Of a stretch of DNA of 64,000 nt, positions 1 through 64,000 are shown piece by piece. How positions within the stretch are numbered: the stretch's first letter is position 1; every line of letters starts with the position of its first letter. Below the pieces are notes generated by a model. The model did not search any database. It saw only the letters and a list, made by a program, of their open reading frames with translations, and was not told the origin of the DNA. Location of the stretch: IMG/VR virus record IMGVR_UViG_3300042197_001058, positions 19,597-83,596 of that record. One strand, written 5' to 3'. The DNA comes from a virus. Position numbers and translations under genes: made by a program.

Positions 1-20
1 GGACGCCATCCCCCATAGAT
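1..20. repeat. 20-bp direct repeat, copy 1 (window edge)
   Basis: Matches 80-99 at 19 of 20 positions. It may be truncated by the window edge. On the minus strand each copy reads ATGGGGGAT then a GC-rich hairpin arm. Confidence 0.6.
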
Positions 21-79
21 TAATCGACTCTCTAGTTCCTATGGCTGAACCCACGAAGTAATTATATGAATCGTAGTGG

Positions 80-99
80 GGACGCTATCCCCCATAGAT
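80..99. repeat. 20-bp direct repeat, copy 2
   Basis: Second copy of the 1-20 repeat. It includes GGGGA-CGCTA-TCCCC, a 5-bp stem with a 5-nt loop, just downstream of the minus-strand promoter at 107-134. Confidence 0.6.
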
Positions 100-106
100 A
101 AGCACT

Positions 107-134
107 ACTATACAGCGTTTAAGCCCGCTGTCAA
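107..134 (-). promoter_or_regulatory. sigma70-type promoter
   Basis: Minus strand TTGACA (129-134), 16-bp spacer, TATAGT (107-112). It reads off the left edge through the 20-bp repeats. Confidence 0.6.
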
Positions 135-320
135 CCCCACCTCGCATAACGAACGGTAGGTTTATCGTAATGGCTTAACCCTATCTAGTCCCGAGCATGG
201 ACCTACGAATGTTTGTATTGTTAGGACCGATTGTAGAAAACGTTTCCTAGGACATCAACTACCGTTTTTACCGGCTACTCGGCCCGACATAACCAACAAG
301 CGTTTGCTTGTTCTTCAGTC

Positions 321-348
321 ATTCTACACTCTATTATCGGCTTGTCAA
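321..348 (-). promoter_or_regulatory. Cassette-boundary promoter with CGATAAT box
   Basis: TTGACA (343-348), 16-bp spacer holding CCGATAAT, TAGAAT (321-326). AT-rich UP-like sequence lies upstream. It reads into the ORF-less 1-320 region. Confidence 0.7.
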
Positions 349-378
349 TAGGATTTGCTTGAAAAAATATTTTTTGAT

Positions 379-459
379 GCAAAGCGTTGTGGGGTAAGCA
401 ATTACGACGCAGCGGGCCGCGGCCACTCGCCCTAAGTGCCCTTGGGCTAAGCACTTAGA
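379..459. repeat. Composite inverted repeat element A
   Basis: Two 28-bp imperfect palindromes (379-406 and 432-459) around a 25-bp GC-rich centre containing GGCCGCGGCC. The second one forms an 8-bp stem, CTAAGTGC/GCACTTAG. It lies 12 bp past the stop codon of the next minus-strand gene. Confidence 0.85.
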
Positions 460-471
460 GCGAGGAAGCGT

Positions 472-951
472 TTAGGCTTCTACCGTTTCGTCAAAGAAAG
501 ACCCACAATCAAAATCATTCCAAATACCCACAGGAATCATATCCTTAGTCTTATATTCGATATAGTTATCATATCCATCAGTCCATATACCACAAAAGCA
601 CATTCCTGGCTCAAAATAACTAGCATGAACCTTATAGCCCAACTCATCCAGTTTTTCATATAATCCGATGGGAGGAGCCCAAGCACTGTCAAATGAACAA
701 CAAGCCTCATTGTCCACCACAGTGGCCTTTAGACCATGAAACTCTTCTCTCTCTGTTCCTAAGTCCGCACCAATATCCCACTTTGTTCCCCAGTTATTTA
801 CGCACCAATCGTACCATCCATCGCCAATATCGCTTGGTATAGGTAGAAACTCATTACAAACAGTTCCTTTATTGTAAGACTCCACAAACCTATCCATAGC
901 AGTCTTATCTGCATGGGAAACGGTCAACTTATTCAGGCACCAGTTAGGCAT
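472..951 (-). CDS. YubB/Api92-like protein (MPNWC family)
   Basis: 159 residues. The N-terminus MPNWCLNKLTV is the hallmark of the phage and plasmid family with a ferredoxin-like fold (YubB, Api92). The family is common in phage accessory regions but its biochemical role is not known. The rest has many aromatic residues and cysteines and ends in an acidic tail. GAGGAAC lies upstream of the ATG. The start overlaps the end of the 57-codon gene at 944-1117, so the two are probably translationally coupled and share the promoter at 1127-1155. Family assignment is fairly sure; function is open. Confidence 0.85.
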   Translation of the reverse strand: MPNWCLNKLTVSHADKTAMDRFVESYNKGTVCNEFLPIPSDIGDGWYDWCVNNWGTKWDIGADLGTEREEFHGLKATVVDNEACCSFDSAWAPPIGLYEKLDELGYKVHASYFEPGMCFCGIWTDGYDNYIEYKTKDMIPVGIWNDFDCGSFFDETVEA

Positions 952-1117
952 TTTTATAGTTCCTCAAAAACTTTAGAATATCGTGCAAGTAGTACGACCA
1001 GTATACCACCTCATCGCCATTATGCAACTCGTAGTGATAATGACAAACCAGAGCAAGTCCCTTGCCGTTAGCAATCATCTCCACAATGCTAAACGTATCG
1101 TCAGAGTAGTCTACCAT
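944..1117 (-). CDS. Hypothetical small protein (57 aa)
   Basis: Begins MVDYSDDTFSIVEMIANGKG and ends in LKFLRNYKNA. It has no recognisable domain and is His/Tyr-rich in the middle. Its stop overlaps the start of the YubB-like gene, the usual sign of coupling in this array. No Shine-Dalgarno is visible. The ATG lies only 9 nt after the -10 box TAGAAT (1127-1132), so the message is probably leaderless or nearly so. It is too short for most gene finders but is supported by promoter position and overlap. Confidence 0.6.
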   Translation of the reverse strand: MVDYSDDTFSIVEMIANGKGLALVCHYHYELHNGDEVVYWSYYLHDILKFLRNYKNA

Positions 1118-1126
1118 AGATTTTAG

Positions 1127-1155
1127 ATTCTAGCATAGCCATTATCGGCTGTCAA
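1127..1155 (-). promoter_or_regulatory. sigma70-type promoter
   Basis: TTGACA (1150-1155), 17-bp spacer with CCGATAAT, TAGAAT (1127-1132). The -35 contains the TGA stop (1152-1154) of the upstream gene. Confidence 0.75.
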
Positions 1156-1331
1156 GTGTCCTCAACTTTAGAAACTTTTTCGATTAGATTGTGAATCATT
1201 CCTTTATAGAATTCTTCTTGTTTATCCTTCAAAAGATATAGACCAGCAATAAGCATACATATTTCAAACTGAGAAAATTCTACATTTTTAGTTTTGAATA
1301 AAGATTCAACAGCATTCGATATTGCACTCAT
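1152..1331 (-). CDS. Hypothetical small protein (59 aa)
   Basis: Begins MSAISNAVESLFKTKNVEFS and ends KVSKVEDT. It is a mixed amphipathic, probably helical protein that I do not recognise. The Shine-Dalgarno is AGAGGAC just before the ATG. Its stop codon is the TGA inside the -35 box of the next promoter, so coding and regulatory sequence overlap by design. It is the second gene of a two-gene unit after the 47-codon gene at 1384-1527, with about 50 nt between them. Confidence 0.65.
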   Translation of the reverse strand: MSAISNAVESLFKTKNVEFSQFEICMLIAGLYLLKDKQEEFYKGMIHNLIEKVSKVEDT

Positions 1332-1346
1332 TATAGTCCTCTAAGT

Positions 1347-1388
1347 TTCGCTGACTACACCCACACAACCCAAATCCGTAGGATTAGG
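1347..1388 (-). repeat. 42-bp downstream repeat, copy 1
   Basis: About 33 of 42 positions match 4052-4093. Both copies lie at the 3' end of a small minus-strand gene (1384-1527 here, 4099-4257 there). Function unknown. Confidence 0.6.
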
Positions 1389-1527
1389 CAGGACAGTTAT
1401 CTAGTATTCGTTCAACCCAAAGATACCGTCCGTATTTATCAGTGGCTTTTGCGTATGCTTCGTATTCGGATACTGCGGTTATATAACCAACAATCCGATT
1501 ATTTTGCCAAACTCGCCAAGTGTGCAT
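1384..1527 (-). CDS. Hypothetical small protein (47 aa)
   Basis: Begins MHTWRVWQNNRIVGYITAVS, followed by an EYEAYAKATDKYG segment. The pattern of a short beta strand pair then an alanine-rich helix ending in YG resembles that of the 56-codon protein at 9187-9357, so the two may be distant relatives. The Shine-Dalgarno is strong (AAGGAGA, 7 nt from the ATG). Its promoter at 1546-1573 has a perfect TATAAT. No function can be given. Confidence 0.7.
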   Translation of the reverse strand: MHTWRVWQNNRIVGYITAVSEYEAYAKATDKYGRYLWVERILDNCPA

Positions 1528-1545
1528 CACTTTCTCCTTAGCCTG

Positions 1546-1573
1546 ATTATATCTATTATCGGCAATTTGTCAA
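1546..1573 (-). promoter_or_regulatory. Cassette-boundary promoter with CGATAAT box
   Basis: TTGACA (1568-1573), 16-bp spacer with CCGATAAT, perfect TATAAT (1546-1551). Drives 1384-1527 and 1152-1331. Confidence 0.8.
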
Positions 1574-1589
1574 GAAAAATTTAGTTATC

Positions 1590-1670
1590 GTAACCCTATA
1601 TTAGATAAGCACTTATGGAAAATTTAGCGGCGCCGCCCCGTCCTAAGTTCTGCCATAGCAACAACTTAGG
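1590..1670. repeat. Composite inverted repeat element B
   Basis: 28-bp units at 1590-1617 and 1643-1670, with a 25-bp centre containing GCGGCGCCGC. The right unit has a perfect 8-bp stem, CCTAAGTT/AACTTAGG when the flanking C is included. Confidence 0.85.
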
Positions 1671-1698
1671 ATTAGGGGTTTTTATGGACGCTCAATTT

Positions 1699-2106
1699 TT
1701 AGAGAACCATCGCGGCTACCTTACGAAACAAGGGATGAGAGATAGGCAACCTACGCACGTTCTTAGTACGCTCTGCATAAAAATTGCGAATCTTACCATC
1801 ATTCGTCTGGCAAGTAACCAGATGCTTAGTACGTTTGAAATTAGGGTCATTAGCCCGATACCGACTGCGAGCATTGAGCCTGCGAATCTGGAGATCGTCC
1901 AGCGTATAAACCGGCTCGATAACCTTGGCAAGAACACGCTCGGGATCACCATGATGTGGTTGCTCATATTCAAAGTTGAAAATATCTCCAACCTTGGCAT
2001 TAGCAAGAGAACCATGCACACCACGAATCGCACTAAACAGAAAGAAACCCACAGCAAACACCACGCCAACACCAACCGCAACAAGAGTAATCGTCGTATC
2101 GTTCAT
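1699..2106 (-). CDS. Membrane-anchored hypothetical protein
   Basis: 135 residues. Residues 7-27 form one hydrophobic segment that should act as an N-terminal membrane anchor. The remainder is soluble and basic (KVGDIFNFEYEQPHHGDPER, later RRLNARSRYRAND), which suggests a cytoplasmic domain that may touch nucleic acid or lipid. AAGAAAGG precedes the ATG. The promoter at 2149-2176 lies immediately upstream. The overlapping ORFs on the other strand and frame here look like shadows. Function is not recognised. Confidence 0.75.
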   Translation of the reverse strand: MNDTTITLVAVGVGVVFAVGFFLFSAIRGVHGSLANAKVGDIFNFEYEQPHHGDPERVLAKVIEPVYTLDDLQIRRLNARSRYRANDPNFKRTKHLVTCQTNDGKIRNFYAERTKNVRRLPISHPLFRKVAAMVL

Positions 2107-2148
2107 ATCAAACCTTTCTTAGAGAAATCTAACCATGACGTTTCCAAC

Positions 2149-2176
2149 ATTCTACACTATTATCATCAATTGTCAA
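2149..2176 (-). promoter_or_regulatory. Internal sigma70-type promoter
   Basis: TTGACA (2171-2176), 16-bp spacer with the variant TGATAAT, TAGAAT (2149-2154). The -35 contains the TGA stop (2173-2175) of the upstream gene. Confidence 0.75.
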
Positions 2177-2394
2177 GAGCAAACTTGAGCAAAATTTTCC
2201 ACAATCTCGCTGCGGAAAGAGCATACAGCAAGTCCGCTTGTCGCAACCAGCGTATCCATCATAATCCCCAGATATTCTGCACGTTCCATAGCATTACTAG
2301 TGTCATGCTCAGGAATATCCAGTGTAAACTCCTTATCCACCCCAACCTCACCACTTTCAGTTTCGACCACAATATCAAAGAAACGGTGTTGCAT
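2173..2394 (-). CDS. Hypothetical small protein (73 aa)
   Basis: Begins MQHRFFDIVVETESGEVGVD. Acidic in the first half, more hydrophobic after EYLGIMMDTLVATSGLAVCS. No family recognised. AGAGGAC lies upstream of the ATG. The stop codon is embedded in the -35 box of the promoter for the downstream membrane protein gene. First gene of its cassette, read from the promoter at 2419-2447. Confidence 0.7.
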   Translation of the reverse strand: MQHRFFDIVVETESGEVGVDKEFTLDIPEHDTSNAMERAEYLGIMMDTLVATSGLAVCSFRSEIVENFAQVCS

Positions 2395-2418
2395 ACTGTC
2401 CTCTCTTTCTTGCGTTCT

Positions 2419-2447
2419 ATCCTACAATACTATTATCGGCTTGTCAA
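2419..2447 (-). promoter_or_regulatory. Cassette-boundary promoter with CGATAAT box
   Basis: TTGACA (2442-2447), 17-bp spacer with CCGATAAT, TAGGAT (2419-2424). Confidence 0.65.
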
Positions 2448-2477
2448 GCGAAAAATCTTAAAAAAATTTTTTTGATC

Positions 2478-2558
2478 GTAAAGCATTAAGGAGTAAGAAC
2501 TTACGTCAAATCCGGCGGTGTCGCTTGCTTCTAAGTCTTTTAATTGCAAGACTTTAGA
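2478..2558. repeat. Composite inverted repeat element C
   Basis: 28-bp units at 2478-2505 and 2531-2558, with a 25-bp centre (CCGGCGG). It ends 2 bp before the stop codon of the gene at 2561. Confidence 0.85.
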
Positions 2559-2560
2559 GA

Positions 2561-2854
2561 TTAATCCTCTTTCCAAGGATAAGGCTGCACATAAGGTCCG
2601 TAAAAATCATATAAATATTTAAAATTTTGATCATTGTGATACTGGTAATTTTTTATAAGCTCCTGCACAGCACACTGATACAATATAATAGGACCCATCT
2701 TATTCCAACAATAATTACGATAACCATCTTTCGTAATCATGGTAACGAAGCCATTACCAAATCTCATAATAGTACCCCAAACATTCTTACCATGGTAGGT
2801 AAAGTTTAGAGTATTACTCAACCAATAAGGCCAATACGGATTATTACCGTTCAT
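2561..2854 (-). CDS. Hypothetical aromatic-rich protein (97 aa)
   Basis: Begins MNGNNPYWPYWLSNTLNFTY. It is unusually rich in Tyr, Trp and Asn throughout and ends PYPWKED. No family recognised. The ATG start (2854) is chosen over the GTG one codon upstream because it forms a TGATG overlap with the stop of the preceding gene, showing coupling. It is the last gene of a four-gene operon (3334, 3119, 2854, 2561). Confidence 0.75.
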   Translation of the reverse strand: MNGNNPYWPYWLSNTLNFTYHGKNVWGTIMRFGNGFVTMITKDGYRNYCWNKMGPIILYQCAVQELIKNYQYHNDQNFKYLYDFYGPYVQPYPWKED

Positions 2855-3117
2855 CACAGCCCCTTCCGTAGATAGGATATTTCCCGCCCATTATGCATCA
2901 TCTCACGATACAACTCAACACGACGAGCCTTTTCCCTCTTCTCTTCTTCGTGGTCAGTTTCACTACGTTCCATACTATCGCACTTGTCTTCCAGATCGGC
3001 CAAACTCACACTATCAGTTCTATGATCTTGAAAGTTTTCAGGAAGCAAACTATTAGGAACCAGTACTATATCCTTCACAATCTCATTCAGTTGAGCAATC
3101 AGTTCATAACCGTTCAT
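2854..3117 (-). CDS. Hypothetical protein (87 aa)
   Basis: The start is set at MNGYELIAQLNEIV, because CAGGAG sits at the right distance and the upstream gene stops 1-2 nt before this ATG. A longer frame to 3165 would overlap that gene. The protein is acidic and then charged helical (DHEEEKREKARRVELYREMM), which suggests a coiled coil. Function unknown. It overlaps the following gene by TGATG. Confidence 0.75.
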   Translation of the reverse strand: MNGYELIAQLNEIVKDIVLVPNSLLPENFQDHRTDSVSLADLEDKCDSMERSETDHEEEKREKARRVELYREMMHNGREISYLRKGL

Positions 3118-3118
3118 T

Positions 3119-3328
3119 TCAAACTCCTGCTGGTACATAGTGCTGTTGCATATCCATACGCACATCGTTCAAAGTTCTATAGTGACCAACATAAGTCAAC
3201 TGTGGCATAAGATGATACAACACAAAATGATTCCAGTCAAGAGGCTTTTCCAGGTACACAACTCTAAAACCCATCAACTGAGCATCGAACTGCAAGTCAT
3301 CCAGATCCATATTACTCAACTTTTTCAT
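3119..3328 (-). CDS. Hypothetical protein (69 aa)
   Basis: Begins MKKLSNMDLDDLQFDAQLMG and contains an aromatic, His-rich middle part. No recognised family. GAGGAA precedes the ATG. It sits second in the operon, 5 nt after the gene at 3334-3522, and its stop is followed directly by the next start. Confidence 0.75.
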   Translation of the reverse strand: MKKLSNMDLDDLQFDAQLMGFRVVYLEKPLDWNHFVLYHLMPQLTYVGHYRTLNDVRMDMQQHYVPAGV

Positions 3329-3333
3329 ACTAA

Positions 3334-3522
3334 CTATTCCTCAATCTCACTTACATAGCACTCACAACCATATTCGTCATAAGCCTTACGTTTGGCTTCG
3401 CTAGCAGTATGACAATCCACTACCGTTCCTAGGTGCTTATTGTCACTCTTACGATAGACAACATACATACCCGTATCATGACGATTATACGGATTCCAAC
3501 GATCCTCATAATATCTACTCAT
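3334..3522 (-). CDS. Hypothetical protein (62 aa)
   Basis: Begins MSRYYEDRWNPYNRHDTGMY; then a segment VVDCHTASEAKRKAYDEYGC of the type seen in several small phage proteins (beta strand, helix with alanines, YGC), and an acidic end. GAGAGAG acts as Shine-Dalgarno. First gene of a four-gene operon read from 3548-3575. Function unknown. Confidence 0.75.
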   Translation of the reverse strand: MSRYYEDRWNPYNRHDTGMYVVYRKSDNKHLGTVVDCHTASEAKRKAYDEYGCECYVSEIEE

Positions 3523-3547
3523 TTTTCACTCTCTCTTTCATCTTTGG

Positions 3548-3575
3548 ATTCTACCATATATTATCGGCTTGTCAA
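3548..3575 (-). promoter_or_regulatory. Cassette-boundary promoter with CGATAAT box
   Basis: TTGACA (3570-3575), 16-bp spacer with CCGATAAT, TAGAAT (3548-3553). Drives the four-gene operon 3522 to 2561. Confidence 0.8.
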
Positions 3576-3605
3576 GAGAAAAAACTTAAAAAAAATATTT
3601 TAGCT

Positions 3606-3685
3606 ATAAAGTGTTGAGAAATAAGAACTTACGACCAGCTCGGCCGCACCCGCCACCCTAAGTGCCGAAGCACCAAGGGTTTAGG
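3606..3685. repeat. Composite inverted repeat element D
   Basis: 28-bp units at 3606-3633 and 3658-3685, 24-bp centre with CGGCCG. The right unit extends to a long stem, CACCCTAA/TTTAGGGTG (3654-3688). The stop codon of the next gene is 8 bp away. Confidence 0.85.
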
Positions 3686-3692
3686 GTGATGT

Positions 3693-3989
3693 TCACTCAA
3701 AATCCACAAAAATAACCTGATGATAGCCTCTAGGCTTTACGGTATAACTATCTCCGTAATCATAAGTATCGGCCTTAACCCCCGTCATTCCAGCCAGAGC
3801 CTTAGCCTTGCGAACGATATTACGTTGCGAAGCATGTTTATGAATGGTAAACTCATGACGCTTTACCCAACCATAGTTAGGTTCACCACCAAAAGTATCT
3901 GTGTGAGTAACATTAACCTTCACCATATTCTTCTCATTCTCCTTGGGAATATAAGCATTAATCCAATCTTGCAGAGTCATACCAGCCAT
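3693..3989 (-). CDS. Conserved-type phage hypothetical protein (98 aa)
   Basis: Begins MAGMTLQDWINAYIPKENEK, followed by a beta-rich part with TDTFGGEPNYGWVKRHEF and a short Arg/Lys-rich helix (RNIVRKAKALAGMTG). This layout looks like a family often seen in phages, but I cannot name it. The ATG at 3989 is preferred over an upstream TTG (3995) because AAAGGA lies 7 nt upstream. Own promoter at 4012-4039. Confidence 0.75.
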   Translation of the reverse strand: MAGMTLQDWINAYIPKENEKNMVKVNVTHTDTFGGEPNYGWVKRHEFTIHKHASQRNIVRKAKALAGMTGVKADTYDYGDSYTVKPRGYHQVIFVDFE

Positions 3990-4011
3990 AACCAATCCTT
4001 TCTTTTTATAG

Positions 4012-4039
4012 ATTCTACACTGTAATTTTTGATTGTCAA
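4012..4039 (-). promoter_or_regulatory. Internal sigma70-type promoter
   Basis: TTGACA (4034-4039), 16-bp AT-rich spacer without the CGATAAT box, TAGAAT (4012-4017). Confidence 0.75.
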
Positions 4040-4051
4040 GACCGCTATATT

Positions 4052-4093
4052 TTCGCTGACTACAGCCACACCAGCCGATTCCATAAGATTAGC
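4052..4093 (-). repeat. 42-bp downstream repeat, copy 2
   Basis: Matches 1347-1388 at about 33 of 42 positions. It begins just past the stop codon of the 52-codon gene (4099-4257). Confidence 0.6.
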
Positions 4094-4098
4094 AGAGA

Positions 4099-4257
4099 CT
4101 ACCAGTCATTTATAGCCTGATTATTCCTTGATTGACGGGTACGGAGTCTCTTGGGTCTATTGTCGTGCTGACCCGAGCCGCTATTGTGGACGTTATGACC
4201 CTTGCCAATTGCCCAGATTGGCTTAACTTCCAGTTTGATTTTTTGCTTTTTCATCAT
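4099..4257 (-). CDS. Hypothetical basic small protein (52 aa)
   Basis: Begins MMKKQKIKLEVKPIWAIGKG, then HNVHNSGSG and a strongly basic stretch (NRPKRLRTRQSRNN) before INDW. The basic, Gly/Asn-rich character suggests a nucleic-acid-binding peptide, but no family is recognised. There is no Shine-Dalgarno; the first ATG lies 6 nt past the -10 box of the promoter at 4264-4291, so translation is probably leaderless (ATG at 4257 or 4254). Confidence 0.6.
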   Translation of the reverse strand: MMKKQKIKLEVKPIWAIGKGHNVHNSGSGQHDNRPKRLRTRQSRNNQAINDW

Positions 4258-4263
4258 ACGCTT

Positions 4264-4291
4264 ATCTTACTCTATTATCGGTCAGAGTCAA
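4264..4291 (-). promoter_or_regulatory. Cassette-boundary promoter with CGATAAT box
   Basis: TTGACT (4286-4291), 16-bp spacer with CCGATAAT, TAAGAT (4264-4269). Start codons 6-9 nt downstream imply a leaderless message. Confidence 0.7.
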
Positions 4292-4320
4292 GAGAAAACT
4301 TCAGAAAAAATATTTTGTCT

Positions 4321-4401
4321 CTAAAGTCTTGTCATATAAAGACTTATGGCTTGTTTTTGCGGCCCGCCGCGACGTAAGTGCTTACGCCACAACGGTTTAG
4401 A
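4321..4401. repeat. Composite inverted repeat element E
   Basis: 28-bp units at 4321-4348 and 4374-4401; 25-bp centre with GCGGCCCGCCGC. A 21-bp stretch across the centre and second unit is identical to element I (7858-7938). It abuts the stop codon at 4402. Confidence 0.85.
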
Positions 4402-4605
4402 TCACACCATTTCTTCCAGAGGAAAGCCTTCCTCATAGAGCAAATCATGTGCCGCTTCCACTGCAATATCATTGGCTTCTTGCGGATTCAGTTCTGGATC
4501 ATAGTAATTGTACAGATCAAAATCTGGCAGATCACCAAGAGAGAGACCACACTGTTTATTCAGTTCAGCATTTACCAACTGTCGAAACTCTTTTATCGTC
4601 AACAT
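4402..4605 (-). CDS. Hypothetical acidic protein (67 aa)
   Basis: Begins MLTIKEFRQLVNAELNKQCG, then DLPDFDLYNYYD and an acidic helical tail (EANDIAVEAAHDLLYEEG). It resembles small acidic proteins seen in many phages, none with a known role. The start overlaps the stop of the preceding gene as TAATG, so translation is coupled. The composite repeat follows the stop directly. Confidence 0.75.
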   Translation of the reverse strand: MLTIKEFRQLVNAELNKQCGLSLGDLPDFDLYNYYDPELNPQEANDIAVEAAHDLLYEEGFPLEEMV

Positions 4606-4883
4606 TAGAAATCTTCTCCATAATAGCCATAATCCTCGTCTGTCCCAAATCCAGCATCTCGCATGGCACTGTCGAAATCTCCATCCATACTATCATCGAC
4701 ATCATCATTCCAAACATCTTCTTCCTCGTTCTCATAATCATCATCAGTATGAGTAGAAATCTCATGATCCGCATCCGGATGATAGTTACTACTATCCTCG
4801 TCAAAGTAATCGTTATAATAGTCGTAATTCATATCATCCTCATAAGAGTTATCAGGATCAAAAAGGGGATCTGGGTGACTCAT
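4605..4883 (-). CDS. Extremely acidic protein, possible DNA mimic (92 aa)
   Basis: By my count 26 Asp and 9 Glu in 92 residues, one Arg and no Lys, with Tyr spaced among the acids (YEDDMNYDYYNDYFDED). Proteins of this composition in phages often mimic DNA and block restriction enzymes, nucleoid proteins or repressors; that role here is inference only. Low-complexity spacing could equally mean a disordered chaperone-like peptide. AAAGGAAC precedes the ATG. The gene is coupled to the downstream acidic protein gene (4402-4605). Confidence 0.75.
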   Translation of the reverse strand: MSHPDPLFDPDNSYEDDMNYDYYNDYFDEDSSNYHPDADHEISTHTDDDYENEEEDVWNDDVDDSMDGDFDSAMRDAGFGTDEDYGYYGEDF

Positions 4884-4884
4884 A

Positions 4885-4968
4885 TTAGTTCCTTTCCAGA
4901 GTGAGGTTCAAATAAAGGAATCCGAAGTATAGCACGACTCCGCATACCGTCAAGAGCAAATCCAACAT
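4885..4968 (-). CDS. Single-TM micropeptide (27 aa)
   Basis: MLDLLLTVCGVVLYFGFLYL plus NLTLERN: one clean transmembrane helix. It starts on a TGATG overlap with the stop of the gene at 4968-5126, has GGAGG 9 nt upstream, and ends two nt before the ATG at 4883. It therefore exactly bridges the two neighbours. Its coding sequence also contains the promoter at 4926-4953, which argues some caution. Confidence 0.45.
   Translation of the reverse strand: MLDLLLTVCGVVLYFGFLYLNLTLERN
4926..4953 (-). promoter_or_regulatory. Internal sigma70-type promoter
   Basis: TTGACG (4948-4953), 16-bp spacer, TATACT (4926-4931); no CGATAAT box. It lies inside the 27-codon ORF and drives the acidic protein genes. 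Confidence 0.6.
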
Positions 4969-5126
4969 CAAAACGCCTCCTCGGGGACAAAATCTTCTAC
5001 ACACCCCACCACATCTGCCCAATCCCAAAAGTTAATTTCGACATTGGGATCATCAATAGGCTCAATCATACCATCGTCGGCCATCTCTGCAAGAATCCGA
5101 TTCACATCATCAAAATCGTTGAGCAT
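4968..5126 (-). CDS. Hypothetical acidic small protein (52 aa)
   Basis: Begins MLNDFDDVNRILAEMADDGM and ends VEDFVPEEAF; 16 acidic residues by count. No family recognised. The Shine-Dalgarno is very strong (GAGGAGGAAG, then AATC and the ATG). It is the first gene of its cassette and overlaps the 27-codon TM peptide by TGATG. Confidence 0.65.
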   Translation of the reverse strand: MLNDFDDVNRILAEMADDGMIEPIDDPNVEINFWDWADVVGCVEDFVPEEAF

Positions 5127-5151
5127 GATTCTTCCTCCTCTTGATGCTCTG

Positions 5152-5180
5152 AGTCTACACTAATTATCGACCAAATGCAA
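5152..5180 (-). promoter_or_regulatory. Cassette-boundary promoter with CGATAAT box
   Basis: TTGCAT (5175-5180), 17-bp spacer with TCGATAAT, TAGACT (5152-5157). Confidence 0.6.
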
Positions 5181-5243
5181 GTTCAAACTTTGGAGAAAAA
5201 CAAAAATTTTATGGCACAGTATTTGCGTGTGTAAAGATTGATC

Positions 5244-5324
5244 CTAAGTCTTTATGCTGCAACGACTTAGGTATCGCGGGGCGGGCCCTTTATGACGTAA
5301 GTCTTTACGCCACAAGGGTTTAGA
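5244..5324. repeat. Composite inverted repeat element F
   Basis: 28-bp units at 5244-5271 and 5297-5324; 25-bp centre with GGGGCGGGCCC. The left unit has a perfect 8-bp stem when the flanking C is counted (CCTAAGTC/GACTTAGG). Confidence 0.85.
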
Positions 5325-5330
5325 GCTAGT

Positions 5331-5402
5331 TTAGATATTAGCGAATAAAGCTACTACAGAACCGAGAATAAAAGAAACAGCCCAAAGAATTTCTTTACTC
5401 AT
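5331..5402 (-). CDS. Single-TM micropeptide (23 aa)
   Basis: MSKEILWAVSFILGSVVALF plus ANI: one transmembrane helix. The ribosome site is weak (AT-rich leader), but the gene sits in a row of similar peptides just before composite element F, in the usual position of the last gene of a cassette. Confidence 0.5.
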   Translation of the reverse strand: MSKEILWAVSFILGSVVALFANI

Positions 5403-5417
5403 TTTTATTTCTATTTT

Positions 5418-5513
5418 TTAGTGGAAAACCAAGTCAGAAACAAGCCAAGCACTACCAATGCCAACAACAAATCCCACACCCATCCACATCCAATCTATTT
5501 GTATATCGACCAT
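5418..5513 (-). CDS. Single-TM micropeptide (31 aa)
   Basis: Begins MVDIQIDWMWMGVGFVVGIG and ends VSDLVFH. One Gly-rich transmembrane helix after a short polar N-terminus. AAAGGA lies upstream of the ATG. It lies 15 nt upstream of the next TM micropeptide gene. Confidence 0.6.
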   Translation of the reverse strand: MVDIQIDWMWMGVGFVVGIGSAWLVSDLVFH

Positions 5514-5528
5514 CCGTGATCCTTTATA

Positions 5529-5627
5529 TTAATAATTTTCGGCTGAAATATCCATGATAGCCAAAACAACTCCGCCAACCGTAGCCAATACAAGCAAACC
5601 TAATAGCACTAGTATAACCCCTATCAT
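5529..5627 (-). CDS. Single-TM micropeptide (32 aa)
   Basis: Begins MIGVILVLLGLLVLATVGGV and ends in IMDISAENY. One long hydrophobic helix with a polar C-terminus. The DISAxx ending resembles that of the frameshifted peptide at 10829-10925 (FDISAQYHVK), so they may be related. AAGG lies upstream of the ATG. Confidence 0.6.
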   Translation of the reverse strand: MIGVILVLLGLLVLATVGGVVLAIMDISAENY

Positions 5628-5641
5628 ATTTTTAACCTTTT

Positions 5642-5752
5642 TTAATCGTTCAGATAGGACGCTATAGCATTTCCAATTTCATGCACAGTATAGCTGATAA
5701 AAGCACACGGAGCAAGCAAACCAAAAAGAAAAATATAATCCATAGCGTTCAT
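5642..5752 (-). CDS. TM micropeptide with VHEIGNAI motif (36 aa)
   Basis: Begins MNAMDYIFLFGLLAPCAFIS, followed by YTVHEIGNAIASYLND. It is clearly paralogous to the peptide at 9369-9479, which shares GLLA-CAF-SY, VHEIGNAI and SYLN. Conservation between copies shows it is a real, selected protein. A TM helix carries a C-terminal amphipathic motif; function unknown. GGAG precedes the ATG. First gene of a four-micropeptide unit. Confidence 0.75.
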   Translation of the reverse strand: MNAMDYIFLFGLLAPCAFISYTVHEIGNAIASYLND

Positions 5753-5773
5753 TGCAAACTCCTCTCAAGGTGC

Positions 5774-5801
5774 ATTGTATCCTAAAAATCTAACTTGTCA
5801 A
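5774..5801 (-). promoter_or_regulatory. Internal sigma70-type promoter
   Basis: TTGACA (5796-5801), 16-bp spacer without the CGATAAT box, TACAAT (5774-5779). Drives the micropeptide cluster. Confidence 0.7.
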
Positions 5802-5804
5802 GTC

Positions 5805-6092
5805 TCAGCCTTGTCGGTTTACGGTATTCTCCATAGCCTTTCCGGCCTTGAACTTTACTACCTTACGCTCACCGATCATCACAGTCTCACCCGTTCGTGG
5901 GTTGCGAGCCTTACGCGGAGCGGACACCTTGACCGTAAACACGCCAAAGTTACGCAATTCGATGCGACCTTCCGCCGCGAGCGTTGCGACCAGATCATCC
6001 AACGTGGCCTGCACGATTTCTCTGGCCTGCAAACCCGTCACCCCCACCTTCTCCGCGATCCGCTCAACCATATTTCGCTTCGTGGCATTCAT
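5805..6092 (-). CDS. HU/IHF-family DNA-binding protein
   Basis: 95 residues, the normal HU length. The family fold is plain: N-terminal helices (MVERIAEKVGVTGLQAREIV), then GRIELRNFGVFTVK, the DNA-wrapping arm around ARNPRTGETV, and a C-terminal FKAGKAM helix. HU-like proteins bend DNA and help replication, packaging and gene control. The gene is GC-richer than its neighbours. AAGGAG precedes the ATG. Its position inside the repeat array makes the composite palindromes possible binding targets, but nothing in the sequence proves this. Confidence 0.93.
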   Translation of the reverse strand: MNATKRNMVERIAEKVGVTGLQAREIVQATLDDLVATLAAEGRIELRNFGVFTVKVSAPRKARNPRTGETVMIGERKVVKFKAGKAMENTVNRQG

Positions 6093-6116
6093 TCTCTTTT
6101 CTCCTTGGATACTGCT

Positions 6117-6144
6117 AATCTACCATAGATTATCGTCCTGTCAA
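6117..6144 (-). promoter_or_regulatory. Cassette-boundary promoter with CGATAAT box
   Basis: TTGACA (6139-6144), 16-bp spacer with ACGATAAT, TAGATT (6117-6122). Drives the HU-like gene. Confidence 0.75.
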
Positions 6145-6185
6145 TAGGGTATTCTTAAAAAAAATCCAAAAATATTTTTCTCGTC

Positions 6186-6266
6186 ATAAAGTGTTGCTGC
6201 ATAAGCACTTACGACGCTGCGGGGGGCGCGGCCTCACCCTAAGTCGTTTAGGGATAAGGCTTTACG
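6186..6266. repeat. Composite inverted repeat element G
   Basis: 28-bp units at 6186-6213 and 6239-6266; 25-bp GC-rich centre. The right unit includes CCCTAA/TTAGGG. The stop codon at 6268 follows. Confidence 0.85.
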
Positions 6267-6267
6267 A

Positions 6268-6579
6268 TCAGTTTCCCACCACCATACCATCCATAAATGG
6301 ATAGGATTTGTCGTTGATCTTTACAAACCATTCGAAATTCTTTTGATAGACATAACGCGGGCTATACTGGTTGATTCTATCCTTTGTGGTCAGAGTTTGC
6401 CAGCCTCCACTATTTAGAGTGTAGGTATTATCCTCATGAATCTTTACCACATAGGTACTATGCAGCATGATACCCACGCTCCCGTCATGCAGGATTTCCG
6501 CATAGGTGTTGTTGCCAACCTTGCGACGAGTTGCGTTACGCTTGCCACGAACCATAGAAACTGCTTCAGCATGTGTCAT
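6268..6579 (-). CDS. Phage hypothetical protein with LNSGGW motif (103 aa)
   Basis: Begins MTHAEAVSMVRGKRNATRRK, then NNTYAEI, LHSTYVVKI and TLNSGGWQTLTTKDRIN. That motif series resembles a group of uncharacterised proteins in phages of diverse hosts; no function is known. The start at 6579 replaces a longer frame to 6630, because the longer start falls inside the -35 box of its promoter and AAAGGG lies just before the ATG at 6579. Confidence 0.8.
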   Translation of the reverse strand: MTHAEAVSMVRGKRNATRRKVGNNTYAEILHDGSVGIMLHSTYVVKIHEDNTYTLNSGGWQTLTTKDRINQYSPRYVYQKNFEWFVKINDKSYPFMDGMVVGN

Positions 6580-6602
6580 ATTTATCCCTTTCTTATTGTT
6601 GT

Positions 6603-6630
6603 ATCTTATCAAAAAGTGTTTTTGTGTCAA
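6603..6630 (-). promoter_or_regulatory. Internal sigma70-type promoter
   Basis: TTGACA (6625-6630), 16-bp spacer, TAAGAT (6603-6608); no CGATAAT box. Confidence 0.7.
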
Positions 6631-6635
6631 CCCCT

Positions 6636-6842
6636 TTATCGTAGGGTTGCTCCGTTGGCTTTGGCATAACGATACATAGCCCGCTCATCTACCATAAATC
6701 GCTCAACCCCCTTCAAGTCCTTGAAGTCCCAATGGTAGGTCAGCACATCCGAGCGAACCATCCATCGGGCTTCAACGTCAGAAGTCCGCTTGAGCGTGTA
6801 ACCCAGTTTCTGCAACTCTTTTGCAATCGTCTTGCTATTCAT
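6636..6842 (-). CDS. Hypothetical protein (68 aa)
   Basis: Begins MNSKTIAKELQKLGYTLKRT, then a segment with WMVRSDVLTYHWDFKD. The helix-then-strand pattern could be a small DNA-binding or Arc-like fold, but no family is recognised. GAGGAAA precedes the ATG. It has its own promoter (6877-6905), and the stop lies 6 nt from the -35 of the next promoter. Confidence 0.75.
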   Translation of the reverse strand: MNSKTIAKELQKLGYTLKRTSDVEARWMVRSDVLTYHWDFKDLKGVERFMVDERAMYRYAKANGATLR

Positions 6843-6876
6843 CGTTTCCTCTTTCTTTCTTACTTCTTATATCGAC

Positions 6877-6905
6877 ATTATATCGTCTCAATCTTGAATT
6901 TTCAA
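6877..6905 (-). promoter_or_regulatory. Cassette-boundary promoter
   Basis: TTGAAA (6900-6905), 17-bp spacer, perfect TATAAT (6877-6882). A CGATATAA box lies just downstream of the -10 instead of in the spacer. Confidence 0.65.
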
Positions 6906-6993
6906 GAGAAAAATCGAAAAAATATTGTCAAGAAATTTTGACAGAAAAATCTTAGAAATTTTATAGTTTGGCATATGATTTGCAATTATGTAT

Positions 6994-7073
6994 CTAAGTT
7001 GTTGTAGGATAAGTACTTAGAGCTAGTCGGGCCCAGCAACTTGACGCAAGTCCTGTGATAGTAAGGATTTACG
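6994..7073. repeat. Composite inverted repeat element H
   Basis: 28-bp units at 6994-7021 and 7046-7073; 24-bp centre with GGGCCC. The right unit is extended into a long hairpin, CTTGACG/CGTCAAG (7040-7078). Confidence 0.85.
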
Positions 7074-7099
7074 TCAAGCTTTTGTTCAGTAGTGAACAA

Positions 7100-7441
7100 T
7101 CATTCATCACTTGCTTTGAATGCGAATGGAGAAACTTCCTCACCACACGCCAAAATCGCACCATATTGGTGAGCCAGTGCTTCAACCCTTTCCCATGAAC
7201 CCGGCTTTCCAGCCTTCACGATCATGGTATCCTCACCCCCAATAAGACGGGGATTCGTCTTTTCTTTCTGTACTTTGCCCAAATTGCGAAGTGCCTTTCG
7301 ATTGAACTTCAGAACCTTTTCCGAGCGAATAGGGCCGTAAACCCCTTCGGCAAGAGAGGGTTGGTGAGGAATGGCAATCCCCAGAAAGCACATACGGGCT
7401 TGACGCTTAGCATTTTCGATGATCTCAAACTTCTGCTTCAT
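7100..7441 (-). CDS. Hypothetical basic protein (113 aa)
   Basis: Begins MKQKFEIIENAKRQARMCFL; a middle part rich in Lys/Arg (KFNRKALRNLGKVQKEKTNP) and a C-terminal part with GSWERVEALAHQYG. Predicted basic overall. No family recognised. GAAAGGAAC precedes the ATG. Single gene between element H and the promoter at 7466-7495. Confidence 0.75.
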   Translation of the reverse strand: MKQKFEIIENAKRQARMCFLGIAIPHQPSLAEGVYGPIRSEKVLKFNRKALRNLGKVQKEKTNPRLIGGEDTMIVKAGKPGSWERVEALAHQYGAILACGEEVSPFAFKASDE

Positions 7442-7465
7442 AACTGTTCCTTTCGTGTTGGTCGT

Positions 7466-7495
7466 ATTCTAGCAAAAACTTTCTATTGGTGTCAA
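7466..7495 (-). promoter_or_regulatory. Internal sigma70-type promoter
   Basis: TTGACA (7490-7495), 18-bp spacer, TAGAAT (7466-7471). The -35 contains the TGA stop (7492-7494) of the upstream gene. Confidence 0.65.
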
Positions 7496-7686
7496 CCCCT
7501 ATCGTGAGGGGTATAGCAATCCAAACCCAGTTTGCGACGGATTACGCGAAGAGCCTGCAAATCCTCGATCAGCATTTTGGTAAGAGATTCACTCACACCG
7601 CTTTCGATCAGGGAACTCATGTTGTCCTCACTGGTTTTCAACAGGGCAGACACGACAATTTCTTCGGTCACAGTCAACTTTTCCAT
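7492..7686 (-). CDS. Hypothetical helical protein (64 aa)
   Basis: Begins MEKLTVTEEIVVSALLKTSE, then alternating helices (LTKMLIEDLQALRVIRRKLG). It could be a small helical regulator; not recognised. GAGAGAG precedes the ATG. The stop is embedded in the -35 box of the next promoter. Confidence 0.7.
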   Translation of the reverse strand: MEKLTVTEEIVVSALLKTSEDNMSSLIESGVSESLTKMLIEDLQALRVIRRKLGLDCYTPHDRG

Positions 7687-7712
7687 CTTTCACTCTCTCT
7701 TTCTTATGCTAG

Positions 7713-7742
7713 ATTATACGATAAATTATCGTCAAAAGTCAA
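7713..7742 (-). promoter_or_regulatory. Cassette-boundary promoter with CGATAAT box
   Basis: TTGACT (7737-7742), 18-bp spacer with ACGATAAT, perfect TATAAT (7713-7718). Confidence 0.65.
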
Positions 7743-7773
7743 ATGCAATCTTTAGAAAAATTCCAGATTGTTC

Positions 7774-7801
7774 TTAAGTCCTTATGAGATATAGGTTTAG
7801 A
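7774..7801. repeat. Solitary 28-bp palindromic unit
   Basis: Aligns without gaps with the 28-bp units of the composite elements, but stands alone 56 bp left of element I. It is probably a remnant of a lost or collapsed composite. Confidence 0.65.
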
Positions 7802-7857
7802 GAGAGTCTTTTTTTTGAGGCTTCTGATAGGACATCTAGTATGATGAGAAATGTGTC

Positions 7858-7938
7858 GTAAACCTAGTCTCCACAAGTACTTACGTCAAATTTTCGCGGC
7901 CCGCCGCGACGTAAGTCTTTACTCCGCAACGCTTTAGG
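7858..7938. repeat. Composite inverted repeat element I
   Basis: 28-bp units at 7858-7885 and 7911-7938; 25-bp centre CGCGGCCCGCCGCG, shared with element E. The right unit overlaps the stop codon of the gene at 7934. Confidence 0.85.
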
Positions 7939-8086
7939 CAAAGTCTTCTTCACCCTGGAAATCGTCCAGCCACTCATCATCCGTTTCCACCCAGTCTTCC
8001 GCATCTCCCATAATCGGATCCCAACCCTCATCTTCAAAAAAGCCCATCATCCACTCTTCTCCGTTTTCGTCGATCATCTTTTCCAT
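7934..8086 (-). CDS. Very acidic small protein (50 aa)
   Basis: Begins MEKMIDENGEEWMMGFFEDE and ends DDFQGEEDFA. By count 21 of 50 residues are Asp or Glu, with regularly placed Trp. A second candidate DNA- or RNA-mimic beside the one at 4605; inference only. AAGGAA lies about 8 nt before the ATG. It follows the gene at 8104-8253 in the same unit. Confidence 0.65.
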   Translation of the reverse strand: MEKMIDENGEEWMMGFFEDEGWDPIMGDAEDWVETDDEWLDDFQGEEDFA

Positions 8087-8103
8087 TTTTATTTTCCTTA
8101 TTT

Positions 8104-8253
8104 TCAGGAGATCAATTCCATGTCCTCATCATAGCACTCATACTCTTCCCCGTCAATCTCAACATGCCAAACATTCCCTTCATCAAAATGCCAGAGAATG
8201 ATTCGGCCAAACTTCCCATCAACCTTCACCTTATCGCCAAGAGCAAACTGCAT
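8104..8253 (-). CDS. Small beta-barrel-like protein (49 aa)
   Basis: MQFALGDKVKVDGKFGRIIL is followed by WHVEIDGEEYECYDEDMELI. The G-D-K-V-x-V, F-G-x-I and short strand pattern is that of an SH3/KOW-type mini barrel, often a nucleic-acid or protein docking module. Strong AAGGAGA before the ATG. Own promoter at 8283-8310. Function unknown. Confidence 0.7.
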   Translation of the reverse strand: MQFALGDKVKVDGKFGRIILWHFDEGNVWHVEIDGEEYECYDEDMELIS

Positions 8254-8282
8254 TTTCTTTCTCCTTACTTTCTTATATCGGC

Positions 8283-8310
8283 ATTATACAGAAAAATCTT
8301 TAAGCGTCAA
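8283..8310 (-). promoter_or_regulatory. Internal sigma70-type promoter
   Basis: TTGACG (8305-8310), 16-bp spacer, perfect TATAAT (8283-8288), then CCGATATAA just downstream of the -10. The -35 contains the TGA stop (8307-8309) of the upstream gene. Confidence 0.7.
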
Positions 8311-8483
8311 TACTGAACATTTGTTTTTTCTAGAATCGTATCCAAATAAACTTCCTTATCCGTTACAACCCAACCATATTCCCTATTTGGCGTATACGTC
8401 CCAAAATACATCTTTCCCTCATCGCACCCCTCAAATCCTATACCGAATCCCATGAAGGTAATCAAAAAAACCACATCGTACAT
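8307..8483 (-). CDS. Hypothetical membrane-associated protein (58 aa)
   Basis: Begins MYDVVFLITFMGFGIGFEGC, a hydrophobic Gly-rich N-terminus that could insert in the membrane, then a polar part ending KTNVQY. The start at 8483 is preferred over 8519, because AGAGAGG lies before this ATG and the longer start would fall inside the promoter spacer. Confidence 0.65.
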   Translation of the reverse strand: MYDVVFLITFMGFGIGFEGCDEGKMYFGTYTPNREYGWVVTDKEVYLDTILEKTNVQY

Positions 8484-8498
8484 TTTGGCCTCTCTTTC

Positions 8499-8526
8499 TA
8501 TATATAGATTATCGGCCAATCCCCAA
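8499..8526 (-). promoter_or_regulatory. Cassette-boundary promoter with CGATAAT box
   Basis: Weak -35 TTGGGG (8521-8526), 16-bp spacer with CCGATAAT, TATATA (8499-8504). Confidence 0.5.
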
Positions 8527-8552
8527 TCATTAGTTTAGAAAAAATACAGAGC

Positions 8553-8633
8553 GTAAACTCTTACTGCATAAGTACTTACGTCAAAACTGGCCGCACCGCC
8601 TTGCTCTAAGTCCTTTAGCAGCAAGGACTTATG
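8553..8633. repeat. Composite inverted repeat element J
   Basis: 28-bp units at 8553-8580 and 8606-8633; 25-bp centre with TGGCCGC. The right unit has a perfect 9-bp stem, TAAGTCCTT/AAGGACTTA (8607-8631). Confidence 0.85.
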
Positions 8634-8638
8634 TTCGA

Positions 8639-8827
8639 TTATTTGGCGTGAATGAACACCCGTTCGCTTACTGTACGGTTGGTCACCGTAACGATCCAGT
8701 TCTTCCCACTACCATCCTCACGCATGATGCAGTTGATTAGGCCAACATGCACATTACCCTTTGGGTCAATAACGCTACCATACTTACCGGTACGCATAGC
8801 AGAAAGAATCTTATCAAGGCTATTCAT
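8639..8827 (-). CDS. Hypothetical protein (62 aa)
   Basis: Begins MNSLDKILSAMRTGKYGSVI, then DPKGNVHVGLINCIMREDGS and a beta-rich C-terminus (NWIVTVTNRTVSERVF). It looks like a small beta sandwich; no family recognised. The ribosome site is weak (GGGTGA, which also holds the stop of the preceding membrane peptide), consistent with coupling. Confidence 0.7.
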   Translation of the reverse strand: MNSLDKILSAMRTGKYGSVIDPKGNVHVGLINCIMREDGSGKNWIVTVTNRTVSERVFIHAK

Positions 8828-8830
8828 ATT

Positions 8831-8980
8831 TCACCCAAAATAAACAAGAGGAATATAAACAAAAAAGTAGAAAACAGACGAAAGAAGAAAGGCTATAATT
8901 GCACATCCGCTAATCATTCCGAAAGTGCCAACATCATCAGCCTTTTCACCAAAAAGGTTATAGCAAATCCAATTCTTCAT
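8831..8980 (-). CDS. Small membrane protein (49 aa)
   Basis: Begins MKNWICYNLFGEKADDVGTF, then a long hydrophobic stretch (IIAFLLSSVFYFFVYIPLVY) long enough for one or two membrane passes. AAGGAT before the ATG. It is the first gene after the promoter at 9014-9041 and lies 3 nt upstream of the next start. Function unknown. Confidence 0.65.
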   Translation of the reverse strand: MKNWICYNLFGEKADDVGTFGMISGCAIIAFLLSSVFYFFVYIPLVYFG

Positions 8981-9013
8981 TTTCTTATCCTTTGCTTTCT
9001 TTCTTATGCCATT

Positions 9014-9041
9014 ATTATACAGAGATTATCGGCCAAGTCAA
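9014..9041 (-). promoter_or_regulatory. Cassette-boundary promoter with CGATAAT box
   Basis: TTGACT (9036-9041), 16-bp spacer with CCGATAAT, perfect TATAAT (9014-9019). Confidence 0.75.
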
Positions 9042-9105
9042 TAGGCTTTCTTGAAAAAAACCGAAAAATAATCGTGTGCCAAATGAGAAGAAAAATAGAG
9101 TTGTC

Positions 9106-9185
9106 GTAAGTCTATATATGCCAACCACTTACGTCGAATTCGGCCCCGCGATTTGCCCTAAGTCCTTATGCAGTAAGGGTTTACG
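9106..9185. repeat. Composite inverted repeat element K
   Basis: 28-bp units at 9106-9133 and 9158-9185; 24-bp centre with CGGCCCCGCG. The left unit has stem CGTAAGT/ACTTACG (with the flanking C). The right unit pairs over 10 bp if G-T pairs are allowed. Confidence 0.85.
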
Positions 9186-9186
9186 T

Positions 9187-9357
9187 TCACCAAACCACTA
9201 ATCCGCCTTCCTCTGGCAATGGGGCTGTACATGCGAACACTTCGCCAAACTTATACCCCCACTTTTGGGTAGCTAGTGTGCGGGCTTCCACCCAATCAAT
9301 AGCATATACTGTACCTAAGCGTTTAGCGTCAACAGCACGATACATATAGAAAACCAT
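9187..9357 (-). CDS. Hypothetical small protein (56 aa)
   Basis: Begins MVFYMYRAVDAKRLGTVYAI, then DWVEARTLATQKWGYKFG and a C-terminus GGLVVW. Layout (strand pair, then a helix with A-x-x-K-x-G) resembles the 47-codon protein at 1384-1527. AAAGG before the ATG. Its stop codon is 1 nt from composite element K. Function unknown. Confidence 0.65.
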   Translation of the reverse strand: MVFYMYRAVDAKRLGTVYAIDWVEARTLATQKWGYKFGEVFACTAPLPEEGGLVVW

Positions 9358-9368
9358 GATTATAGCCT

Positions 9369-9479
9369 TTAGCTGTTCAGATAAGAATTGATAGCGTTGC
9401 CGATTTCATGCACAAGATACGAAACAAATGCACAGGCAGCAAGCAAACCGGTCAAGAGAACATAATCACTGAAAATCAT
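9369..9479 (-). CDS. TM micropeptide with VHEIGNAI motif (36 aa)
   Basis: Begins MIFSDYVLLTGLLAACAFVS, followed by YLVHEIGNAINSYLNS. Paralogue of the peptide at 5642-5752, same length and same conserved C-terminal motif. This gives independent support that both are real genes. AAGGG lies upstream of the ATG. It sits between the genes at 9495 and 9187 in one unit. Confidence 0.75.
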   Translation of the reverse strand: MIFSDYVLLTGLLAACAFVSYLVHEIGNAINSYLNS

Positions 9480-9494
9480 TTTCTTACCCTTTAT

Positions 9495-9707
9495 TCAAGA
9501 CCAACCAAACTCGGAAGCATTCTCACAAGCAACATCATAGTAGAGATCGTTAATCTTGTCAAACGCATTCTTTTCGTTAACCCTAACCGAATGGCAACCA
9601 TCTTCCCATTCGATACGGTAGCAATCACCGCTCATGTTGACGCGAACACGGTTAGCATCATCACCGAAAATCTTTTCCACAATCATCATCACTTCATTCT
9701 TGCTCAT
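9495..9707 (-). CDS. Hypothetical protein (70 aa)
   Basis: Begins MSKNEVMMIVEKIFGDDANR, then VRVNMSGDCYRIEWEDGC and a helical, acidic end. A compact alpha/beta protein that I do not recognise. GAGAGA before the ATG; first gene of a three-gene unit read from 9734-9761. Confidence 0.75.
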   Translation of the reverse strand: MSKNEVMMIVEKIFGDDANRVRVNMSGDCYRIEWEDGCHSVRVNEKNAFDKINDLYYDVACENASEFGWS

Positions 9708-9733
9708 AATCTTTCTCTCTTTCTCTTTCCAGT

Positions 9734-9761
9734 ATTATACCAAACTTTTCCCGCCCGTCAA
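9734..9761 (-). promoter_or_regulatory. Internal sigma70-type promoter
   Basis: TTGACG (9756-9761), 16-bp spacer, perfect TATAAT (9734-9739); no CGATAAT box. Confidence 0.7.
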
Positions 9762-9767
9762 CCCCTC

Positions 9768-9992
9768 TTATCGGGGGATAGCAATCATTCCGTTGAAGTG
9801 AGAAAACGTAAGGGTCAAGTTTTGACCGGGATACTTGCTGTTGATGTACACCTGAGCAGTACTTTTCCGATTATCGGTAGAGCCTACATACTGTACAACC
9901 GTACCAGTGGAATCCGTAACCTTCCACACTTTCTTTTGCACAATCTTAGGAAGCGTAGCAAGGAAACCATTCACACTCATACTCTTTTCCAT
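9768..9992 (-). CDS. Hypothetical protein (74 aa)
   Basis: Begins MEKSMSVNGFLATLPKIVQK, then a beta-rich part with VGSTDNRKSTAQVYINSKYP. Not recognised. The start at 9992 is chosen over 10049, which would lie in the promoter -35; AGAGAG with a short spacing precedes the shorter start. A single-gene unit at the head of its cassette. Confidence 0.7.
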   Translation of the reverse strand: MEKSMSVNGFLATLPKIVQKKVWKVTDSTGTVVQYVGSTDNRKSTAQVYINSKYPGQNLTLTFSHFNGMIAIPR

Positions 9993-10020
9993 CTCTATCA
10001 CTCTCTTTCTTTGATACTTG

Positions 10021-10049
10021 ATTCTACCAATATTATCGACCAAATGCAA
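10021..10049 (-). promoter_or_regulatory. Cassette-boundary promoter with CGATAAT box
   Basis: TTGCAT (10044-10049), 17-bp spacer with TCGATAAT, TAGAAT (10021-10026). Confidence 0.65.
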
Positions 10050-10112
10050 GAGAAAACTTTTAGAAAAATAAAAATAATTTCATGCCAAATCTATAAAAAA
10101 TTTTTAGTATAC

Positions 10113-10193
10113 CTAAGTCATTACGGGCTAAGTACTTACGTCAAGTTTTGCCGCAATACCTTTCTCTAAGTGCTTTAGTAGCAAGGGTTTACG
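10113..10193. repeat. Composite inverted repeat element L
   Basis: 28-bp units at 10113-10140 and 10166-10193; 25-bp centre TTGCCGCAA, less GC-rich than most. Next stop codon 1 nt away. Confidence 0.85.
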
Positions 10194-10194
10194 A

Positions 10195-10344
10195 TCAATA
10201 TTCTCCTCGATCTTCGATAACCTCTTCACCAATTACTTCGCAATGATCTAGGCAAGATGGGCAAATCTCATAATCTGCCTGTGCAAAAGTCATATGAGCC
10301 CCACAACAATCAGAAGAAAAAATTACGGTAATTACGCTGTCCAT
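10195..10344 (-). CDS. Small zinc-ribbon-like protein (49 aa)
   Basis: Begins MDSVITVIFSSDCCGAHMTF, followed by YEICPSCLDHCEVIGEE. The CCGA...CPxCxxHC arrangement looks like a tiny zinc-binding family seen in many phages, of unknown role. Zinc binding is inferred from Cys13, Cys14, Cys28, Cys31 and Cys35. GAAAGGAC before the ATG. Confidence 0.75.
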   Translation of the reverse strand: MDSVITVIFSSDCCGAHMTFAQADYEICPSCLDHCEVIGEEVIEDRGEY

Positions 10345-10367
10345 ATTCGTCCTTTCGTGTTGAGCCT

Positions 10368-10396
10368 ATTTTAGCAACTAATTTTTAGGTTGTCAA
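10368..10396 (-). promoter_or_regulatory. Internal sigma70-type promoter
   Basis: TTGACA (10391-10396), 17-bp spacer, TAAAAT (10368-10373); no CGATAAT box. Confidence 0.7.
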
Positions 10397-10400
10397 TACC

Positions 10401-10625
10401 TTACGGAATATACATATCGCTAACAACATTCCCGTTATCGTCGATAACGATTTCTCCACCATCATCACAGAAACCGATCTCCTCGTCGATGTTGATCACG
10501 TTACCGTTAGCCCGAACATGGTCGAGCAGATCACCAGAGAAAACCACTTCGCCCACAAGGGTCGAAAGAGTAGAGTTGTTGTTCAGAAACCCGGTCAACT
10601 CAGCCACAGTGTTCAGCGCAATCAT
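10401..10625 (-). CDS. Hypothetical acidic protein (74 aa)
   Basis: Begins MIALNTVAELTGFLNNNSTL, then a beta-rich acidic C-terminal half (INIDEEIGFCDDGGEIVIDD). Not recognised. The start at 10625 has GAGGAG at proper distance; longer frames to 10634 or 10682 place the start on the ribosome site or in the promoter. First gene of the array as transcription runs leftward. Confidence 0.7.
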   Translation of the reverse strand: MIALNTVAELTGFLNNNSTLSTLVGEVVFSGDLLDHVRANGNVINIDEEIGFCDDGGEIVIDDNGNVVSDMYIP

Positions 10626-10653
10626 TTTCGTCATCTCCTCTTGTGTTGAGCAT

Positions 10654-10682
10654 ATTATACATATCGGCCAAACCCGTGTCAA
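10654..10682 (-). promoter_or_regulatory. Cassette-boundary promoter
   Basis: TTGACA (10677-10682), 17-bp spacer with the partial box CCGATATG, perfect TATAAT (10654-10659). Confidence 0.75.
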
Positions 10683-10740
10683 TACCTTAGAAAAATTTTT
10701 TTGAGAATTTTTTCTGACAGCAAATATCGTGCCATTTATT

Positions 10741-10820
10741 CTAAGTCATTATCTCACAAGTACTTACGTCAAGTTTCGCGATACAATAGCACCTAAGTAC
10801 TTATGCCACAACATCTTAGG
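10741..10820. repeat. Composite inverted repeat element M
   Basis: 28-bp units at 10741-10768 and 10793-10820; 24-bp centre TTCGCGA. Right unit stem CCTAAG/CTTAGG is followed on the plus strand by GGGTTTTTT. Rightmost copy; it closes the array next to the subtilase gene. Confidence 0.85.
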
Positions 10821-10828
10821 GGGTTTTT

Positions 10829-10925
10829 TCATTTTACGTGATACTGGGCTGAAATGTCGAAAAACCTCCCGGTGGTATAAACATAGTAAGCGACCCCTAT
10901 ATAAATTGGCCAGTTTATTAGCCAT
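10829..10925 (-). pseudogene. Frameshifted micropeptide downstream of subtilase
   Basis: An ATG overlaps the subtilase stop (TAATG). The frame opens MANKLANLYR, then runs on wrongly through element M. Removing one G from the run of four (10894-10897 on the plus strand) gives MANKLANLYR-VAYYVYTTGR-FFDISAQYHVK and a stop 8 nt before element M, the usual spacing for genes of the array. The ending resembles the micropeptide at 5529-5627. A true mutation or a homopolymer sequencing error are both possible. Confidence 0.35.
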
Positions 10926-12190
10926 TATATTATTCTTCTGATTCTTTTGGTAGCTATCATTTTTAGTTCACCAGTATCTTTATTTTCCGCAAATATCTTT
11001 ACTTCATTCCATCCTCGATTAAACATTTTACGACTTAATCGAATATCGAACCCATGACGCCTATCTCCGTAGTTAACTAGGTTACTACGATACTGATTAG
11101 CATCGACAACCACAACGCTACGATTATTTATAACTACTTTAACTCTTACTCTGTCATTAACATGATCAGTATCAACCGCCCATCCTCTAACTCTATTAAT
11201 ATTGAATATATCCGTTCGCCCCACAATCCTTTCATCCCAGCTCTTCACCACAATCGGAGGAGCAGGAGGACTAGGAAGAGTTGGAGGATTTACTACAACA
11301 GTAACATTTGAAGATAAAGCTCCTGTAATATTAAGCGATCCACCAGTATACACTTTATCAGTTAGGTATATACTTTTCGTAACAGTAGAAAAGATTCTTT
11401 CTTTTATTTCTGCTACACTCAAATTTCCATACTTATTACATATGGCCGCTACCGCACCAGCAACTTGAGGAGCTGCCATACTCGTACCACTCAAGTATCC
11501 ATACTGGTTACCTGGTAATGTAGAATATATAGCAGTTCCTTTAGCCCCCAAATCTACACTATTTTTCCCATAATTAGAAAATCCCGCCAAAGTCTGATTG
11601 TCATATCCTACAGCAGCAACTGCTATAATATTAGGCACATCATAACCGCTAGGATATCTTGGAGTTAGATCATTATCAGAAGCATTATTGCCAGCAGCGG
11701 ATACAAATACTATATTAGCATCATTAGCTAGTTGAATAGCTCTTTCTAACATAAATGAAGTTCCCGTAGTTCCTCCCCAACTAGCATTGATAGCTACTAT
11801 ATCTAATCCAAATGTTTTTTTCATCATTATAACATAATTTATAGCAGAGATAGCAGCCCCTGTAAATCCTAATCCACTATCATCTTGAAATTTTAAAGCC
11901 ATCAAAGAGACTGGACCATAACTTGCCACTATTCCGGCCACATGAGTACCATGACCGTACCCATCCTGCACAATATTAGTATTATTGGCAAAATTCCATC
12001 CATGAATATCATCTATATAACCATTATTATCATCATCAATATTATTATTTGCTAATTCATTAGGATTATTCCAAATATATTGCTGTAGTGCTTGATGATT
12101 AAGATCTATGCCACTGTCAATAATAGCCACAATAGGAGTTAATAAAGATCTAGTCTCTAACGATTCTACACACAATCCATGCTTTTTCAT
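10925..12190 (-). CDS. Subtilisin-like serine protease (S8), secreted type
   Basis: 421 residues. Catalytic triad visible: Asp25 (AIIDSGIDL), His80 (GHGTHVAG) and Ser237 (SGTSMAAP), with oxyanion Asn168 (SAAGN). There is no pro-domain; the catalytic core starts right after MKKHGLCVESLETRSLLTP, whose LExRxLL motif is the N-terminal signature of many exported planctomycete proteins. A Pro-rich linker (about 305-320) leads to a C-terminal beta domain with RGWAVDTD and HGFDIRL. It may act on host surface proteins during entry or release, or on phage proteins; that is inference. AAAGGAC before the ATG, promoter at 12232-12259. Confidence 0.92.
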   Translation of the reverse strand: MKKHGLCVESLETRSLLTPIVAIIDSGIDLNHQALQQYIWNNPNELANNNIDDDNNGYIDDIHGWNFANNTNIVQDGYGHGTHVAGIVASYGPVSLMALKFQDDSGLGFTGAAISAINYVIMMKKTFGLDIVAINASWGGTTGTSFMLERAIQLANDANIVFVSAAGNNASDNDLTPRYPSGYDVPNIIAVAAVGYDNQTLAGFSNYGKNSVDLGAKGTAIYSTLPGNQYGYLSGTSMAAPQVAGAVAAICNKYGNLSVAEIKERIFSTVTKSIYLTDKVYTGGSLNITGALSSNVTVVVNPPTLPSPPAPPIVVKSWDERIVGRTDIFNINRVRGWAVDTDHVNDRVRVKVVINNRSVVVVDANQYRSNLVNYGDRRHGFDIRLSRKMFNRGWNEVKIFAENKDTGELKMIATKRIRRII

Positions 12191-12231
12191 ATCGAGTCCT
12201 TTCGGGTGAGAATTTATCTACCTAGGACTCG

Positions 12232-12259
12232 AATTTAGCAGACAAATTTACAAAGTCAA
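12232..12259 (-). promoter_or_regulatory. Promoter of the subtilase gene
   Basis: TTGACT (12254-12259), 16-bp spacer, TAAATT (12232-12237). It lacks the CGATAAT box and a composite repeat. Confidence 0.55.
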
Positions 12260-12274
12260 CACCCTGTTTTAGGA

Positions 12275-12604
12275 TTAGTATTTAAAAAGTCTGCACCTTG
12301 GTTGTGCCTGAATATAAACAGGAACACCAGGAGCATATAAATAAGGACTAGAGTACGGAGATACCATAGGACCATATGGGTAAACATAATAATAATTATA
12401 ATATGTAGTATTATACTGAATAGGTTGAACATAATATACTAACATTGGCCTATTTTCCCCATATACTGTAGGAGCCACAGGCACCGCAACAGCAGGAACA
12501 AAATTGTATCTTTCATAGGATGCCACCCATCCCTGACCATAGCTTTCTTGCATCATAAAAGATAAACAAAGTATTACTATTATACTATTCATTATTGTTT
12601 TCAT
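12275..12604 (-). CDS. Secreted Tyr/Pro-rich protein (109 aa)
   Basis: The N-terminus MKTIMNSIIVILCLSFMMQE followed by SYGQG is a good Sec signal peptide, with likely cleavage near SYG-QG. The mature part is low complexity, rich in Tyr, Pro and Val (YYNYYYVYPYGPMVSPYSSP). Such proteins are common among exported bacterial envelope proteins, but no function is known. AAGGAAG before the ATG. It overlaps the end of the fucose synthase gene by 20 nt, so the two are co-transcribed. Confidence 0.75.
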   Translation of the reverse strand: MKTIMNSIIVILCLSFMMQESYGQGWVASYERYNFVPAVAVPVAPTVYGENRPMLVYYVQPIQYNTTYYNYYYVYPYGPMVSPYSSPYLYAPGVPVYIQAQPRCRLFKY

Positions 12605-13533
12605 ATTTTTCTTCCTTTGATTGTTGATTGATCCACCAGTTTATAGTATCGGTCAGTCCCGTCGTAAACTCTACTTTAGGTTCCCATCCCAATATTTTTT
12701 TGGCTTTGGTAGTATCCAACAATCTCCTAGGCTGACCATTAGGCATAGATTTATCCCAAATTATTTCACCACCAAATCCAACTATAGACTTAATCATTTC
12801 GGCTAATTCCCGTATGCTAATTTCCCCAGAAGACCCCAGGTTAACGATCTCTGCATCACCACAGTTGTTTATAGACATAGCTATAGCTCGTGCAGCATCA
12901 TTTACATACAAGAACTCTCTAGTAGCACTACCATCGCCCCAACAATGCACAGACTTTAAATTGTTTTGCTTAGCATGAACAAACTTTTTAATTAACGCTG
13001 GAATAACATGACTAGACTTATCATCAAAATTATCGCCAGGCCCGTATAAATTACAAGGCATTAGTATTATACTTTTTAAATTATACTGATTATAATATGC
13101 TTTTAACATAACCCCCAATGTTTTTTTAGCTATTCCATAAGGAGCATTAGTTTCTTCTGGAAAACCATTCCATAAATCTTCTTCATTAAAAGGCACACTA
13201 CAAAATTTAGGATAAGAACATACCGTACCCACCATTACAAATTTATCCACCCCCCACAACACTGCTAGCCTGAATAAGATTACATCCCATCGTCAAATTA
13301 CTATATATAAAGTCGGCAGGATTGGCCATATTCGCCCCTATTCCTCCCACCTTTGCAGCACAATGTATCACAACATCAGGTTTATAAGAAGCTACCAAAG
13401 CTATAGTTTGGTCATATTTAATCAAATCAGTCTCTACTGACCTAAAGGTTTTGATCTTATGATTATCTTTTTTTAATTGGTCAACTACTCTACTACCTAA
13501 GAATCCACTCGCTCCTGAAATTAAAACTTTCAT
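12585..13533 (-). CDS. fcl: GDP-L-fucose synthase, split by a frameshift
   Basis: Two frames together make one short-chain dehydrogenase of about 315 residues, normal for GDP-4-keto-6-deoxymannose epimerase/reductase. The N-part (from 13533) has MKVLISGASGFLGSRVVDQL (NAD-binding GxxGxxG) and NLIQAS; the C-part (to 12585) has VDKFVMVGTVCSYPKF, the PYGIAKK catalytic Tyr/Lys and NLYGPGDNF. The frames switch at a run of six C on the plus strand (13250-13255); five would restore SSVVGVDKFV. It may be a mutation, a sequencing error or a phase-variable tract. It would complete the GDP-fucose pathway with the dehydratase at 15524. AGGAA precedes the ATG at 13533; the longer start at 13557 has no ribosome site. 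Confidence 0.85.
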
Positions 13534-13562
13534 GGGATATTTCCTGGGGTTGGCCATTTAAA

Positions 13563-13599
13563 TACAAAAAGAAGCAGGCTATACGCTAACCAGCTTCTT
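13563..13599 (-). terminator. Intrinsic terminator
   Basis: Minus strand stem AAGAAGC/GCTTCTT plus GG/CC after one mismatch, followed by TTTTTG. It lies downstream of the AT-hook regulator gene and before the fucose synthase gene. Confidence 0.7.
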
Positions 13600-13627
13600 T
13601 CTGCATAAAGATTGAGTCATTAAAGGT

Positions 13628-13861
13628 TCAAGAAACAGCTTCACTAGACTGTACTGGTGATTGAACATTAGGAGTCTTCTTAGGGCGACCTCTGCTCTTT
13701 TTTAGCGACAGTTTGCGTCTTTGACGTCTTACCATAGCGGTACTAACAGGACTACCAGTAATTTTGCTTAGCGAAGCGGCTAGACTCTCATCACACAATA
13801 ACGAGTGATTATCCTGAATATATGATAGTTCCACATCGGTCCATTTCTTATAATTAGCCAT
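13628..13861 (-). CDS. DNA-binding protein: Myb/SANT-like helix-turn-helix plus AT-hook
   Basis: 77 residues. Residues about 5-52 form a three-helix domain (KKWTDVELSYIQDNHSLLCD and later MVRRQRRKLSLK) like the Myb-type regulators common in phages. They are followed by an AT-hook, KSRGRPKK (about 55-62), which binds the minor groove of AT-rich DNA, and a disordered tail. The gene lies at the divide between leftward and rightward transcription, beside the plus-strand promoter at 13890-13920, so control of that switch is a natural guess. Own terminator downstream. AGGAAGG precedes the ATG. Confidence 0.8.
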   Translation of the reverse strand: MANYKKWTDVELSYIQDNHSLLCDESLAASLSKITGSPVSTAMVRRQRRKLSLKKSRGRPKKTPNVQSPVQSSEAVS

Positions 13862-13889
13862 AAATTAATTTCCCTTCCTACAATTTAAG

Positions 13890-13920
13890 TTGACAATATC
13901 CACACAAAACATACTATAAT
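13890..13920 (+). promoter_or_regulatory. Promoter of the rightward gene block
   Basis: TTGACA (13890-13895), long 19-bp spacer, perfect TATAAT (13915-13920). An alternative -10 TACTAT at 17 bp is possible. Divergent to the regulator gene. Confidence 0.6.
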
Positions 13921-13953
13921 AACAGTTGGCAAGTTTGAAGCAAGGAATAAAAA

Positions 13954-14124
13954 ATGAACAATCTAGATTTTTCTCAATTAAATATGGCCAATTCCACATT
14001 AAAGGTTTGTGCATCAGGCTCAATATGTGATGTATCATCCGATATGAATTGTCCAGAAACTAAAACCATAGCGCAATTACTACATGAAGAAAAAGAAACT
14101 ACAAATACCAAACCAACTACCTAA
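13954..14124 (+). CDS. Hypothetical small protein (56 aa)
   Basis: Begins MNNLDFSQLNMANSTLKVCA, contains three cysteines (C19, C25, C33) and ends in a Thr-rich polar tail. Not recognised. AAGGAA lies before the ATG, and the promoter at 13890-13920 is 33 nt upstream. It overlaps the sigma-factor gene by 41 nt, so both belong to one transcript. It may be an anti-sigma or co-regulator by position only. Confidence 0.65.
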   Translation: MNNLDFSQLNMANSTLKVCASGSICDVSSDMNCPETKTIAQLLHEEKETTNTKPTT

Positions 14125-14749
14125 TGGAGTATCCACAGAAGAGTTTTTATTAGTTTTAGATAATATCAGCAAAAGATTAGCTAATAAGTTTAGATTCGCA
14201 TATCACAGCACAGAGGATATGAAACAGCAAGCTGCTATTTTTGCTTTGGAAGGCCTTCAAAATTACGACAAAAAAAGACCGTTGGAAAACTTTTTATGGA
14301 CACACGTTAGGAATAGGTTATTTAACTATAAACGTAACAACTATCAAAGGCCCGATAAGCCTTGTCATACTTGTCCTTTTTATGATAAATTATGCAAAAA
14401 TTCTACTAATCAATGTTCACAATTTACCAATAAGCAAGATTGTGTACCATATGCAGCATGGGCTAAGCGTAATGAAATTAAAAAGAATATTATACAACCA
14501 TCATATATAGAAAATAATTTTAATTCCGCAGAAAGTCACACAAACTTAGATTCTTTAGTAGCCAATAATGAACTAATACAATTTTTAGACGCTAATATTC
14601 AATCAGAATACAGAGAAACATATTTAAAATTAAAGCATGGAGCTAAAGTACCCAAAGCGGACCTAACAAAATTACAAGCTCACATTTTTAAGCTAATGGA
14701 GGACAACAATTGGAAAAAAGAATCATTCCAAAAAAACGAGGACAACTAA
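14084..14749 (+). CDS. Phage sigma factor, gp55-like, with Cys cluster
   Basis: 221 residues. Residues about 30-88 match sigma region 2: RLANKFRFAYHSTEDMKQQA, GLQNYDKKRP, then HVRNRLFNYKRNN. The style is that of the T4 late sigma factor gp55 and of other phage-encoded sigmas. It is followed by an unusual cysteine module (Cys94, 97, 104, 111, 120) that could bind zinc, then a poorly conserved tail. It should direct host RNA polymerase to late promoters. It stands at the head of the packaging/structural block, as expected. Confidence 0.8.
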   Translation: MKKKKLQIPNQLPNGVSTEEFLLVLDNISKRLANKFRFAYHSTEDMKQQAAIFALEGLQNYDKKRPLENFLWTHVRNRLFNYKRNNYQRPDKPCHTCPFYDKLCKNSTNQCSQFTNKQDCVPYAAWAKRNEIKKNIIQPSYIENNFNSAESHTNLDSLVANNELIQFLDANIQSEYRETYLKLKHGAKVPKADLTKLQAHIFKLMEDNNWKKESFQKNEDN

Positions 14750-15531
14750 GCTTAGATGAAGAGAAATATATTCGTGAGAATTTTCAGTCCTTAACTTTGC
14801 AGCAAATAGCAGATAACATTAATCGTAATGTTGATCCTGTACGACGATATGCAGAAGAAAATAATCTAGCAATTATAGCAGATCATAGTGAAAATGATAT
14901 CTTAAAACAAAAACTGCATACCAAAACCTTTTGGCTAGAAATCAAGCGTCAGTTTGATGCTGATAGCGGAGAACTTCAATATTTTGAGGATACATGGGTA
15001 GGTTTAATAAAACAGTTCCGAGAAGACGTTTTACCAGCAGAAGAATTACAGATTAAACAATTTATAACCATAGATATTCTTATTAATCGTTCTATGAAAG
15101 AACGCAAAAGACATATTAGCGAAACTGAAAAATTACAAAAGCTTGTAGATGCCGAATACCTTAAGCCCGAAGACCAAAGAGATATTCCCAAACTAGCAAA
15201 TATGGAAACTCAATTAAGCTTTGCTAGAAATAGCATAGCGAACTATACTAATGAGTATACCAAGCTTCTTAACGAACAGCAAAAAATAAGTAAAGACCTC
15301 AAAGCTACCAGAGAGCAACGTATCAAAAGAATCGAGGACGGCAAAAGCTCTTGGGTCGGTCTTATACGAATGTTGGAAGACGAAGAAACTAGAGAACGTG
15401 AAGGACGAGAAATGGAAATTTTAGCTATGGCCACAGATAAGGTTAGGGCTAAATTAAGTGAATATCATACTTATCAGGACGGAGTAGTAGACCAACCCCT
15501 ATTAACACCAGAAAGCGTACATAATGACTAA
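14710..15531 (+). CDS. Probable terminase small subunit (HTH plus coiled coil)
   Basis: 273 residues from a TTG start with GGAGG 7 nt upstream; no in-frame ATG is available, because a stop lies just before. Residues 13-52 form a helix-turn-helix (LSLDEEKYIRENFQSLTLQQ, IADNINRNVDPVRRYAEE), the rest is mostly charged coiled coil. A DNA-binding N-terminus, oligomerising middle and position before the large terminase fit a small terminase, though the family match is not certain and a different late regulator is possible. Overlaps the sigma gene by 40 nt. Confidence 0.65.
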   Translation: MEKRIIPKKRGQLSLDEEKYIRENFQSLTLQQIADNINRNVDPVRRYAEENNLAIIADHSENDILKQKLHTKTFWLEIKRQFDADSGELQYFEDTWVGLIKQFREDVLPAEELQIKQFITIDILINRSMKERKRHISETEKLQKLVDAEYLKPEDQRDIPKLANMETQLSFARNSIANYTNEYTKLLNEQQKISKDLKATREQRIKRIEDGKSSWVGLIRMLEDEETREREGREMEILAMATDKVRAKLSEYHTYQDGVVDQPLLTPESVHND

Positions 15532-16510
15532 AACAGCACTTATTACCGGAGTCACAGGACAGGACGGATCTTATCTAGCAGAGTTATTACTATCTAGAAA
15601 TTATAATGTAGTCGGATTATATAGACGCAGTAGTTCATTGAATTTTGATAGAATTTCTCATATTTCATCTCCTCAATTTTCTGTTGACGAATTTGATTTA
15701 ACAGACCCTAGTGATATAGCATCTATTATTGATAAATATAGGCCGGACGAACTTTATAATCTTGCGGCTCAAAGTCATGTAGGAACTAGTTTTAAACAGC
15801 CTACTACCACATTCGAAATAGATACTGTTGGAGTTATTAATCTATTAGAAAATATTCGTAGATTTTCTCCTGGTACTAGATTCTATCAAGCCAGCACCAG
15901 CGAAATGTTTGGAGCTAATTATACCTTAAAAAATAATGATAAATATCAGAATGAAGACACAATGTTTTTGCCTCAAAGTCCTTATGCGGTAGCCAAAATG
16001 GCTAGTCATCGTATGGTACAAATTTATAGAGAAGCCTATAACTTATATGCTTGTTCGGGCATTTTGTTTAATCATGAAAGTCCACGACGAGGCGAAAATT
16101 TTGTTACTAGAAAAATTACATGCTATATTGGTAAACTGATCAATAAAGTTATCAGTCCAGACACTAAGCTTAAATTAGGCAATTTAGAAGCTAGTAGAGA
16201 CTGGGGTCATGCCAAAGATTATGTTTATGGTATGTATTTAATGCTACAACAAAATGTTGCAGATGATTTTGTACTAAGTACTGGAGAGACCTATACCGTA
16301 CAAAATTTCCTAGAAAAAGCTTTCGATCTCGTTGGTTTAGATTGGACAAATCATGTGATGATAGATCCAGAATTATATAGACCATGCGAGGTTAATTATC
16401 TCAAAGGAGATAGTTCTAAAGCTCGATCACATCTAGGATGGGTACCAACAGTTTCTTTTGAGAGTTTAGTTAGAGATATGGTTAATAGTGATATTAATAA
16501 ATATGCGTAA
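15524..16510 (+). CDS. gmd: GDP-mannose 4,6-dehydratase
   Basis: 328 residues, an extended short-chain dehydrogenase that turns GDP-D-mannose into GDP-4-keto-6-deoxymannose. Signature motifs in order: ALITGVTGQDGSYLAELLL (NADP site), STSEMFG, SPYAVAKMASHRMVQIYREAY (Tyr/Lys), NHESPRRGENFVTRKIT, RDWGHAKDYV. Some phages and algal viruses carry this gene to supply fucose-type sugars for virion or host glycans. Its partner enzyme is the synthase on the minus strand (12585-13533). It overlaps the preceding gene by 8 nt and the HNH gene by a few nt. Confidence 0.95.
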   Translation: MTKTALITGVTGQDGSYLAELLLSRNYNVVGLYRRSSSLNFDRISHISSPQFSVDEFDLTDPSDIASIIDKYRPDELYNLAAQSHVGTSFKQPTTTFEIDTVGVINLLENIRRFSPGTRFYQASTSEMFGANYTLKNNDKYQNEDTMFLPQSPYAVAKMASHRMVQIYREAYNLYACSGILFNHESPRRGENFVTRKITCYIGKLINKVISPDTKLKLGNLEASRDWGHAKDYVYGMYLMLQQNVADDFVLSTGETYTVQNFLEKAFDLVGLDWTNHVMIDPELYRPCEVNYLKGDSSKARSHLGWVPTVSFESLVRDMVNSDINKYA

Positions 16511-16778
16511 TTTTAATGACCCTCAATATAAAAAATGGAGAAAAGCAGTATATACTAGAGACAAACATCAATGTCAGTGGCCTGGATGTTCTGTTAATAA
16601 ACGTTTAAATGCTCATCATATTAAAACATGGGCTCATTATCCTAGTTTAAGATTCGAAGTTAGTAACGGAATTACACTATGTTATTATCATCATAAATTT
16701 ATTCGAGGACTAGAAGATATCTATGAGGCAGTATTTTTAAAAATAGTTAGTACTAAAAAGAATAATCATGACAAATAA
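16503..16778 (+). CDS. HNH endonuclease
   Basis: 91 residues. Has the HNH core: RDKHQCQWPGC, NAHHIKTWAHYPSLRF, NGITLCYYHHKF, with paired cysteines for zinc and the two-His catalytic motif. HNH proteins coded beside terminase often help cut concatemers during packaging. The start at 16503 (ATG) is preferred over the GTG at 16488, which would overlap the dehydratase more. Packaging partner versus free-standing homing nuclease cannot be decided from sequence. Confidence 0.85.
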   Translation: MRNFNDPQYKKWRKAVYTRDKHQCQWPGCSVNKRLNAHHIKTWAHYPSLRFEVSNGITLCYYHHKFIRGLEDIYEAVFLKIVSTKKNNHDK

Positions 16779-17256
16779 TTATAACAATTTTACAGTCATT
16801 ATTGACACAAGAGAGCAGCAACCCTGGTCTTTTGTTAATCACACTACGGCTCATAGAAAACTAGATACTGGGGATTATAGTATAGAAGGACTAGAAGACA
16901 TTGTTTGCATAGAAAGAAAAAAAAGCTCTAGTGAATTTGCTACAAATATTGTTGAGTCTAGATTTAGTGATGTAATTATGCGATTGAGTCAGCTTAAATA
17001 TTCATTTTTACTATTAGAATTTGACTTAGAAGATTTACTAGTTTATCCAATAGGCTCTACAGTACCCAAAAAAATGTGGGATAAAGTTAAAATTAGTCCA
17101 GCCTTTTTAATTAAAAACATATTAGATTTACAATTACAACATAATATACATGTTGTATTTTGTGGTAATGCTAGTAATGCTCAAAAATTAGCAGAGTATA
17201 TTTTTAAAAAGATACATTATATAGAAACAGTAAAAAAAGAAAAAGAGTCTGATTGA
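16768..17256 (+). CDS. ERCC4-type nuclease
   Basis: 162 residues. The XPF/Mus81 family core is visible: VIIDTREQQPW, KLDTGDYSIEG and IERKKSSSEFA, that is the GDYS and ERK metal-binding motifs. No helix-hairpin-helix follows, so this is the nuclease domain alone, as in several phage versions. A role in resolving branched replication or packaging intermediates is likely by family. It overlaps the HNH gene and is directly followed by the large terminase gene. Confidence 0.85.
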   Translation: MTNNYNNFTVIIDTREQQPWSFVNHTTAHRKLDTGDYSIEGLEDIVCIERKKSSSEFATNIVESRFSDVIMRLSQLKYSFLLLEFDLEDLLVYPIGSTVPKKMWDKVKISPAFLIKNILDLQLQHNIHVVFCGNASNAQKLAEYIFKKIHYIETVKKEKESD

Positions 17257-17258
17257 TT

Positions 17259-19271
17259 ATGGGTAAAACTAATTTCGATGATGCTTGGCTAGGACTAGGA
17301 GAGCTAAGTGCATTAAATCTAAGTAATAATCCTATGATACATAGGACAGAACAAGACATAGAAAATCCAGATTTACATCTCATAAAACTATTACGAGATC
17401 CTAGATACTTAGGATCAACATGTAAACTGCTTTTTAATCTAGAATTACATCCTATTCAGATAGCAGTACTCCAAGAAATTTGGAATAGACCTTTTCCTAT
17501 GTTAATTGGTAGTCGAGGATTCTCTAAAAGTTTTACGCTAGCCTTATACGCTATATTAAAATGTATTTTTTATCCTGGTACCAAAATAGTTATTGTTGGT
17601 GCAGCCTTTCGTCAGAGCAAGATTATTTTCGAGTATATGGAAAATATGTGGAAAGGCAGCCCTATTCTACGAAGTATATTTTCTGGTAATGACGACGGTC
17701 CTAGAAGAGATGTTGATAGATGCACTATAAGATTAGGAGATAGTTGGGCAATAGCTATTCCTATGGGTACAGGAGATAAGATTAGAGGTTTAAGAGCACA
17801 TATTATTCTTGCTGACGAGTTTAGTTCTATATCTCCAGACATATACGAAACCGTCGTTTCTGGATTCGCAGCCGTATCCGCTAGTCCCATTCAAAATGTA
17901 AAAGAAGAAGCTAAGAGACAAGCTATGATAGATGCTGGAGTATGGAATGACGAATTAGATACAATAAATAAAAGAATGGGTAATCAAGCCGTAATATCTG
18001 GTACAGCAGACTATGACTTTAAGCATTTCGCTCAGTATTGGAAAAGATATAAGGGTATTATCGAAAGTAAAGGAGATGAACGTAAACTTAGAGAACTATT
18101 TAAAGGTGAAGTTCCTGCAAATTTTAATTGGAAAGACTATTCTATTATTCGTATTCCTTATGAATTAATACCTAAAGGATTCATGGATGATAAACAAGTA
18201 TCTAGAGCCAAAGCCACTATTCATGCGGGAATATACAATATGGAGTATGCCGCATGTTTCGTTAAAGATAGTGAAGGATTTTTTAGACGTAGTTTAATAG
18301 AGAGTTGTGTAGTTTCAAATAACACTATTACTATAGATGGACATATTATTAAGTTTGACGCTACAATAAAAGGAGATACTAATAAGCAATATATTTATGG
18401 TATTGATCCGGCGTCAGAGCAAGATAATTTCAGTATAGTAATACTAGAGGCTCATCCGAATCATTCCAGAATCGTATATTGTTGGACTACTAACAGAGCT
18501 AATTTTAAAGAGAGACAAAGAACCGGATTAGTCAATGAACATGATTTCTATGGATTCTGTGTTCGTAAAATTAGAAATTTGATGAAAAGTTTTCCTCCGA
18601 TGAGGATAGGAATAGACGCTCAGGGAGGTGGTATTGCTATCGAAGAAGCTTTACACGATCCAGATAAATTAGAAAATGGAGAGCAATTAATATGGCCTAT
18701 TATTGATGCTAATAAATTTAAAGATACAGATAGTCAACAAGGCTTACATATTCTAGAATTAATACAATTTGCTAAAGCGGAATGGACCAGTCAAGCTAAT
18801 CACGGATTACGAAAAGACCTAGAGGATAAAGCTCTGCTATTTCCTGCTTTTGATAATCTAACACTAGGACTAGCCATGGAATCAGAAGGCAAAGAAATAT
18901 TAGATGAAATTAACCCTTTATATGATAGCTTAAGTGAATGTATCCTAGAGATAGAAGAATTAAAAAATGAATTAACCACTATTGTTATGACTCAAACTAG
19001 TCAATCATCAAATTCCAGAGACAGATGGGATACTCCGGAAACTAAAGCAGGACACAACAAAAAAGGAAGACTGCGTAAAGATAGATATAGTGCGCTATTA
19101 ATAGCTAATATGATAGCTAGACAAATTAACAGAACGTTAGGACCAGTAGAGTATGATGTAATAGGTGCGGATGCTAGGAATTCGGTCAAAACAGACGGAC
19201 AAATGTATAAAGGACCAGACTGGTTTACAGGAGGAGCTAATGATGATATTTATACAGGAATTTATAGATAA
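17259..19271 (+). CDS. terL: Terminase large subunit
   Basis: 670 residues, typical length. ATPase: Walker A GSRGFSKSF (about 84-92), Walker B HIILADEFSS. Nuclease: YGIDPASEQDNFSIVIL and RIGIDAQGGG carry the acidic metal-binding residues of the RNase-H-like fold. It packages DNA through the portal (next gene). The ATG at 17259 is used; a TTG two codons upstream is unlikely. In the cell it acts at the capsid vertex during packaging. Confidence 0.95.
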   Translation: MGKTNFDDAWLGLGELSALNLSNNPMIHRTEQDIENPDLHLIKLLRDPRYLGSTCKLLFNLELHPIQIAVLQEIWNRPFPMLIGSRGFSKSFTLALYAILKCIFYPGTKIVIVGAAFRQSKIIFEYMENMWKGSPILRSIFSGNDDGPRRDVDRCTIRLGDSWAIAIPMGTGDKIRGLRAHIILADEFSSISPDIYETVVSGFAAVSASPIQNVKEEAKRQAMIDAGVWNDELDTINKRMGNQAVISGTADYDFKHFAQYWKRYKGIIESKGDERKLRELFKGEVPANFNWKDYSIIRIPYELIPKGFMDDKQVSRAKATIHAGIYNMEYAACFVKDSEGFFRRSLIESCVVSNNTITIDGHIIKFDATIKGDTNKQYIYGIDPASEQDNFSIVILEAHPNHSRIVYCWTTNRANFKERQRTGLVNEHDFYGFCVRKIRNLMKSFPPMRIGIDAQGGGIAIEEALHDPDKLENGEQLIWPIIDANKFKDTDSQQGLHILELIQFAKAEWTSQANHGLRKDLEDKALLFPAFDNLTLGLAMESEGKEILDEINPLYDSLSECILEIEELKNELTTIVMTQTSQSSNSRDRWDTPETKAGHNKKGRLRKDRYSALLIANMIARQINRTLGPVEYDVIGADARNSVKTDGQMYKGPDWFTGGANDDIYTGIYR

Positions 19272-19325
19272 AGTGTATACTAAAGGATAGTTGCATTATA
19301 ATTCGATTACATTACTATTAATAAT

Positions 19326-21518
19326 ATGAGCAAAAAAAGAACCAAAAACGACGTCATAAATAACGCCAATATCGTTCCCGAAGAAGCTTACGTAACATGG
19401 GGAGACGATCTTCAGAGCAAGCAAGAAGCGCTCAAAACATCTTCTGCATCACTAGATGAATTTACATTAATAGACAAGACTACTGCTGCTTTTGGCGCTA
19501 GAAGATATTCTTTAGACTATTCTTCTCTAGATGGTAATACTGGTAGTCGCCCCGGACTAACTAAAAGTGATTACTATCAATTTAGACCGCAAGAAGCCCC
19601 TCCTGTTCATATCAAAGCCATATTGAGACGAGCAGAAGATATATATCAAAGAGTGGGTTTAGTTAAGAATGTTGTAGATCTTATGGGTGATTTTGCTAGT
19701 CAGGGAATTAGATTAGTACATCGTAATAAGAGAATAGAAAGATTTTATAGAAGATGGTTCAAAAAAATTAATGGCAAAGACCGTAGTGAAAGATTCTTAA
19801 ATAATTTATATAAAAGCGGTAATATTATTATAGATCGTAGAACAGCTAAGATAAGTTTAAAAGGAACAGATAAATTATATAGATCTTTAGGGGCGGCTGA
19901 TATGCAGCTAGCGGATTTACCAGAACCAGAATTAGAAAAAAGAGAGATTCCCTGGAAATATACTTTTATAGATCCTGTATTTGTAGAAGTCACAGCTGGT
20001 TCCTTAGCTTCTTTTATAACGAATAAAACTTATGAGATCCAACTTCCCGCTGGACTTCGTAAAACTATTAACAATCCTAAAACACCAGCAGAAAAACAAG
20101 TAGTAGATGGTCTACCAGCTCAAATAATAGAAGCTGCAAAAACTAAGAAAGGTTATCCTTTAGATCCTAATAAAACACTAGTATTCCATTATAAAAAAGA
20201 TGATTGGCAGTCATGGGCGTATCCTATGATATATGCTATTATGGATGATATTGCTGTAATAGAAAAATTAAAACTAGCTGATATGGCAGCATTAGACGGA
20301 GCTATCTCAAACATTAGAATTTTTAAATTGGGAAGTCTAGAACATAAAATAGCACCTACTAAAGCCGCTACAGCTAAATTAGCTTCTATACTTGGTAATA
20401 ATGTTGGTGGTGGTACTATGGATTTAATTTGGGGTCCGGACATAGAACTATTGGAGTCTAATACTAATGTACATAACTTTCTAGGAGAAGGCAAGTATAC
20501 TCCGCATCTTAATTCTGTATATGCTGGTCTTGGTATTCCTCCCACTCTTACCGGAACATTTGGAGCATCTGGTACTACTAATAATTTTATCTCATTAAAA
20601 ACTTTAACTCAAAGACTTCAATATGGCAGAGATATATTAGTAGAGTTTTGGGAACAAGAGATAGCTTTAGTACAGAAGGCTATGGGATTCAATCATCCGG
20701 CTAAAATAGAATTTGATAGAATGGACTTATCTAACGAAGACTCAGAGAAGGCATTATTAGTTCAATTAGCTGATCGTAATTTAATTAGTGATGAATTATT
20801 ACAAACCAAATTTGGTATTGATCCAGATATGGAGAAGTCTAGATTAAATAGGGAGTATAGGGAAAGAGATAGTAATCGTATGGTACAAAAATCAGGCCCT
20901 TGGTTTGATCCTCAAATAGATAATGCTTTAAAGAAAATAGCACTACAATCAGGAATTGTTACTCCTAGTGAGGTTGGTTTAGATTTAGAAAAAAAGAAAA
21001 AAGGAGAAAAAACAGCCATAGAGCTTAAGACTCCAGCTGCTCCTACTAATACTCGGCCGGTTACTAATGATGGATTATCAGGTCAGCCAGGAGAAGGCAG
21101 ACCCAAACTATCAAAAGATACCGGTCCTAGAAAACAAAGAACTTTTAGTCCAAGAACTGGTGCCAAGCTTAATATATGGGCAAACGGTGCTCAAGAAAAA
21201 ATTAGTAATATTATAAATCCTATTATTCTAGATTTTTATAATAAGAAAAATTTACGCAGTTTATCTAGTGCAGAATATAGCTATTTAGAAGATGTAAAGA
21301 GTAAAATTTTATTTGATTTAAAACCATTTAGTGATATTACAGAAGATTATATCAAAGCAAATATTAGTGGTATGCATACCAATACAAATCATATTGATCA
21401 CTTTTATTTATGGTTAAAAGATTTAAGATCGGATCTAGGAAGAGATTTAACTACTGATGAAGTAAAACAAGCTAAATCTTCTTTCTATTCTATGGTGTAT
21501 AATGAATCTGATCAATAA
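19326..21518 (+). CDS. Portal protein
   Basis: 730 residues. Position right after terL, overall size and the run RRAEDIYQRVGLVKNVVDLM, LVFHYKKDDWQSWAYPMIYA, and GTFGASGTTNNFISLKTL indicate the phage portal family. A charged linker around residues 540-600 leads to an extra C-terminal helical domain of about 110 residues. It forms the dodecameric packaging and connector ring. No clear Shine-Dalgarno before the ATG. Confidence 0.88.
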   Translation: MSKKRTKNDVINNANIVPEEAYVTWGDDLQSKQEALKTSSASLDEFTLIDKTTAAFGARRYSLDYSSLDGNTGSRPGLTKSDYYQFRPQEAPPVHIKAILRRAEDIYQRVGLVKNVVDLMGDFASQGIRLVHRNKRIERFYRRWFKKINGKDRSERFLNNLYKSGNIIIDRRTAKISLKGTDKLYRSLGAADMQLADLPEPELEKREIPWKYTFIDPVFVEVTAGSLASFITNKTYEIQLPAGLRKTINNPKTPAEKQVVDGLPAQIIEAAKTKKGYPLDPNKTLVFHYKKDDWQSWAYPMIYAIMDDIAVIEKLKLADMAALDGAISNIRIFKLGSLEHKIAPTKAATAKLASILGNNVGGGTMDLIWGPDIELLESNTNVHNFLGEGKYTPHLNSVYAGLGIPPTLTGTFGASGTTNNFISLKTLTQRLQYGRDILVEFWEQEIALVQKAMGFNHPAKIEFDRMDLSNEDSEKALLVQLADRNLISDELLQTKFGIDPDMEKSRLNREYRERDSNRMVQKSGPWFDPQIDNALKKIALQSGIVTPSEVGLDLEKKKKGEKTAIELKTPAAPTNTRPVTNDGLSGQPGEGRPKLSKDTGPRKQRTFSPRTGAKLNIWANGAQEKISNIINPIILDFYNKKNLRSLSSAEYSYLEDVKSKILFDLKPFSDITEDYIKANISGMHTNTNHIDHFYLWLKDLRSDLGRDLTTDEVKQAKSSFYSMVYNESDQ

Positions 21519-21541
21519 TTTAATACGAAAGGCCATATAAA

Positions 21542-23092
21542 ATGCTTATTTACGAATCAGAAAAACAAGACGGATTAGAAGAGGTTATTAAAACCAAAGC
21601 CTCTGTATCCTATGCTAGTTTTGTAGAGCCTTGTGTACAAGAAAACAAACAAATCAAATATCTAAAAAGTATTGCTTCTTTTGATGATGAAGACCTATAC
21701 TATGTACAGTCTATTTTGGTCTCATCTTCTTGGAATAAAAATGATGATATTTTTGATAAAGCTGAAGTATGGCAAGCTAAAAATACTCCAGAACACAAGC
21801 CTACAAATTTAGAGCATGATGAAAATACTATTATAGGACATATTATATCTAATTGGCCAATTACAGAAGAAGGAATTTTAATAGACGAAAATACTCCAGT
21901 AGAGAATTTACCTGAAAAGTACCATATTCTAACGGGTTCTGTTATATATAAGGGCTTCAGTAATCCTGCTTTAAGAGAAAGATCTTCTAAGCTTATAGCA
22001 GAAATAGAGAATCAAACTAAGTATGTTAGTATGGAATGTTTTTTCAAAGGATTTGATTATGGTGTACTCAATAAACAGACTGGTGAGTATAAAATTTTAA
22101 ATAGAAATAATGAAACCGCATATTTAACTAAATATCTTAGAGCATACGGCGGAATTGGCGAACATCAAGACTATAAAATAGGTAGAGTTTTAAGACACAT
22201 TACTTTTACTGGTAAAGGTTTTGTTGACAAACCAGCTAATGAAGATAGTATAATCTTTAGTAAAAAAGATATAAAATCTTTCAGTAATCAATCAGATCAA
22301 ATATTGGTACCAGAAAAAAATCAAAAAAATATCGAATCAGGTGTATTAAATTTTCAATCCAGCATTAATTCGGAGAATTTAAATATGAGTTTAGCCAAAG
22401 AAGAAAACGCTGTAGCAAATACAGAGAATGCCGAAATGACAACAGTCACAACAGAAAATACTGAAGTAGTCGCTCAAGCTGAAGTTGATGTTCAATCTCT
22501 TCAGTCATTAAACGATAAACTTCAAGCAGATATTGTTGCTCTTACTGAGGCTAGTCAAAATGAGATTAATGCCATTAAAGAAGAAGCAGCTAAGAAAGAT
22601 ACAGAGCTAAAACACAAAGAAGAAGAAGTTAAGAAAATGAAGGCTGCTATTGAGTCTATGGAAACAGAACTTAGCTCTCTTAATGAAGTATTAGCTGGAT
22701 ACAAAACCAAAGAAGAAGAAATGCTCAAAAAAGAAAAAATGCTAAAGAGAAAAGCCGCCCTAGTTGAGAAGGGCTTAGATAATGACACTGCTGATAGTGT
22801 TGTTAGTAAATTTGAATCAATGTCGGACGATGCTTTCGATACTATGGCTTCTGTTTTTGCGACTCTAACATCAAAAAAAGAAGCAGTAGCTAGCGAAGAA
22901 GTAGAGACCGAAACTAACACAGCAACCGAGTCTGCATCTCAAAATGCTGATCCTGCTGTTCTAGATTCTGTTGAGGTACAGGAAGATGTAAATCTTTCAA
23001 TTGGTGGCGAAGCAGAGTCCGAAATGGATTCTACTAGAGCAGCTTTGGTTGAATTTGTGTATAGCAAACTAGGCAAAAAAACTAATAAGTAA
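21542..23092 (+). CDS. Prohead protease fused to scaffold
   Basis: 516 residues. The first 250 or so resemble T4 gp21-type prohead proteases, with probable catalytic His92 (LEHDENTIIGH) and Ser163 (YVSMECFF). From about residue 282 the protein becomes an acidic, Ala/Glu/Lys-rich coiled coil, as expected for a scaffold core. An internal in-frame ATG (22385) with its own GGAGA site should make the scaffold alone. The ATG is followed by the decoration and capsid genes. Confidence 0.82.
   Translation: MLIYESEKQDGLEEVIKTKASVSYASFVEPCVQENKQIKYLKSIASFDDEDLYYVQSILVSSSWNKNDDIFDKAEVWQAKNTPEHKPTNLEHDENTIIGHIISNWPITEEGILIDENTPVENLPEKYHILTGSVIYKGFSNPALRERSSKLIAEIENQTKYVSMECFFKGFDYGVLNKQTGEYKILNRNNETAYLTKYLRAYGGIGEHQDYKIGRVLRHITFTGKGFVDKPANEDSIIFSKKDIKSFSNQSDQILVPEKNQKNIESGVLNFQSSINSENLNMSLAKEENAVANTENAEMTTVTTENTEVVAQAEVDVQSLQSLNDKLQADIVALTEASQNEINAIKEEAAKKDTELKHKEEEVKKMKAAIESMETELSSLNEVLAGYKTKEEEMLKKEKMLKRKAALVEKGLDNDTADSVVSKFESMSDDAFDTMASVFATLTSKKEAVASEEVETETNTATESASQNADPAVLDSVEVQEDVNLSIGGEAESEMDSTRAALVEFVYSKLGKKTNK
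22385..23092 (+). CDS. Internal-start scaffold protein
   Basis: Nested in frame within the protease-scaffold gene; begins MSLAKEENAVANTENAEM. GGAGA 7-8 nt upstream is a good ribosome site. This matches the lambda C/Nu3 arrangement, in which a short product outnumbers the fusion and drives capsid assembly. Inference from sequence layout. Confidence 0.5.
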   Translation: MSLAKEENAVANTENAEMTTVTTENTEVVAQAEVDVQSLQSLNDKLQADIVALTEASQNEINAIKEEAAKKDTELKHKEEEVKKMKAAIESMETELSSLNEVLAGYKTKEEEMLKKEKMLKRKAALVEKGLDNDTADSVVSKFESMSDDAFDTMASVFATLTSKKEAVASEEVETETNTATESASQNADPAVLDSVEVQEDVNLSIGGEAESEMDSTRAALVEFVYSKLGKKTNK

Positions 23093-23118
23093 ATAACCCA
23101 TTATAATGGAGAAATAAA

Positions 23119-23577
23119 ATGGCTCTAAAACCAGATCGCGTAGAACTTTTAACTGATATCTCTTTTTTCATGAACACAACAGCTGAGCGTGGTGGTGTTG
23201 CTAGTGTGGTTACCGCTACCAGTGGTGTTGGCGTATCTATGGATGATGCCAATGCTGTGGTCGCTTATGCCGCAGTTGCTTCCGGAGCTAAGCCTGTTGG
23301 TGTGCTATTAAATGATGTTGTTAATCTTGATCTTACAAGACAACACATCAACTGGCATAAAGACGAAGTACAGGTTGGTGGTAAAGTGACTCTCTTACGT
23401 CAAGGTCAAGTCACAACCAATCAACTTGTAGCAGGCACAACGCCCTCGGCAGGTGCTGATGCTTATGTTGGCGCCAGCGGCCTCATTGGAACTAGCTCAA
23501 CAAACGCTGTCAAGATTGGTCAATTCTTGAGTGCTAAAGATAGCGACGGCTACGCAAAAGTATCAGTTAACCTATAA
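23119..23577 (+). CDS. Probable capsid decoration protein
   Basis: 152 residues, Gly/Ala/Val-rich and beta-type, with KPVGVLLNDVVNLDLTR and QVGGKVTLLRQGQV. Place between scaffold and major capsid genes, and style, fit a head-stabilising protein such as lambda gpD or a related trimeric cap. GGAG before the ATG. Codon use is more GC-rich than neighbours, as in the capsid gene, which suggests high expression. Confidence 0.65.
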   Translation: MALKPDRVELLTDISFFMNTTAERGGVASVVTATSGVGVSMDDANAVVAYAAVASGAKPVGVLLNDVVNLDLTRQHINWHKDEVQVGGKVTLLRQGQVTTNQLVAGTTPSAGADAYVGASGLIGTSSTNAVKIGQFLSAKDSDGYAKVSVNL

Positions 23578-23605
23578 ATCACTTATATAACAGGGAGATA
23601 AACAC

Positions 23606-24616
23606 ATGTCAGCCAAAACCGAAAGATTTCAACCAACACCAGAATTAACAGATCTTCTAGTTCGTTCTGGTTCACCCAACAGAGAGGTGGCCCTAGCTGC
23701 TAATGCAGAATTTGCTAAGGCTCTAGAGCTTCCCCTACGTCAGGGTGTTTTAAGTGGCGATATTCTAGATGGTATCTTCGAGCCAATCCAATTAGCTCAA
23801 AGTGCTACTCCAGAATTTCCTCTTGATTTTCTAGCTCCTGGCACAGAGAAAGACTTTGTTGCCTATACTATTCCAAACCATGGCTATATTCCAGAGCGCC
23901 ATGTTGAGGGTGACTATGTGATGGTTCCAACATATGATGTTGGAGCATCCATCGACTATCTCCTCAAGTATGCTCGCGATGCCCGTTGGGACGTTGTTGG
24001 TCGTGCTATGGAAGTTCTAGAAGCTTCATTCGTTAAGAAGATGAACGATGATGGCTGGCACACAATCCTTGCTGCTGGTGTTGATCGCAACATCGTAGTT
24101 TATGATAGTGATGCTGGTTCTAATCAGTTCACAAAGAGACTCGTTAGTCTCATGAAGACCGTTATGCGTCGTAACGGAGGCGGTAACAGTACTAGTGCTA
24201 ATCGTGGTATGTTAACCGACCTTTATATCTCTCCAGAAGCTATGGAAGATATTCGTCAGTGGGGTCTTGAGCAAGTTGATGAAGTTACTCGTAGAGAGAT
24301 CTATACTGCCGCTGATGGCACTCTCAACAGAGTATTCGGCATCAATCTACATGATCTTGACGAACTAGGTGTTGGTCAACAGTATCAACTATTCTATAGT
24401 TCTACACTAGGCGGATCATTACCTGCTGGTGATACTGAGATCGTGGTTGGTCTAGATCTTCGCAAGAGCGACAGCTTTATTATGCCTGTTCGCCAAGAAG
24501 TTCAGATCTTTGAAGATGATACTCTTCATCGTCAAAAGAGAGCTGGATTTTATGGATGGGCCGAACTCGGCTTTGCTGTTCTAGACAACCGTAGAGTGCT
24601 CGTCGGTTCTCTATAA
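23606..24616 (+). CDS. Major capsid protein
   Basis: 336 residues, HK97-type size. Segments include a long alpha helix region (DYLLKYARDARWDVVGRAME) and a C-terminal beta part ending NRRVLVGSL. It lies directly after scaffold and decoration genes and ends at a strong terminator. GGGAG before the ATG. Its more GC-rich codon use sets it apart from other genes here and fits very high expression. Confidence 0.88.
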   Translation: MSAKTERFQPTPELTDLLVRSGSPNREVALAANAEFAKALELPLRQGVLSGDILDGIFEPIQLAQSATPEFPLDFLAPGTEKDFVAYTIPNHGYIPERHVEGDYVMVPTYDVGASIDYLLKYARDARWDVVGRAMEVLEASFVKKMNDDGWHTILAAGVDRNIVVYDSDAGSNQFTKRLVSLMKTVMRRNGGGNSTSANRGMLTDLYISPEAMEDIRQWGLEQVDEVTRREIYTAADGTLNRVFGINLHDLDELGVGQQYQLFYSSTLGGSLPAGDTEIVVGLDLRKSDSFIMPVRQEVQIFEDDTLHRQKRAGFYGWAELGFAVLDNRRVLVGSL

Positions 24617-24645
24617 TAATTAGATAGTTTATAACATCAATAAAG

Positions 24646-24676
24646 AAGGGCTGGGTTAAACCCCGGCCCTTTTTTT
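24646..24676 (+). terminator. Intrinsic terminator after the capsid gene
   Basis: Stem AAGGGC-t-GGG / CCC-cg-GCCCTT followed by a T tract. A TATAAT box at 24725-24730 may restart transcription for the neck genes. Confidence 0.85.
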
Positions 24677-24724
24677 ATTATAATTGTGATTGTATAGCGA
24701 TAAGCATATTGAAGTGTGAAGGTG

Positions 24725-24730
24725 TATAAT
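24725..24730 (+). promoter_or_regulatory. Possible -10-only promoter for neck genes
   Basis: GTGTATAAT lies 43 nt before the ATG at 24773, with no -35 at 16-18 bp. If real it would suit a phage sigma factor that needs only an extended -10. Low certainty. Confidence 0.3.
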
Positions 24731-24772
24731 TTATTGTATTAATACCATTATTCTATATCAGATAGGTCAAAA

Positions 24773-25282
24773 ATGAGCTGGACTATAGAAATACCAATTA
24801 TTGTTAGAACTCTTATTAATGATCTTGGGGATCAGCCAGTTTATAGCGATTCTAGATTACTACAAGTAATCACAGTAGCAGCTAAATATGTTCAGTTTGA
24901 CGTGTCTTTAGATAATACATATACAATTAATGTTGTCAATAGTAGCATATCTCCGGATCCAACAGCGAATGACGATAGTATTTTTATCAGCTTAGTTAGT
25001 CTCAAAGCTGCTTGTATAATAGATCAAAGCACCTTGAGAACCAGAGCAGCATTAGAAGGTATCAGAGCTGCGCTAGGACCGGCGCAATTAAGTGTTGCTG
25101 GTAGTTTAGCGGGTTGGAATTTAATTTTAGATAAAGGCCCTTGTGCAGCATATGACGAACTAGCTTCTCATTGGGATGTTAAGGAAGCTACGGCTGTTAG
25201 AGCAATACTTAGTCCATTTGTTGGCAACAAGTTCGATCCAAGATCACTGTCTACATATATGCGGAATAGAGAAGTTTATTAA
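24773..25282 (+). CDS. Head-tail adaptor (head completion protein)
   Basis: 169 residues, starting MSWTIEIPIIVRTLINDLGD; mostly helical with one beta hairpin. Length, place right after the capsid gene, and the helical bundle suggest the adaptor ring that docks on the portal. No sequence signature proves it. Confidence 0.55.
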   Translation: MSWTIEIPIIVRTLINDLGDQPVYSDSRLLQVITVAAKYVQFDVSLDNTYTINVVNSSISPDPTANDDSIFISLVSLKAACIIDQSTLRTRAALEGIRAALGPAQLSVAGSLAGWNLILDKGPCAAYDELASHWDVKEATAVRAILSPFVGNKFDPRSLSTYMRNREVY

Positions 25283-25307
25283 TCTTTTTTAATATAAGAG
25301 TTTATTT

Positions 25308-26312
25308 ATGCCAGCAGTTACATACAATTTTCTATTAGAGCAAGGATCAGATTTTGAAATTTTTTTTCAATACAATGATGCTAATAATAATCCTATAAAT
25401 TTAAGTGATAAATGTGTTGTTTTGCAGTGGATTGATAGTGCAAAAACAAATAAACAAGTTTTTTCTACATCTGCTCTAGCCCAATATGATCTTCATGATT
25501 GGTCATTAACAGCAGATAATAGAGGTAGAATTAGATTTAGAATATCCGCTAATTTAACACAAAACTATAATTTTGATACTGCCGTTTACGATTTAGATAT
25601 TATTTCTCTAAATAATAAGCTTAGAAATGTTAGATTGTCTACTGGTACTATTACTTTAGTTAAAAGAAATCTGGCACTCGCATCCAGTTGTCCTGCTAGT
25701 TTAGATCCTAATATAAATCTTGTCACTTTAACACCAACTCCTTCAGATAATCAAGTCACACCTACTGTATCAACTACTCCAGAAAACTCTGATTTATGTT
25801 TACCAGACGACTGTATAGATTTAGATGTATACTCGGTAGTTCACACAGGATCTTCTTTGGTATTACCAGACTTATGTTTGGTTAGTGGTAGTATAAATAC
25901 CACAGACTCTAGGCCAATTGAAAATATAGAATTAGCTATAAATAAATTACAACATCAAAGTCCATCAGATTTAGTATTTGTTTTGGCTCCTCCATCAGGA
26001 GATAAAATACTGTTATCTGCTAATAGCAAAATTAAAAATTATAATAATAACTTTAGCTTTATGTTCTCAAATAAAGCAAATGATACAGACTATTTACATA
26101 ATACAACCAACGGAGGATTAATTAATATTTATGATAAAAAATCTGATATTAATTTTTCTAATGAAACATTATTGTCTAGCTTCGATCATTTATTTGGAGT
26201 GCCAGTAACAGGAACATGGAACTTGATTGTGAAAGATACTGATCCAATAGGATCTGGACTAATAGATTCTTGGAAATTAATTCTAACTCATTCACCAGCA
26301 GAAGACTTATGA
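25308..26312 (+). CDS. Neck/tail protein with C-terminal P-domain-like fold
   Basis: 334 residues. Residues 1-115 form a beta domain of the kind often found as a phage Ig-like/BppU module. A Thr/Pro-rich linker follows, then about 170-334 resembles the P (Homo B) domain of proprotein convertases: SDLVFVLAPPSGDKILL, FGVPVTGTWNLIVKD, GSGLIDSWKLILTH. P domains stabilise subtilases or bind surfaces; here it probably decorates the neck or serves adhesion. It overlaps the next gene at ATGA. Confidence 0.6.
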   Translation: MPAVTYNFLLEQGSDFEIFFQYNDANNNPINLSDKCVVLQWIDSAKTNKQVFSTSALAQYDLHDWSLTADNRGRIRFRISANLTQNYNFDTAVYDLDIISLNNKLRNVRLSTGTITLVKRNLALASSCPASLDPNINLVTLTPTPSDNQVTPTVSTTPENSDLCLPDDCIDLDVYSVVHTGSSLVLPDLCLVSGSINTTDSRPIENIELAINKLQHQSPSDLVFVLAPPSGDKILLSANSKIKNYNNNFSFMFSNKANDTDYLHNTTNGGLINIYDKKSDINFSNETLLSSFDHLFGVPVTGTWNLIVKDTDPIGSGLIDSWKLILTHSPAEDL

Positions 26313-26503
26313 TTTTAACATCTATTATCAATCAGTATTTATTAGATATTAGACTACAAATGAAAGAGCTATTAGAGTACAATACTATATCTAATACAAT
26401 TACAATTAGAGATACACAATATGTTGATAATTATTCACTAACTTATACAGATAGTATCATGTCTCCCGAGCTTAACTCCGAAATAGTTACAATTAATGAG
26501 TAA
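26309..26503 (+). CDS. Hypothetical small neck-region protein (64 aa)
   Basis: Begins MILTSIINQYLLDIRLQMKE. The ATG at 26309 overlaps the upstream stop (ATGA), so it is preferred over the longer frame from 26270. Helical N-terminus, then beta. Its place between connector genes implies a small neck or completion protein; unproven. Confidence 0.6.
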   Translation: MILTSIINQYLLDIRLQMKELLEYNTISNTITIRDTQYVDNYSLTYTDSIMSPELNSEIVTINE

Positions 26504-27032
26504 TACATTTAACAACATTATCAGTCCTGAATTTAAACAATTATTTAACAATGCTATCGATGCATTGCTGCAAGATTCTGCTCTTACAAGAAGATGTAAA
26601 TTAAGATATTCTAATCAGTTTAATACTACTTTATGTAATAATTGCGTATTTGACCCTATATCAAGATTGTCCGCCAACATATACAACGGTACCGGCCCCA
26701 ATCCATTCGCAGAAGGTTCTATATGTCCTGTATGTATGGGTATGGGATCATATAATATAGATCATGTAGAAGACGATGTTTATTTGGCTTGTATTTTTGA
26801 TAGTAAATATTGGATAAATAAAGTAGCTAATATTAATCTTAACATACCTAACGGTATGGTGCAGACGCTATGTAAAATAGATTTATTATCTAAAATAAGA
26901 GCTGCTACCGATATAGTTATAGATACTTCTCTTGTAGACTCTGGAAACTATACCTATGAAAAAGCAGGAGATCCTGAACCAGTTGGTTTCGGAAATAATG
27001 GTTATATTATTACTATGTGGAAAAGAAAATGA
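26496..27032 (+). CDS. Neck protein with zinc-ribbon motifs
   Basis: 178 residues. Contains CNNCVFDP (about residue 47) and ICPVCMGMGSY (about 76), two Cys pairs suited to one zinc ribbon. The C-terminal half is beta-rich. CxxC-carrying proteins of this size between connector and tail genes occur in other long-tailed phages as structural neck proteins. Overlaps its neighbours on both sides. Confidence 0.6.
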   Translation: MSNTFNNIISPEFKQLFNNAIDALLQDSALTRRCKLRYSNQFNTTLCNNCVFDPISRLSANIYNGTGPNPFAEGSICPVCMGMGSYNIDHVEDDVYLACIFDSKYWINKVANINLNIPNGMVQTLCKIDLLSKIRAATDIVIDTSLVDSGNYTYEKAGDPEPVGFGNNGYIITMWKRK

Positions 27033-27670
27033 AATTCAGTCTTAATTTATTAGAGTCTGATGATCAAATAAAATCTATGATATTGAAATCTATCATAGAC
27101 AAGCTTTCTATTGTTATTGATAAAAGTTTATCTCCTATTACCGAAGGTATAAAAAGCATAGTAAAAGAAGCTTTAAAACAAGAACCAGAATATGCCTCAT
27201 TAATTAGCGGTAAACTTAAAGCAGAATTAGGCATACCAGATTCTTCTGTAGTAGATCTTGTAGTTGATGCTTTAGTCAATACTATACAAGTAAGCAAGCA
27301 ACCATTGTCATCAAATAATAACGGGATTAAAGGAGGTTTTGTCATGACTATGATGAAATCTGATGATCTTGGAGGAGTAATATATGCTAATATCAGCTCA
27401 GTAGTTGATGCTAAAGGATATTCTTTACCTTGGTTAGAGTGGTTACTATTGCGTAGTAATACTCCTATAGTTAAGAATTATTCAGTAAAATACGGATCAT
27501 CACCGTATTCTAGATCCGGAATGGCAATTATGGTACCGTCTAAAGATAGTTGGAGAGTACCTCCAGAGTTTGCAGGGTCGCAAAATGATAACTGGACTAC
27601 TAGAGCAGTATCTACTATAGATAAGTCTATTTATAATCTCATACAAAATACTATAGAGAAATATTTATGA
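27029..27670 (+). CDS. Putative head-closure or tail-terminator protein
   Basis: 213 residues from the ATG at 27029 (ATGA overlap; an upstream GTG at 27017 is less likely). Helical N-half, then LPWLEWLLLRSNTPIVKNYS and SWRVPPEFAGSQNDNWTTRA. This style recurs in neck proteins of long-tailed phages. Function is inferred from position. Confidence 0.55.
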   Translation: MKFSLNLLESDDQIKSMILKSIIDKLSIVIDKSLSPITEGIKSIVKEALKQEPEYASLISGKLKAELGIPDSSVVDLVVDALVNTIQVSKQPLSSNNNGIKGGFVMTMMKSDDLGGVIYANISSVVDAKGYSLPWLEWLLLRSNTPIVKNYSVKYGSSPYSRSGMAIMVPSKDSWRVPPEFAGSQNDNWTTRAVSTIDKSIYNLIQNTIEKYL

Positions 27671-28605
27671 GCAATCAATTTCAACATGTATCTAGTATAG
27701 GGTCTAAAGATAGAGTGTCTAGTCTGGAAGACAATATAAAAAGTTTTCTAGATTGGTCTTTCTTAAATATTGGAGGTTATGTTAATGTATCTATTCCTAC
27801 TAGTGGTATTAATACCAGTAATAATTTTTCTGTGTTAAAACCCGTAAGCAATCCATCTGTACCATCTGGTAGAATATGGGAAGCTGTTAGAAAAGATTGG
27901 GTATACGAATCCGGCGTTAATTATAATGGTAGTTCACCAGCTATATTTTCCGGTGTCTATTTGAATAATACATTTTTACCAGCGCCTACCGGTAGTGGTA
28001 GTTATGGCTATAGTATTAATTATCCATTAGGTAGAATTAATTTTAGCTTTAATGTAGCGCCATCTTCTACTGTAGTAGCTGCTTATTCTCATAAATATAT
28101 TCAAATATATAAATCTAGTGATGCTGCTTGGTGGAAAGAAGTACAGAAAGAAACCTACAATCCGGATAATTTTAAACAAACAAACGAATATAGTATTGCA
28201 GCCAATCATAGGGTTCAATTACCAGCTATTGTAATAGAATTAATTCCTAGAACCATATTGTCTCCTTATGAGCTAGGAACTACAGAAAACATAGTAACTC
28301 AAGATTTGTTATTACATATTTTTACGCAAAATGCTAATCAAAGAAATTCTATTATAGATACATTATTAGTACAAAAAGATAATACCTTTTGGCTATATGA
28401 TACTAATCAAATAGTTAAAGCTAACAAAACAGAACTAAAAATTTCGGGAGAAATAAATCCTAGCGGAATTAATTATCCAGAAGCGGTTAGCTTATATAAA
28501 AATAATTGGGTAATGATTAAAAATAGCACTATAGTAGAACTTAACACATTGAGTTCTTCTCTTTATAATGGTGTTGTAAGATGGTCCATGGAAATTTTAC
28601 CCTAG
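27667..28605 (+). CDS. Putative tail-connector protein (312 aa)
   Basis: Beta-rich protein: GRIWEAVRKDWVYESG, IAANHRVQLPAIVIELIPRT. Overlaps the preceding gene (ATGA) and precedes the tail-tube genes, so a neck or tail-completion role is probable. No catalytic motif. Confidence 0.5.
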   Translation: MSNQFQHVSSIGSKDRVSSLEDNIKSFLDWSFLNIGGYVNVSIPTSGINTSNNFSVLKPVSNPSVPSGRIWEAVRKDWVYESGVNYNGSSPAIFSGVYLNNTFLPAPTGSGSYGYSINYPLGRINFSFNVAPSSTVVAAYSHKYIQIYKSSDAAWWKEVQKETYNPDNFKQTNEYSIAANHRVQLPAIVIELIPRTILSPYELGTTENIVTQDLLLHIFTQNANQRNSIIDTLLVQKDNTFWLYDTNQIVKANKTELKISGEINPSGINYPEAVSLYKNNWVMIKNSTIVELNTLSSSLYNGVVRWSMEILP

Positions 28606-28614
28606 GAAATAATT

Positions 28615-29361
28615 ATGGTTAATACCAATTGTTCTCAATGTATGTTTGCTAATCAGGTTCTTGATGATAAAAAAATAGCAGGATGTCAAAGAGATATTAT
28701 TAAAAAAATTATAGACCATAAAGATATTACTTTAGACTCTAGTAATTATAATACTATACATAATTATGCATGTAGATTTGGTTTCTCTAAAGAGATCTAC
28801 GAAAAACATAAGGAAGAATTTGATAAAATTGACCTATTGTCTAAAATAGATAATAATGCTAAACTGCCCATCTATCTAATTATGGATTGTGTGCCAGAAG
28901 GACCGGATGTTGGCCTTATTATTGACCATTTGTCACAGTCTAATTTTCATCCCAAATTTATGTCTATGTTATTTAGAAATAAATCTAACCAAACGATAGA
29001 CACTATTTACGATAATATATCATCAAAAATACCAAATACAACCTGGAAAATACATAATTTCTTGGAAGATATGAGCCTAAATGATAGTATAGATCATGTA
29101 TTGTCTACTAACTTATCTAAATCACAATGCTCATATCTTTTGGTGTATAAATCTTCAGATTACGAGCATTTAAATACAGACCTATTAAACATTAATGAAT
29201 CAGTAGTACTACATCAAATGCCTCACATTGCTATGGTTAAAAATCTTGATAATTTATATGGTTTAACTATTAGTGTACAAAACTATATAGTAGCTAAATC
29301 TATAAACAATAATCTTTTAGATGCTATTCGCACAGAATCTGAGACACTACTAAGCTATTAA
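28615..29361 (+). CDS. Hypothetical protein with N-terminal Cys cluster (248 aa)
   Basis: N-terminus with CSQCMFA, GCQRD and YACRFGF, a likely metal-binding module in the first 60 residues. The rest is an alpha/beta domain beginning LPIYLIMDCVPEGPDVGLII, which has the look of a nucleotide-sugar-binding fold, but no DxD motif is clear. Possibly an enzyme that modifies tail proteins; not recognised. Confidence 0.5.
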   Translation: MVNTNCSQCMFANQVLDDKKIAGCQRDIIKKIIDHKDITLDSSNYNTIHNYACRFGFSKEIYEKHKEEFDKIDLLSKIDNNAKLPIYLIMDCVPEGPDVGLIIDHLSQSNFHPKFMSMLFRNKSNQTIDTIYDNISSKIPNTTWKIHNFLEDMSLNDSIDHVLSTNLSKSQCSYLLVYKSSDYEHLNTDLLNINESVVLHQMPHIAMVKNLDNLYGLTISVQNYIVAKSINNNLLDAIRTESETLLSY

Positions 29362-29412
29362 ACAATTTTTGGTGTAGTATACTCTATACAATCCATAATA
29401 TGGGAGCTAAAT

Positions 29413-30606
29413 ATGCCTAACAGTAGAATTTATTACGCCTCACAAACAGCACAACTAAGACCACAAACTGCCACGCCAACATCTTCGTCTGATATTTATA
29501 GTGGTTGGTATCAGCCTCTCGGTCTACAAAGCGTGTCTATGACAACAAACTTTGCTTTGGAGCCAGCATTCCAATTAGGCACCGTTGAACTGTATGATAA
29601 TGTTGAGTCTATCCCAGAAGTAGAAGTAACTCTTAACAGAGTTATAGATACAACAGCACCCCTATATCTTATGTGTATGGGAGGCAAGGACGGAGTTGAC
29701 GGAGCCGAAAATAAACAGTTAGTATCATTAGCAAATAATAGAGTAAATTTTAGACTTGGTATTTATGAAAGTGCTAATCAATTTATTTCTAATACTGCAT
29801 CTCAGTATGTTGTTTGTAGTGGTATGTATTTATCTAGTTTTAACTATACTATTCCTATCGAAGGTAATGCTACAGAAGAAGTTACTCTTGTTGGTAACCA
29901 TAAAATATGGAATACTGGAGCTTTCTTAGGAGATTCCTCTTTTAATGTCGGGAATATTTTTAATCCAAGTACAACAGTAGGAGCAATTACTCCCACAACA
30001 GCTAGCGGAATTCTCAGAAAACAATACGTTGATATTGTAAATTCTACTTTACCTATTGGTCCGAGCGGCATTAGACAACCCGGCGGAGATAAAATGCCAC
30101 ACTTCCAGAACATTACTATTAGCGCATCTCTAGGAAGAGAAAGTATTAATCAACTAGGGCGTTTTGCTCCTTATTGTCGTTATACTAACTTTCCTATCGA
30201 AGTAACATCAGAATTTGAAGTAATGTCAACAGATGGAGATGGTGTGGATGCTGATGACTTTCTTGGTCAATCATTCTGCAATGGTTCAAAAAGTAATCTA
30301 AAACAGCATCCTATTAGGGTTGTAATTTGTGATGGAGATTCTACTACAGCATCTAATACTATGGCATTTGATCTTGGCTACAAAAATACTTTAACTTCTA
30401 TCAATCAGACAGGTGGGGATACTGGTGGTGGAAATGTTATGGTCACATATAGCTTTAGAAATTTCAATAATTTTACTATTCAAGCTAGCGGAACATACAA
30501 AGACGGTCTCAATATTGCTAGTAATACTCTAAGTATGCAAAGCTTGCCCGAGTCTGCCCCAGTTGCACCAGCAGTATCTTATAACTATTTCAACACAGAT
30601 CAATAA
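29413..30606 (+). CDS. Major tail (tube) protein, paralogue 1
   Basis: 397 residues. Begins MPNSRIYYASQTAQLRPQTA and has GWYQPLGLQSVSMTTNFALE, then NATEEVTLVGNHKIWN and SASLGRESINQLGRFAPY. Two more genes directly downstream share the same series. Abundant beta structure and place fit tail-tube subunits. GGAG before the ATG. Confidence 0.75.
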   Translation: MPNSRIYYASQTAQLRPQTATPTSSSDIYSGWYQPLGLQSVSMTTNFALEPAFQLGTVELYDNVESIPEVEVTLNRVIDTTAPLYLMCMGGKDGVDGAENKQLVSLANNRVNFRLGIYESANQFISNTASQYVVCSGMYLSSFNYTIPIEGNATEEVTLVGNHKIWNTGAFLGDSSFNVGNIFNPSTTVGAITPTTASGILRKQYVDIVNSTLPIGPSGIRQPGGDKMPHFQNITISASLGRESINQLGRFAPYCRYTNFPIEVTSEFEVMSTDGDGVDADDFLGQSFCNGSKSNLKQHPIRVVICDGDSTTASNTMAFDLGYKNTLTSINQTGGDTGGGNVMVTYSFRNFNNFTIQASGTYKDGLNIASNTLSMQSLPESAPVAPAVSYNYFNTDQ

Positions 30607-30621
30607 TTCTGGAGATTAATA

Positions 30622-31851
30622 ATGTCAGACAACAAAAGAATTTTTTATGCATCTCAGGGCATTCATTTACAACCAGTAACAACTGGTAACGCTCACGACT
30701 ATAGACAGCCAAGCGACTATATTGCATATGGTTCTTGGGTACAGCCAAGAGGATTACAAAGCGCTGGTATTACTACTAATTTTAATACAGAGCCTGTGTC
30801 TCAATTAGGAACACTAAAAATTTATTCTCAAACAGAAACAGCTCCTGAAGTAGAAGTAACATTATCTAAACTTATTGATGGCACCGCTCCTTTATACTCT
30901 ATTTGTACTGCTACTCCGGACGGATCAAATCTTAAAACTGTTAATAAAGATCTTATTGAAGCTGCAAATAGTATGGTTAATGTAAGATTTGCAGTATTCT
31001 CTGATACAGAACCTTATGCTACCGGTGTTGCTGTTTATCATACGATGTGCAGCGGCATGTATCTATCTAGTATCGGATATAATTTTACAGTAGACGGTAA
31101 TGCCACAGAAGAGGTAACTCTTGTAGGTACTAATAAAACATGGCTTAAGGGAGGAAATGTTCCCGGTCAAGCATCAGATTTATTAACTGATGACAATGCT
31201 ACTCCTTATGGTAGTGGTACTAGTTTCTTAGCTCGCAGACAGTATGTTGCTATAACAGGAGGAGATGTTGCAGCTCCGTCCAGAGATGCTGATGGTAAAT
31301 TAGATTCTCCTGCATCTATCAATTTCTGTGTTTTGCCAACAGGCACAAGAGGAGGTATTCCTATTGTGGGCGCTAGTGCTGCTGAGAAAAAACCTATTAT
31401 TCAAAGTATTAGTATTAATGCTAGTTTGAATAGAGAAAATATTAACGAATTAGGATTTTTTGGACCATATTATAAATATACGGCACTTCCTGTTGAAGTT
31501 ACGTCCGAATTCGAGATTATTTCAGTTAGTGGAGATCTAGTCGATGCTGATAGTTTCGACGAAGCCTCTGGTTGCACAACATCTTTTTCTAATTTAGATT
31601 ACAAAGAAATTGTTATTAAAGTATGTGGAAGCACTGATTCTGATTCGCTAGTTATTGACCTTGGCAAAAAGAATAAGCTAACGTCAGTGAATTATACCGG
31701 AGGAGATACTGGTGGTGGTAATGTTACTACTACGTTCAGCTTCCAGACATTTAATAAACTTAATGTTATACCTCTTGGTTCATATGCAGACTTTACAGAG
31801 TTCTCTGATGCTAGTTCCATAGACTTGTCTTCACAAGCTACATTTACCTAA
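30622..31851 (+). CDS. Major tail (tube) protein, paralogue 2
   Basis: 409 residues. Same landmarks as paralogue 1: RIFYASQGIHLQPV, GSWVQPRGLQSAGITTNFNT, NATEEVTLVGTNKTWL, NASLNRENINELGFFGPY, TGGDTGGGNV. It carries an insert near residues 195-255. GGAG before the ATG; 15 nt after the previous gene. Confidence 0.75.
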   Translation: MSDNKRIFYASQGIHLQPVTTGNAHDYRQPSDYIAYGSWVQPRGLQSAGITTNFNTEPVSQLGTLKIYSQTETAPEVEVTLSKLIDGTAPLYSICTATPDGSNLKTVNKDLIEAANSMVNVRFAVFSDTEPYATGVAVYHTMCSGMYLSSIGYNFTVDGNATEEVTLVGTNKTWLKGGNVPGQASDLLTDDNATPYGSGTSFLARRQYVAITGGDVAAPSRDADGKLDSPASINFCVLPTGTRGGIPIVGASAAEKKPIIQSISINASLNRENINELGFFGPYYKYTALPVEVTSEFEIISVSGDLVDADSFDEASGCTTSFSNLDYKEIVIKVCGSTDSDSLVIDLGKKNKLTSVNYTGGDTGGGNVTTTFSFQTFNKLNVIPLGSYADFTEFSDASSIDLSSQATFT

Positions 31852-31872
31852 TTAATTAACGGAGAAGTTTAC

Positions 31873-32973
31873 ATGGCTAATAATAATAGAATTTTTTACG
31901 GATCACAGGTAGCACAAGTTAAGCCAGGAACTCCTGCTAGTAATGGTTCCATTTCTTATTATACTACTTGGTATCAGCCTCCAGGCGTACAAAGCGTTGG
32001 TATGACTACTAACTTTGACACAGAACAAGCTTTTCAATTAGGAGCTATCGATCTATATAATATTTCAGAAAACTTACCAAACGTAGAAGTTACAATTAGT
32101 AAACTAGTAGATGGCAGGGCTCCATTATATCTTATGTGCATGGGTGGAGTTTCTGGTGTTGCCGGAGCTAATCTTAGTAATGTATATTCTACAGCCGAAC
32201 AACAGACTAAAGGTTTTGGCGGATTAGCTAACAATGTAGTGGATTTTAGACTAGGTATTTATGATGATACCAAAAGTACAACAGACGGCACTACTGATTC
32301 GTATGTTTTGTGCGAAAGAATGTATGTATCTAATTTAAATTTTACATTCCCGATAGACGGCACAGCAACGGAAGAATTAACTCTTGTTGGTAACAGTAAA
32401 AAATGGAGCATGAATGATAGCGGCATGGGTGCTATGACAGCATTCACCCAGACTGAATCATCAAAAACAGCACAAAAGTTAGCTCGTAGACAATTTGTAA
32501 ATATAGAGGGATCGGTTTTACCAACTGGTGTAGGAGGTATATATCCTAAAGCTAGTGGTGGTTTATATTTTCAAAATATTACAGTTAGTGCAAGTCTTGG
32601 TCGTGAAAGCATCAATGAACTAGGATCTTTTGCTCCTAGAACTCGCTATGTAACATTTCCAGTAGAAGTTACATCGGAGTTTGAGGTTATGGGCACCGTA
32701 GGAGATCTAGTCACCGCCAAAGACTTTTTAGCAGAAAGCGGTTGTAATGTTAATTATAGTAACCTACGACCCTTGCCAATTAATATTAATGTATGTGGTA
32801 GTGGAAATGGTAGTCTCAATCTATACTTAGGTTCTGGTAACCAGCTAACTTCTGTTAATTATACAGGAGGAGATACGGGCGGAGGTAATGCTACTATTAC
32901 TTATAGTTTTAGAAACTATAATGATTTTTACATTAATGCTTCTGGTTCGTATGCTAACACATCGGCTCTGTAA
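31873..32973 (+). CDS. Major tail (tube) protein, paralogue 3
   Basis: 366 residues. Same landmarks: RIFYGSQVAQVKPG, WYQPPGVQSVGMTTNFDTEQ, TATEELTLVGNSKKWS, SASLGRESINELGSFAPR, TGGDTGGGNATITYSFRNYN. It is closer to paralogue 1 than to 2. Three tandem tube-type genes are unusual; different ones may form the tube, its tip or its terminator. Confidence 0.75.
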   Translation: MANNNRIFYGSQVAQVKPGTPASNGSISYYTTWYQPPGVQSVGMTTNFDTEQAFQLGAIDLYNISENLPNVEVTISKLVDGRAPLYLMCMGGVSGVAGANLSNVYSTAEQQTKGFGGLANNVVDFRLGIYDDTKSTTDGTTDSYVLCERMYVSNLNFTFPIDGTATEELTLVGNSKKWSMNDSGMGAMTAFTQTESSKTAQKLARRQFVNIEGSVLPTGVGGIYPKASGGLYFQNITVSASLGRESINELGSFAPRTRYVTFPVEVTSEFEVMGTVGDLVTAKDFLAESGCNVNYSNLRPLPININVCGSGNGSLNLYLGSGNQLTSVNYTGGDTGGGNATITYSFRNYNDFYINASGSYANTSAL

Positions 32974-33022
32974 TTAGATTAAGTACAAGATTATAAGATT
33001 TTAATATAGGATTAGGACTAAT

Positions 33023-33199
33023 ATGGACGAATTATTTAGTGTTATAGGAAGACTGTATGTAGATATGTACAATACTCAAAAATACATAGAGTCTCTACAA
33101 AAACAGGTTAAGGACAAGGATAACGAAATATCTTTACTAAAAACAAAGATAGTATCAGCCTCTAAGGATAATCAAATAGTTAATGAGCCACGAAATTGA
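33023..33199 (+). CDS. Small coiled-coil protein (58 aa)
   Basis: Begins MDELFSVIGRLYVDMYNTQK, followed by a charged coiled coil (YIESLQKQVKDKDNEISLLK). Overlaps the next gene. Its position between tail tube and tail chaperone genes suggests a tail-assembly helper; not recognised. Confidence 0.6.
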   Translation: MDELFSVIGRLYVDMYNTQKYIESLQKQVKDKDNEISLLKTKIVSASKDNQIVNEPRN

Positions 33200-34181
33200 A
33201 TCTACTTTATATAGAATATTAACTGGTCGTTTGATTTTTTCATATGATGGTAAAGAATATTGTTTGACACAACCATCCAATCAAATCAAATATCAGTCAA
33301 GTATACTTTATAATAATATTATTAATGATGAAAAATATAATGAATGGATTAGAGAAGAAAATTTAGAAAGATATATGATATTTTTAGGAGTATGGGATAG
33401 GGAAATGTCTAATTATCTTAATAAATCTAATAAACAAATAGAAGATCTTAAGGTTGCTCTTTATACTAATAGATATAATAGTAATCAGTCTAAACGTATC
33501 AGGAATCAACTATCGAATATTAGAGATAGAGTTAATAATATTTATATGACACAACAAACATATAAAGCTCAAACTTTAGAAGGTTATGCTGATAGCGTAA
33601 GGAATGAATTTATAGTATCTAATACTCTTTACTATAAAAAACGCAAAGTGTTTAAGTCTATAACTAATTCTTATACATTATTTAGCGCATTACTATTAGA
33701 AATTAATCAACAAACAATTAGCCCAATGTCATATAGGCAACTTGCTAGATCAGATCTATGGAGATCATATTGGACTATTAGTAAAGGAGATATATTCGAG
33801 GGACCTGTTTCTGAATGGACAGATGAACAAAGATCGTTAGCTGGCTTTAGTAGTATGTATGACAGTGTTTTTAGTCATCCAGAAAAACCAGCAGATTCTG
33901 TTATAGCAGATGATGATATGCTGGACGGATGGATGATTACTCAATCTAGAGCCAATGAGAAGAATAAGCAACAAGAAGAACTATTAAAATCTAATCCTAA
34001 GCTAGGTAAGGCTCAAGAAGTGTTCGTATTCACAGATAATGCGCAGTCAGCTTCTGAAATTATTGATATGAATTCTGGAGAAGCCATGGCCGCTATTAGA
34101 GAAAGATTTAGTAGTTTAGATAAACATAAAGAATTAAAACATAGTCAATTACCAGATATACATGAATCTTTACAGAAATAA
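33183..34181 (+). CDS. Putative tail assembly protein (332 aa)
   Basis: Mostly helical, Asn/Lys-rich. Starts MSHEIESTLYRILTGRLIFS with YDGKEYCL. Contains long charged helices and a C-terminal Glu/Lys-rich tail. In tailed phages the genes between tube and tape measure encode assembly chaperones; this is probably one. No slippery frameshift site was found linking it to the next gene. Confidence 0.5.
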   Translation: MSHEIESTLYRILTGRLIFSYDGKEYCLTQPSNQIKYQSSILYNNIINDEKYNEWIREENLERYMIFLGVWDREMSNYLNKSNKQIEDLKVALYTNRYNSNQSKRIRNQLSNIRDRVNNIYMTQQTYKAQTLEGYADSVRNEFIVSNTLYYKKRKVFKSITNSYTLFSALLLEINQQTISPMSYRQLARSDLWRSYWTISKGDIFEGPVSEWTDEQRSLAGFSSMYDSVFSHPEKPADSVIADDDMLDGWMITQSRANEKNKQQEELLKSNPKLGKAQEVFVFTDNAQSASEIIDMNSGEAMAAIRERFSSLDKHKELKHSQLPDIHESLQK

Positions 34182-34218
34182 ATTATTATCTATTATATAG
34201 AAAAGGCATGGGATCATA

Positions 34219-34503
34219 ATGCACTACAATAATCAACTTCTAGCTGAAATAGAAACAAAATTTAAAACAACTATGATTGGGGCATTAGCCAGATTTGAAG
34301 AGTCTTTTGGCCACTTATGGGAAGAGGAAGGTCCAGATCAACAAGAATATATTGATCTATGGGAATACACCCGTAACTCTATACTTAATAATGGCAATAG
34401 ACAAATGAGATCAGCATTGGATGAGTTATCTAAGATATTATTTAACCAATATAAAACCAAGTATACTTATAAGTTTAACAATAAGGACCAAGGAGAGAAC
34501 TAA
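34219..34503 (+). CDS. Conserved phage hypothetical protein (94 aa)
   Basis: Begins MHYNNQLLAEIETKFKTTMI, then GALARFEESFGHLWEEEG and WEYTRNSILNNGNRQM. The motif series looks like a small protein found in phages with long tails; function unknown. Just upstream of the chaperone-like gene, separated by no spacer, so coupled. Confidence 0.75.
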   Translation: MHYNNQLLAEIETKFKTTMIGALARFEESFGHLWEEEGPDQQEYIDLWEYTRNSILNNGNRQMRSALDELSKILFNQYKTKYTYKFNNKDQGEN

Positions 34504-35402
34504 TGAAAACCAAAACGTTTAAGGCCACAGTTGATAATGTAGAAAGAGAATTTTTAGTTAAGACCCCATCACTAAACGATCAAAGAGAGGCCCAAAAGAT
34601 CTATAATCAGGCCTTTACGGATGCCGTAAAGAGTAAAAGCGTTGTTAGGGCTAAACTAGACGATCTACTACAAGATCAGGGGCTATGGAACGATGAAAAG
34701 CAAGCCAGATTCACCTCTCTGCAAAAGGATTTATTGGACGGCGAAAAAAGGCTCGCTAAGGGTGGTTTTAGTCTTAATGAAGCCAAAGACCTTGCTGTTA
34801 AAATGAAGAGCATTCGAGACGAAATTCGAGATCTCATTAGTGTCAGAACTAGTTTAGATAATCATAGTGCAGAAGGTCAAGCTGATAATGCTAGATTTAA
34901 TTATTTAGTTAGTGTATGTGTGGTGTATAATGATACTAAACAGCCGTATTTTAATAATATGGAAGACTACCTAAACAGGTCATCTGATACGGTAGCTATA
35001 TTGGGTGCTCAAAATTTGGCCAACATGCTATATGGATTGGATAATGACTATGAGTCGAATTTGCCAGAAAACAGATTTTTAAAGAAATATAAATTTGTTG
35101 ATGATAAACTGCGATTCGTAGATAAGAAGGGAAGATTAATTGACGTAGAGGGTAGACTTATAGATGAAAGCGGACGATTTATCGATGAGCATGGCAATTT
35201 TGTGGATAAGTATGGTAACAGAGTTAATGCCGAAGGGGATTATGTTGTTGAGCCAGAGCCCTTTTTAGATGAAAATGGAAATCCCGTTATCTTAGAAGAA
35301 GACAAAACCAATGACGTTAAACCACAAGAAAGTAAACCAGAGCCAGAAGATAAGCCAGTGGTCGCAGACGCTCCCGCTTCGCCTAATCCCTCAGTCTCTT
35401 AA
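34503..35402 (+). CDS. Tail assembly chaperone-like protein with short repeats
   Basis: 299 residues. The N-terminal 190 residues are alpha-helical and start MKTKTFKATVDNVEREFLVK. Residues about 196-260 hold six or so tandem 7-residue repeats of the form [LF][IV]DxxG[RN], a beta-solenoid-like motif. An acidic, Pro-rich tail ends PNPSVS. Directly before the tape measure gene, so a tape-measure chaperone is likely. Confidence 0.6.
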   Translation: MKTKTFKATVDNVEREFLVKTPSLNDQREAQKIYNQAFTDAVKSKSVVRAKLDDLLQDQGLWNDEKQARFTSLQKDLLDGEKRLAKGGFSLNEAKDLAVKMKSIRDEIRDLISVRTSLDNHSAEGQADNARFNYLVSVCVVYNDTKQPYFNNMEDYLNRSSDTVAILGAQNLANMLYGLDNDYESNLPENRFLKKYKFVDDKLRFVDKKGRLIDVEGRLIDESGRFIDEHGNFVDKYGNRVNAEGDYVVEPEPFLDENGNPVILEEDKTNDVKPQESKPEPEDKPVVADAPASPNPSVS

Positions 35403-35436
35403 TAACTTTTACTTGGTTGGATTATATAACAATATT

Positions 35437-35477
35437 CCCAGTATAGATATAAGTTCTATGCTGGGAGTATTTTTTTT
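35437..35477 (+). terminator. Intrinsic terminator before the tape measure gene
   Basis: Long stem CCCAG-t-ATAGA / TCTAT-g-CTGGG followed by a run of eight T. It separates the chaperone gene from the tape measure gene. Confidence 0.8.
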
Positions 35478-35484
35478 ATAAATA
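35477..35484 (+). promoter_or_regulatory. T4-late-like promoter (TATAAATA)
   Basis: An exact match to the T4 late promoter consensus lies directly after the terminator and 23 nt before the tape measure ATG; no -35 box. It fits the gp55-like sigma factor encoded at 14084. Inference from one site. Confidence 0.4.
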
Positions 35485-35507
35485 GCTTAAAGGACATATA
35501 AAATATT

Positions 35508-38500
35508 ATGGCACAGGCTTTTAACTTAACAGCACAACTTAATCTTAGAGGACCATCTAATGTTAAGAAGATTGTTGCTGATATTAGACGAGATCTTGGA
35601 ACGATTAATGCTAATGTGCAGTTTCGTCTAGATCCAACAGCTGTTAGAAATACATCAGCACTTAATTCTGCTTTACGTAATCTTAATACTACATTAGGAT
35701 CCACTACAACTAATGCTACCAATGCTGCTAGAGCCATTAGATCATTTGGTTCCGCTATTAATAGCGTAAATATCAAAAATGTGCCTCAACAAATTAACGC
35801 TACAGTTGCTAGTATCAATAAATTAAATAGTACAGCGGCAAATAGCGGCAATAGTCTAGCTGGCGCTACAACAGAGATGCAAGAATTCGGTAAACAGGCT
35901 TATCTGGCTGTTCGTAGATTTGCTGCATTTACCGGTGTCACTAGTGTTATTTTCGGTGTTACTAATGCCATTACATCAGGTATTCAAGCTTTTATTGAAT
36001 ATGACAAACAATTTGTAAAACTACAACAAGTCACAGGTCAATCTGCCGCAGGACTAAAAGGATTGTCTGATACTATAACTGGTCTGTCTACAGGACTAGG
36101 TGTTGCTTCATCTGATATTACAGAGGTAGCTTCAACATTAGCACAGGCTGGTTTAAGTGCTAGAGATACAGAAAAAGCACTTAAGGCTCTGGCACTAAGT
36201 TCTTTGACTCCATCTTTCGATGATATGAATCAAACTGTAGAAGGCAGTATTGCATTAATGAGACAGTTTGGTATTAGCGCAGGAGATTTAGAAAAAGCCC
36301 TAGGCTCAGTTAATTCAGTAGCAGCTCAGTTTGCAGTAGAGTCTAGTGATATTATTACTGCTATTCAGCGTACTGGTGGTGTGTTTGCCGCTGCCAGTAA
36401 AGGAGTGTCTGAAGGAACAGATGCGCTAAATGAATTTATTTCTGTATTTACTAGTGTACGAGCTACTACTCGTGAAAGCGCAGAGACTATTGCTACAGGC
36501 TTAAGAACCATTTTTACTCGTTTACAACGAGGAGCTACAATAAATGCTCTTAAGCAATTCGGAGTAGATCTTACAGATGCAGAGGGTAAATTCGTAGGAG
36601 CCTATAAGGCTGTAGAACTATTGTCTAGTGGACTTAGTAAGCTAGATCCTAGAGATTTGAAATTCTCACAAATTGTAGAAGAATTAGGTGGTTTTAGACA
36701 GATTGGTAAGGTTATTCCTCTTATTCAACAATTCACAACTGCACAAGAAGCCTTAAAAGTAGCACAAAGAGGCCAAGGATCGTTAGCCTTGGATGCTGCT
36801 AAAGCACAAGAATCTTTAGCTAATAAAATTACTAAAGTAAAAGAAGAATTTTTTGCTTTGTTTAGAGAGATTGGTAATTCAAAAGGTTTTCAAACTATGA
36901 TACGAGGAGCACTAGATTTAACTAGTGCTATGATTAAAGTTGCAGATAGTATTAAAGGTATTATTCCGGTTTTAGGAGTTTTAGGAGCATTTAAAGGAGC
37001 GTCCGCTCTGACACAATTTACTGCTGGATTTATTGGAGGGTTCGGCAAAAAACAAAAAGTAAATTCTGGTGGATATATCAAGAAATTTGCTCGCGGTGGT
37101 GTGGTACCAGGAGTAGGAGATGGCGATACTGTTCCAGCTATGTTAGAACCCGGAGAGTTTGTGATTAGAAAAAAAGCTGTTCAAGCTATAGGAATGAATA
37201 GATTGCATAGAATGAACAAATATGCTGGAGGAGGAAAAGTTTCTATTAAAAAACTATCTGAATCTAGTAAAGGCGGATCATTTATAAAGAAAGCACAAAG
37301 AGATAATTCAGATATTATTCAGTATGCTGACGAGGTATTTGCTACCGAAAAAAGACAAAAAATTTCACTATCAGAAGCCGACAAAAAATACTTATTTAAG
37401 CAAAGTCTTAATCCCAATCGATTCAAGCCTGGAGAAAAAAGATTTAAAGGAAGCATAGAGAATCTAAATAAAAATGTTTGGGGAACAGCTTTTGAAAATT
37501 TAATGACTAAAAGATTAGGTAAACAATGGAAAACTACTAGTTCCAATAAAGATTATGGAGGTAGTTATCCTTTAGATTTATATAGTAGTGATGGAGATTT
37601 TGCAGAAGTTAAGTTTACAGATAGACCAGTTAGTTATCAACATATATTAAGTAAAAAATTAAGACATAAATTATTACAACCTAAAAATACATGGAAATTT
37701 ACTCAGAAAAGAGATGCTGGCCCTAGAGCTATTGACTTAGGAGAAGCATTAGTTTATGAGACTGATGAGGTAGAGAAACGAAAATTTATAGAACAATTTA
37801 AAGCAGGACAATTAGAGGCTAAAAGATCTCGACAGAAATTTGCTGTAGGAGGCTCGGTACAGAGACGGGTTGGGTATATAGATTATGATGTTATAGCTAA
37901 TGAAGCTAATAAAAATATTGTTGAAGCCGGGATGAAATCTTCTGGTACTACTGGCCCTAGATTATATGCTGATTATTTAACTCAATTAGCTGTTAGATCG
38001 CGTAAAGCTAATAGTTTAAACAAACTAAGCGCAGTTTATGGGGTAGCTGGTTCTGGAAAAACTACATTAGCTCGCGGACAAGGTACAGACAAAGGGAAAT
38101 TAAGACAAACAGAAAGATTTCCTATCTTAAGTCCTGAAGATGTTTCAAAAGCTACCGAAGTTTTGATATTGAGTAGCAGTGTTTCTAAGTCTAAAATGGA
38201 TGACTACTTATCTAGCGTAGATAGAGCATATACGTTGAGTAGTACTACTTCAGCAGAAAGAGAACGAGTAAGATCTCAGAGAAGTGCTAGAGATACTACT
38301 GGAGTTGGATTAGAAGGACGTAAGCCTGGAACTACTACAGGGGTATCAGCAGACACTGCTGTAGGAGAGGCTTTACTAGGAGATGCATTAGGTAAAAAAT
38401 CTGTAGTTCTTGGTAGATCAACTTCTGGTAGACTAAGACGTAAAAAAGGAAATGAATTAGTAGAAACCATAAAGAAAAAAATAGGTTTCACTTGGGGTAG

Positions 38501-41500
38501 TTTTTCTCCAATGACAGCTGGCCATGAAAGTATTATGGATGCCGCGGCTGCTATGGGTATTCCGCCAGAAGATTTTCTATATTTAGTCGGATCTAATGAA
38601 GGTATTAAAAGTGGTGATCCATCTAGTTATAGAACAGCAGTATTTGATCAAGACTTTAGAGTTATGTTGGCTAAAGCTGGTGCTGGTACTAGGGGAGCTA
38701 GAGTATTGCCTAAGCCTAGAGATTTTGAAGTACCACAAGCGTTTGATATTACAGATCCTGGTAGTGGCCGTCGTAAAGTACTATTGCCCCAAAAGGGAAG
38801 CAAAGCTTTCGTAGCAGATAAGACAGCAGAACAAACAGAAAAATATAAAGCCGCAGGATACGGAGTAGCCAATATAGAAAGAACTGGTGGTATTAGTGGT
38901 ACTATGGTCAGAGATCTTATTCTTTCTGGTCAAACAGGAAAATTAAAAGAAGTCTTGTCTCCTGGTGTTTATGGTATTATACTTAAAAATTTAAGTAAAT
39001 TACAAAATAGATCTAATGTATTACCAGAAATTATATCAGAATCACAAAAAACAGAAGCTGTATCTTTACAAGATATTGATAAAGAAATAGATAAGTTAGG
39101 AATTAAGAGAATAGATACTAAACGAGCACAGACAGATCCGGAATATGCCACCCAAGTAGAAGCACTACAAGAACTAAGAGCAAAAAAACAAAAGATTAAA
39201 AGCATAGGATCATTTAGGCCGTATGAGATATTAGCTAGATTAGCACAAGCAGAACCAGACAAATATGCATTAGATTTTACTGATGTTCAACGTAAAAATT
39301 TAGGCGGCTTTATTCAAAAATTATCTGTTGGAGGTTTCGCCGAAGTAGCGTCCAAAGGCAGATCCGAACTATTGGGATTAGCTTCTAAGTATGGTATCGC
39401 TAAGCCAGTTAATATATATGATATATTAGGTAAAAGAGCAAGTAGTAAAACCCCATTATCCTCTTTAGAGTCAGCTACTAAACAGTCTTTTATACAGTCT
39501 ATTGTTGATGCTATGTCTAGTGAGCAACAGTCAGCGGCAGTAGATAGTGCTATCGCACAAAATAGAAAAATAGCAGTTGTTGGAATATCAGGAGAACGAT
39601 CATCTTCAGAAGTTAAGACTGTTGGCGCTACAGATAAAGAAACCGGAGCTTCTGTAAGAGCGGTTCCTGCCACACTACAAACAGGATCACTGCCTCCTGG
39701 AGTAGCTAAAAGAGTACAAGCACTAATTCGTAATAATGTAGAAAGATTAGTGAATGATGTTGGCAGACAGATAGCAAAAGCCGCAGGCACCTCTATACAA
39801 CCTAATCGTAAAACTTTGCGTAATATAGCCGGTAAAGATTTAGAAGATATAGCCGGATCTATTTTTGAAAAAGGCTTAGGACTAGCTAGTGGCAATTACG
39901 ATCCTTCATCAAGTTCTATAGACTTTTTAGGAGGTCTTAGTAGTCCAGTTGCTTCATTACTAGGTGTTGATCCTGGTGTTATGACAGACGTAACTAATAT
40001 GGCTTCTATGGATAATGCTAAAAGGAAAGTAACAAAAGGTCAATTTGATAGAGGCCGATTAGAAGCACGAAAAAAACTTGGTCGTTCACAATTTGCAGAA
40101 GGAGGCTTAGTACAAAGATTTAAATTAGGCGGATCAGTCTATGATCTGCAAAAAGGAAGTGGATTATCCAACCCAGAATTTAATGAGTTGGTAAAATTTG
40201 CTAATACTAATGATTTTAGTATGGATGAGTTTAAAACTTATTTAGCACAAAGCATTCAGAGAAAGAAAAATAAAGCAGGACTAAGAATGAATCCTGCTAG
40301 TCTATTAAGCGCTATTACTCCTGAAACTCCTAGAGCTACTGCTAATCAATTAGCACTAGCTAATATGCTCAAAGGACCAGTAGATGCTAAATTTAATCCA
40401 AAATATGACAATTCTATCAAGTATGCTGTAGGAGGAAGTGTTGAGGATACTGTACCAGCATTATTAACTCCTGGCGAATTTGTTATAAATAAAAAAGCAG
40501 CACAACGAATAGGATCTGCTAGACTACATACATTAAATAGAGCAGATAAAATTCAAGGATTTAATAAAGGAGGTGTTGTTCAGCGTTTTGCTAAGGGTGG
40601 AACACCAGAAAAAATGGCTGAGGCTGTTGGATCTTTTGATCCGGTATCGGCAAAAACGGAGAAAGCATTAGAGGCTGCTGTAGAACAGTTGATGGATAAA
40701 ATAATTAAAGATATTATAGCTATCAATCCTTCGGTAGGTTTTGATACCGCATATGCTCAGGCAAAAGATCAAGTTACGCAAGCAGACTTTACAACTATGA
40801 GAGCTGCTGAAACAGGAGATCAAAAAGCAGCTAATTCTGTTGCTGACGCTCAAAGGAAACAAGCATTAGCTATAGCTAAACAAATTCGATCCATAGATAA
40901 TAGTATATCTATGCAAGAAGCACTATCTGCGGCGGAAAGACAGGTTGCAGATGCTTGGGGTGGTTTATATAGACGAACAAAAACAGCTGAACAAAGCTCA
41001 TCTTTATTATCTAGAGCTATGGACAATACCAGAGCAGCTATGAATAAAGCTCAAATGGCTATGTCTAAGCTTGATCAATCAGGTTTTAGTAGGGGAATGA
41101 GAGGTGTGGTTGGTGGTAACGTTGGCTTTTACGGTAGTATGGCAGTTGGTATGTTAGCTGGTCAAGGTGAAAGCTTTTTTGGTAAGAAAGATGCTAATAT
41201 TAATAATGCATCAAGAGTTGCAGCATTCGAGGCCGGAACATCTACCGTTGCCACAGGATTAGCAACGGCCAGCTCTTTAACGGCTATACCAGGGGTTGGT
41301 CCATTCATAGCAGCGATGGTACTAGGTGTTACTGCTATAAAAGCATGGACCGATGGAGTCAAAGCTGCTACAGAAGCCGCTTTGGAATTTGCATTAAGAG
41401 AGTCTAATAGAAAAGCAGAAAATTCTGCTGAAGCATTAGGGAAGGCTTTGGATAATTTATCTAAAGATGTAAATAATGTTGATTTACAAAATTTGGTTAA

Positions 41501-44500
41501 GACTAGATTACAAGAAAATATTAAAGATAATAGTGAAGTATTTAATGATCAATTTGCTGATACTCGCAATAAAGTTATAGAGCGTACAAAATCAGAAAGA
41601 ACTTTGATGGAGTGGGCTGGAGAATCTAGTTTTATTGCCCCTTTGTTAGGATATGGAGATACTACATTTAAGCCAGAGTCAATTAACAGTTTTTCTTTAA
41701 CTGGTAAAGATTATGAGACTATGGCCAAAGATATGGCTCCAAAATATCAAGAAGCCAATAGAGCAGCAATGATGAGTATTGAACGTGCTCTTCGTTCTGG
41801 GGTTGCTTTAAGCGGTCAAGAAGGAAAAGATTTAGCAACAGCACCAGAATATGCTAATGAAAGAATGGCTATAATAGGATCTGATAGACAAGCATTAGAA
41901 AAAATACTACCTTTAATGGCCAGAGAGGAAGAATTACGAAAATCAGGCAATGAAGCAGCCGCTGACGAAGTTAAAGCAAATAGAGAAGCTATTATTTCTG
42001 AGATGATTAAAAACAATGCTTCTATCCAAGCCGCTAAAAAATCTATAGAATTAGCTAAAGCAATGGAAGAGGCTAATAGGGCTGGTAGACAACTAGCTCT
42101 TAGCTTTAATCAATTATATGATACTATTGGTCAATCTATTAATAGAATACAATTTGAGTCCAAAGCTAGACAACAAGCTGCTCAATCTAGTGTGAATGCT
42201 CTTAGAGGAAATGCTAGTATTGAACAGCTTGATTCAAAAGCTATTAATGTATTAGAAAATCCACTAGCCTATAAAAATGATCCTAAAGCGTTTAGAGAAG
42301 CAGCTGATAGTGCTGCGAATATGCTAGGTGGCAAACAAGGTCAAATGCTACGAGGAGCCGCTATAGCTTCTGTGGAACTTCCTGATAAAATGACCAATGC
42401 TATTGCTCAAGAACTTAAGGGTAATGCTGGATTAAGTCCAGAAGAGGCTGCTAAGATCGCTATCACAAAAGGTACAGAAGAGATAAAAAGTCTTAATTTA
42501 CCACCAGAAATTACTAATCAATTAATAAAACAATTAGAAGGCAATATTAAGTCTAGTCAACAGCAACTTAGTAAGGATATGGAAGAGTCAGGAGGTAATC
42601 CTCAAGAAGCCTTAGATAAGTTTATAGAATCTATTAGAGATACAAGCAAGTCTTTAGGAGAAATTGGAGCGCGAGCAGTATCAGAATCAGCAGCTCTACT
42701 AAAAGAAAGACAAAGAGCATTTAATCAATTCATCGAAAATGTTCAAGAAGCAGCAAAAGCAGCTAAATTAGCTGAAAATTATTTTAAGAGCGCTGATAAG
42801 ATTAGATATCGCGGAAAGATGGATCTTAGAGAAGCACAAACTGGTGTGGGAGAAAGCTTTGAAGAAGCCAAGGCTAGATTTGATCAAGAAGTAGGAGATC
42901 TAACAGGTGGTATTACCGATCCAACAGCTATTCGTCAAAATATACAAAATCTAGAACAACAAAGACAACAACAGCAAGAGGATCTTAAAAAAGCTAATGA
43001 TGCCGGAGATGTTGACGAAGCCAAAAAACTAACGACAAATTTAACTGCTACTAATACTGCTCTTAATAATAATAGAGAAGCATTAGATAAATTAGCAGAT
43101 AGTGCTGAGTTGGCACAAAAAGCTTTAGATGAAGTTAAGAATATCAAAGGATTACAACAAGGTCGTGAAGACTTTGTGAATAAGTTATTAACTGGTACGC
43201 CTGAAGAGATGGAAAATCTTAATAAGGCAATGATTAGATTACAAAGAAATCTATCTGGTGGATTAAATAATCCGGATAACCAGAGAGATGCGCGTAAAGC
43301 ATTTAATGAAACATTACGACGCACAGGTAGTGTCAGAGAAGCTTCCAAAGCAGGTAATACTGTATTAGCCAACCAGCGTAAAGAAACATTAGGACTAATG
43401 CAAGATCCTGGTTTTAGAGCTATGCTCACATTAAATATGAAGAATCAGGGCATGTCTGATCAGCAAATTGATCAAAGATTTAGACAGCAAGAAGCTACTC
43501 TTATGAGGCAAATGGCCGTAGAGAGTGGAATGAGTCGCAATCCTATGGTTCAACAAGCAATAGCAGCCAAATTAGATCCTAATGCCGATCCTGCTATGAA
43601 AAGAGCTGCTGAGCAGTTTTTACAAACTGTTGGCTTACAAGCTAAAGCCACAGAAGAACAAGGCCGTTTAGAACTAGCTAATGCTCAAAGATTGCTAACT
43701 ACTGCTACTGATGATTTAAATTTAAGTATTAAAAACTTAACTGATACTATTAATGCTAATATGGGCTTAGATGGCAAAGTAGCTAATGCTAAACAAAATG
43801 CTGCTGGTCAAGAGATGGTAGCTTTAAACTTTGGATTGCCTAGACCATCTCAACCTATGAGAGCTTCTAAGGGAGCTTTAGTTGATTTTTCTCCTAGAGG
43901 ATCAGATACTGTACCAGCAATGTTGACTCCTGGAGAATTTGTAGTTAATGCAAGATCTACAGCACAACATCTGCCATTATTAAAGTCTATTAATAGTGGA
44001 TCTAATATAGTGCCAACAATTATGAGAAAGGGAGGATTGGTTTACTTAAGTCGTGGAGGATGGTTAGCCAATTCGCTTAGAAAGGATAAAACTTTAGATC
44101 AAGACCAAACCTTTTTTGATCAGAGAGTAACAGAAGCTAATCAAGCATACTTAACAGGAGGAGGTAAAGAAGCTCTTAAACAACAGTTAGATGCTGCTGA
44201 GAGCGCTGCCGGTAACGCTGATCGCGAATATTCGTTCCTGTCTTCTGATGCCACAACACCAGAACAAGCAGCTAATGATTATGTGATGAATCAAGATAGG
44301 ATAGAATGGCTTAATATGTCTCCAGAAGAAAGACAAGCGAAGGTCGCACCATTTATGGATCAGGCTCGCTCTGCCTTTAATACTAAACAAACATGGAGAT
44401 ATGGAGCAGACCCCGATAATCTTGGAGCAGGAGCACTATCTCAAGAACAAATAGATAAAAATATTCAGGATCGTCGAGAACAGTCTATTAAAGCATCTAA

Positions 44501-47500
44501 TCAGGCTTACTCTTTAAGAAAACAATATGAAGAGCGAGAAGCTAAGGGTATGGACTATAGAACTCCTAGTCAACAATTAGAAGCAGATAAATTAAGTGTT
44601 AGACGAAGCTTGGAAGAAGATAGACAAATAGCTACCGGAGAAAAAACACTAACGCCAGAAGACATGGAAGTTAGACGAGCAGCTAGCGGGCGCGCAGATG
44701 GTATTGCTACAGAAGAACAAGTAGATAGTTATATTCGCCAAAGAAGAGATCAAGCAGAAGCAGCAGCAAAAGCAGCAGATACAGAAATGGGGGCTCGTAG
44801 ACTAAATAATACTAGAGAATTAGTTGATCAGAGATTCAATTTTGCTTTTAATCAAGGTATGGGCAAAACATATACTACTAGAGATGGTGCTACTTATATA
44901 GCTGATCCTACTGGTATGTTTAGGGACAAATCTGGTAAGAAAATAGACGGAAGTATTAGGGCCGAACAGATCTATAAGGATCCATCTGATATCAACAAAT
45001 ACGAATCATCTGCTTATAATTTAGAGGCTATGAGATTCGGTAATGAAGGTCCTTATAAGAATATAGGTTACTCAGAAAGAAGAACAACAAGACCAATTTC
45101 GATAGACGGTATTCCTGGAGCAGAGGAAGTTACCACAACTAGTGCTATGAATTTGTCTCTCTCTCCAGCATCTCCTATTGCTAGAAACGAAGCAGCAATA
45201 AATGCTCATATGGAGGAGGCTCGACCTATTGTACGAGCTATGAATACTCCTATGACTGATAGAGATAGAAGAAGACTAGCATCCAGTATGAGGAGTCAAG
45301 GAGCATCTAACGAACAAATTAATCAAACTCTTGCTACAATACCTGTTATGCGTGGACCTAGAAATATGGCAGAAGTTGGTATGTATAGAGAAGGCGTGGC
45401 TCGTGGTATGACTATTGATGAGATTGCTTTTGAAAGACAACAGGCTTATCTAAATAGATATAATCCTAAAATTAGAGAAGGTTTAGAAAATGAACTTTTA
45501 AGTTCAGGAACGCTACGAGAACCGTCACAAAGACAACGAGCATCAATCCTAGAAATTATACAACAAATTCAATCTGTTTTAGATAGTGGTCAAAATACAT
45601 CAAGCTACTCTGATGCACAACTACAGAATGCATTAAGAATCTTAATGAGTATCGTAGCAGCTAAAGCGGAACGTAATAGAATCTGGGGAATAGATTCTTT
45701 AAAATCTGATACTGTATATGCTAGTACGGGTAAATTAATAGATTTTGCTCCTAAAGGAACTGACACGGTTCCAGCGATGTTGACTCCCGGAGAATTCGTT
45801 GTTAATGCTAGATCTACTGCTCAACACCTACCACTATTGAAGGCTATTAATAGTGGATCTGATGCTATGGTATCAAAAACCATGAGTAAGGGCGGTGTGG
45901 TTTATTTGGCTAGTGGTGGACAACCAAAGAAAGAGGAGCAGGTAGCTAACAATGGGGTTTCTCCAGCAGATCAACAAGAGTTAGTTAGACTACAAAATGA
46001 AAGGATTGCAGCAGATCAAGAACAGATGTTTATTACCAATGGGGCTATGGTAGACACATCTGCTAGACAATGGACAGAAGAACAATTTGGATCTAAATGG
46101 AGCAGTATGACGGAGGAGCAACAGAATGCTGAGACACAGAAGAATTTACCTAGATTTCAACAACTAGACCAGGATTACACAGCGAGAAGAGACGCTTATG
46201 TTGCTGAAAAAGGAAAAGCAGATGAAGCTACGGGTTTATGGAGTAGTGATAGATTTACTAGTGAACATCGACTTAGTTTTTTCAGACAAGAGAGAGACAG
46301 ATCACAAGCCGCTTATGCAGCGGCATCACAGGCAGAGTATGATCAACAGACAAAAATGCGAGAAGCTAGTAAAGATGAAAAGTCATCGACTACTATGCCT
46401 CCGACTGCGGATGGATCTAGGCCAGCCACTATGCCTCAATATGCCCCAACCAGCTCATCAGAATCTGCGACAGCACTATCTCGCACATCAATAGCATCTA
46501 GAGACGCAGCCAGAAGATCATTAGCAAATATTCCCCAGGCACAAAGAACACCAGATCAACAGAATAGATATTTACAGCTAAAGTATGAAGATGATTTAGC
46601 TAAAGGTAGAATTTCTAGTAGTATTACTGCGGATCAGTTTGTAGAACAAGAAAAACAAAAACAATACGCAAGAGACGATAAGCGTTTCGACGTATTGTCT
46701 AAAAAAGACCCTGATTCGTTGTCTCAAGCCGATTCTGATTTTCTATTCGATTATGAAACACAGCAACGAGACAGACGAAAAGCAGTTATTGCCGAAGTTA
46801 AACAAAGAGAAGAAGCATTCGGTAAAACTTTATCTGACGCTGAAAGAGCAGCAGAGAATAATACCAAGACCCTAGATCGTGCAAAAACCACAGCAGAAGC
46901 TTATAAAACCAGTGTACAATACGGCATTGATCAAAAGAACCTATCAAAGATAGAAGAACAAAGACAGACCGCCCAATTTGAGAATTTCTTGTCTACTAAT
47001 ATGGAAGCAGGAATCAAAGATACTGCTGCTTTAGGTAAATTCTGGGCAGAACAACAGGAGGGAGTAGTTAAACAAGAAGAAAAAGATCGACTTGCCCTTA
47101 AGTACGAAAAAGATGCTAGTGAATTCATTAAGAAGAATACTGATGCTAAAACCGGTGAGTTTAATGAAGAATTTAAGCAACAAAGACAAGCACAAAAAGA
47201 TGAAGCTAAAAAACGAGACACAACTGTCGCCGCCCTGATCAATGAGGACTTTGGTCAACAGCTAGGAGCTGCTCAAAAAGATATTAACGATAAAGTATTT
47301 ACCTTTGTTGATCCTGTAGATTCACGACTTTCCGAAGATAATATAACACAGATTAAGAATCAGGCAGCGGCTTATAGACAAGCGGCAGATAACTTGGCTG
47401 GTATCAAAAATGTAGATAGTACCAAAACTATTGAGGAATATAGAAACCAAGCAGCTAAACTAGAAGAAAGAGCAGCATCGTTTACTAGTAGTACAAAAAC

Positions 47501-50500
47501 ACAAGCAGCACTAGATCAGACCAAGGGTTCTATTGTACGATCTAACGAGTCACTAGCATCAACAGTTAGACAAAATACTCTAAATGCCGCAATGGCTGAT
47601 AAGAGTATTGATAAATACGCATCAGATAAAGATGCTGCTGCCAAAGCTGAAGCTCAAGCCGCAGCGGCTCAACAAGCAGCAGAACAAAAAGCAGCACAAG
47701 CTAAAGCAGATGCGGAAAAGAGACAAGCAGAACAAGCTGCTGCGCAACAAGCTAAAGTAGCACAAGAAGCAAAAGCTAAGCAAGATAGTTTATGGATTAA
47801 TAGTAGCAATCCATTGACGGCTGGTCTAGGTTATCTGGGTGGGTTGGGTCAAGCCACCGGAGAAATGGCTTATGGTGCTGCTAATGTTGTGGCCGGTGCA
47901 GCTACAGTTGCTGCTAGTCCGGTTATTGGATATTTCGCTGGCAACAGTGCAGAAGAAGTTGCCAGAGGAGAAAAATTAGCAGCTCAAACCAGAGCTATTC
48001 AAGAAAAACAAGCAGCTATGGGAGTATTGGGACCACAGGGATCAGACCAAAATGCTGCTTTAGCACAAGCTCAAGCATCAGATTATAAAGGAGAATCATC
48101 AACAGCAGCGGCAGCTTCTGTAGGACTTAACGCCATGGCACAAGGAGCATATACAGCCGTTGAAGCGGCTCAGGCCGTAGCCGGTCAAGGCCCAATTATG
48201 ACGGGAGATAAAACATGGTTACATCAAGGCGATGATGAAAGAGTACAGCAAGCAGGACCATATGGCGGAGCTACTAGATTTTTTCAAAATACAGGCTATG
48301 TTGCTAGTCAACTAGCTCCTGCCGTAGCAGGCTTAACTAATCCAGCTCCTGGTGCTGGAATTTTAGAAAAATCAGCAAGAGCATTTAGCGCACTAGATAA
48401 TTTAGCTACTTCTCCTGGAACAGTAACCAGCTTCGCTGGTAAAGCACTAGGTTCTATAGGTAATAGAGTCACAGGAGGAAGACTGTCCTCTTTCACCGCC
48501 CCGGTATCTGATATGCTATCTTCTGGTCTGGGATTCATTAGAGGTAAAGCTGCTAAAGGTGTTAAATCTATGGCAGATACGGACTTTGGGAAAGATATGA
48601 TTGGAACATTTAATGCTGTAAAAGATAGTGTATTTTTACGAGGACCAGCTAGGGCAGATATCGATGTAGCCTATGGTAATATTGGATCTATTGACGACTA
48701 TTTTGATAGTGCTCGTAAATCTATTGCTGGAGGCAAGCTATCTCCCGAAGCAGCTATGAAATATCACCGTAAAGAAATTTTAGAAAAAGCCATGAAGATG
48801 AGAGAAGCAGATATGGCTAAAGCTAAAATGTATTCACAGCTAACAGGAGGAGATCCTACCAAAGTATCAGAAGTTCTGAGATCTCAAAAAGGTATCAGAG
48901 GACTAGGAACAAAAGAAGACCCGTTTACTGTACCACCAAGATCAGGTCAGGTGGTATCAGACTCCTCAACTAAAGCACAACTAGACTCTATGAGACAGCC
49001 AGGAGGAGTAAACTACAATCCACCGACAGGTACTGTTGGGGATCCGTTTTTTGCTACCGGTAAAGTAGACAGTGTTGCTTCTTCTACTAATCCTACACGA
49101 AGTAGTGCAAAAACATCATCTGATGATTTAGTAGATCCACTACAAGCCAACGCTGCTAGAGCTAGGGCTAAAGAAGCAGCAGAATCGGCAGAGACACAAA
49201 AGAAAGCAACTAGAGCGGCGGAATCAGCTAAAACAGCCAAAAAAGAAGCTGAACAAAGAGCCGAATCAATAGCTAAACAAAAGTCATTAGATGAGCAAAG
49301 AATCAAAGCAGAACAATTAAAACAACAACAAGCATCAGAAGCAAAACAGAGAGCAGAAGCAGCTACAAAACAAAAACAAATTGAAGAAGCACAATTAAAA
49401 CAAGCACAAGAGAATAAATTAAAACAACAACAAGAAGCATCTGCTGCTAAGGCTAAAGAGCAGGCGCAAATCAATGCTAGTAGTTCATCTCCTAAACAGG
49501 AAAATAGAACAAGAGAATCTCTAATATCACAATTATCAGAAAAGCAAGCTACTATATATGATATAGTTGGAGCTAAAGCAGGACAGTCTATTAGTCCTGA
49601 TGATGTTAGAACATTACAACGACAAGGCAGTAAGTGGTTACATCCAGATTTACCTTCTAATAGGGAACTAGATCCTAGTTTACAGACAAAATTGAATAAG
49701 ATCATAGAATTGGCTTCTGATCCAGCTGCTTTAGAACGATATAATTTGGGACTTAAAATGGGATATACTCACGACGATCTGATGGAAGCCTGGATCAGAG
49801 GAACTAAGTTTAGTAAAAAAACACTCAAACGAAGAAGACCAGACATTAATCCTTCTCCAGCAGCTAAAATGAATAAGGGAGGTATAGTTTATGCTAATAA
49901 TGGAGCCTTAATAGCTGCTAGACAAGGCACCGATACTGTTCCTGCTATGCTAACTCCGGGCGAATTTGTAGTCAATAGACAAGCCGCTCAACAACACATG
50001 CCAGTATTAAATGCTATTAATAATGGCTATTATAATCGTGGTGGTATTGTACAATATTTGGCTAATGGTGGTTTAGTTAGTCCTCCTAAATATTATCAAG
50101 AAGGAGGTCAAGTTACTAATACGGGCTCAGCTAATAGTGGTGTATCTACTGATATTGGGAATGCTATAAATGCTGCTATGGCTGGATTAAGCAATATTGT
50201 TGGCCAAATTTCACAAGTTAAAGAAGTAGCCTCCATGTTTAATGAAGCCATTGGTAATTTCGGTAGTATTGGACAAACCGTAGTAGATGGCATGACAGGA
50301 GCTTCATCAAATCTAGCTCAAGTTGGCACAGAGTTAAACCAGTTTGCACCAGAAGTTAAGTTTACCGGTAGAGTTGAAACAGACCATAGATTTAATGGTC
50401 TAGAAGCAGCAAATAATGTATTAAATACTCTAGGACCAACAATGGCTGAAAATACAAAAAATCAAATGAATAATGCTTTTCAAAGAGTAAATAAGGGTGT

Positions 50501-50561
50501 GGGTAATCTAGACGCTGGCGTATTTGGTCCAGATTCATCTAAAATAATGGGAATGGCATAA
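35508..50561 (+). CDS. Giant tape measure protein with embedded enzyme-like domains
   Basis: 5017 residues in one ORF of 15 kb. Residues about 120-520 are TP901-type tape measure sequence. Then, in order: a TPGEF-type repeat at 540; a PD-(D/E)XK nuclease-like segment (Asp690, Glu700, Lys702); a P-loop GVAGSGKT (845-852); a nucleotidyltransferase-like segment with SFSPMTAGH (998-1006) and ISGTMVR (1129-1135); further DTVPAxLxPGEFVxN repeats at 1647, 2800, 3419 and 4809; hydrophobic segments near 1870-1960 and 4100-4150; a J-domain-like segment with HPD at 4712-4714. Long Ala/Gln/Glu helices join these parts. At about 0.15 nm per residue the tail could be some 750 nm if all of it spans the tube. 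Confidence 0.93.
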   Translation: MAQAFNLTAQLNLRGPSNVKKIVADIRRDLGTINANVQFRLDPTAVRNTSALNSALRNLNTTLGSTTTNATNAARAIRSFGSAINSVNIKNVPQQINATVASINKLNSTAANSGNSLAGATTEMQEFGKQAYLAVRRFAAFTGVTSVIFGVTNAITSGIQAFIEYDKQFVKLQQVTGQSAAGLKGLSDTITGLSTGLGVASSDITEVASTLAQAGLSARDTEKALKALALSSLTPSFDDMNQTVEGSIALMRQFGISAGDLEKALGSVNSVAAQFAVESSDIITAIQRTGGVFAAASKGVSEGTDALNEFISVFTSVRATTRESAETIATGLRTIFTRLQRGATINALKQFGVDLTDAEGKFVGAYKAVELLSSGLSKLDPRDLKFSQIVEELGGFRQIGKVIPLIQQFTTAQEALKVAQRGQGSLALDAAKAQESLANKITKVKEEFFALFREIGNSKGFQTMIRGALDLTSAMIKVADSIKGIIPVLGVLGAFKGASALTQFTAGFIGGFGKKQKVNSGGYIKKFARGGVVPGVGDGDTVPAMLEPGEFVIRKKAVQAIGMNRLHRMNKYAGGGKVSIKKLSESSKGGSFIKKAQRDNSDIIQYADEVFATEKRQKISLSEADKKYLFKQSLNPNRFKPGEKRFKGSIENLNKNVWGTAFENLMTKRLGKQWKTTSSNKDYGGSYPLDLYSSDGDFAEVKFTDRPVSYQHILSKKLRHKLLQPKNTWKFTQKRDAGPRAIDLGEALVYETDEVEKRKFIEQFKAGQLEAKRSRQKFAVGGSVQRRVGYIDYDVIANEANKNIVEAGMKSSGTTGPRLYADYLTQLAVRSRKANSLNKLSAVYGVAGSGKTTLARGQGTDKGKLRQTERFPILSPEDVSKATEVLILSSSVSKSKMDDYLSSVDRAYTLSSTTSAERERVRSQRSARDTTGVGLEGRKPGTTTGVSADTAVGEALLGDALGKKSVVLGRSTSGRLRRKKGNELVETIKKKIGFTWGSFSPMTAGHESIMDAAAAMGIPPEDFLYLVGSNEGIKSGDPSSYRTAVFDQDFRVMLAKAGAGTRGARVLPKPRDFEVPQAFDITDPGSGRRKVLLPQKGSKAFVADKTAEQTEKYKAAGYGVANIERTGGISGTMVRDLILSGQTGKLKEVLSPGVYGIILKNLSKLQNRSNVLPEIISESQKTEAVSLQDIDKEIDKLGIKRIDTKRAQTDPEYATQVEALQELRAKKQKIKSIGSFRPYEILARLAQAEPDKYALDFTDVQRKNLGGFIQKLSVGGFAEVASKGRSELLGLASKYGIAKPVNIYDILGKRASSKTPLSSLESATKQSFIQSIVDAMSSEQQSAAVDSAIAQNRKIAVVGISGERSSSEVKTVGATDKETGASVRAVPATLQTGSLPPGVAKRVQALIRNNVERLVNDVGRQIAKAAGTSIQPNRKTLRNIAGKDLEDIAGSIFEKGLGLASGNYDPSSSSIDFLGGLSSPVASLLGVDPGVMTDVTNMASMDNAKRKVTKGQFDRGRLEARKKLGRSQFAEGGLVQRFKLGGSVYDLQKGSGLSNPEFNELVKFANTNDFSMDEFKTYLAQSIQRKKNKAGLRMNPASLLSAITPETPRATANQLALANMLKGPVDAKFNPKYDNSIKYAVGGSVEDTVPALLTPGEFVINKKAAQRIGSARLHTLNRADKIQGFNKGGVVQRFAKGGTPEKMAEAVGSFDPVSAKTEKALEAAVEQLMDKIIKDIIAINPSVGFDTAYAQAKDQVTQADFTTMRAAETGDQKAANSVADAQRKQALAIAKQIRSIDNSISMQEALSAAERQVADAWGGLYRRTKTAEQSSSLLSRAMDNTRAAMNKAQMAMSKLDQSGFSRGMRGVVGGNVGFYGSMAVGMLAGQGESFFGKKDANINNASRVAAFEAGTSTVATGLATASSLTAIPGVGPFIAAMVLGVTAIKAWTDGVKAATEAALEFALRESNRKAENSAEALGKALDNLSKDVNNVDLQNLVKTRLQENIKDNSEVFNDQFADTRNKVIERTKSERTLMEWAGESSFIAPLLGYGDTTFKPESINSFSLTGKDYETMAKDMAPKYQEANRAAMMSIERALRSGVALSGQEGKDLATAPEYANERMAIIGSDRQALEKILPLMAREEELRKSGNEAAADEVKANREAIISEMIKNNASIQAAKKSIELAKAMEEANRAGRQLALSFNQLYDTIGQSINRIQFESKARQQAAQSSVNALRGNASIEQLDSKAINVLENPLAYKNDPKAFREAADSAANMLGGKQGQMLRGAAIASVELPDKMTNAIAQELKGNAGLSPEEAAKIAITKGTEEIKSLNLPPEITNQLIKQLEGNIKSSQQQLSKDMEESGGNPQEALDKFIESIRDTSKSLGEIGARAVSESAALLKERQRAFNQFIENVQEAAKAAKLAENYFKSADKIRYRGKMDLREAQTGVGESFEEAKARFDQEVGDLTGGITDPTAIRQNIQNLEQQRQQQQEDLKKANDAGDVDEAKKLTTNLTATNTALNNNREALDKLADSAELAQKALDEVKNIKGLQQGREDFVNKLLTGTPEEMENLNKAMIRLQRNLSGGLNNPDNQRDARKAFNETLRRTGSVREASKAGNTVLANQRKETLGLMQDPGFRAMLTLNMKNQGMSDQQIDQRFRQQEATLMRQMAVESGMSRNPMVQQAIAAKLDPNADPAMKRAAEQFLQTVGLQAKATEEQGRLELANAQRLLTTATDDLNLSIKNLTDTINANMGLDGKVANAKQNAAGQEMVALNFGLPRPSQPMRASKGALVDFSPRGSDTVPAMLTPGEFVVNARSTAQHLPLLKSINSGSNIVPTIMRKGGLVYLSRGGWLANSLRKDKTLDQDQTFFDQRVTEANQAYLTGGGKEALKQQLDAAESAAGNADREYSFLSSDATTPEQAANDYVMNQDRIEWLNMSPEERQAKVAPFMDQARSAFNTKQTWRYGADPDNLGAGALSQEQIDKNIQDRREQSIKASNQAYSLRKQYEEREAKGMDYRTPSQQLEADKLSVRRSLEEDRQIATGEKTLTPEDMEVRRAASGRADGIATEEQVDSYIRQRRDQAEAAAKAADTEMGARRLNNTRELVDQRFNFAFNQGMGKTYTTRDGATYIADPTGMFRDKSGKKIDGSIRAEQIYKDPSDINKYESSAYNLEAMRFGNEGPYKNIGYSERRTTRPISIDGIPGAEEVTTTSAMNLSLSPASPIARNEAAINAHMEEARPIVRAMNTPMTDRDRRRLASSMRSQGASNEQINQTLATIPVMRGPRNMAEVGMYREGVARGMTIDEIAFERQQAYLNRYNPKIREGLENELLSSGTLREPSQRQRASILEIIQQIQSVLDSGQNTSSYSDAQLQNALRILMSIVAAKAERNRIWGIDSLKSDTVYASTGKLIDFAPKGTDTVPAMLTPGEFVVNARSTAQHLPLLKAINSGSDAMVSKTMSKGGVVYLASGGQPKKEEQVANNGVSPADQQELVRLQNERIAADQEQMFITNGAMVDTSARQWTEEQFGSKWSSMTEEQQNAETQKNLPRFQQLDQDYTARRDAYVAEKGKADEATGLWSSDRFTSEHRLSFFRQERDRSQAAYAAASQAEYDQQTKMREASKDEKSSTTMPPTADGSRPATMPQYAPTSSSESATALSRTSIASRDAARRSLANIPQAQRTPDQQNRYLQLKYEDDLAKGRISSSITADQFVEQEKQKQYARDDKRFDVLSKKDPDSLSQADSDFLFDYETQQRDRRKAVIAEVKQREEAFGKTLSDAERAAENNTKTLDRAKTTAEAYKTSVQYGIDQKNLSKIEEQRQTAQFENFLSTNMEAGIKDTAALGKFWAEQQEGVVKQEEKDRLALKYEKDASEFIKKNTDAKTGEFNEEFKQQRQAQKDEAKKRDTTVAALINEDFGQQLGAAQKDINDKVFTFVDPVDSRLSEDNITQIKNQAAAYRQAADNLAGIKNVDSTKTIEEYRNQAAKLEERAASFTSSTKTQAALDQTKGSIVRSNESLASTVRQNTLNAAMADKSIDKYASDKDAAAKAEAQAAAAQQAAEQKAAQAKADAEKRQAEQAAAQQAKVAQEAKAKQDSLWINSSNPLTAGLGYLGGLGQATGEMAYGAANVVAGAATVAASPVIGYFAGNSAEEVARGEKLAAQTRAIQEKQAAMGVLGPQGSDQNAALAQAQASDYKGESSTAAAASVGLNAMAQGAYTAVEAAQAVAGQGPIMTGDKTWLHQGDDERVQQAGPYGGATRFFQNTGYVASQLAPAVAGLTNPAPGAGILEKSARAFSALDNLATSPGTVTSFAGKALGSIGNRVTGGRLSSFTAPVSDMLSSGLGFIRGKAAKGVKSMADTDFGKDMIGTFNAVKDSVFLRGPARADIDVAYGNIGSIDDYFDSARKSIAGGKLSPEAAMKYHRKEILEKAMKMREADMAKAKMYSQLTGGDPTKVSEVLRSQKGIRGLGTKEDPFTVPPRSGQVVSDSSTKAQLDSMRQPGGVNYNPPTGTVGDPFFATGKVDSVASSTNPTRSSAKTSSDDLVDPLQANAARARAKEAAESAETQKKATRAAESAKTAKKEAEQRAESIAKQKSLDEQRIKAEQLKQQQASEAKQRAEAATKQKQIEEAQLKQAQENKLKQQQEASAAKAKEQAQINASSSSPKQENRTRESLISQLSEKQATIYDIVGAKAGQSISPDDVRTLQRQGSKWLHPDLPSNRELDPSLQTKLNKIIELASDPAALERYNLGLKMGYTHDDLMEAWIRGTKFSKKTLKRRRPDINPSPAAKMNKGGIVYANNGALIAARQGTDTVPAMLTPGEFVVNRQAAQQHMPVLNAINNGYYNRGGIVQYLANGGLVSPPKYYQEGGQVTNTGSANSGVSTDIGNAINAAMAGLSNIVGQISQVKEVASMFNEAIGNFGSIGQTVVDGMTGASSNLAQVGTELNQFAPEVKFTGRVETDHRFNGLEAANNVLNTLGPTMAENTKNQMNNAFQRVNKGVGNLDAGVFGPDSSKIMGMA

Positions 50562-53500
50562 TGTCTAATAAAATTACAAAAATATTTGATAATATTGGTT
50601 TTACATTTATAACTAAAAATAATAGTTTTACTAAACACGCTATTATTAGCGGATTTAATTATTTATCTCATAATCATATTGGATATTATATCCCTTATTT
50701 AGCCCGTAATGTTCAAAATCAACAAATAGAGACCGGAGTTGGGGAAGTCAAATTAAATAATGAAGGAGACATAGTTGTCTCTAGATTAAATATAGTTTAT
50801 AGCTCCAATAATAATAGTCCTATTAATTTTGATAATACATCAGACAAAAATGAGTTTTACTTATTTGCTAATCAACAAATTTTTGACGCCTCTATACATA
50901 ATACCGTTGTATTAGATAAAGATTATAAAGCTAACTCAGTTAAAGCCCTCTACCTAGCAGACTGCACCAATCAAGACATTAATCTGTCATTACCTTCTGC
51001 TTCTATAGCATCTAATATTGTAGTAGAATGTAAAGTTATAGGATCGGGAAATCATCATCTATTAGTTAGAGATTCTAATAATAGTGTTGTAGCAAATTTG
51101 ACGCTTAATGAATATATAAAGATTGCTAGTGATGGCAAACAATGGATAATTGTAGATCGTCAAACAGAATCGAATATTGTAGTTGGAACACAGTCGTTAT
51201 TTGATGGCTCTGAAACTGTGTTGCAAACCATGAGCAGCCCTCAAGGAGACGATCAATCTCTACAATATAAAAGTGGTAATGATTTATTAGGATCAGAAGC
51301 TTATTGGGATTCTTTAAATAGTCAAATGCTTATTGGCAGTGATAGTATTGCTGATGCAAATGTGATACTTCCCTCCTCTGGTAATACGGTATTTAATAAT
51401 AGCAAAAGCAATGGAGATTTTATAGTTTATGGTAGTGGCAACAGAAATCTCTTTTTTGCCTACGATGGCAGACTAGGCATTAACATACCTTCTGGTGCTA
51501 GACCATCAACTATTTTTCACGTTGTAAATAATATATGCCAAGAAGGTTTTAGACTAGAAAATCGTAATAGTTGTCATCCAGCAAATATGACACTATATCA
51601 CAAGCCGTCAACTACTATATTACCTAATAGTGTTGTAGGACAAATAAATTTAGCGGCTAAAGATGGCAATAATAATAAAATAGACTATGTATCTTTAGAA
51701 GCTAGGGCCGTAGATCTAAATAACCCAAAGGGCGCTTTTGATATAAATATTAGATCTAATAATACCGGTATTAATATACTAGCTGCCGACCCTAGTTCTG
51801 TTAAAGTGGGATATAGTGGTATTAATTTATCTATTAATAGCAATACTAATGTTGTACAACTTAAAAATGCGTCTAATAGCATTAATTTAGGAACTAGTTC
51901 AACAACAATAAATAGTAATACTATTTCTCTTCAAGGATCTAATATTTCTATTGGTAGTGGTCAGTCTAATACTAATATACCAGGATCATTAATTGCTAAC
52001 TCAATATCATCATCTAATATTCAGTCTACCACAATGGTAGTGCCTAATATAGCACCAAGCAGCATATTAGTTGTAGATAGTGACAATCAGATTGTAGGCA
52101 GTAATACCTTATCAGCAAATAGTTTGGGCACTATCTCATTACCAATTCCCGCTAATAGATTCTTAACTACAACTACAAATGGCGCTATTACAGGTATCTA
52201 TAATTTAGATGATTATTTTTTAACCGAAGAAGACATTATATGGAATAAATATAATCCTAGATCAGCATCTGTCTGTTTGAGACAAATAACGTTTGATAAT
52301 CCGGTATCATCTACCGAATTCGTAGTGGGAGATCAAGTTGTTATTACTTCATATGATGGTAATTTTTATCGTAGAATAGTAGGAATAGATTCCTCATCTG
52401 ATCAAATTACAGGTTTATTACTAGATCAAATTGTTACTCAAACTACTGTGGCAGAAGTTACTGTCTTGTCTATTACGCAAGCTGGTTTTTTGTCAATAAG
52501 TAAAAAGGTTGATAATGGAATTATTTCCGATGCCAGTGAAAATATTCTTAGCATAAGACCATTAACTAATACTGTTTTTAATACTAGACGAAAAGATATT
52601 GATTTTACTATATATGGTATTGATCCTCAGCCAGCCCTAAATATTAAAGCAAATATTGGAAGATTAAGTTTTCAGTCAGGAGAATACGCCCCTTTTGCAA
52701 CCACAGAATCTGATGTTTTTCCAATTATCATTAATTCTAGCGGCATAGGACTATCCAACACATTCTCTTCTGCTAATTTTAACTATAACTATAATAATAC
52801 TAATTTATTTAGTGGTATAGTTTCTGATGTAGGATCAAATGGTAGACCTTCTTATTACGGTACTTATGACCAAAATGGTAATGCTTCTGAGTGGGTAGAT
52901 AAGCCTTCCGTAATAGAATCTAGAGACATAGAAGAGTTTGTTTGTGGAGGCTCATACCTAACTCCTCTGGCTACTGGCGGTTCTGCTCCGATTGGACCTA
53001 GTGGTCTTAAACATATAGAATCGCTGGTCCGCGGTTCGGGATATAATTATGTAGGTTTTAGAATCGCTTCTTTATTCAATATCACGGACTCTGCCAACAT
53101 TATCAGCACTACTGGTCTAGGATTATCTTTTGTTAGTGTTGCTGATCCTCAGAACAGATCCGATGACTCTACAACATATTTGAAAGTTAATAATTCATAT
53201 TCTCCAGTTATTATTAATGATTTAGGGGTAGTTCCTAACACTTATAGAATAGGCCGCAATGAAATCACTAATAATCAATATTGTATATTCTTAAATGCTG
53301 TAGCAAAAATTAATGACAGAGGACTATACGATAGTAGAATGGGTTCTGATTCTCAGGGAGGTATACTCAGAATAACGGACGATAATAATGAGTATGTGTA
53401 TACTACGAAACCAAATATGAGCAATAAGCCAGTATTATTTGTGAATTATATTAGTTGTATTAGATTCATTAACTGGTTGCATAATGGAGCTAATTTAAAT

Positions 53501-54130
53501 TTATTAGAAGACAATATAGATTATAATCTTGACATTGGTGCATATAATGTATTATATATTGGAGATTTATCATATAATGTAGTTAAGTCTTCATATAGAA
53601 AATATTGGTTACCTAACTTAAACGAATGGCATAAAGCCGCTTATTATTCTCCGGTAGATACTTTATCTACCAGAGGAACATCTGCGGTTACAGTAAAAAG
53701 AAACGAGCCGTTTTTAGTAGCATCTGGAACAGAAAATACTACAAAACAACCCGCTTCTTTATTTGCCAACTTAAGTGTTAGTGGATGGTTATACGTTGAT
53801 CATATCATAGTTGGTGACGGTACTATTAGATCTCCAAGAAAATTTACAAACATAACAGCACCAACAGAAGAGGATACGTCTGGTCAGGTTGCTCCTAATG
53901 GTACTCTTGTGGTACCAAGAACCAATTTACAACCACAATGGGACAATCCTAACGCTATTGTTTATGAAGATCATGTAAGTTGCGTATCAGATGGTTGCTC
54001 ATTTAATGCTAAACCATTAAGATTAGATTCAGATGTTGCTGCTTTATGTACCGATCAAGATTTAATAGATAGTAATAATACTCCTTGGTGGTGTGATAAT
54101 CCTAACAATGGTCCAACGTGGTTTAATTAA
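50561..54130 (+). CDS. Tail-fibre protein with permuted formylglycine-enzyme/C-type-lectin domain
   Basis: 1189 residues. Residues 1-700 are Ser/Asn-rich beta repeats typical of fibres. About 760-840 match the C-terminal half of the FGE-sulfatase fold (YYGTYDQNGNASEW, FVCGGSY, VGFRIAS). About 880-1030 match its N-terminal half (YRIGRNEITNNQY, FINWLHNGANL, YWLPNLNEWHKAAYYS). The order is reversed from normal. Such folds display variable ligand-binding surfaces in phage fibres. The start overlaps the tape measure stop (TAATG). Confidence 0.75.
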   Translation: MSNKITKIFDNIGFTFITKNNSFTKHAIISGFNYLSHNHIGYYIPYLARNVQNQQIETGVGEVKLNNEGDIVVSRLNIVYSSNNNSPINFDNTSDKNEFYLFANQQIFDASIHNTVVLDKDYKANSVKALYLADCTNQDINLSLPSASIASNIVVECKVIGSGNHHLLVRDSNNSVVANLTLNEYIKIASDGKQWIIVDRQTESNIVVGTQSLFDGSETVLQTMSSPQGDDQSLQYKSGNDLLGSEAYWDSLNSQMLIGSDSIADANVILPSSGNTVFNNSKSNGDFIVYGSGNRNLFFAYDGRLGINIPSGARPSTIFHVVNNICQEGFRLENRNSCHPANMTLYHKPSTTILPNSVVGQINLAAKDGNNNKIDYVSLEARAVDLNNPKGAFDINIRSNNTGINILAADPSSVKVGYSGINLSINSNTNVVQLKNASNSINLGTSSTTINSNTISLQGSNISIGSGQSNTNIPGSLIANSISSSNIQSTTMVVPNIAPSSILVVDSDNQIVGSNTLSANSLGTISLPIPANRFLTTTTNGAITGIYNLDDYFLTEEDIIWNKYNPRSASVCLRQITFDNPVSSTEFVVGDQVVITSYDGNFYRRIVGIDSSSDQITGLLLDQIVTQTTVAEVTVLSITQAGFLSISKKVDNGIISDASENILSIRPLTNTVFNTRRKDIDFTIYGIDPQPALNIKANIGRLSFQSGEYAPFATTESDVFPIIINSSGIGLSNTFSSANFNYNYNNTNLFSGIVSDVGSNGRPSYYGTYDQNGNASEWVDKPSVIESRDIEEFVCGGSYLTPLATGGSAPIGPSGLKHIESLVRGSGYNYVGFRIASLFNITDSANIISTTGLGLSFVSVADPQNRSDDSTTYLKVNNSYSPVIINDLGVVPNTYRIGRNEITNNQYCIFLNAVAKINDRGLYDSRMGSDSQGGILRITDDNNEYVYTTKPNMSNKPVLFVNYISCIRFINWLHNGANLNLLEDNIDYNLDIGAYNVLYIGDLSYNVVKSSYRKYWLPNLNEWHKAAYYSPVDTLSTRGTSAVTVKRNEPFLVASGTENTTKQPASLFANLSVSGWLYVDHIIVGDGTIRSPRKFTNITAPTEEDTSGQVAPNGTLVVPRTNLQPQWDNPNAIVYEDHVSCVSDGCSFNAKPLRLDSDVAALCTDQDLIDSNNTPWWCDNPNNGPTWFN

Positions 54131-54142
54131 TAGGAAATAATT

Positions 54143-56683
54143 ATGAGTAACGAATGGTATACAATACTTGGTCCCGAAGATTGGGACGGCGTTAATATCA
54201 ATACCGGCAACAAAAAAGTTGATGGTAAATATTTTAATATTTTAGGAGATAAAAACGTACAACTATCTGCTAGTGGCATTATGTGGCTAGTGGGAGGTTC
54301 TGGTATTCGTTTAATTAGCACTGGTCCAGTAGATGCTAGTGGTTTTCGTGCGCATGATGCTCATGCTATTCGTTATCATAAGATAGATTATAGTGGAAAT
54401 ATTGTGCCTATTTACCCTGGTCCAACAGGCGCCGTTTTATACAAGGCGGACGATGAGAATGCGGCGGGCATACCGGGAGATTTGTTAGTATATAATACTG
54501 GCATTAATAAATTAACTATGCCTTCGCAGCCTTTTGGAGCACTAGGTATACCGTCTGGAGATGTTAAGGCATTATCAGTATTCACTCCCGTGCAATTTAT
54601 ACCACAAACAGTAGTAGGTTCAGGAGAATCCGCAACGACGATTCCTGCCAAAGTAGAAATAGATGGTAATGCTATTTTTAAACAAGATGTGCAAATATAT
54701 CCTAATTTAGCAGGATACAAAGATAGCATCTTAACTCATATGGGTAAAGATGAGCCAGCGAAATGGGTGCCCGCTCCGTATCTCAAGGCAGACGGAGTTT
54801 TATGGAATCGATATCCAAAAAGACCAGTAAAGTTTGATGAAGATAAAAATACAATGATCTTTTATCTAAGTAAGCCAGACTGGGCTCAAGATTGGGTCGA
54901 TGCTCCAACTGTTGAAAAATTAGATATCGAAATGGGCGATGGTAAAGATACAATTGAAATTTTAAGAGATGACGATAGATTATCTGGTTATGTTAAGTTT
55001 GCTTCACAGATCAGATATATTGTAGATGACACTAATCCTGACATCACTACTCCTATTACTTTTTTGTATGAAGAGGTACAATTTAAAGACCCTTATGATC
55101 CACTAGGAGAAGAAGCCCCACTGCAAGACGGACTAGCTGTTAAATTATGTCCTCCAGAGCCTATTAATGCCACATGGGCCGGAGGCAATAATACTGGATC
55201 TCCTATTGGTTCTGGTAATGGTTATGCTTGGTCTGTAAATCGGGGAGGATACTTGGATATGCAGCTTGGTAAAGATGCTAAGTATAGATTTAATTGCGTA
55301 GATCCAGACGATCCGGCCACCATCCCAGCCAATCCGGAACAAAGTCCGGTATTTAAGTTTAAACCTAGTACTATGAACACTATTAGTATTAGACCAAATG
55401 TTAATACATCATTTAATAAGTTAGCAGAAAATATTGATTTTATTATATATGGAGAAAGAAAAACCCAATTTAATAACTATGAAGAAAGCTTATTTGATCT
55501 AGACGATTCCAGCACCCCAACCGGTTTAATTCCTGCTTTCAGAGTACACGCCAATATTCCAAATGCTGTGAGCGGTAATATTAGTTCTGGTGTTATATTT
55601 AGCAAATATATAGATAGATCCAGGGTTACTCCAACGGGTTGGGATTTCGATTATAATGCTAAGATTAGTATTAATACTAATGATCCTTATATTATTGATA
55701 CTATACCTTCCGGTACTGGTGTGGTTAATAATGTGACGGCTACGGGATATATTAGTTATTATGCAGATGTGACTATTGGTAGTGTGTTATATAGTAATAA
55801 TATTATTACGGAAGGGTTGTATCTTAGACCCAAACCATTAGAGAATAATCAAGGAGAGTACATTGCTAATGCTCTATTAACTTTAGACAGATCTGGAAAG
55901 ATTATTTCGAGAATACCAAAAACCAATGCGACTGCTCCAGGCAAACCATTAAATGTAAGATTAGATCCAGGCCACCAAAATGGTATAGGTAATGGAGAAG
56001 CCTCAATCGTCTGGTCGGCACCAGTTTCTGATGGCGGAGAAAAAGTCATCGCTTATCTAATACAATTTTCTATTAATAACGGAGAGTCTTGGACTGATAT
56101 ACCCAATAATTTATATGGAGTAAACTCAGCCTCCCCCACTACTCTATCGGCCACCATTACAGGATTATCACAGTTAGTTCAGTATAGGTTCAGAGTTGCT
56201 GCGCAAAATAAGGTTGGAGTTGGTAATTATTCTGATTCTTCTAATACAATAGTGGTTGGAAGTTCTGTACCTAAAGCTCCTCCAAATTTTGTGGCTAGTA
56301 GAGCTTTCGATGAAACAGAATTTTCTAATATTCAGTTAACATGGGATCAGCCACAAGCTGGATCTGATGGAGTGATATTAGGATATACTATTGAAGAATC
56401 TATTGATAATGGGAATACTTGGTATTGGTATAATGAACCAAGCGCATTGATAACAGAAGTCGGAGAACTAATCACAGGATCAGTCTCTGCTATAGACTAT
56501 TATTATAGAATCTCAGCATGGAATAATAATGGTCAAGGAGCATATGCTTATCTAAAGAGTGCTAGTAATCTAATTATAGAAATTGATCCAGAAGAAGAGA
56601 AAAAAGAAGAAGATAAACGCAATGATGTATTAAGCAATTGGGACTTCGGATCTGTATTATTCACAGGAGTGTGTCAACTATGA
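54143..56683 (+). CDS. Tail protein with two fibronectin type III domains
   Basis: 846 residues. The N-terminal 600 are beta-rich fibre or baseplate sequence. Residues about 610-705 (APGKPLNVRL, SIVWSAPVSDGGEKVIAYLI, QYRFRVAAQNKVG) and 715-815 (APPNFVAS, LTWDQPQAGSDGVILGYTIE, YYYRISAWNNNGQG) are FN3 domains. It probably forms the tail tip or a surface-binding fibre. GGAAA before the ATG; the ATGA overlap leads to the next gene. Confidence 0.75.
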   Translation: MSNEWYTILGPEDWDGVNINTGNKKVDGKYFNILGDKNVQLSASGIMWLVGGSGIRLISTGPVDASGFRAHDAHAIRYHKIDYSGNIVPIYPGPTGAVLYKADDENAAGIPGDLLVYNTGINKLTMPSQPFGALGIPSGDVKALSVFTPVQFIPQTVVGSGESATTIPAKVEIDGNAIFKQDVQIYPNLAGYKDSILTHMGKDEPAKWVPAPYLKADGVLWNRYPKRPVKFDEDKNTMIFYLSKPDWAQDWVDAPTVEKLDIEMGDGKDTIEILRDDDRLSGYVKFASQIRYIVDDTNPDITTPITFLYEEVQFKDPYDPLGEEAPLQDGLAVKLCPPEPINATWAGGNNTGSPIGSGNGYAWSVNRGGYLDMQLGKDAKYRFNCVDPDDPATIPANPEQSPVFKFKPSTMNTISIRPNVNTSFNKLAENIDFIIYGERKTQFNNYEESLFDLDDSSTPTGLIPAFRVHANIPNAVSGNISSGVIFSKYIDRSRVTPTGWDFDYNAKISINTNDPYIIDTIPSGTGVVNNVTATGYISYYADVTIGSVLYSNNIITEGLYLRPKPLENNQGEYIANALLTLDRSGKIISRIPKTNATAPGKPLNVRLDPGHQNGIGNGEASIVWSAPVSDGGEKVIAYLIQFSINNGESWTDIPNNLYGVNSASPTTLSATITGLSQLVQYRFRVAAQNKVGVGNYSDSSNTIVVGSSVPKAPPNFVASRAFDETEFSNIQLTWDQPQAGSDGVILGYTIEESIDNGNTWYWYNEPSALITEVGELITGSVSAIDYYYRISAWNNNGQGAYAYLKSASNLIIEIDPEEEKKEEDKRNDVLSNWDFGSVLFTGVCQL

Positions 56684-57255
56684 AATTATTATTAAAGAGA
56701 GATTCAACCAGTACTGGCTTTCCTAGTCCAGATCAGCTAGACGTCGGAGAATTGGTTATGAATAGTGTAACAGGCAAACTTTATACTAAGATCGTTGACG
56801 GTTCTATTATCGAATTTATTGGTCAAAAAATCTGTTTTGATCCATTACCGACTATCGATTTATACTATGAAAATAATCTGATTACGAATGATAATGTCGA
56901 TAATTTTTGTTGTTCCGGAGCAATCCTGGTATTCGTGGTGTCTGCTTTAAAAGTAGACCCTCATGAATATACATTTGAACTAACAGAACTAACTAATAAT
57001 AGCAATGCTTCGGATATTAATGTTCAAACTCCACAATATGTGGATTACGCTATGACAATCCCCCCAAATGCTAATGGAGGGAACTCTTCTCCGCAAACCA
57101 GAACAGTACGTAAAGCTACTGTTCCTATTAATTTAAGCATAGCCAATAATCAAAATGATATTAGTATATTTAAGTTTGCTGTATCTTCTAAAACAGATAA
57201 TAAGAAATTATTAGAAAAAATTATTATTTTAAAATGCCTATCTACTAATGTATAA
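56680..57255 (+). CDS. Tail-fibre protein with N-terminal attachment module (191 aa)
   Basis: The start at 56680 overlaps the upstream stop (ATGA) and has AGGAG upstream; the longer frame to 56638 is rejected. It begins MKLLLKRDSTSTGFPSPDQL, followed by DVGELVMNSVTGKLYTKIVD. This GELxxNxxxGKLYTK module is widespread in phage fibres at the point where they join the baseplate. The rest is a beta-type body. Confidence 0.7.
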   Translation: MKLLLKRDSTSTGFPSPDQLDVGELVMNSVTGKLYTKIVDGSIIEFIGQKICFDPLPTIDLYYENNLITNDNVDNFCCSGAILVFVVSALKVDPHEYTFELTELTNNSNASDINVQTPQYVDYAMTIPPNANGGNSSPQTRTVRKATVPINLSIANNQNDISIFKFAVSSKTDNKKLLEKIIILKCLSTNV

Positions 57256-57269
57256 TTTATGGTAAATTT

Positions 57270-58175
57270 ATGATTAGAACTATCAAATATAGCTTAGAAG
57301 AAGGAGAAAAGGGTTTCGTTTTACCTTTTACTCTTCCATCAGGAGGCATAGCTCCAAAAGATCAATATGTATTAACATTTGATGCTCCTGTATCCTTACC
57401 CACAGATCCACCGACTACAGTTTCATTCGAACCATCTAATGGTTCTTATGTTATTTTTGGTAGACAAAATTTAGCCCCAAAAACTTTTGTAAAGATTAAG
57501 TCTTTGCATAGAGCCGAGACCAAAACATTAATCAGATTAACTATAAAAGATGTATTAAATACAATTTTATATCGCGATTATACAATGATTATTTGTGTGC
57601 CTCAGTCAGTGACAGAACTATCGGCTACTTTATTACCAATAAATAGTACTAATAATTTGGGACCCAAAGGAGGTTCTATTGTTAGATTAAATACTATCAC
57701 TAACGGAAGTCTATCAGGCAATACTGCACAATTAGATATAGGTATGATCGTTAAAGGTCCCGGCATACCAACAAATGATATATATTATATTACTACTATT
57801 ATTAATGCTACAGATGTTGAATTAAATAAGTCTATAACTATACCTAACAATATTAGTAGTACAGGCACATTCGAATTTATTAGACAAACAGGATGTGTGG
57901 ATCCTAATACTTTATTAAAAAGATCCGTAATATCAACTTATACTGTATTAGATCAATCTAATAATTGGACATATATAGCTAATAATAAATTAATAACTAG
58001 ATTTGTGCCTTTTGATATTGACCAAAATTCCGATACTGTTATATTATTGCCAATTAAAAATTCCTCATTATTATTGGCTTCTGATGATCCTATGCCTATT
58101 CCAGACGTTAGCATTATTAAATTGGGAGGAAGAGTAATGCGCGATTCTATTTGTGCTTCGCAAGCAATATCATAA
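57270..58175 (+). CDS. Hypothetical tail-fibre-region protein (301 aa)
   Basis: Begins MIRTIKYSLEEGEKGFVLPF; three beta-sandwich-like blocks, the middle one with MIVKGPGIPTNDIYYITTII, a segment seen in other phage beta-solenoid or fibre proteins. No enzyme motif. A minor tail component by position. Confidence 0.55.
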   Translation: MIRTIKYSLEEGEKGFVLPFTLPSGGIAPKDQYVLTFDAPVSLPTDPPTTVSFEPSNGSYVIFGRQNLAPKTFVKIKSLHRAETKTLIRLTIKDVLNTILYRDYTMIICVPQSVTELSATLLPINSTNNLGPKGGSIVRLNTITNGSLSGNTAQLDIGMIVKGPGIPTNDIYYITTIINATDVELNKSITIPNNISSTGTFEFIRQTGCVDPNTLLKRSVISTYTVLDQSNNWTYIANNKLITRFVPFDIDQNSDTVILLPIKNSSLLLASDDPMPIPDVSIIKLGGRVMRDSICASQAIS

Positions 58176-58251
58176 TAAAGATCATGGTCGAGATCTAATG
58201 GTGTAATTAGTAATATAATTCATTTTATAAGGGAGCTGTAATCAGTTTTTT

Positions 58252-59451
58252 ATGATTATAAATAGCCAATTTTTTATCACATATTATACTGGCAAAGAGC
58301 CGTTAAAACTAAAAGAAGTTCCCGTTTCATTACAGCCAGGATCTGCTCAGAGAGTAGAATATGACCGATTTATTCAGTCTATTGACACTATATATGGTAG
58401 TCAAAAATTAGACGGCACAATTCCTAAGTTTTGGACTCAAAGAATTCAAATTGTGGATTCTCTTGGGAATGCACAATATTATTATGTTCCTCATCCTGAT
58501 TCTGATTTAACTCAATTAGATTCTAAATCAGCATACTATTTTATAGTTAGAGAAGATAGTGCTATCCCTCTGCGTATTCCTGCCATTGGTGGATTATTAC
58601 TAGGATTCACCGACGCCAGAGTATTACCTGTTGTTGCTCCTAGCAGTGTTATGGGAACAGGATTAACTTCTCAGTATAAGTATGCATTTGCTCCCAAAAT
58701 TGAAAATCTTCAGCCATATGAAGAATATAAGTACGAGTTTAAAACAGTATCTTCCAACTGGCCCGTCAGTATAAATAACATATCTGGAATAATCAAACCA
58801 GCATCATCTACAACAACGTTAGATGCGGTAATAGGATTTTGTCCTACTACTGGCAATTGCGATACTAATGTTTTGCCGTATCAATTACCTCCCGTATGCT
58901 CTTTGTCCAGTTCTAATGAAAAATCTATAACTATGCAATTGTCAATTTCTCCGGTTTCATATGAAGGCCCAGAAGTACTTAGTAATCAGTTTACCATAGA
59001 GTGTAAAGATTGTTTACCTAAAGCAGCTGTATCTATTGTGGGACCAGAAATCACAGAGATCAAAGAGTCAGAAGATGACAATGCAGACTTGCCTAATTAT
59101 CCTTTCTCTTTAAGCTTCTCTAATTTAGAGATAGAAAAAACATATAACTATACTATCAATGTAGTAAAAGCAGATTGGCCTGTGGTTTTTGCTGCTCCTA
59201 CTAGTGGCACTATCAAGCTTAGATCATCTACTGATATTCCCTTTATCGGAGGAAAGATAGTTTTTTGTCCTACTACAGGATTATGTCCACCGAACCAAAA
59301 CGGCGTACCAAATTATTCTGTGCCTAATTATCCTAAGTTTTTAACTGGCTCAGCTATCTATAGTGTTATTTTACAGGCTTCATTGACCAAAACTGATTGC
59401 GATTCTGAAACAATTTACAGTAAACCCATTAACATTCGTTATATTAACTAA
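58252..59451 (+). CDS. Tail protein with NWP/CxDC repeats, 2 copies
   Basis: 399 residues. The first 150 are unique. Two copies follow of a repeat of about 125 residues: YKYEFKTVSSNWPVSI, GFCPTTGNC, ECKDCLPK; then YNYTINVVKADWPVVF, FCPTTGLCPP. The second copy ends without the CxDC part. The next two genes consist of the same repeat. Probably surface fibre domains; the four conserved Cys per repeat could bind metal or form disulfides. Confidence 0.7.
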   Translation: MIINSQFFITYYTGKEPLKLKEVPVSLQPGSAQRVEYDRFIQSIDTIYGSQKLDGTIPKFWTQRIQIVDSLGNAQYYYVPHPDSDLTQLDSKSAYYFIVREDSAIPLRIPAIGGLLLGFTDARVLPVVAPSSVMGTGLTSQYKYAFAPKIENLQPYEEYKYEFKTVSSNWPVSINNISGIIKPASSTTTLDAVIGFCPTTGNCDTNVLPYQLPPVCSLSSSNEKSITMQLSISPVSYEGPEVLSNQFTIECKDCLPKAAVSIVGPEITEIKESEDDNADLPNYPFSLSFSNLEIEKTYNYTINVVKADWPVVFAAPTSGTIKLRSSTDIPFIGGKIVFCPTTGLCPPNQNGVPNYSVPNYPKFLTGSAIYSVILQASLTKTDCDSETIYSKPINIRYIN

Positions 59452-59462
59452 TTAGGAATAAC

Positions 59463-60863
59463 ATGAAACCATCAGGTGTAAAACTAGAATACAAAGGTCT
59501 TATCAGAAGATTAGACTATAGCTATGAAATAGAGAGCGTAGGAGGCAATTGGCCTGTTGTGGTTGTTCCGTCTTCTGGCTCATTCGTAGCTTCATCTAAA
59601 ACAGGATCTATTGATGCTCAGGTATTATTTTGTTCCGATGCTTCTGTATGTCCAGACTCTAATCCTGATGTTATGAACTATAATATAGACTATAGTTCTA
59701 TGATTAATAATAATAATTTGTTTACTATAATTAGAGCTAAGATTTTTGAAAAAGGAACTAGTGGATCTGATGCTGTGTTTTCTAAAGAAAAATTGGTAGA
59801 TTGCCAAGATTGTATAACTCAGCCTATTGTAACTATCCCATCATTTTTATCATTAAATTCTGGTAAAACATTTTCTAATGCAACTCCATCAAGTACTACT
59901 CCTAAGCCTAGTGGTTCCGGCTTGGGTGCTTTATCATTGGTTTCAGAGACTGTTACAGATTTTGATACAGACAAGTTGACTAGTCAGTTCGATATCGAAA
60001 TCTCTAATCTCAAATCTAATACTTGGAGAAGCAGTAAATATAATTATACTATTACTAATGATATGAGTAATTGGCCAGTTTCAGTATTTCCAGTGAGCGG
60101 AACAATAGTAGCCAACACAGATAATATTACTATCCCAACGAAGTTACGATTTTGTCCAAATCCTATAGATCCTTCGGATTTGGATAATCTAGATTTCAGT
60201 ATTTTAAGTGCTCCTAGTGGCGGACCAGAATATGCTTTTACTAATTGTGATCCATCAAAAGATATGGATATGATAGCTATTTTAAGAGTTAAACTAGAAC
60301 CTCACTCATCATTCGAGCCTACGTATTATAGTAATCAAATGATTGTTAGATGCGATGATTGTGTTGTTAGACCTACCATTTCATTGTATACGTCACCTAA
60401 CGTTGTTCAATCGACTACCAATAATAGTATGATTGCTCCAAACACAACAAAGTCGTTTGCTACTAACCAAAAAATACCTCTACAAATTAATCTTAATAAT
60501 TTACCTAAAAATATAGCATATACTTATGAGTTAAGAGCACTTAGGTCTGATTGGCCTTTTATTGTTGTGCCAGATAAAGATATACTATATGTATCAGAAA
60601 ATGATCCAACGAGCTTGTCTTATGCTAGTTTAGACGGCATGTTTTGTGTACATTCCGGAATTTGTCCTAGCGGCCAAAAAGGTGTACTACCATATGTTAT
60701 GGTAGATACTTTATATAGACAATTTGACGAGATATATAAGCCTTCTATTATATTACAAGCAGTAGTTAAAGATATAGATTCTAATGTTGAGTACGTTTCT
60801 AATACATTGGCTTTAGAATGTACGGACTGTGTGCAACCCTATAATCCTGTTATTATAAAATAA
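59463..60863 (+). CDS. Tail protein with NWP/CxDC repeats, 3 copies
   Basis: 466 residues made of three repeats with NWPVVVVPSSGSF, NWPVSVFPVSGTI and DWPFIVVPDKDIL; each has FC- and CxDC elements (CQDCITQ, CDDCVVR, CTDCVQP). A Ser/Thr/Pro-rich spacer lies between copies 1 and 2. It starts 11 nt after the previous gene. Same inference as its neighbours. Confidence 0.7.
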   Translation: MKPSGVKLEYKGLIRRLDYSYEIESVGGNWPVVVVPSSGSFVASSKTGSIDAQVLFCSDASVCPDSNPDVMNYNIDYSSMINNNNLFTIIRAKIFEKGTSGSDAVFSKEKLVDCQDCITQPIVTIPSFLSLNSGKTFSNATPSSTTPKPSGSGLGALSLVSETVTDFDTDKLTSQFDIEISNLKSNTWRSSKYNYTITNDMSNWPVSVFPVSGTIVANTDNITIPTKLRFCPNPIDPSDLDNLDFSILSAPSGGPEYAFTNCDPSKDMDMIAILRVKLEPHSSFEPTYYSNQMIVRCDDCVVRPTISLYTSPNVVQSTTNNSMIAPNTTKSFATNQKIPLQINLNNLPKNIAYTYELRALRSDWPFIVVPDKDILYVSENDPTSLSYASLDGMFCVHSGICPSGQKGVLPYVMVDTLYRQFDEIYKPSIILQAVVKDIDSNVEYVSNTLALECTDCVQPYNPVIIK

Positions 60864-60889
60864 TAGTTCCCAAACCAGAGAAAATTAAT

Positions 60890-63583
60890 ATGTCAAACGT
60901 TAAACCTATCGATGTTAGAGTAAGTGGATTAAAACCATATGAGCAATACTCCTTTTCTTTTGCTAATAAAGGAGGGAATTGGCCTATTAGAGTATCCCCG
61001 CTGTCTGGTGAATTTTTTGTCACTAATAAAGATACCATATACGACATCAAAACTTTTGCCTATTTTTGTCCAGCTACAGGCTATTGTCCTCCCACTGATC
61101 CAACAGTATTTTTTAATACTCCTAATACGGACATTTCGGTTCCGGGATTGGATGTGGGTCCAGAGAGTCTGTACTCTGTCATGGGCTTGTCTGTCACAGA
61201 AAAATCCACAGGTAAAGTTGTATTTACCTATCCTTGTTCAGTAGAGTGCGATGATTGTTTACCGAAACTAGGAGCATCATCTGATAATGTTATTCTAGAT
61301 GATGTATCTGGAAATAGTACTACATTATCTACTACGGTTTCTGGTTTAATTCCTAATCAACTATATAGATATACTTTTACTGGTCTAGATGCTAATTGGC
61401 CCGTGAAAATTTTACCAATGTCTGGATATATTCAAACACCGAATAGTGATTATACTATTAATGCTATTGTATCTTTTTGTCCTTCTATAGATGGATGCTC
61501 TGACTCTGTAACATTACCATATAGAACTCTAGAGAATTGTGCTAATAAAGAAGAACTATACTCAGTATTACAATTAACAGTGGAGACTGTTGGAGGCAAC
61601 AGTTTTCAAACATCAACAAAAAGCAATGTTTCTGTTGTATGTAAAGATTGTATTAAAAAACCATCAGCATCTATACCAACAATATTAGAATTGAATGATA
61701 CTAATAAAGTTTCATTTAATACAGAACTAAGAGGATTGGTTCCCGGAGCATCGTATTCTTATGTATTTAGTAGTATTGATTCTAATTGGCCAGTCACTGT
61801 ATACCCAATTAGTGGCATAGTTTCTTCAGCATCAGCCAATGTAGATATTCCTACCAAGCTTATGTTTTGTAGAGCTACAGGCTTGTGTGCTAATGATGAT
61901 ACCCTATCTTATGCATTAGACAATGAATGTTTAGATAAATTAGTGCGTACTAAATTACAGATTACACAACTAGATTGTGATGACCCTGTGTCTTTTAGTA
62001 GTAATGAGCTTATGGTGGTATGTAACGATTGTATACCCGAACTCACAGCCAACATTCCTGCAACACAAAAGCTAGATTCGAATACTAAAAATACTTTCAA
62101 TTTTTCTGCAAATGTATCTAATTTAGTTGTCGGTTCAACATACAACTATGAATTCACTAGTACTGATGCTAATTGGCCTCTCATATTATATCCTGCGAAC
62201 GGTACTTTTGTTGCTAAATCTTCCGATATCACTATTCCTTTTACGGCTACTTTTTGTAGAAGCACGGGCGTTTGTCCATCATCTAATGAGAATGTTTTGG
62301 AATATATTATAGATAATAATTGCTTAGATAAAATTGTAAGAAGTAAATTAACGATTACTCAAATTGGTTGTGAAGATACTGTTTCCGTTGATAGTAATGA
62401 ATTATATTTAGTATGTGATGATTGTATACCAAAAGCACAAGCAGTATTACCTTCCTTGGTTGCTTTGGATAAGACATCCAAAAATATATTGAATTTTACA
62501 GCAAATCTGTCCAATCTTGTGGCGGGTACCACATATAACTATAATTTTAGAGGCATAGAAGCTAATTGGCCAGCCGCTATTTATCCTGTTAGTGGATCTT
62601 TTGTAGCTGATCGTACAGAAGAGAGTATTCCAGCATCGCTAACTTTCTGTGTATCTACCGGCGTATGTCCTCCAACAGATGATAAAGTTCTCACCAATAA
62701 CCTAGATGCATCATGCTATGCTGCTATGGTTGATAGCGATAAACATACAAGATTAAAATTAGAAATTCAACCCACAGATTGTGATAATGCTACATATAGT
62801 AGTAATGAAATGATGGTTATGTGTGTTGATTGTTTGCCCAAAATTAGTATCAATCATGGATCATTAGGAGAAACATTGTCTGGGCCCGGCAATAATAACT
62901 ATCAGCTTACTACTACTGTTAGTAATTTAATTCCTGGTCAAGAGTATACATATACTATTACCGGATTAGACGGCAATTGGCCTATGGTAGTATCTAAGCA
63001 GTCAGGAGAGTTCTTGGCTGTTACTTCTAATAAATTAGTACAAACTGATCTTAGTTTCTGTTTTCCTAGCGGATCTTGTGCTATAGATAGTAGAGATGTT
63101 TATCTAAATTATAGAAGCAATAGCTTATATAAAAATTCAGATAAAAAATTCTTTAAGCTTAATATGAGTATAGAACCTAAGAATTGTGATGCTCCACCAA
63201 CTATCAGTGAAGATTTTTCTGTAGTTTGTAATAATTGTTTACCAGAAACTAATTTGTCTGTGGCAATATCTGGATCTCCTATATTAACCTTACCACTTAA
63301 TTGCTGTTCTGGTACGAGACTAATTTCTGCTAATGTCACTGGTGCTGTTCCTGGAGAATCTCATAGTTATAACTGGATATCAGCATCAAATAATATAGTA
63401 TTATCTCCTAGTAGTGGTACTGTACTATTAAATAAGAATGGAGCTGGTTCTATTATGGCTCTTATGTCTACTAGCTTAACCAATAGAGAACAAGCTATTT
63501 TAGAATGTAGAGTAACAAATAGCGTTTCTAATGCTCAGGCTACTAATTTTGTAGTGGTACGATGCGGACCAGAATGTAATTAA
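60890..63583 (+). CDS. Tail protein with NWP/CxDC repeats, 6-7 copies
   Basis: 897 residues, almost entirely repeats of about 128 residues: motif NWPxxxxPxSGxF, then FCxxxGxCPP, then VxCxDCLPK. Six full copies and a partial seventh that ends CGPECN. Copy-to-copy divergence is wide, which argues for old duplication. Not similar to any family I recognise. Likely an extended adhesive fibre. Confidence 0.7.
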   Translation: MSNVKPIDVRVSGLKPYEQYSFSFANKGGNWPIRVSPLSGEFFVTNKDTIYDIKTFAYFCPATGYCPPTDPTVFFNTPNTDISVPGLDVGPESLYSVMGLSVTEKSTGKVVFTYPCSVECDDCLPKLGASSDNVILDDVSGNSTTLSTTVSGLIPNQLYRYTFTGLDANWPVKILPMSGYIQTPNSDYTINAIVSFCPSIDGCSDSVTLPYRTLENCANKEELYSVLQLTVETVGGNSFQTSTKSNVSVVCKDCIKKPSASIPTILELNDTNKVSFNTELRGLVPGASYSYVFSSIDSNWPVTVYPISGIVSSASANVDIPTKLMFCRATGLCANDDTLSYALDNECLDKLVRTKLQITQLDCDDPVSFSSNELMVVCNDCIPELTANIPATQKLDSNTKNTFNFSANVSNLVVGSTYNYEFTSTDANWPLILYPANGTFVAKSSDITIPFTATFCRSTGVCPSSNENVLEYIIDNNCLDKIVRSKLTITQIGCEDTVSVDSNELYLVCDDCIPKAQAVLPSLVALDKTSKNILNFTANLSNLVAGTTYNYNFRGIEANWPAAIYPVSGSFVADRTEESIPASLTFCVSTGVCPPTDDKVLTNNLDASCYAAMVDSDKHTRLKLEIQPTDCDNATYSSNEMMVMCVDCLPKISINHGSLGETLSGPGNNNYQLTTTVSNLIPGQEYTYTITGLDGNWPMVVSKQSGEFLAVTSNKLVQTDLSFCFPSGSCAIDSRDVYLNYRSNSLYKNSDKKFFKLNMSIEPKNCDAPPTISEDFSVVCNNCLPETNLSVAISGSPILTLPLNCCSGTRLISANVTGAVPGESHSYNWISASNNIVLSPSSGTVLLNKNGAGSIMALMSTSLTNREQAILECRVTNSVSNAQATNFVVVRCGPECN

Positions 63584-63611
63584 AATTTAAGGACTTAGAG
63601 GACTTTAAGAA

Positions 63612-64000
63612 ATGCCATGCGATGTATTATTAAAAATGAATATGGACGGAACAGATGGTTCCTCTATATTTTCAGACCAGTCTGCTTATAATAGGACCAT
63701 ATCAGTAGCTGGAAACTCATTTCCTACTATCAATAGTACTACTAAAAAATCTGGTTCCGGTAGTGCTTATTTTACTAGCGGTTATTCTGTTATTAGAATA
63801 AATAATTTGTCTACTATATCTAGTACTGAAGATTTTACTATAGAATTTTGGATTTATTTTACTAATTTAACATTTAATAATAATAATACTATACTAGGCA
63901 ATTGGGCATATTCTGGTTATTATGGTGGAGATTGGTCGTTAAGTTGTTCTCTGAATTCTGCAAATTTTAATATATCCTTTACAACAAACAATGGTTCTAA
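63612..64000 (+). CDS. LamG-like tail protein, cut by window edge
   Basis: Begins MPCDVLLKMNMDGTDGSSIF. The sequence DFTIEFWIYF and NTILGNWAYSGYYGG has the strand pattern of laminin-G/concanavalin-type lectin domains, common sugar-binding modules at the tips of phage fibres. AGAGGA precedes the ATG. Open to the right edge; only the first 129 codons are visible. Confidence 0.7.
   Translation, partial: MPCDVLLKMNMDGTDGSSIFSDQSAYNRTISVAGNSFPTINSTTKKSGSGSAYFTSGYSVIRINNLSTISSTEDFTIEFWIYFTNLTFNNNNTILGNWAYSGYYGGDWSLSCSLNSANFNISFTTNNGS

Follow-up and report, generated by a model that had tools for sequence, protein, structure and literature searches.

A rigid composite DNA element, which recurs thirteen times in the left arm of the window (the 64,000 nucleotides analyzed here, bases 19597-83596 of the 83,596-bp IMG/VR virus record IMGVR_UViG_3300042197_001058, whose left 19.6 kb were examined separately as L005), can tentatively be regarded, with slightly less than even confidence, as a protein-bound boundary that would end one early transcription unit ahead of the next promoter. 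A sequence-specific protein, probably a tetramer made up of two dimers that sit on one face of the DNA, would bind the four half-sites of the element, and the bound complex would stop or insulate the polymerase coming from the upstream gene, leaving each early unit to be expressed from its own promoter. An RNA hairpin on the stop-codon side would then serve as the 3′ end or as a pause structure. We prefer this boundary reading because a stop codon lies directly before the element, a strong host-type promoter follows it, and a single orientation is maintained. Counting against it, a stop function by itself needs no 90-bp dyad.

All thirteen copies listed in the original prediction are found in their places on the minus strand, each composed of paired 28-bp units with starts 52 or 53 bp apart. 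They are located at 379-459 (element 1; units 379-406 and 432-459), 1590-1670 (element 2; 1590-1617 and 1643-1670), 2478-2558 (element 3; 2478-2505 and 2531-2558), 3606-3685 (element 4; 3606-3633 and 3658-3685, spacing 52), 4321-4401 (element 5; 4321-4348 and 4374-4401), 5244-5324 (element 6; 5244-5271 and 5297-5324), 6186-6266 (element 7; 6186-6213 and 6239-6266), 6994-7073 (element 8; 6994-7021 and 7046-7073, spacing 52), 7858-7938 (element 9; 7858-7885 and 7911-7938), 8553-8633 (element 10; 8553-8580 and 8606-8633), 9106-9185 (element 11; 9106-9133 and 9158-9185, spacing 52), 10113-10193 (element 12; 10113-10140 and 10166-10193), and 10741-10820 (element 13, the first of the array, with a spacing of 52 and then GGGGTTTTTT on the plus strand). 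The predicted total of 27 units is reached by a lone single unit on the minus strand at 7773-7800 (20.3 bits in the PWM), beside the promoter at 7742-7713. The PWM built from the units gives 86 matches above 12 bits in the 83.6-kb record, compared to 3-5 in dinucleotide shuffles, which places the repeat well above chance, and at least seven further copies lie to the left of the window.

The 28-bp unit is the middle portion of a 37-bp imperfect palindrome, TTGaCsTAA...TTAsGtCAA, and the element consists of two such palindromes, i.e., four half-sites of ~15 bp flanking a GC-rich core. In the direction of transcription, its consensus is ttgaCgTAAAcCCTTg-n5-tAAGgACTTAGG-gCaAG..gGGcCGGCCg.atTtGa-CGTAAGTcCTTaTg-n4-cAAcgacTTACGacaA. 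The dyad symmetry that had been proposed is present; its center falls between bases 12 and 13 of the core, which gives a full dyad of 90 bp.

The element is shared by related IMG/VR phages, in which 592 distinct copies were found on contigs of up to 244 kb. The near-constant spacing first noticed in the window is maintained there: once the register is corrected, 126 of the 133 non-redundant copies have their units exactly 53 bp apart, which corresponds to 5.05 helical turns. When the spacing was left free between 30 and 120 bp, 134 of the 144 pairs in the relatives fell at 52-54 bp, compared to five pairs in all shuffled regions pooled, and the relatives thus neither lack the element nor vary its spacing appreciably. 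The arms are conserved base by base, whereas the spacers within the units are not. Column covariation over 132 elements revealed no nested set of a:b pairs forming a stem between the two units. From conserved arms without a:b covariation, we infer that the element is read as a double-stranded protein site; the fixed helical spacing, free spacers, and conserved arms would together be the imprint of protein read-out of double-stranded DNA. A folded attC-like hairpin was rejected, considering the same covariation result and the folding of the whole element, which is no better than that of block-shuffled elements.

The placement of the element within genomes is equally regular. In two near-complete relatives, the 223-kb G001 and the 200-kb G009, the copies are confined to one 17-19-kb segment, with none elsewhere, and 15 of 15 and 14 of 15 copies, respectively, are in transcription orientation; one orientation is also seen in 16 of 16 copies of a third set. 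The suggested likeness to REP/BIME elements is not supported, given the single orientation and the lack of a RAYT (Y1) transposase in all 14 genomes searched. The promoters of the element-bearing segment are of host type, its genes are small, and the clade has T4-like traits; early expression of the segment is thus probable. The distance from the upstream stop codon to the element has its mode at 0-9 bp and is usually within 0-10 bp; in the window, a stop codon lies within ~30 bp of every copy except M (10741), as originally described. The statement that the element separates every cassette was too strong: the elements are real, but the segments between them hold one to four genes, and further promoters without an element occur inside segments. 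In this group of phages, the element does occupy the majority of the long intervals that separate early transcription units.

On the other side of the element, 80% of 508 elements are followed within 180 bp by a sigma-70 promoter with a match of at least 10/12; in the antisense, upstream, and shuffled controls, the proportion is 4-6%. The element-associated sigma-70 promoters of the window, all on the minus strand, lie by element 1 (321-348, TTGACA-16-TAGAAT), element 2 (1546-1573, TTGACA-16-TATAAT), element 3 (2419-2447), element 4 (3548-3575), element 5 (4264-4291), and element 7 (6117-6144), and downstream of element 8 (6877-6905), element 9 (7713-7742), element 11 (9014-9041), and element 13 (10654-10682, TTGACA-17-TATAAT). 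Such a frequent promoter could indicate that the element is an operator only, at which a phage or host regulator on the four half-sites would repress or activate the downstream early promoter; the element would then be comparable to the dispersed repressor sites of temperate phages, and its link to stop codons would reflect where the gaps fall. The double-stranded dyad with integral helical spacing is in line with this, as is the clustering of element-to-(-35) distances below 44 bp at 18, 28-29, and ~39 bp (a period of ~11). These short-range clusters would also suit contact with a promoter-bound polymerase. Beyond 44 bp, the helical phase of this distance is not significant, and the phasing, clear only below 44 bp, is therefore not main evidence. 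However, the element keeps a tight distance to the stop codon but a loose one (17-150 bp) to the promoter, and its presence makes no difference to how closely promoters approach consensus (p = 0.19), from which an activator appears unnecessary. The co-inheritance of the stop-side half, including its hairpin, with the upstream gene and the failure to find a gene for a CI-like HTH_3 repressor, an integrase, or a sigma-54 activator also argue against the operator, which we consider rather unlikely as the whole explanation.

The two halves of the element differ at the RNA level. The stop-side half folds at -13.35 kcal/mol, compared to about -10.9 kcal/mol in within-set recombinants (z ~-13, n = 172), while the promoter-side half shows no folding excess over recombinants. 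The stem of the stop-side hairpin has two parts (a6-a11:c2-c7 and a13-a18:a24-c1), and its loop is AGNAC. The hairpin likely acts as RNA, but its sense and antisense strands fold about equally well (-13.35 vs. -12.96). A folding preference for the minus strand in 11 of the 13 window copies vanished in the larger set, in which the orientation of the element was assigned by promoter direction. Intrinsic terminators occur in the array at chance level (10 vs. 7.3, sd 2.4; 13 vs. 11.2, sd 3.4), and no U-tract was found after the element. It could be argued that the element is essentially an RNA-level 3′ end, its stop-side hairpin being a pause, processing, exonuclease-blocking, or Rho-dependent terminator structure and DNA binding being secondary. 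The AGNAC-loop hairpin, enriched over recombinants and adjoining the stop codon, fits this proposal, but the missing U-tract, the similar folding of both strands, and the lack of an Rfam match at the elements do not, and the second palindrome, the rigid 53 bp, and the GC core would be left unexplained; we regard it as improbable. The earlier analogy to a 3′ UTR terminator accordingly stands as far as the tight stop-codon link, the stop-side RNA hairpin, and the absence of an intrinsic-terminator excess are concerned, and it fails for the U-tract. A more elaborate version of the protein-bound boundary would be a directional roadblock, in which a tetramer on four helically phased half-sites and the stop-side RNA hairpin form one 81-bp composite boundary, present clade-wide at ~15-20 copies per genome and replacing intrinsic terminators; this version is possible, though doubtful.

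Natural variants provide further insights. The same gene pair has the element and promoter between its members in some phages and forms a direct operon (stop, ribosome site, start) in others, and the element and promoter therefore behave as a boundary module. Two further comparisons show the promoter retained in the absence of the element, which is therefore not required for the promoter. Two comparisons that proved to be artefacts of duplicate loci or gene calling (the first in the series and those with G000 73454) were left out. Inheritance of the stop-side half follows the upstream gene, and that of the other half follows the downstream sequence; in copies that share an upstream gene and have unrelated downstream genes, identity decays across the core. 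Junctions between unrelated cassettes often fall inside the element, with a per-base density in the core ~2-4 times that of the units. This observation, together with the arm-spacer-arm build and unconserved spacer, could favor site-specific recombination at cassette edges, which the original prediction had considered, on an attC-, dif-, or lox-like site with 11-6-11 or 15-7-15 inverted arm pairs. On the contrary, the breakpoints are spread rather than located at one base, the halves do not co-vary, and none of 24 records encodes a phage integrase (PF00589) above the Pfam cut-off, with two weak matches, although an integrase may be supplied in trans. Moreover, gene order is kept in similar proportions across elements and across the remaining gene borders (0.74 vs. 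0.65, 0.52 vs. 0.57, and 0.45 vs. 0.48), and in two synteny tests it is broken no more at elements. We consider recombination a very improbable function of the element.

None of the five partner families searched (tyrosine recombinase, HU, sigma-54 activator, RAYT, and CI-like repressor) is conserved. HU is encoded in the window and absent from 30 relatives; family searches showed that the sigma-54 activator is not conserved in the clade and found no gene for a CI-like HTH_3 repressor. The absence of HU from the relatives also weakens the proposal that the element is a genome maintenance or compaction site for partition, packaging, or nucleoid-protein binding. The many copies of a long, helically phased dyad could serve such a purpose, but the strict orientation, the confinement to early-gene intergenic gaps, and the strict link to promoter and stop codon make it extremely improbable. 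An HTH and coiled-coil protein encoded at 14710-15531 of the window is conserved in 23 of 26 records and has weak matches to phage regulators. It may be a candidate binder, and it equally suits a terminase small subunit because the terminase adjoins.

The source record encodes a terminase and a portal-like protein, and adjoining both is a weak sigma-70 region-2 protein that recurs in one relative. Relatives of the terminase at 54-77% identity are present in 22 of 26 element-bearing contigs, which were picked solely for carrying the element and not for terminase, whereas the nearest terminase of cultured phages is only ~25% identical. The element is hosted by a large set of giant-type phages without a cultured member. 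One near-complete relative encodes rIIA, suggesting a lytic phage; rIIA, combined with the lack of an integrase and a CI-like HTH_3 gene, makes a lysogeny repressor less likely. In a blastn search of phages and plasmids, no known relative of the element was found, in agreement with the original failure to match it. Fifteen matches in bacterial genomes are close to chance expectation, apart from a small number that could stem from phage contigs placed in MAG bins. If the protein-bound boundary is correct, an uncultured large phage group would separate densely packed early units without intrinsic terminators. A compact and rigid element present in such abundance should allow pull-down of its putative binding protein. 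The element could also yield a new directional insulator part and act as a sequence marker for the phage clade.

As judged from its sequence, the element appears to have no counterpart among those known from cultured phages, plasmids, and RNA families, and the earlier opinion that none of the analogies fits fully holds. Integron attC sites follow a gene at its 3′ end and place a core between two inverted arm-spacer-arm units, an arrangement shared by the element, which differs in having no a:b co-variation, a fixed length, and no integrase. To Xer/dif-type sites, its 11-6-11 build bears a mere resemblance. The PeSLs of T4-type phages, attributed to Arbiol et al. 2010, are reportedly early-promoter stem-loops repeated between early genes and gained or lost with gene modules. 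Like them, the element combines a terminator-like part and a sigma-70-type early promoter in tandem, in many repeats within early-gene gaps, and is gained or lost together with the promoter; rIIA and the weak sigma-70 region-2 protein are further likenesses of the clade to T4-type phages. Unlike the PeSL hairpin terminator, it is a rigid 81-90-bp dyad with four half-sites and no U-tract. The SPBRE of Bacillus phage SPbeta is a 15-bp motif bound by MrpR, a protein with a tyrosine-recombinase fold (PMC10516654). The element is likewise repeated and intergenic, and its arm-spacer-arm build recalls the recombinase fold of MrpR, but length and build differ, and no conserved PF00589 protein was found in the clade by Pfam search. 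The stoperators of cluster A mycobacteriophages (L5 and TipsytheTRex) are asymmetric sites of 13 bp, to which the immunity repressor binds as a monomer, and they are proposed to stop elongation once occupied (PMC9283540). They share with the element the many copies, the short intergenic gaps, and an orientation tied to transcription, whereas the element is a 90-bp dyad for which no repressor gene (HTH_3) was found. Collectively, although it is built like neither, the element appears nearest in function to the PeSLs and the stoperators.

Sigma-54-like boxes (TTTGGCAY-N5-TTTGC) stand on the strand opposite to the 81-bp element, mostly starting either 13-14 or 8-10 bp past it. They accompany all 12 elements of the related phage L092, with further sites in the relatives L086, L088, L094, L096, and L097 and at ~5212 and ~6969 of the window. 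The counts are 16 in 40 kb of array DNA versus 1 in 345 kb elsewhere. The boxes may be either a promoter or a second operator; a search of these phages for a sigma-54 activator found none. An additional palindrome, CCTTAC-N3/10-GTAAGG, follows 28 of 552 elements, some of them in L088, L090, and L096, and in some cases is separated from the element by only a few bases.

At the outer border of each array, the first element is flanked by an outward-reading GGGGTTTTTTCG-type sequence, as at 10741 in the window and, in relatives, at L102 5969, L103 1731, L094 8847, and L097 10561. This sequence is a predicted intrinsic terminator, which would act on antisense transcripts exiting the array.

A second intergenic repeat of ~48 nt reads GTCTCNCCTAATCCTNCGGATTTGG-N4/5-GTGG-NTNTAGTCAGCGA on the transcription strand and occurs at ~1346-1395 of the window (minus strand) and at ~3823, ~4770, ~8554, and ~17691 of L005, the left part of the same record. 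Relatives hold 45 non-redundant copies (e.g., in L156, L207, L211, and L213), and the stem varies in a compensatory manner (AATCC/GGATT, AACCC/GGGTT, AATCT/AGATT, and AATGT/GCATT). In 23 of the 45 copies, a sigma-70 promoter (at least 10/12) lies no more than 110 nt downstream. The motif, which has no match in Rfam, may constitute a second type of early-unit boundary at promoters without the 81-bp element.

A recognisable tyrosine recombinase, a 285-aa open reading frame with a weak Pfam match, was seen in a single relative only (L237; G012:C1:124067-124291). One cassette of the window phage carries an HU/IHF-like gene (5805-6092, minus strand), absent from the 30 related records searched. Finally, self-cleaving ribozymes of the Pistol class (Rfam RF02679) are located within the element array at two sites, L005:16147-16209 (minus strand, 55.4 bits) and L086:15941-16003 (plus strand, 51.0 bits).

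Follow-up and report, generated by a model that had tools for sequence, protein, structure and literature searches.

A phage tape measure protein with a linker-separated bay of exchangeable enzyme-like cassettes, putatively delivered at entry

In Thermus phage P23-45, the tape measure protein (TMP) gp96 has 5,002 residues and an active RNA polymerase fused at its N-terminus, an enzyme proposed to act while the TMP pore forms and the DNA enters (PMC10770324). Polyvalent proteins (Iyer et al., 2017) are multi-enzyme polypeptides that are thought to be injected with the DNA (PMC5512222). Likewise, a TMP-related protein with a nuclease domain as its effector is found in Tme from the contractile injection system (CIS) of Streptomyces davawensis (PMC11126660), while in the Sle1-type CIS effectors a TMP-like carrier bears functional domains that are diverse and can be exchanged (PMC13277306).

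Here, we compare with these systems a TMP encoded in a 64,000-nucleotide stretch of viral DNA (hereafter the window). Much like gp96, it is a giant siphophage TMP with its enzyme-like region in the N-terminal quarter. However, the part of the gp96 report at hand describes a single RNA polymerase, with no mention there of nuclease, nucleotidyltransferase (NTase), ADP-ribosyltransferase or interchangeable cassettes (PMC10770324), and while enzyme activity is demonstrated for gp96, the window TMP is known from its sequence and predicted structure. With polyvalent proteins, the window TMP and its relatives share several disparate enzyme domains per polypeptide and an overlapping repertoire (ADP-ribosyltransferases, metallopeptidases, and nucleases), though the polyvalent-protein paper leaves tape measures unmentioned, whereas here the carrier is a TMP and GG/GEFV linkers delimit the cassettes (PMC5512222). 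Tme differs in having one effector domain, a C-terminal EndA-type nuclease, and in belonging to a contractile injection system and not a phage (PMC11126660), while the domains of Sle1-type effectors are C-terminal, reside in bacterial CIS, and lack an internal multi-cassette bay (PMC13277306). Our searches of the open-access literature turned up no phage TMP described as carrying a nuclease, NTase or ADP-ribosyltransferase cassette.

The gene at 35508..50561 (this and all features below are on the + strand) encodes 5017 aa, and both homology and its siphophage tail-gene position identify the product as a phage tape measure protein. For residues 1–559, 47 phage records matched, with annotated TMPs from SPbeta, Slash/Staley, Lactococcus WRP3, and Gordonia and Rhodococcus phages among them, and the genes for terminase, portal, and minor tail protein share a gene run with it. 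Toward the other end, residues 4683–4746 form a J-domain-like stretch, which was rejected as a further module, as it has no Pfam match and the relative L007 carries HSD where HPD is expected.

The first-pass annotation had placed nuclease-, kinase-, and nucleotidyltransferase-like motif sets inside this TMP, and we found D690, E700-V-K702, GVAGSGKT (845–852), TAGH (1003–1006), and ISGTMVR (1129–1135) at the very residues claimed. Their conservation in homologues, described below, shows that the motifs did not arise by chance. That these sets interrupt the TMP was corroborated by its relatives, since L027 has 405 aa at the same place and L029 about 2,070 aa, and in both the contents differ from those of the window. 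We define this region, TMP residues ~577–1640, as a bay bounded by two GEFV/GG-linker motifs. At its left edge is Linker 1 (residues 530–576, GGVVPGVGDGDTVPAMLEPGEFV...YAGGG; 37095..37235), and here the DNA homology between the window and L007 (84%) stops at residue 576. At its right edge is Linker 2 (residues 1639–1698, YAVGGSVEDTVPALLTPGEFV...KGGVVQRFAKGG; 40422..40601), where the TMP core homology with L007 picks up again. Two shorter inter-cassette linkers, QKFAVGGSVQR (residues 776–786; 37833..37865) and GGFIQKLSVGG (residues 1266–1276; 39303..39335), are located within the bay. Moreover, among homology breakpoints in the DNA (n = 130), 57% lie no more than 10 residues away from a linker as against 12% expected, the maximum in 2000 random placements being 22%. 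A comparison of L012 with L011 revealed one additional 427-aa cassette in the former, with flanks that are 83–89% identical. Judged by such sequence comparisons, cassettes are swapped between related phages at glycine-rich linkers.

Across 27 distinct related TMPs, the bays hold differing in-frame cassettes, of PD-(D/E)XK, staphylococcal-nuclease-like, ADP-ribosyltransferase, HAD-like, HExxH-like (metallopeptidase-like, in some relatives, by motif only), and P-loop/NTase-pair kinds. Several enzyme modules per TMP are the norm within this clade, and not the unusual feature they had been taken for at first. Pfam scans of whole bays came back nearly empty, and so the HAD-like and HExxH-like assignments are purely motif-based; the ADP-ribosyltransferase cassettes of L018 and L050 exceed the Pfam gathering threshold. 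Searches against named phages gave zero matches, both for residues 560–1200 of the window TMP (tblastn) and for the ADP-ribosyltransferase cassette.

Cassette 1 (residues 578–771; 37239..37820) is supported as a PD-(D/E)XK-like domain, of the nuclease type, by its conserved E/D/ExK residues (E663, D690, E700, and K702) and its predicted fold order, which upholds the earlier reading of this segment. The AF2 model (pLDDT 76.6) displays an alpha-beta-beta-beta-alpha-beta order, and its best fold match (VIA) is to PA-N endonucleases, a weak one with a Z of 5.4. No significant match was found for this cassette in Pfam, PDB sequences, or Foldseek PDB. Profile alignment by hhalign connects it with L018 (93.8%), L037 (81.5%), and L014/L016 (E=2e-4), and in the homologues so connected E663, D690, and [ED]700-x-K702 all align. 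In other relatives, the same first slot has staphylococcal-nuclease-like domains in place of PD-(D/E)XK, and 3 of the 27 have no recognisable nuclease there. The assignment of these domains to the staphylococcal-nuclease fold is given by their catalytic residues (D, D, R, D, E, and R, invariant in 11/11) and their similarity to thermonuclease (E=3e-8).

Residues 776–1258 form a compact cassette (AlphaFold pLDDT 85), in which a P-loop domain (cassette 2a, residues 784–984; 37857..38459, with Walker A 845–852 at 38040–38063) precedes a HIGH-superfamily nucleotidyltransferase (cassette 2b, residues 989–1167; 38472..39008, with TAGH and ISGTMVR). In the AF2 secondary structure, a long-helix C-terminal extension (residues 1162–1248; 38991..39251) follows, and this sets cassette 2 apart from the HIGH nucleotidyltransferases NadR, NadM, CoaD, and TmcAL. 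Structural comparison of cassette 2b with NadD (VIA) gave a Z of 13.9 and a rmsd of 2.5 Å with 151 residues aligned, and CoaD and NMNAT rank close behind. Both the fold and the (T/H)xGH and ISxTxxR motifs of cassette 2b are shared with these four, while its C-terminal half resembles UPF0348/TmcAL-type enzymes (3gmi, PF16581). PF16581 is found in 11/13 cassette-2 members and PF01467 in 7/13, with the window member under the curated cut-off; one homologue of cassette 2b matches TIGR00125 (E=1.4e-4), and the NTase profile matches a 357-aa NMN adenylyltransferase chain (E=8e-4). All 13 aligned P-loop/NTase homologues, down to ~35% identity, keep the glycines and lysine of Walker A as well as T-x-G-H and I-S-x-T-x-x-R without exception. 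Taken as fold, profiles, and invariant motifs, this supports the HxGH-type nucleotidyltransferase that the first-pass annotation had proposed. Of its kinase-like segment, the conserved P-loop domain is upheld, and cassette 2a may be a kinase or another P-loop NTPase: Foldseek returned a single zeta-kinase match (prob 0.96, low TM), and there is a weak profile match to a GntK-type kinase (E=0.026). An NTase scan showed that P-loop/NTase motifs recur in further contigs, where every such cassette sits within a TMP, and a GTDB scan with the NTase profile revealed no free-standing cassette, only a citrate-lyase-ligase-like protein of a Bacillota MAG.

Overlooked at first, along with the rule of interchangeable cassettes, was a fourth enzyme-derived module, cassette 3 (residues 1277–1527; 39336..40088). 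It is related to PD-(D/E)XK domains, although its active site is altered, and hhalign aligns it with the PD-(D/E)XK profile 'B' (98.1%, E=1e-13). While the 'B' motif is kept in 17 relatives, the canonical ExK is absent from cassette 3, and TDVTN...AKRK stands where TEVKR is expected. Here, a lysine about nine residues downstream could substitute for that of ExK. A PDB profile search with the PD-B profile gave no match.

The folds, conserved active sites, purifying selection, and modular exchange described here are evident from sequence and predicted structure taken together. Since this is an enzyme bay whose cassettes are swapped among relatives, the phage probably injects ready-made enzymes, which would enter the host together with the phage DNA. 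We consider it fairly probable that the TMP, with its linker-separated enzyme bay, serves at the same time as a polyvalent effector of modular build that reaches the host at entry, with the gp96 RNA polymerase and Tme as close precedents. Against this can be set the missing ExK of cassette 3, the weakness of the cassette 1 fold match, a P-loop domain that falls into no known kinase family, and the three relatives with no recognisable first-slot nuclease. As part of a TMP, the cassettes would be carried in the virion. Going by known TMP biology, the protein would sit in the tail tube and be ejected into the envelope during DNA entry, with the cassettes then exposed to the host cytoplasm. There, the nuclease might attack host or competing nucleic acid or disarm a nucleic-acid-based defence, and the P-loop/NTase pair might modify a nucleotide or RNA end, with a NAD precursor and tRNA as candidates by homology. 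A narrower version, in which the P-loop/NTase pair is an injected NadR-like NAD-salvage enzyme that counters NAD-depleting defences or feeds the ADP-ribosyltransferase cassettes, seems rather doubtful to us. NadR is indeed a HIGH NTase fused to a P-loop kinase (PMC7824862, PMC9503650), and the NMN adenylyltransferase match and NadD/NadM folds are consistent with such a role, but in NadR the NTase precedes the P-loop riboside kinase, the opposite of cassette 2, the P-loop domain here gives no match to that kinase, and the NTase resembles the UPF0348/TmcAL type in its C-terminal half.

Alternatively, the site of action might be the producing cell or the assembly stage; in the virion the cassettes would then be clipped off or idle, and the TMP gene would be a convenient late-expressed carrier. 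The HExxH metallopeptidase-like cassettes of some relatives could process the TMP, in line with the processing proposed for polyvalent proteins (PMC5512222), but the window TMP has no HExxH motif, and every cassette from the NTase scan is part of a TMP, with no free gene among them, which suggests that linkage to the TMP is needed; we regard this alternative as improbable. Very improbable, in our estimate, is a reading of the domains as structural spacers or as decayed relics, old enzyme genes captured in frame whose present role would be confined to making the ruler longer or modulating the release of DNA. Such an origin would suit the lost ExK lysine of cassette 3 and the wide span of bay lengths, but even at 35% identity few positions are as well conserved as the catalytic ones, and two unrelated nuclease folds keep their active-site residues in one slot. 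Moreover, the dN/dS of the P-loop/NTase cassette is 0.05–0.23, about equal to that of the TMP N-terminus, and this, with the invariant catalytic motifs, argues that the cassette is not a relic, as had been entertained earlier. Neither of the two outcomes that the first-pass annotation had named as refuting its reading was observed: homologues retain the motif residues, and the predicted structure does not consist of coiled coil along the whole region.

If the TMP is an effector delivered at entry, one may tentatively go further and view the clade TMP as a general injection platform, whose linker-delimited bay shuffles effectors for the entry phase. A nuclease would usually come first, followed by P-loop/NTase, ADP-ribosyltransferase, phosphatase, and peptidase, and the virion would thereby bring a polymorphic arsenal to bear on host defences. 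TMP-like CIS effectors would then have their phage counterpart in such a platform, and possibly the kind of ancestor from which they arose. The bay joins three lines of work, namely TMP-fused virion RNA polymerases, polyvalent injected proteins, and TMP-derived CIS effectors. This raises the physical question of how folded enzymes are carried in a tail tube whose length the TMP itself sets; folded domains may not fit the tail lumen unless unfolded or at the tail ends, a point against delivery at entry. The bay also yields a concrete set of putatively injected enzymes, with the linkers marking the cut points, and the swap of unrelated nuclease folds in its first slot points to a function required at a fixed entry step.

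In the window, the plus-strand ORF at 35508..50561 encodes a product of 5017 aa that is by homology a tape measure protein (TMP), its residues 1–559 matching annotated TMPs of SPbeta-like, Slash/Staley-like, Lactococcus, Gordonia, and Rhodococcus phages, and the whole finding lies inside it. The source virus record comprises 83,596 bases (the window being its bases 19597–83596), and the window terminase is nearest to those of Microcystis phage MaeS and Slash-like phages. We compared 27 distinct TMPs, drawn from 24 loci found via the TMP N-terminus together with loci found with the P-loop/nucleotidyltransferase cassette as query; the relatives come from uncultivated contigs, part of them partial, and sequence and predicted structure were used throughout. 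Here, the clade's TMPs were seen to differ wildly in the stretch bounded by linker 1 (residues 530–576, ...DTVPAMLEPGEFV..., left edge) and linker 2 (residues 1639–1698, ...DTVPALLTPGEFV..., right edge). In those loci where it was measured, the length of this cargo bay varies between 405 aa (locus L027) and about 2,070 aa (L029).

DNA-homology blocks within the bay tend to end at its internal linkers, with 57% of 130 unique block ends lying ≤10 residues from a GG-linker (ends from both members of a pair not being independent) versus 12% for random placement (maximum 22% in 2000 trials). Between the window and L007, DNA identity is 84% up to residue 576, and the sequences are unrelated beyond. 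At one linker, L012 is longer than L011 by 427 aa, with flanks 83–89% identical. The first cassettes of L017 and L006 are 96% identical (dS 0.13), as compared with 77% for their TMP N-termini (dS 1.19).

By our reading of the sequences, the first slot in the 27 TMPs is PD-(D/E)XK-type in 12, staphylococcal-nuclease-like in 12, and neither in 3, with L017/L006, L022, and L027 assigned by motif alone; in the cassette-independent set plus the window (n = 18), the split is 9, 6, and 3. In the staphylococcal-nuclease set, which matches thermonuclease (E = 3e-8), 11/11 sequences retain all six catalytic residues (D, D, R, D, E, and R). Since two unrelated nuclease folds occupy the same slot, this suggests selection on nuclease activity rather than on a particular fold. 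Elsewhere in the bays, ADP-ribosyltransferase cassettes (L018 and L050) exceed the Pfam gathering score, and HAD-like and HExxH cassettes are assigned by motif only. HExxH metallopeptidase-like motifs occur at TMP residues 2254 (L029), 2226 (L016), 1099 (L012), 1020 (L013), and 1080 (L036), and by motif these cassettes are possible self-processing enzymes. HAD-phosphatase-like FDFD(K/D)TL motifs occur at residues 1720 (L016), 1650 (L017), 1458 (L004), 2089 (L006), and 1990 (L029), in several TMPs directly between the nucleotidyltransferase (NTase) cassette and a PD-(D/E)XK-related 'B' module.

All motif coordinates of the first-pass annotation were confirmed on re-reading. The cassette that holds its PD-(D/E)XK-style motif, residues 578–771, we call PD-(D/E)XK-type because of conserved residues and fold order, a predicted assignment limited by the outcome of the structure searches given below. 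Profile–profile alignment connected the window and L023 to L018 (93.8%), L037 (81.5%), and L014/L016 (E = 2e-4), with E663, D690, and (E/D)700-x-K702 aligned; in the model (pLDDT 76.6), the secondary-structure elements follow one another as alpha-beta-beta-beta-alpha-beta. A PDB structure search with this model gave no significant match, and a second comparison listed PA-N endonucleases at a modest Z of 5.4, themselves of PD-(D/E)XK-type fold.

The P-loop/NTase cassette (residues 776–1258; AlphaFold pLDDT 85, pTM 0.77) recurs in 10/17 relatives found without it as query. Across 13 aligned sequences (71 to 36% identity to the window), T-x-G-H, I-S-x-T-x-x-R, and the glycines and lysine of Walker A are among the positions that do not vary. 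The proposed HxGH-type NTase (989–1167) is borne out by structural matches to NadD, CoaD, and NMNAT (Z up to 13.9, rmsd 2.5 Å, 151 residues aligned) and by profiles: TIGR00125 in one homologue (E = 1.4e-4), PF16581 in 11/13 members (the window's own match being below the curated cut-off), and, in the PDB, 3gmi (UPF0348) and an NMN adenylyltransferase. For the proposed kinase, the P-loop half of the cassette gives weak hints, namely one zeta-kinase structure (probability 0.96) and a gluconate-kinase-like chain (E = 0.026). The cassette is evidently under purifying selection, as its dN/dS among relatives (0.05–0.23) is comparable to that of the TMP N-terminus (0.04–0.18). Homology offers NAD precursors and tRNA as candidate substrate leads.

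A fourth module, additional to the three motif sets originally noted, is predicted at residues 1277–1527, which are homologous to the 'B' module (98.1%, E = 1e-13, profile alignment). The E ... D ... (D/E)xK residues are kept in 17 relatives, and TDVTN or TDATN replaces ExK in the window, L007, L019, and L024. Judged by sequence, this module is altered, and possibly inactive or with a migrated lysine. Together, the NTase, HAD-like, and 'B' modules are suggestive of a nucleic-acid end-processing set.

According to the literature, TMPs fill the lumen of the tail, infection is thought to eject them, and TMP-fused enzymes can be active, as for the Tme nuclease (PMC11126660) and the P23-45 RNA polymerase (PMC10770324). 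The bay would thus enter the host together with the TMP, and its enzymes would act there at entry. In this proposed reading, the TMP works similarly to a polyvalent injected protein (PMC5512222) and to the P23-45 fusion as described (PMC10770324), though the window clade differs from both by its linker-delimited, exchangeable multi-enzyme bay, no description of which in a TMP was found in the open-access literature searched.

The linker motif DTVPA(M/L)LxPGEFV has five copies in the window TMP, at residues ~536, 1643, 2796, 3415, and 4805 (window ~37113, 40434, 43893, 45750, and 49920). TMP intervals 2860–3400 and 3475–4780 also differ between the window and L007, and may be further bays. Near the C-terminus, a J-domain-like stretch (YDIVGA...WLHPDLP...SDPAALERYN; residues 4683–4746, window 49554–49745) gave no Pfam match; its HPD motif is HSD in L007. 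Other genes include a subtilase on the opposite strand (10925–12190, minus; PF00082, E = 2e-41), a possible phage sigma factor (14084–14749, plus; sigma-70 region 2, PF04542, matched weakly at E = 9e-4 and under the gathering score), and, shortly before the terminase gene, a GDP-mannose 4,6-dehydratase (15524–16510, plus; PF16363, E = 6e-114).

Follow-up and report, generated by a model that had tools for sequence, protein, structure and literature searches.

A tandem, cysteine-paired Ig-like repeat in three adjacent genes of a phage tail module

Introduction

What is built when three consecutive phage genes are made from copies of one unit, and what would their products do for the phage? Genes A, B and C raise this question in the window, the whole stretch of 64,000 nucleotides analysed here (positions 19,597 to 83,596 of IMG/VR virus record IMGVR_UViG_3300042197_001058). 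The first-pass annotation described them as tail genes carrying an undescribed repeat family with 2, 3 and 6-7 copies. The best reading of the locus is a modular tail-tip or side-fibre stalk of adjustable length, presumably on the virion, which would hold receptor-binding heads.

The repeat unit

All three open reading frames are confirmed, with 2, 3 and 6 units, respectively:

58252..59451, + strand: gene A, conserved N-terminal domain (aa 1-123) and units A1 and A2
58621..59022, + strand: unit A1
59017..59448, + strand: unit A2, with DWP and no CxxC, at the C-terminus of gene A
59463..60863, + strand: gene B, 3 units
59463..59816, + strand: unit B1
59925..60368, + strand: unit B2, second Cys of CX5C missing
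60414..60836, + strand: unit B3, with DWP
60890..63583, + strand: gene C, 6 units and a plain terminal domain
60890..61264, + strand: unit C1
61259..61657, + strand: unit C2
61652..62041, + strand: unit C3
62036..62434, + strand: unit C4, which G001, a close relative, lacks; modelled below
62429..62842, + strand: unit C5
62837..63247, + strand: unit C6
63239..63580, + strand: terminal domain of gene C, without NWP, CX5C or CxxC and with no Pfam match

The unit has about 130 residues (118-148 aa as cut here, for the 11 units of the window). The original count of 6-7 for gene C is fair, since the seventh, terminal domain aligns only loosely to the units and lacks their motifs. The motif first given as NWPV holds as NWP in 9 of the 11 window units and is DWP in the other two. 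The first Cys of CX5C is present in all 11 and the second in 10 (B2 is the exception), and CxxC is likewise found in 10 (the exception being A2). PxSG, originally listed as a fixed point, is a tendency only: in a set of 169 units, P is present in 124, S in 146 and G in 167.

The repeat is real. A DNA core pattern of the unit occurs six times in the window and not once in any of 100 dinucleotide-preserving shuffles. The profile search of other virus records that the first-pass annotation had suggested, made with the 11 window units, finds matches in 38 further IMG/VR records with E-values down to 1e-45, so that chance does not explain the repeat.

Gene neighbourhood

The genes on either side of the array are as follows:

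35508..50561, + strand: tape measure gene of 5017 aa, matching PHROG tape measure families (best E 1e-27)
50561..54130, + strand: 1189-aa tail protein with an FGE-sulfatase (C-type-lectin-like) domain (Pfam PF03781, E 9.4e-9)
54143..56683, + strand: 846-aa protein with fn3 domains (Pfam fn3, E 1.2e-11), with orthologues at the same place in relatives
56689..57255, + strand: p190, about 190 aa, with the motif KRD..GELV.N..TGKLY conserved at the N-terminus, followed by a domain weakly unit-like in some relatives
57270..58175, + strand: p300, about 300 aa, a conserved neighbour of no known family
63612..64000, + strand: 5' part of a further gene that runs off the contig; the fragment has no Pfam match

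The tape measure gene anchors the tail module, and relatives keep the order fn3 protein, p190, p300, A, B and C. Downstream of the array lie variable genes with FGE (C-type-lectin-like), DUF285 and FG-GAP domains; these are lectin-like, leucine-rich-like or propeller domains. One relative has an 1878-aa protein in which two weak unit matches (E 8e-8 and 7e-11) are fused to FGE and DUF285. The upstream tape measure gene, the conserved order and the adhesin-like neighbours support the original designation of A-C as tail genes, and would place their products on the virion. That A-C instead encode capsid decorations, or secreted or host-directed proteins merely lying within the tail operon, is very improbable: Ig-like domains are frequent on the heads of phages as well, as in Hoc, but relatives keep the genes in the same order after the tape measure gene, and no signal peptide is obvious by eye at the beginnings of A, B and C.

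Does the unit extend into the neighbouring genes? p190 may hold a single diverged unit; one p190 (L179) has an HMM match with E 3.6e-5 (profile u2, Z=1000), other p190s being weaker. The hhalign probability of the unit against p190 is 4%, and again 4% with a larger profile, neither significant. Against p300 it is 0.2%, and against the small downstream protein 1% and 5%, also not significant. A reading of the FGE neighbours as DGR variable proteins is not supported: reverse transcriptase (PF00078) is found in 0 of 16 records, possibly incomplete ones, the controls having been found in 3 of 14.

Relation to known domain families

Single units have no significant relation to sequences of solved structures (PDB), match no PHROG family below E 0.009, and reach the Pfam cut-off in 0 of 10 cases. 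None of 50 units scanned against Pfam reaches it either, the best E-value being 0.0027 overall and 0.0032 for Pur_ac_phosph_N (PF16656). Among these 50, fn3 (PF00041) is not listed at E 0.1, Ig_CFAP65_4th matches one unit weakly (E 0.0073), and the viral BACON_2 model matches one (E 0.031), with no other BACON model at E 0.1. Genes A-C as wholes are absent from NCBIfam. However, the whole of gene C lies above two Pfam cut-offs, with 54.6 bits against 30 for Pur_ac_phosph_N and 34.3 against 25 for fn3. This score is that of one stretch of about 30 residues with a Y-x-Y pattern, which resembles fn3 and Pur_ac_phosph_N, added up over six copies; the likeness is confined to this stretch, while single units remain below the cut-offs. 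A match to a known Pfam family had been named at the outset as the finding that would speak against a new family; such a match exists on paper only, through gene C as a whole.

Could the units then be ordinary phage FN3 domains that have diverged, with nothing beyond sequence drift? Gene C passes both cut-offs, and genuine fn3 domains are present in the gene three places upstream of gene A. However, within each unit the fn3 match is limited to some 30 residues, and it disappears when units are scanned singly. Since the matched stretch lies near the start of the unit but corresponds to positions 47-71 of the 84 in fn3, the fn3 strand order is out of register, and the fold comparisons described below rank PapD/ASH-like domains first. 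An FN3 origin of this kind is accordingly improbable.

The claim of an undescribed domain family is largely supported by these sequence comparisons. No description of the repeat was found in literature titles and abstract openings, where motifs are not searchable by meaning, so that its absence from the literature is unproven. The general kind is already known, namely tandem Ig-like domains in phage tails, and what is undescribed is the Cys-paired NWP variant. Ig-like add-on domains on phage virion proteins were reportedly recognised as a general phenomenon by Fraser et al. in 2006. The Ig-like, PKD and FN3 domains of phages (Hoc, tail proteins) are, like the units here, beta-sandwich additions, in our case probably on the virion. 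They are mostly single or few add-ons, whereas here entire genes are made of a single unit of their own.

Predicted fold

The beta-sandwich proposed in the first-pass annotation is borne out by an AlphaFold model of one unit, the structure prediction it had suggested. The model of C4 is an Ig-like sandwich predicted with confidence (pLDDT 90.5, pTM 0.82). Its best fold match is the Caf1M chaperone (Z 9.3, rmsd 3.1, 104 residues aligned), and the ASH/PapD-like domain 7 of CEP192 (6fvi) has Z 8.7 (rmsd 2.9, 105 aligned), or Z 8.8 (rmsd 2.4, 105 aligned) in a second comparison. By Z, the modelled unit thus falls nearest to the PapD/ASH/MSP-like fold class, with matches within 1 Z, including complement and CTLA-4 domains, counted as tied; high Z is common among Ig folds and says nothing on function. 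Although CEP192 domain 7 and the PapD-family chaperones are the nearest folds, they have no significant sequence relation to the unit and occur in a different setting, while the units here are tandem and Cys-paired.

The model of gene A has a pLDDT of 84.2 and a pTM of 0.52. Gene A may encode a flexible string, or the low pTM may instead reflect the shallow alignment of 17 rows. For its N-terminal domain, the fold-match list is filled by Ig matches and says little.

Cysteine pairs

The four Cys residues are conserved in the homologues, as originally claimed, at about nine in ten: among 169 units, C1 is kept in 158, C2 in 152 and CxxC in 154. Gene C contains 4.2% Cys, against 0% in the portal, the capsid candidate and the tape measure protein. 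In the model, CX5C occupies the loop that follows strand E, and CxxC is at the end of the final strand, adjoining the linker that leads to the following bead.

The further suggestion of one four-Cys zinc or disulfide centre does not hold as a single centre. C1 and C2 are lost together (p 5e-11, 169 units), as are C3 and C4 (p 2e-16), but the two pairs are independent of each other (pair 1 against pair 2: 139, 12, 15 and 3 of the 169 units; p 0.20). In most units that lack one pair the other is retained (15 of 18 and 12 of 15); of the three double losses, two come from mis-scoring at FCCPSGSC, and one is then left. On a tree, in a test of low power whose labels rest on a rule that differs slightly (16 and 15 losses), and whose alignment kept the Cys columns, loss of one pair is mostly without change in the other. 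Since each pair is lost alone while the other stays, two local links are favoured over one four-Cys zinc centre. Each unit probably has two local two-Cys links, which the pattern of conservation suggests are disulfides. Since 82 of 169 extended units have an odd number of Cys, some Cys must lie outside any disulfide within the unit.

A single tetrathiolate zinc (or iron) site pinning strand E to strand G would agree with the strand order in the model, which would bring all four Cys near the same, C-terminal pole, and with a weak zinc-ribbon-type Pfam match at CxxC (E 0.011). It is nevertheless unlikely to be the arrangement here, as the four Cys are not conserved as one set (p 0.20 between pairs, against p 5e-11 for C1 with C2), Cys losses are not coupled to those of the neighbouring unit, and the tree, at its low power, mostly leaves the other pair unchanged. 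No coupling or pairing of CxxC with CX5C of the neighbouring unit is seen in a test that used an earlier rule mis-scoring some CX5C spacings.

A more distant conjecture, to which we give very little weight, is that CxxC links neighbouring chains, as CPPC does in the antibody hinge. The fibre would be a covalently laddered cable of adjustable length, hardened by oxygen after lysis, and CX5C would only stabilise each bead. We know of no published redox-set virion fibre of this laddered kind.

Occurrence in relatives and copy number

The profile gives 350 matches, of which 334 are full-length; split and partial matches inflate the raw count (the four matches in gene B of G001 are three units), and the unit numbers quoted are of full-length units only. 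A terminase search identifies 279 relatives in IMG/VR. By tblastn, neither gene A nor gene C matches anything in 50,697 phage records, and no cultured relative was found. Exact peptide patterns of gene C, which are too specific, match none of the viral contigs. A strict DNA pattern of the unit is not found in cell-genome contigs, which is weak evidence because the pattern that succeeded on viral contigs was a looser one. The short records G106 and G107 have a DNA pattern match and no profile match, and record G096 has a unit match at 174634-175014. Terminase matches occur in two metagenome bins labelled differently, as Alphaproteobacteria and Flavobacteriales, and therefore no host is claimed.

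Units are absent from 8 of 11 records examined. Six of these (G010, G012, G014, G019, G020 and G022), of 122-238 kb, carry both the terminase and the tape measure gene, and this type of tail can therefore do without the array. Fifty mostly short terminase-bearing contigs have no unit, as expected, since such contigs rarely extend to the tail genes.

Copy number varies from 1 to 17 full-length units per locus (24 non-redundant loci). Gene C has 6 units in the window but 5 in G001, a relative with 94% terminase identity. Between the two, units A1, A2, B1, C1 and C6 are 86-97% identical and the others 55-77%; the end units are more conserved than the inner ones. The number of beads shows no correlation, by eye, with tape measure length. 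As to the proposed selection on fibre length or adhesive surface, copy number does change by whole units, but dN/dS (0.04 for A, 0.17 for B and 0.09 for C) gives purifying selection only.

A proposed stalk

Taken with the gene context, the model and the repeat pattern, A, B and C are likely to encode proteins of the distal tail (tail tip or side fibre), with Ig-like beads strung together into a shaft. The conserved, non-repeat N-terminal domain of gene A would probably dock the string onto the tail, and genes B and C would add further beads after its two units. The end units would make specific contacts and hence keep their identity. Inner units would be gained, lost and duplicated, so that the shaft would change in length by one-bead steps. 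CX5C and CxxC would form local disulfides once lysis has released the protein from the reducing cytoplasm, and the variable genes just downstream would provide the receptor-binding heads.

Alternatively, the units may themselves be adhesive, many weakly sugar-binding Ig-like domains coating the tail, their number setting avidity, not length. Host binding has been proposed for the tandem BACON repeats of phage tail-associated proteins (PMC6949934), and Ig-like adhesins on gut phages mediate adherence (PMC13370021); the weak BACON_2 match (1 of 50 units, E 0.03) points the same way. However, the adhesin-like domains here are in neighbouring genes, and the conserved positions (Y, NWP, SG and Cys) resemble core and turn residues, with no obvious ligand pocket. 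Such adhesive units are a less likely explanation than the bead-string stalk, with perhaps one chance in several of being right.

The closest parallel is with the BACON domains of crAss-like phages (PMC6949934), which are also tandem beta-sandwich domains in tail-associated proteins, also expanded by duplication of single domains, with position-specific clades. Unlike these, the units here have no significant BACON match, have two Cys pairs and the NWP motif, occur in a different, long-tailed phage group, and have no copies in cell genomes by one strict pattern scan.

Implications

The repeat adds a domain family, absent at the unit level from Pfam and PHROGs, to a large uncultivated group of long-tailed metagenomic phages. 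The two independent Cys pairs of each bead allow simple tests of disulfide against metal in phage fibres, and the laddered cable, if true, would be a redox-set virion fibre of an unfamiliar kind. Since close relatives differ by whole beads, they form a natural series for testing the role of stalk length, or bead number, in host binding.

The repeat units and their relation to known families

The predicted Ig-like units, most of them with an NWP motif, a CX5C pair and a CxxC pair of cysteines, are carried by three consecutive genes:

Gene A, 58252-59451: two units of ~130 residues (A1-A2)
Gene B, 59463-60863: three units of ~130 residues (B1-B3)
Gene C, 60890-63583: six units of ~130 residues (C1-C6)

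Gene C terminates in a seventh domain that has none of the unit motif. In unit C4 numbering, the 11-unit alignment has six invariant columns (L30, Y36, W47, P48, F73 and C74) and five near-invariant ones (Y38, G56, C80, C127 and C130). The core DNA pattern occurs six times in the window, versus none in 100 shuffles.

Single units match no Pfam family at the cut-off and no PHROG family below E 0.009. Whole genes A, B and C match nothing in NCBIfam, the unit has no match below E 0.049 among PDB sequences, and tblastn with genes A and C finds nothing in 50,697 phage records. The sole exception is whole gene C, which exceeds the Pur_ac_phosph_N and fn3 Pfam cut-offs because one 30-residue stretch is summed across its six copies. 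Since tandem Ig-like or similar domains, for example BACON, are already known in phage tails (PMC6949934), the units are a new version of something already known.

Predicted fold

The AlphaFold model of the unit, based on the 11-row alignment, has nine strands (pLDDT 90.5, pTM 0.82). When Foldseek matches are aligned with VIA-align, PapD-type chaperones and an ASH domain are among the highest-ranked (Z up to 9.3), level with other Ig-like domains. In the full-length gene A model (pLDDT 84.2, pTM 0.52), a predicted N-terminal domain of one helix and several strands precedes two sandwiches, whose relative orientation is undefined.

Distribution and evolution of the array

Searched with the 11-unit profile, 5 of the 30 longer records picked by terminase relationship prove to hold units and none of 50 short records does; of the records obtained by DNA pattern scan, 18/18 and 15/17 hold them, so that unit-bearing records total 39 with the window's own. 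The collected stretches contain 350 unit hits (334 full-length), and an 80% identity limit on the full-length units keeps 169. Removal of near-identical loci leaves 24, two of them from one record (G016), with 1 to 17 full-length units per locus. With the larger profile, eight of the 11 records searched have no detectable unit; six of these eight measure 122-238 kb and have a tape measure gene. Two of the six, examined further, retain p190, a ~190-aa protein encoded upstream of gene A; neither the neighbouring ~300-aa p300 nor the N-terminal domain of gene A is seen in the stretches read.

The terminase of the related record G001 is 94% identical to that of the window, and the units match one to one, except for C4, which lacks a counterpart there (best match 46%). 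Identity is 86-97% for A1, A2, B1, C1 and C6 and 55-77% for the remaining units; dN/dS is 0.04-0.17, with a high dS of 0.7-1.7. In the non-redundant loci, 11 of 82 inner units have their nearest neighbour within their own locus, against 1 of 57 first units and 2 of 50 last units, a pattern consistent with inner duplication.

Cysteine pairs

Among the 169 units, the first Cys of CX5C is conserved in 158, the second in 152 and CxxC in 154; the two Cys of CX5C are separated by exactly five residues in 136 of 151 units. Loss is coupled within CX5C (counts 151, 7, 1, 10; p 5e-11) and within CxxC (153, 1, 2, 13; p 2e-16), while the two pairs are independent of each other (139, 12, 15, 3; p 0.20), these p values being descriptive because the counts come from related sequences. 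Mis-scoring of an FCCPSGSC stretch accounts for two of the three apparent double losses, so that one is left. No coupling is seen between neighbouring units. The unit tree requires at least 11 changes of the CX5C state and at least 8 of the CxxC state, so the pattern is not a single inherited loss; in a paired-contrast test on the tree, which has little power, the other pair is mostly unchanged. An odd number of Cys is present in 82 of 169 extended units, which counts against a simple all-disulfide view. Cys content is 2.0% in gene A, 2.6% in B and 4.2% in C, in contrast to the portal, capsid candidate and tape measure, which have none.

Phage and gene context

The virus record is 83,596 bases long, and its final 64 kb make up the window, which includes terminase, portal and capsid-type genes, with a tail module that extends up to the contig end. 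The terminase (17253-19268) is 24-25% related to Bacillus Slash-type phages and Microcystis phage MaeS, and nothing in the phage collection searched matches the portal; within that collection this phage group is without cultured members. The products of a subtilase protease gene (10925-12190, minus strand) and of a gene in the structural region that has a proprotein-convertase P domain (25308-26312, plus strand) may work as a pair on virion proteins. GDP-mannose 4,6-dehydratase-like genes, one partial (12585-13262, minus) and one full (15524-16510, plus), suggest phage-encoded sugar modification.

The recurrent gene order is fn3 protein (846 aa), p190, p300, A, B, C. The genes after C are variable, with FGE-type (C-type-lectin-like), DUF285 and FG-GAP domains, and BNR-like domains below the cut-off. 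One protein combines FGE and DUF285 domains with two weak matches to the unit, and a gene downstream of it opens with an Mtd_N tail-fibre domain. FGE-sulfatase (C-type-lectin-like) domains are repeated in tail genes at window 50561-54130 and in post-C genes of relatives (stretches L116, L119 and L202); since a search of 16 records detects no reverse transcriptase, these are not obviously a diversity-generating system. DUF285, a Mycoplasma-type family, is repeated in phage tail genes at L202:9477-13229 and L121:7005-12641 (E 1.9e-66 and 8.8e-43).

The tape measure gene of the window phage encodes 5017 aa, and across 17 records the open frame is 3,173 to 7,577 codons long. Tail length follows a rule of about 1.5 Å per tape measure residue, by which the ORF of a relative (record G098), ~7,577 codons open in one frame (L218:735-19901 plus L219:1-4965), would, if translated whole, predict a tail longer than 1 micrometre. 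By comparison with this ORF, the tape measure protein of Thermus phage P23-45 has 5,002 residues (PMC10770324).

A proposed bead-string tail stalk

We infer the location of the A-C products in the virion, their role as a stalk and the cysteine chemistry of the units. A bead-string tail stalk is the best account of the context, copy-number and conservation data. Such a stalk would include a docking domain, the number of its beads would be adjustable, and the receptor-binding heads would be separate from the beads.
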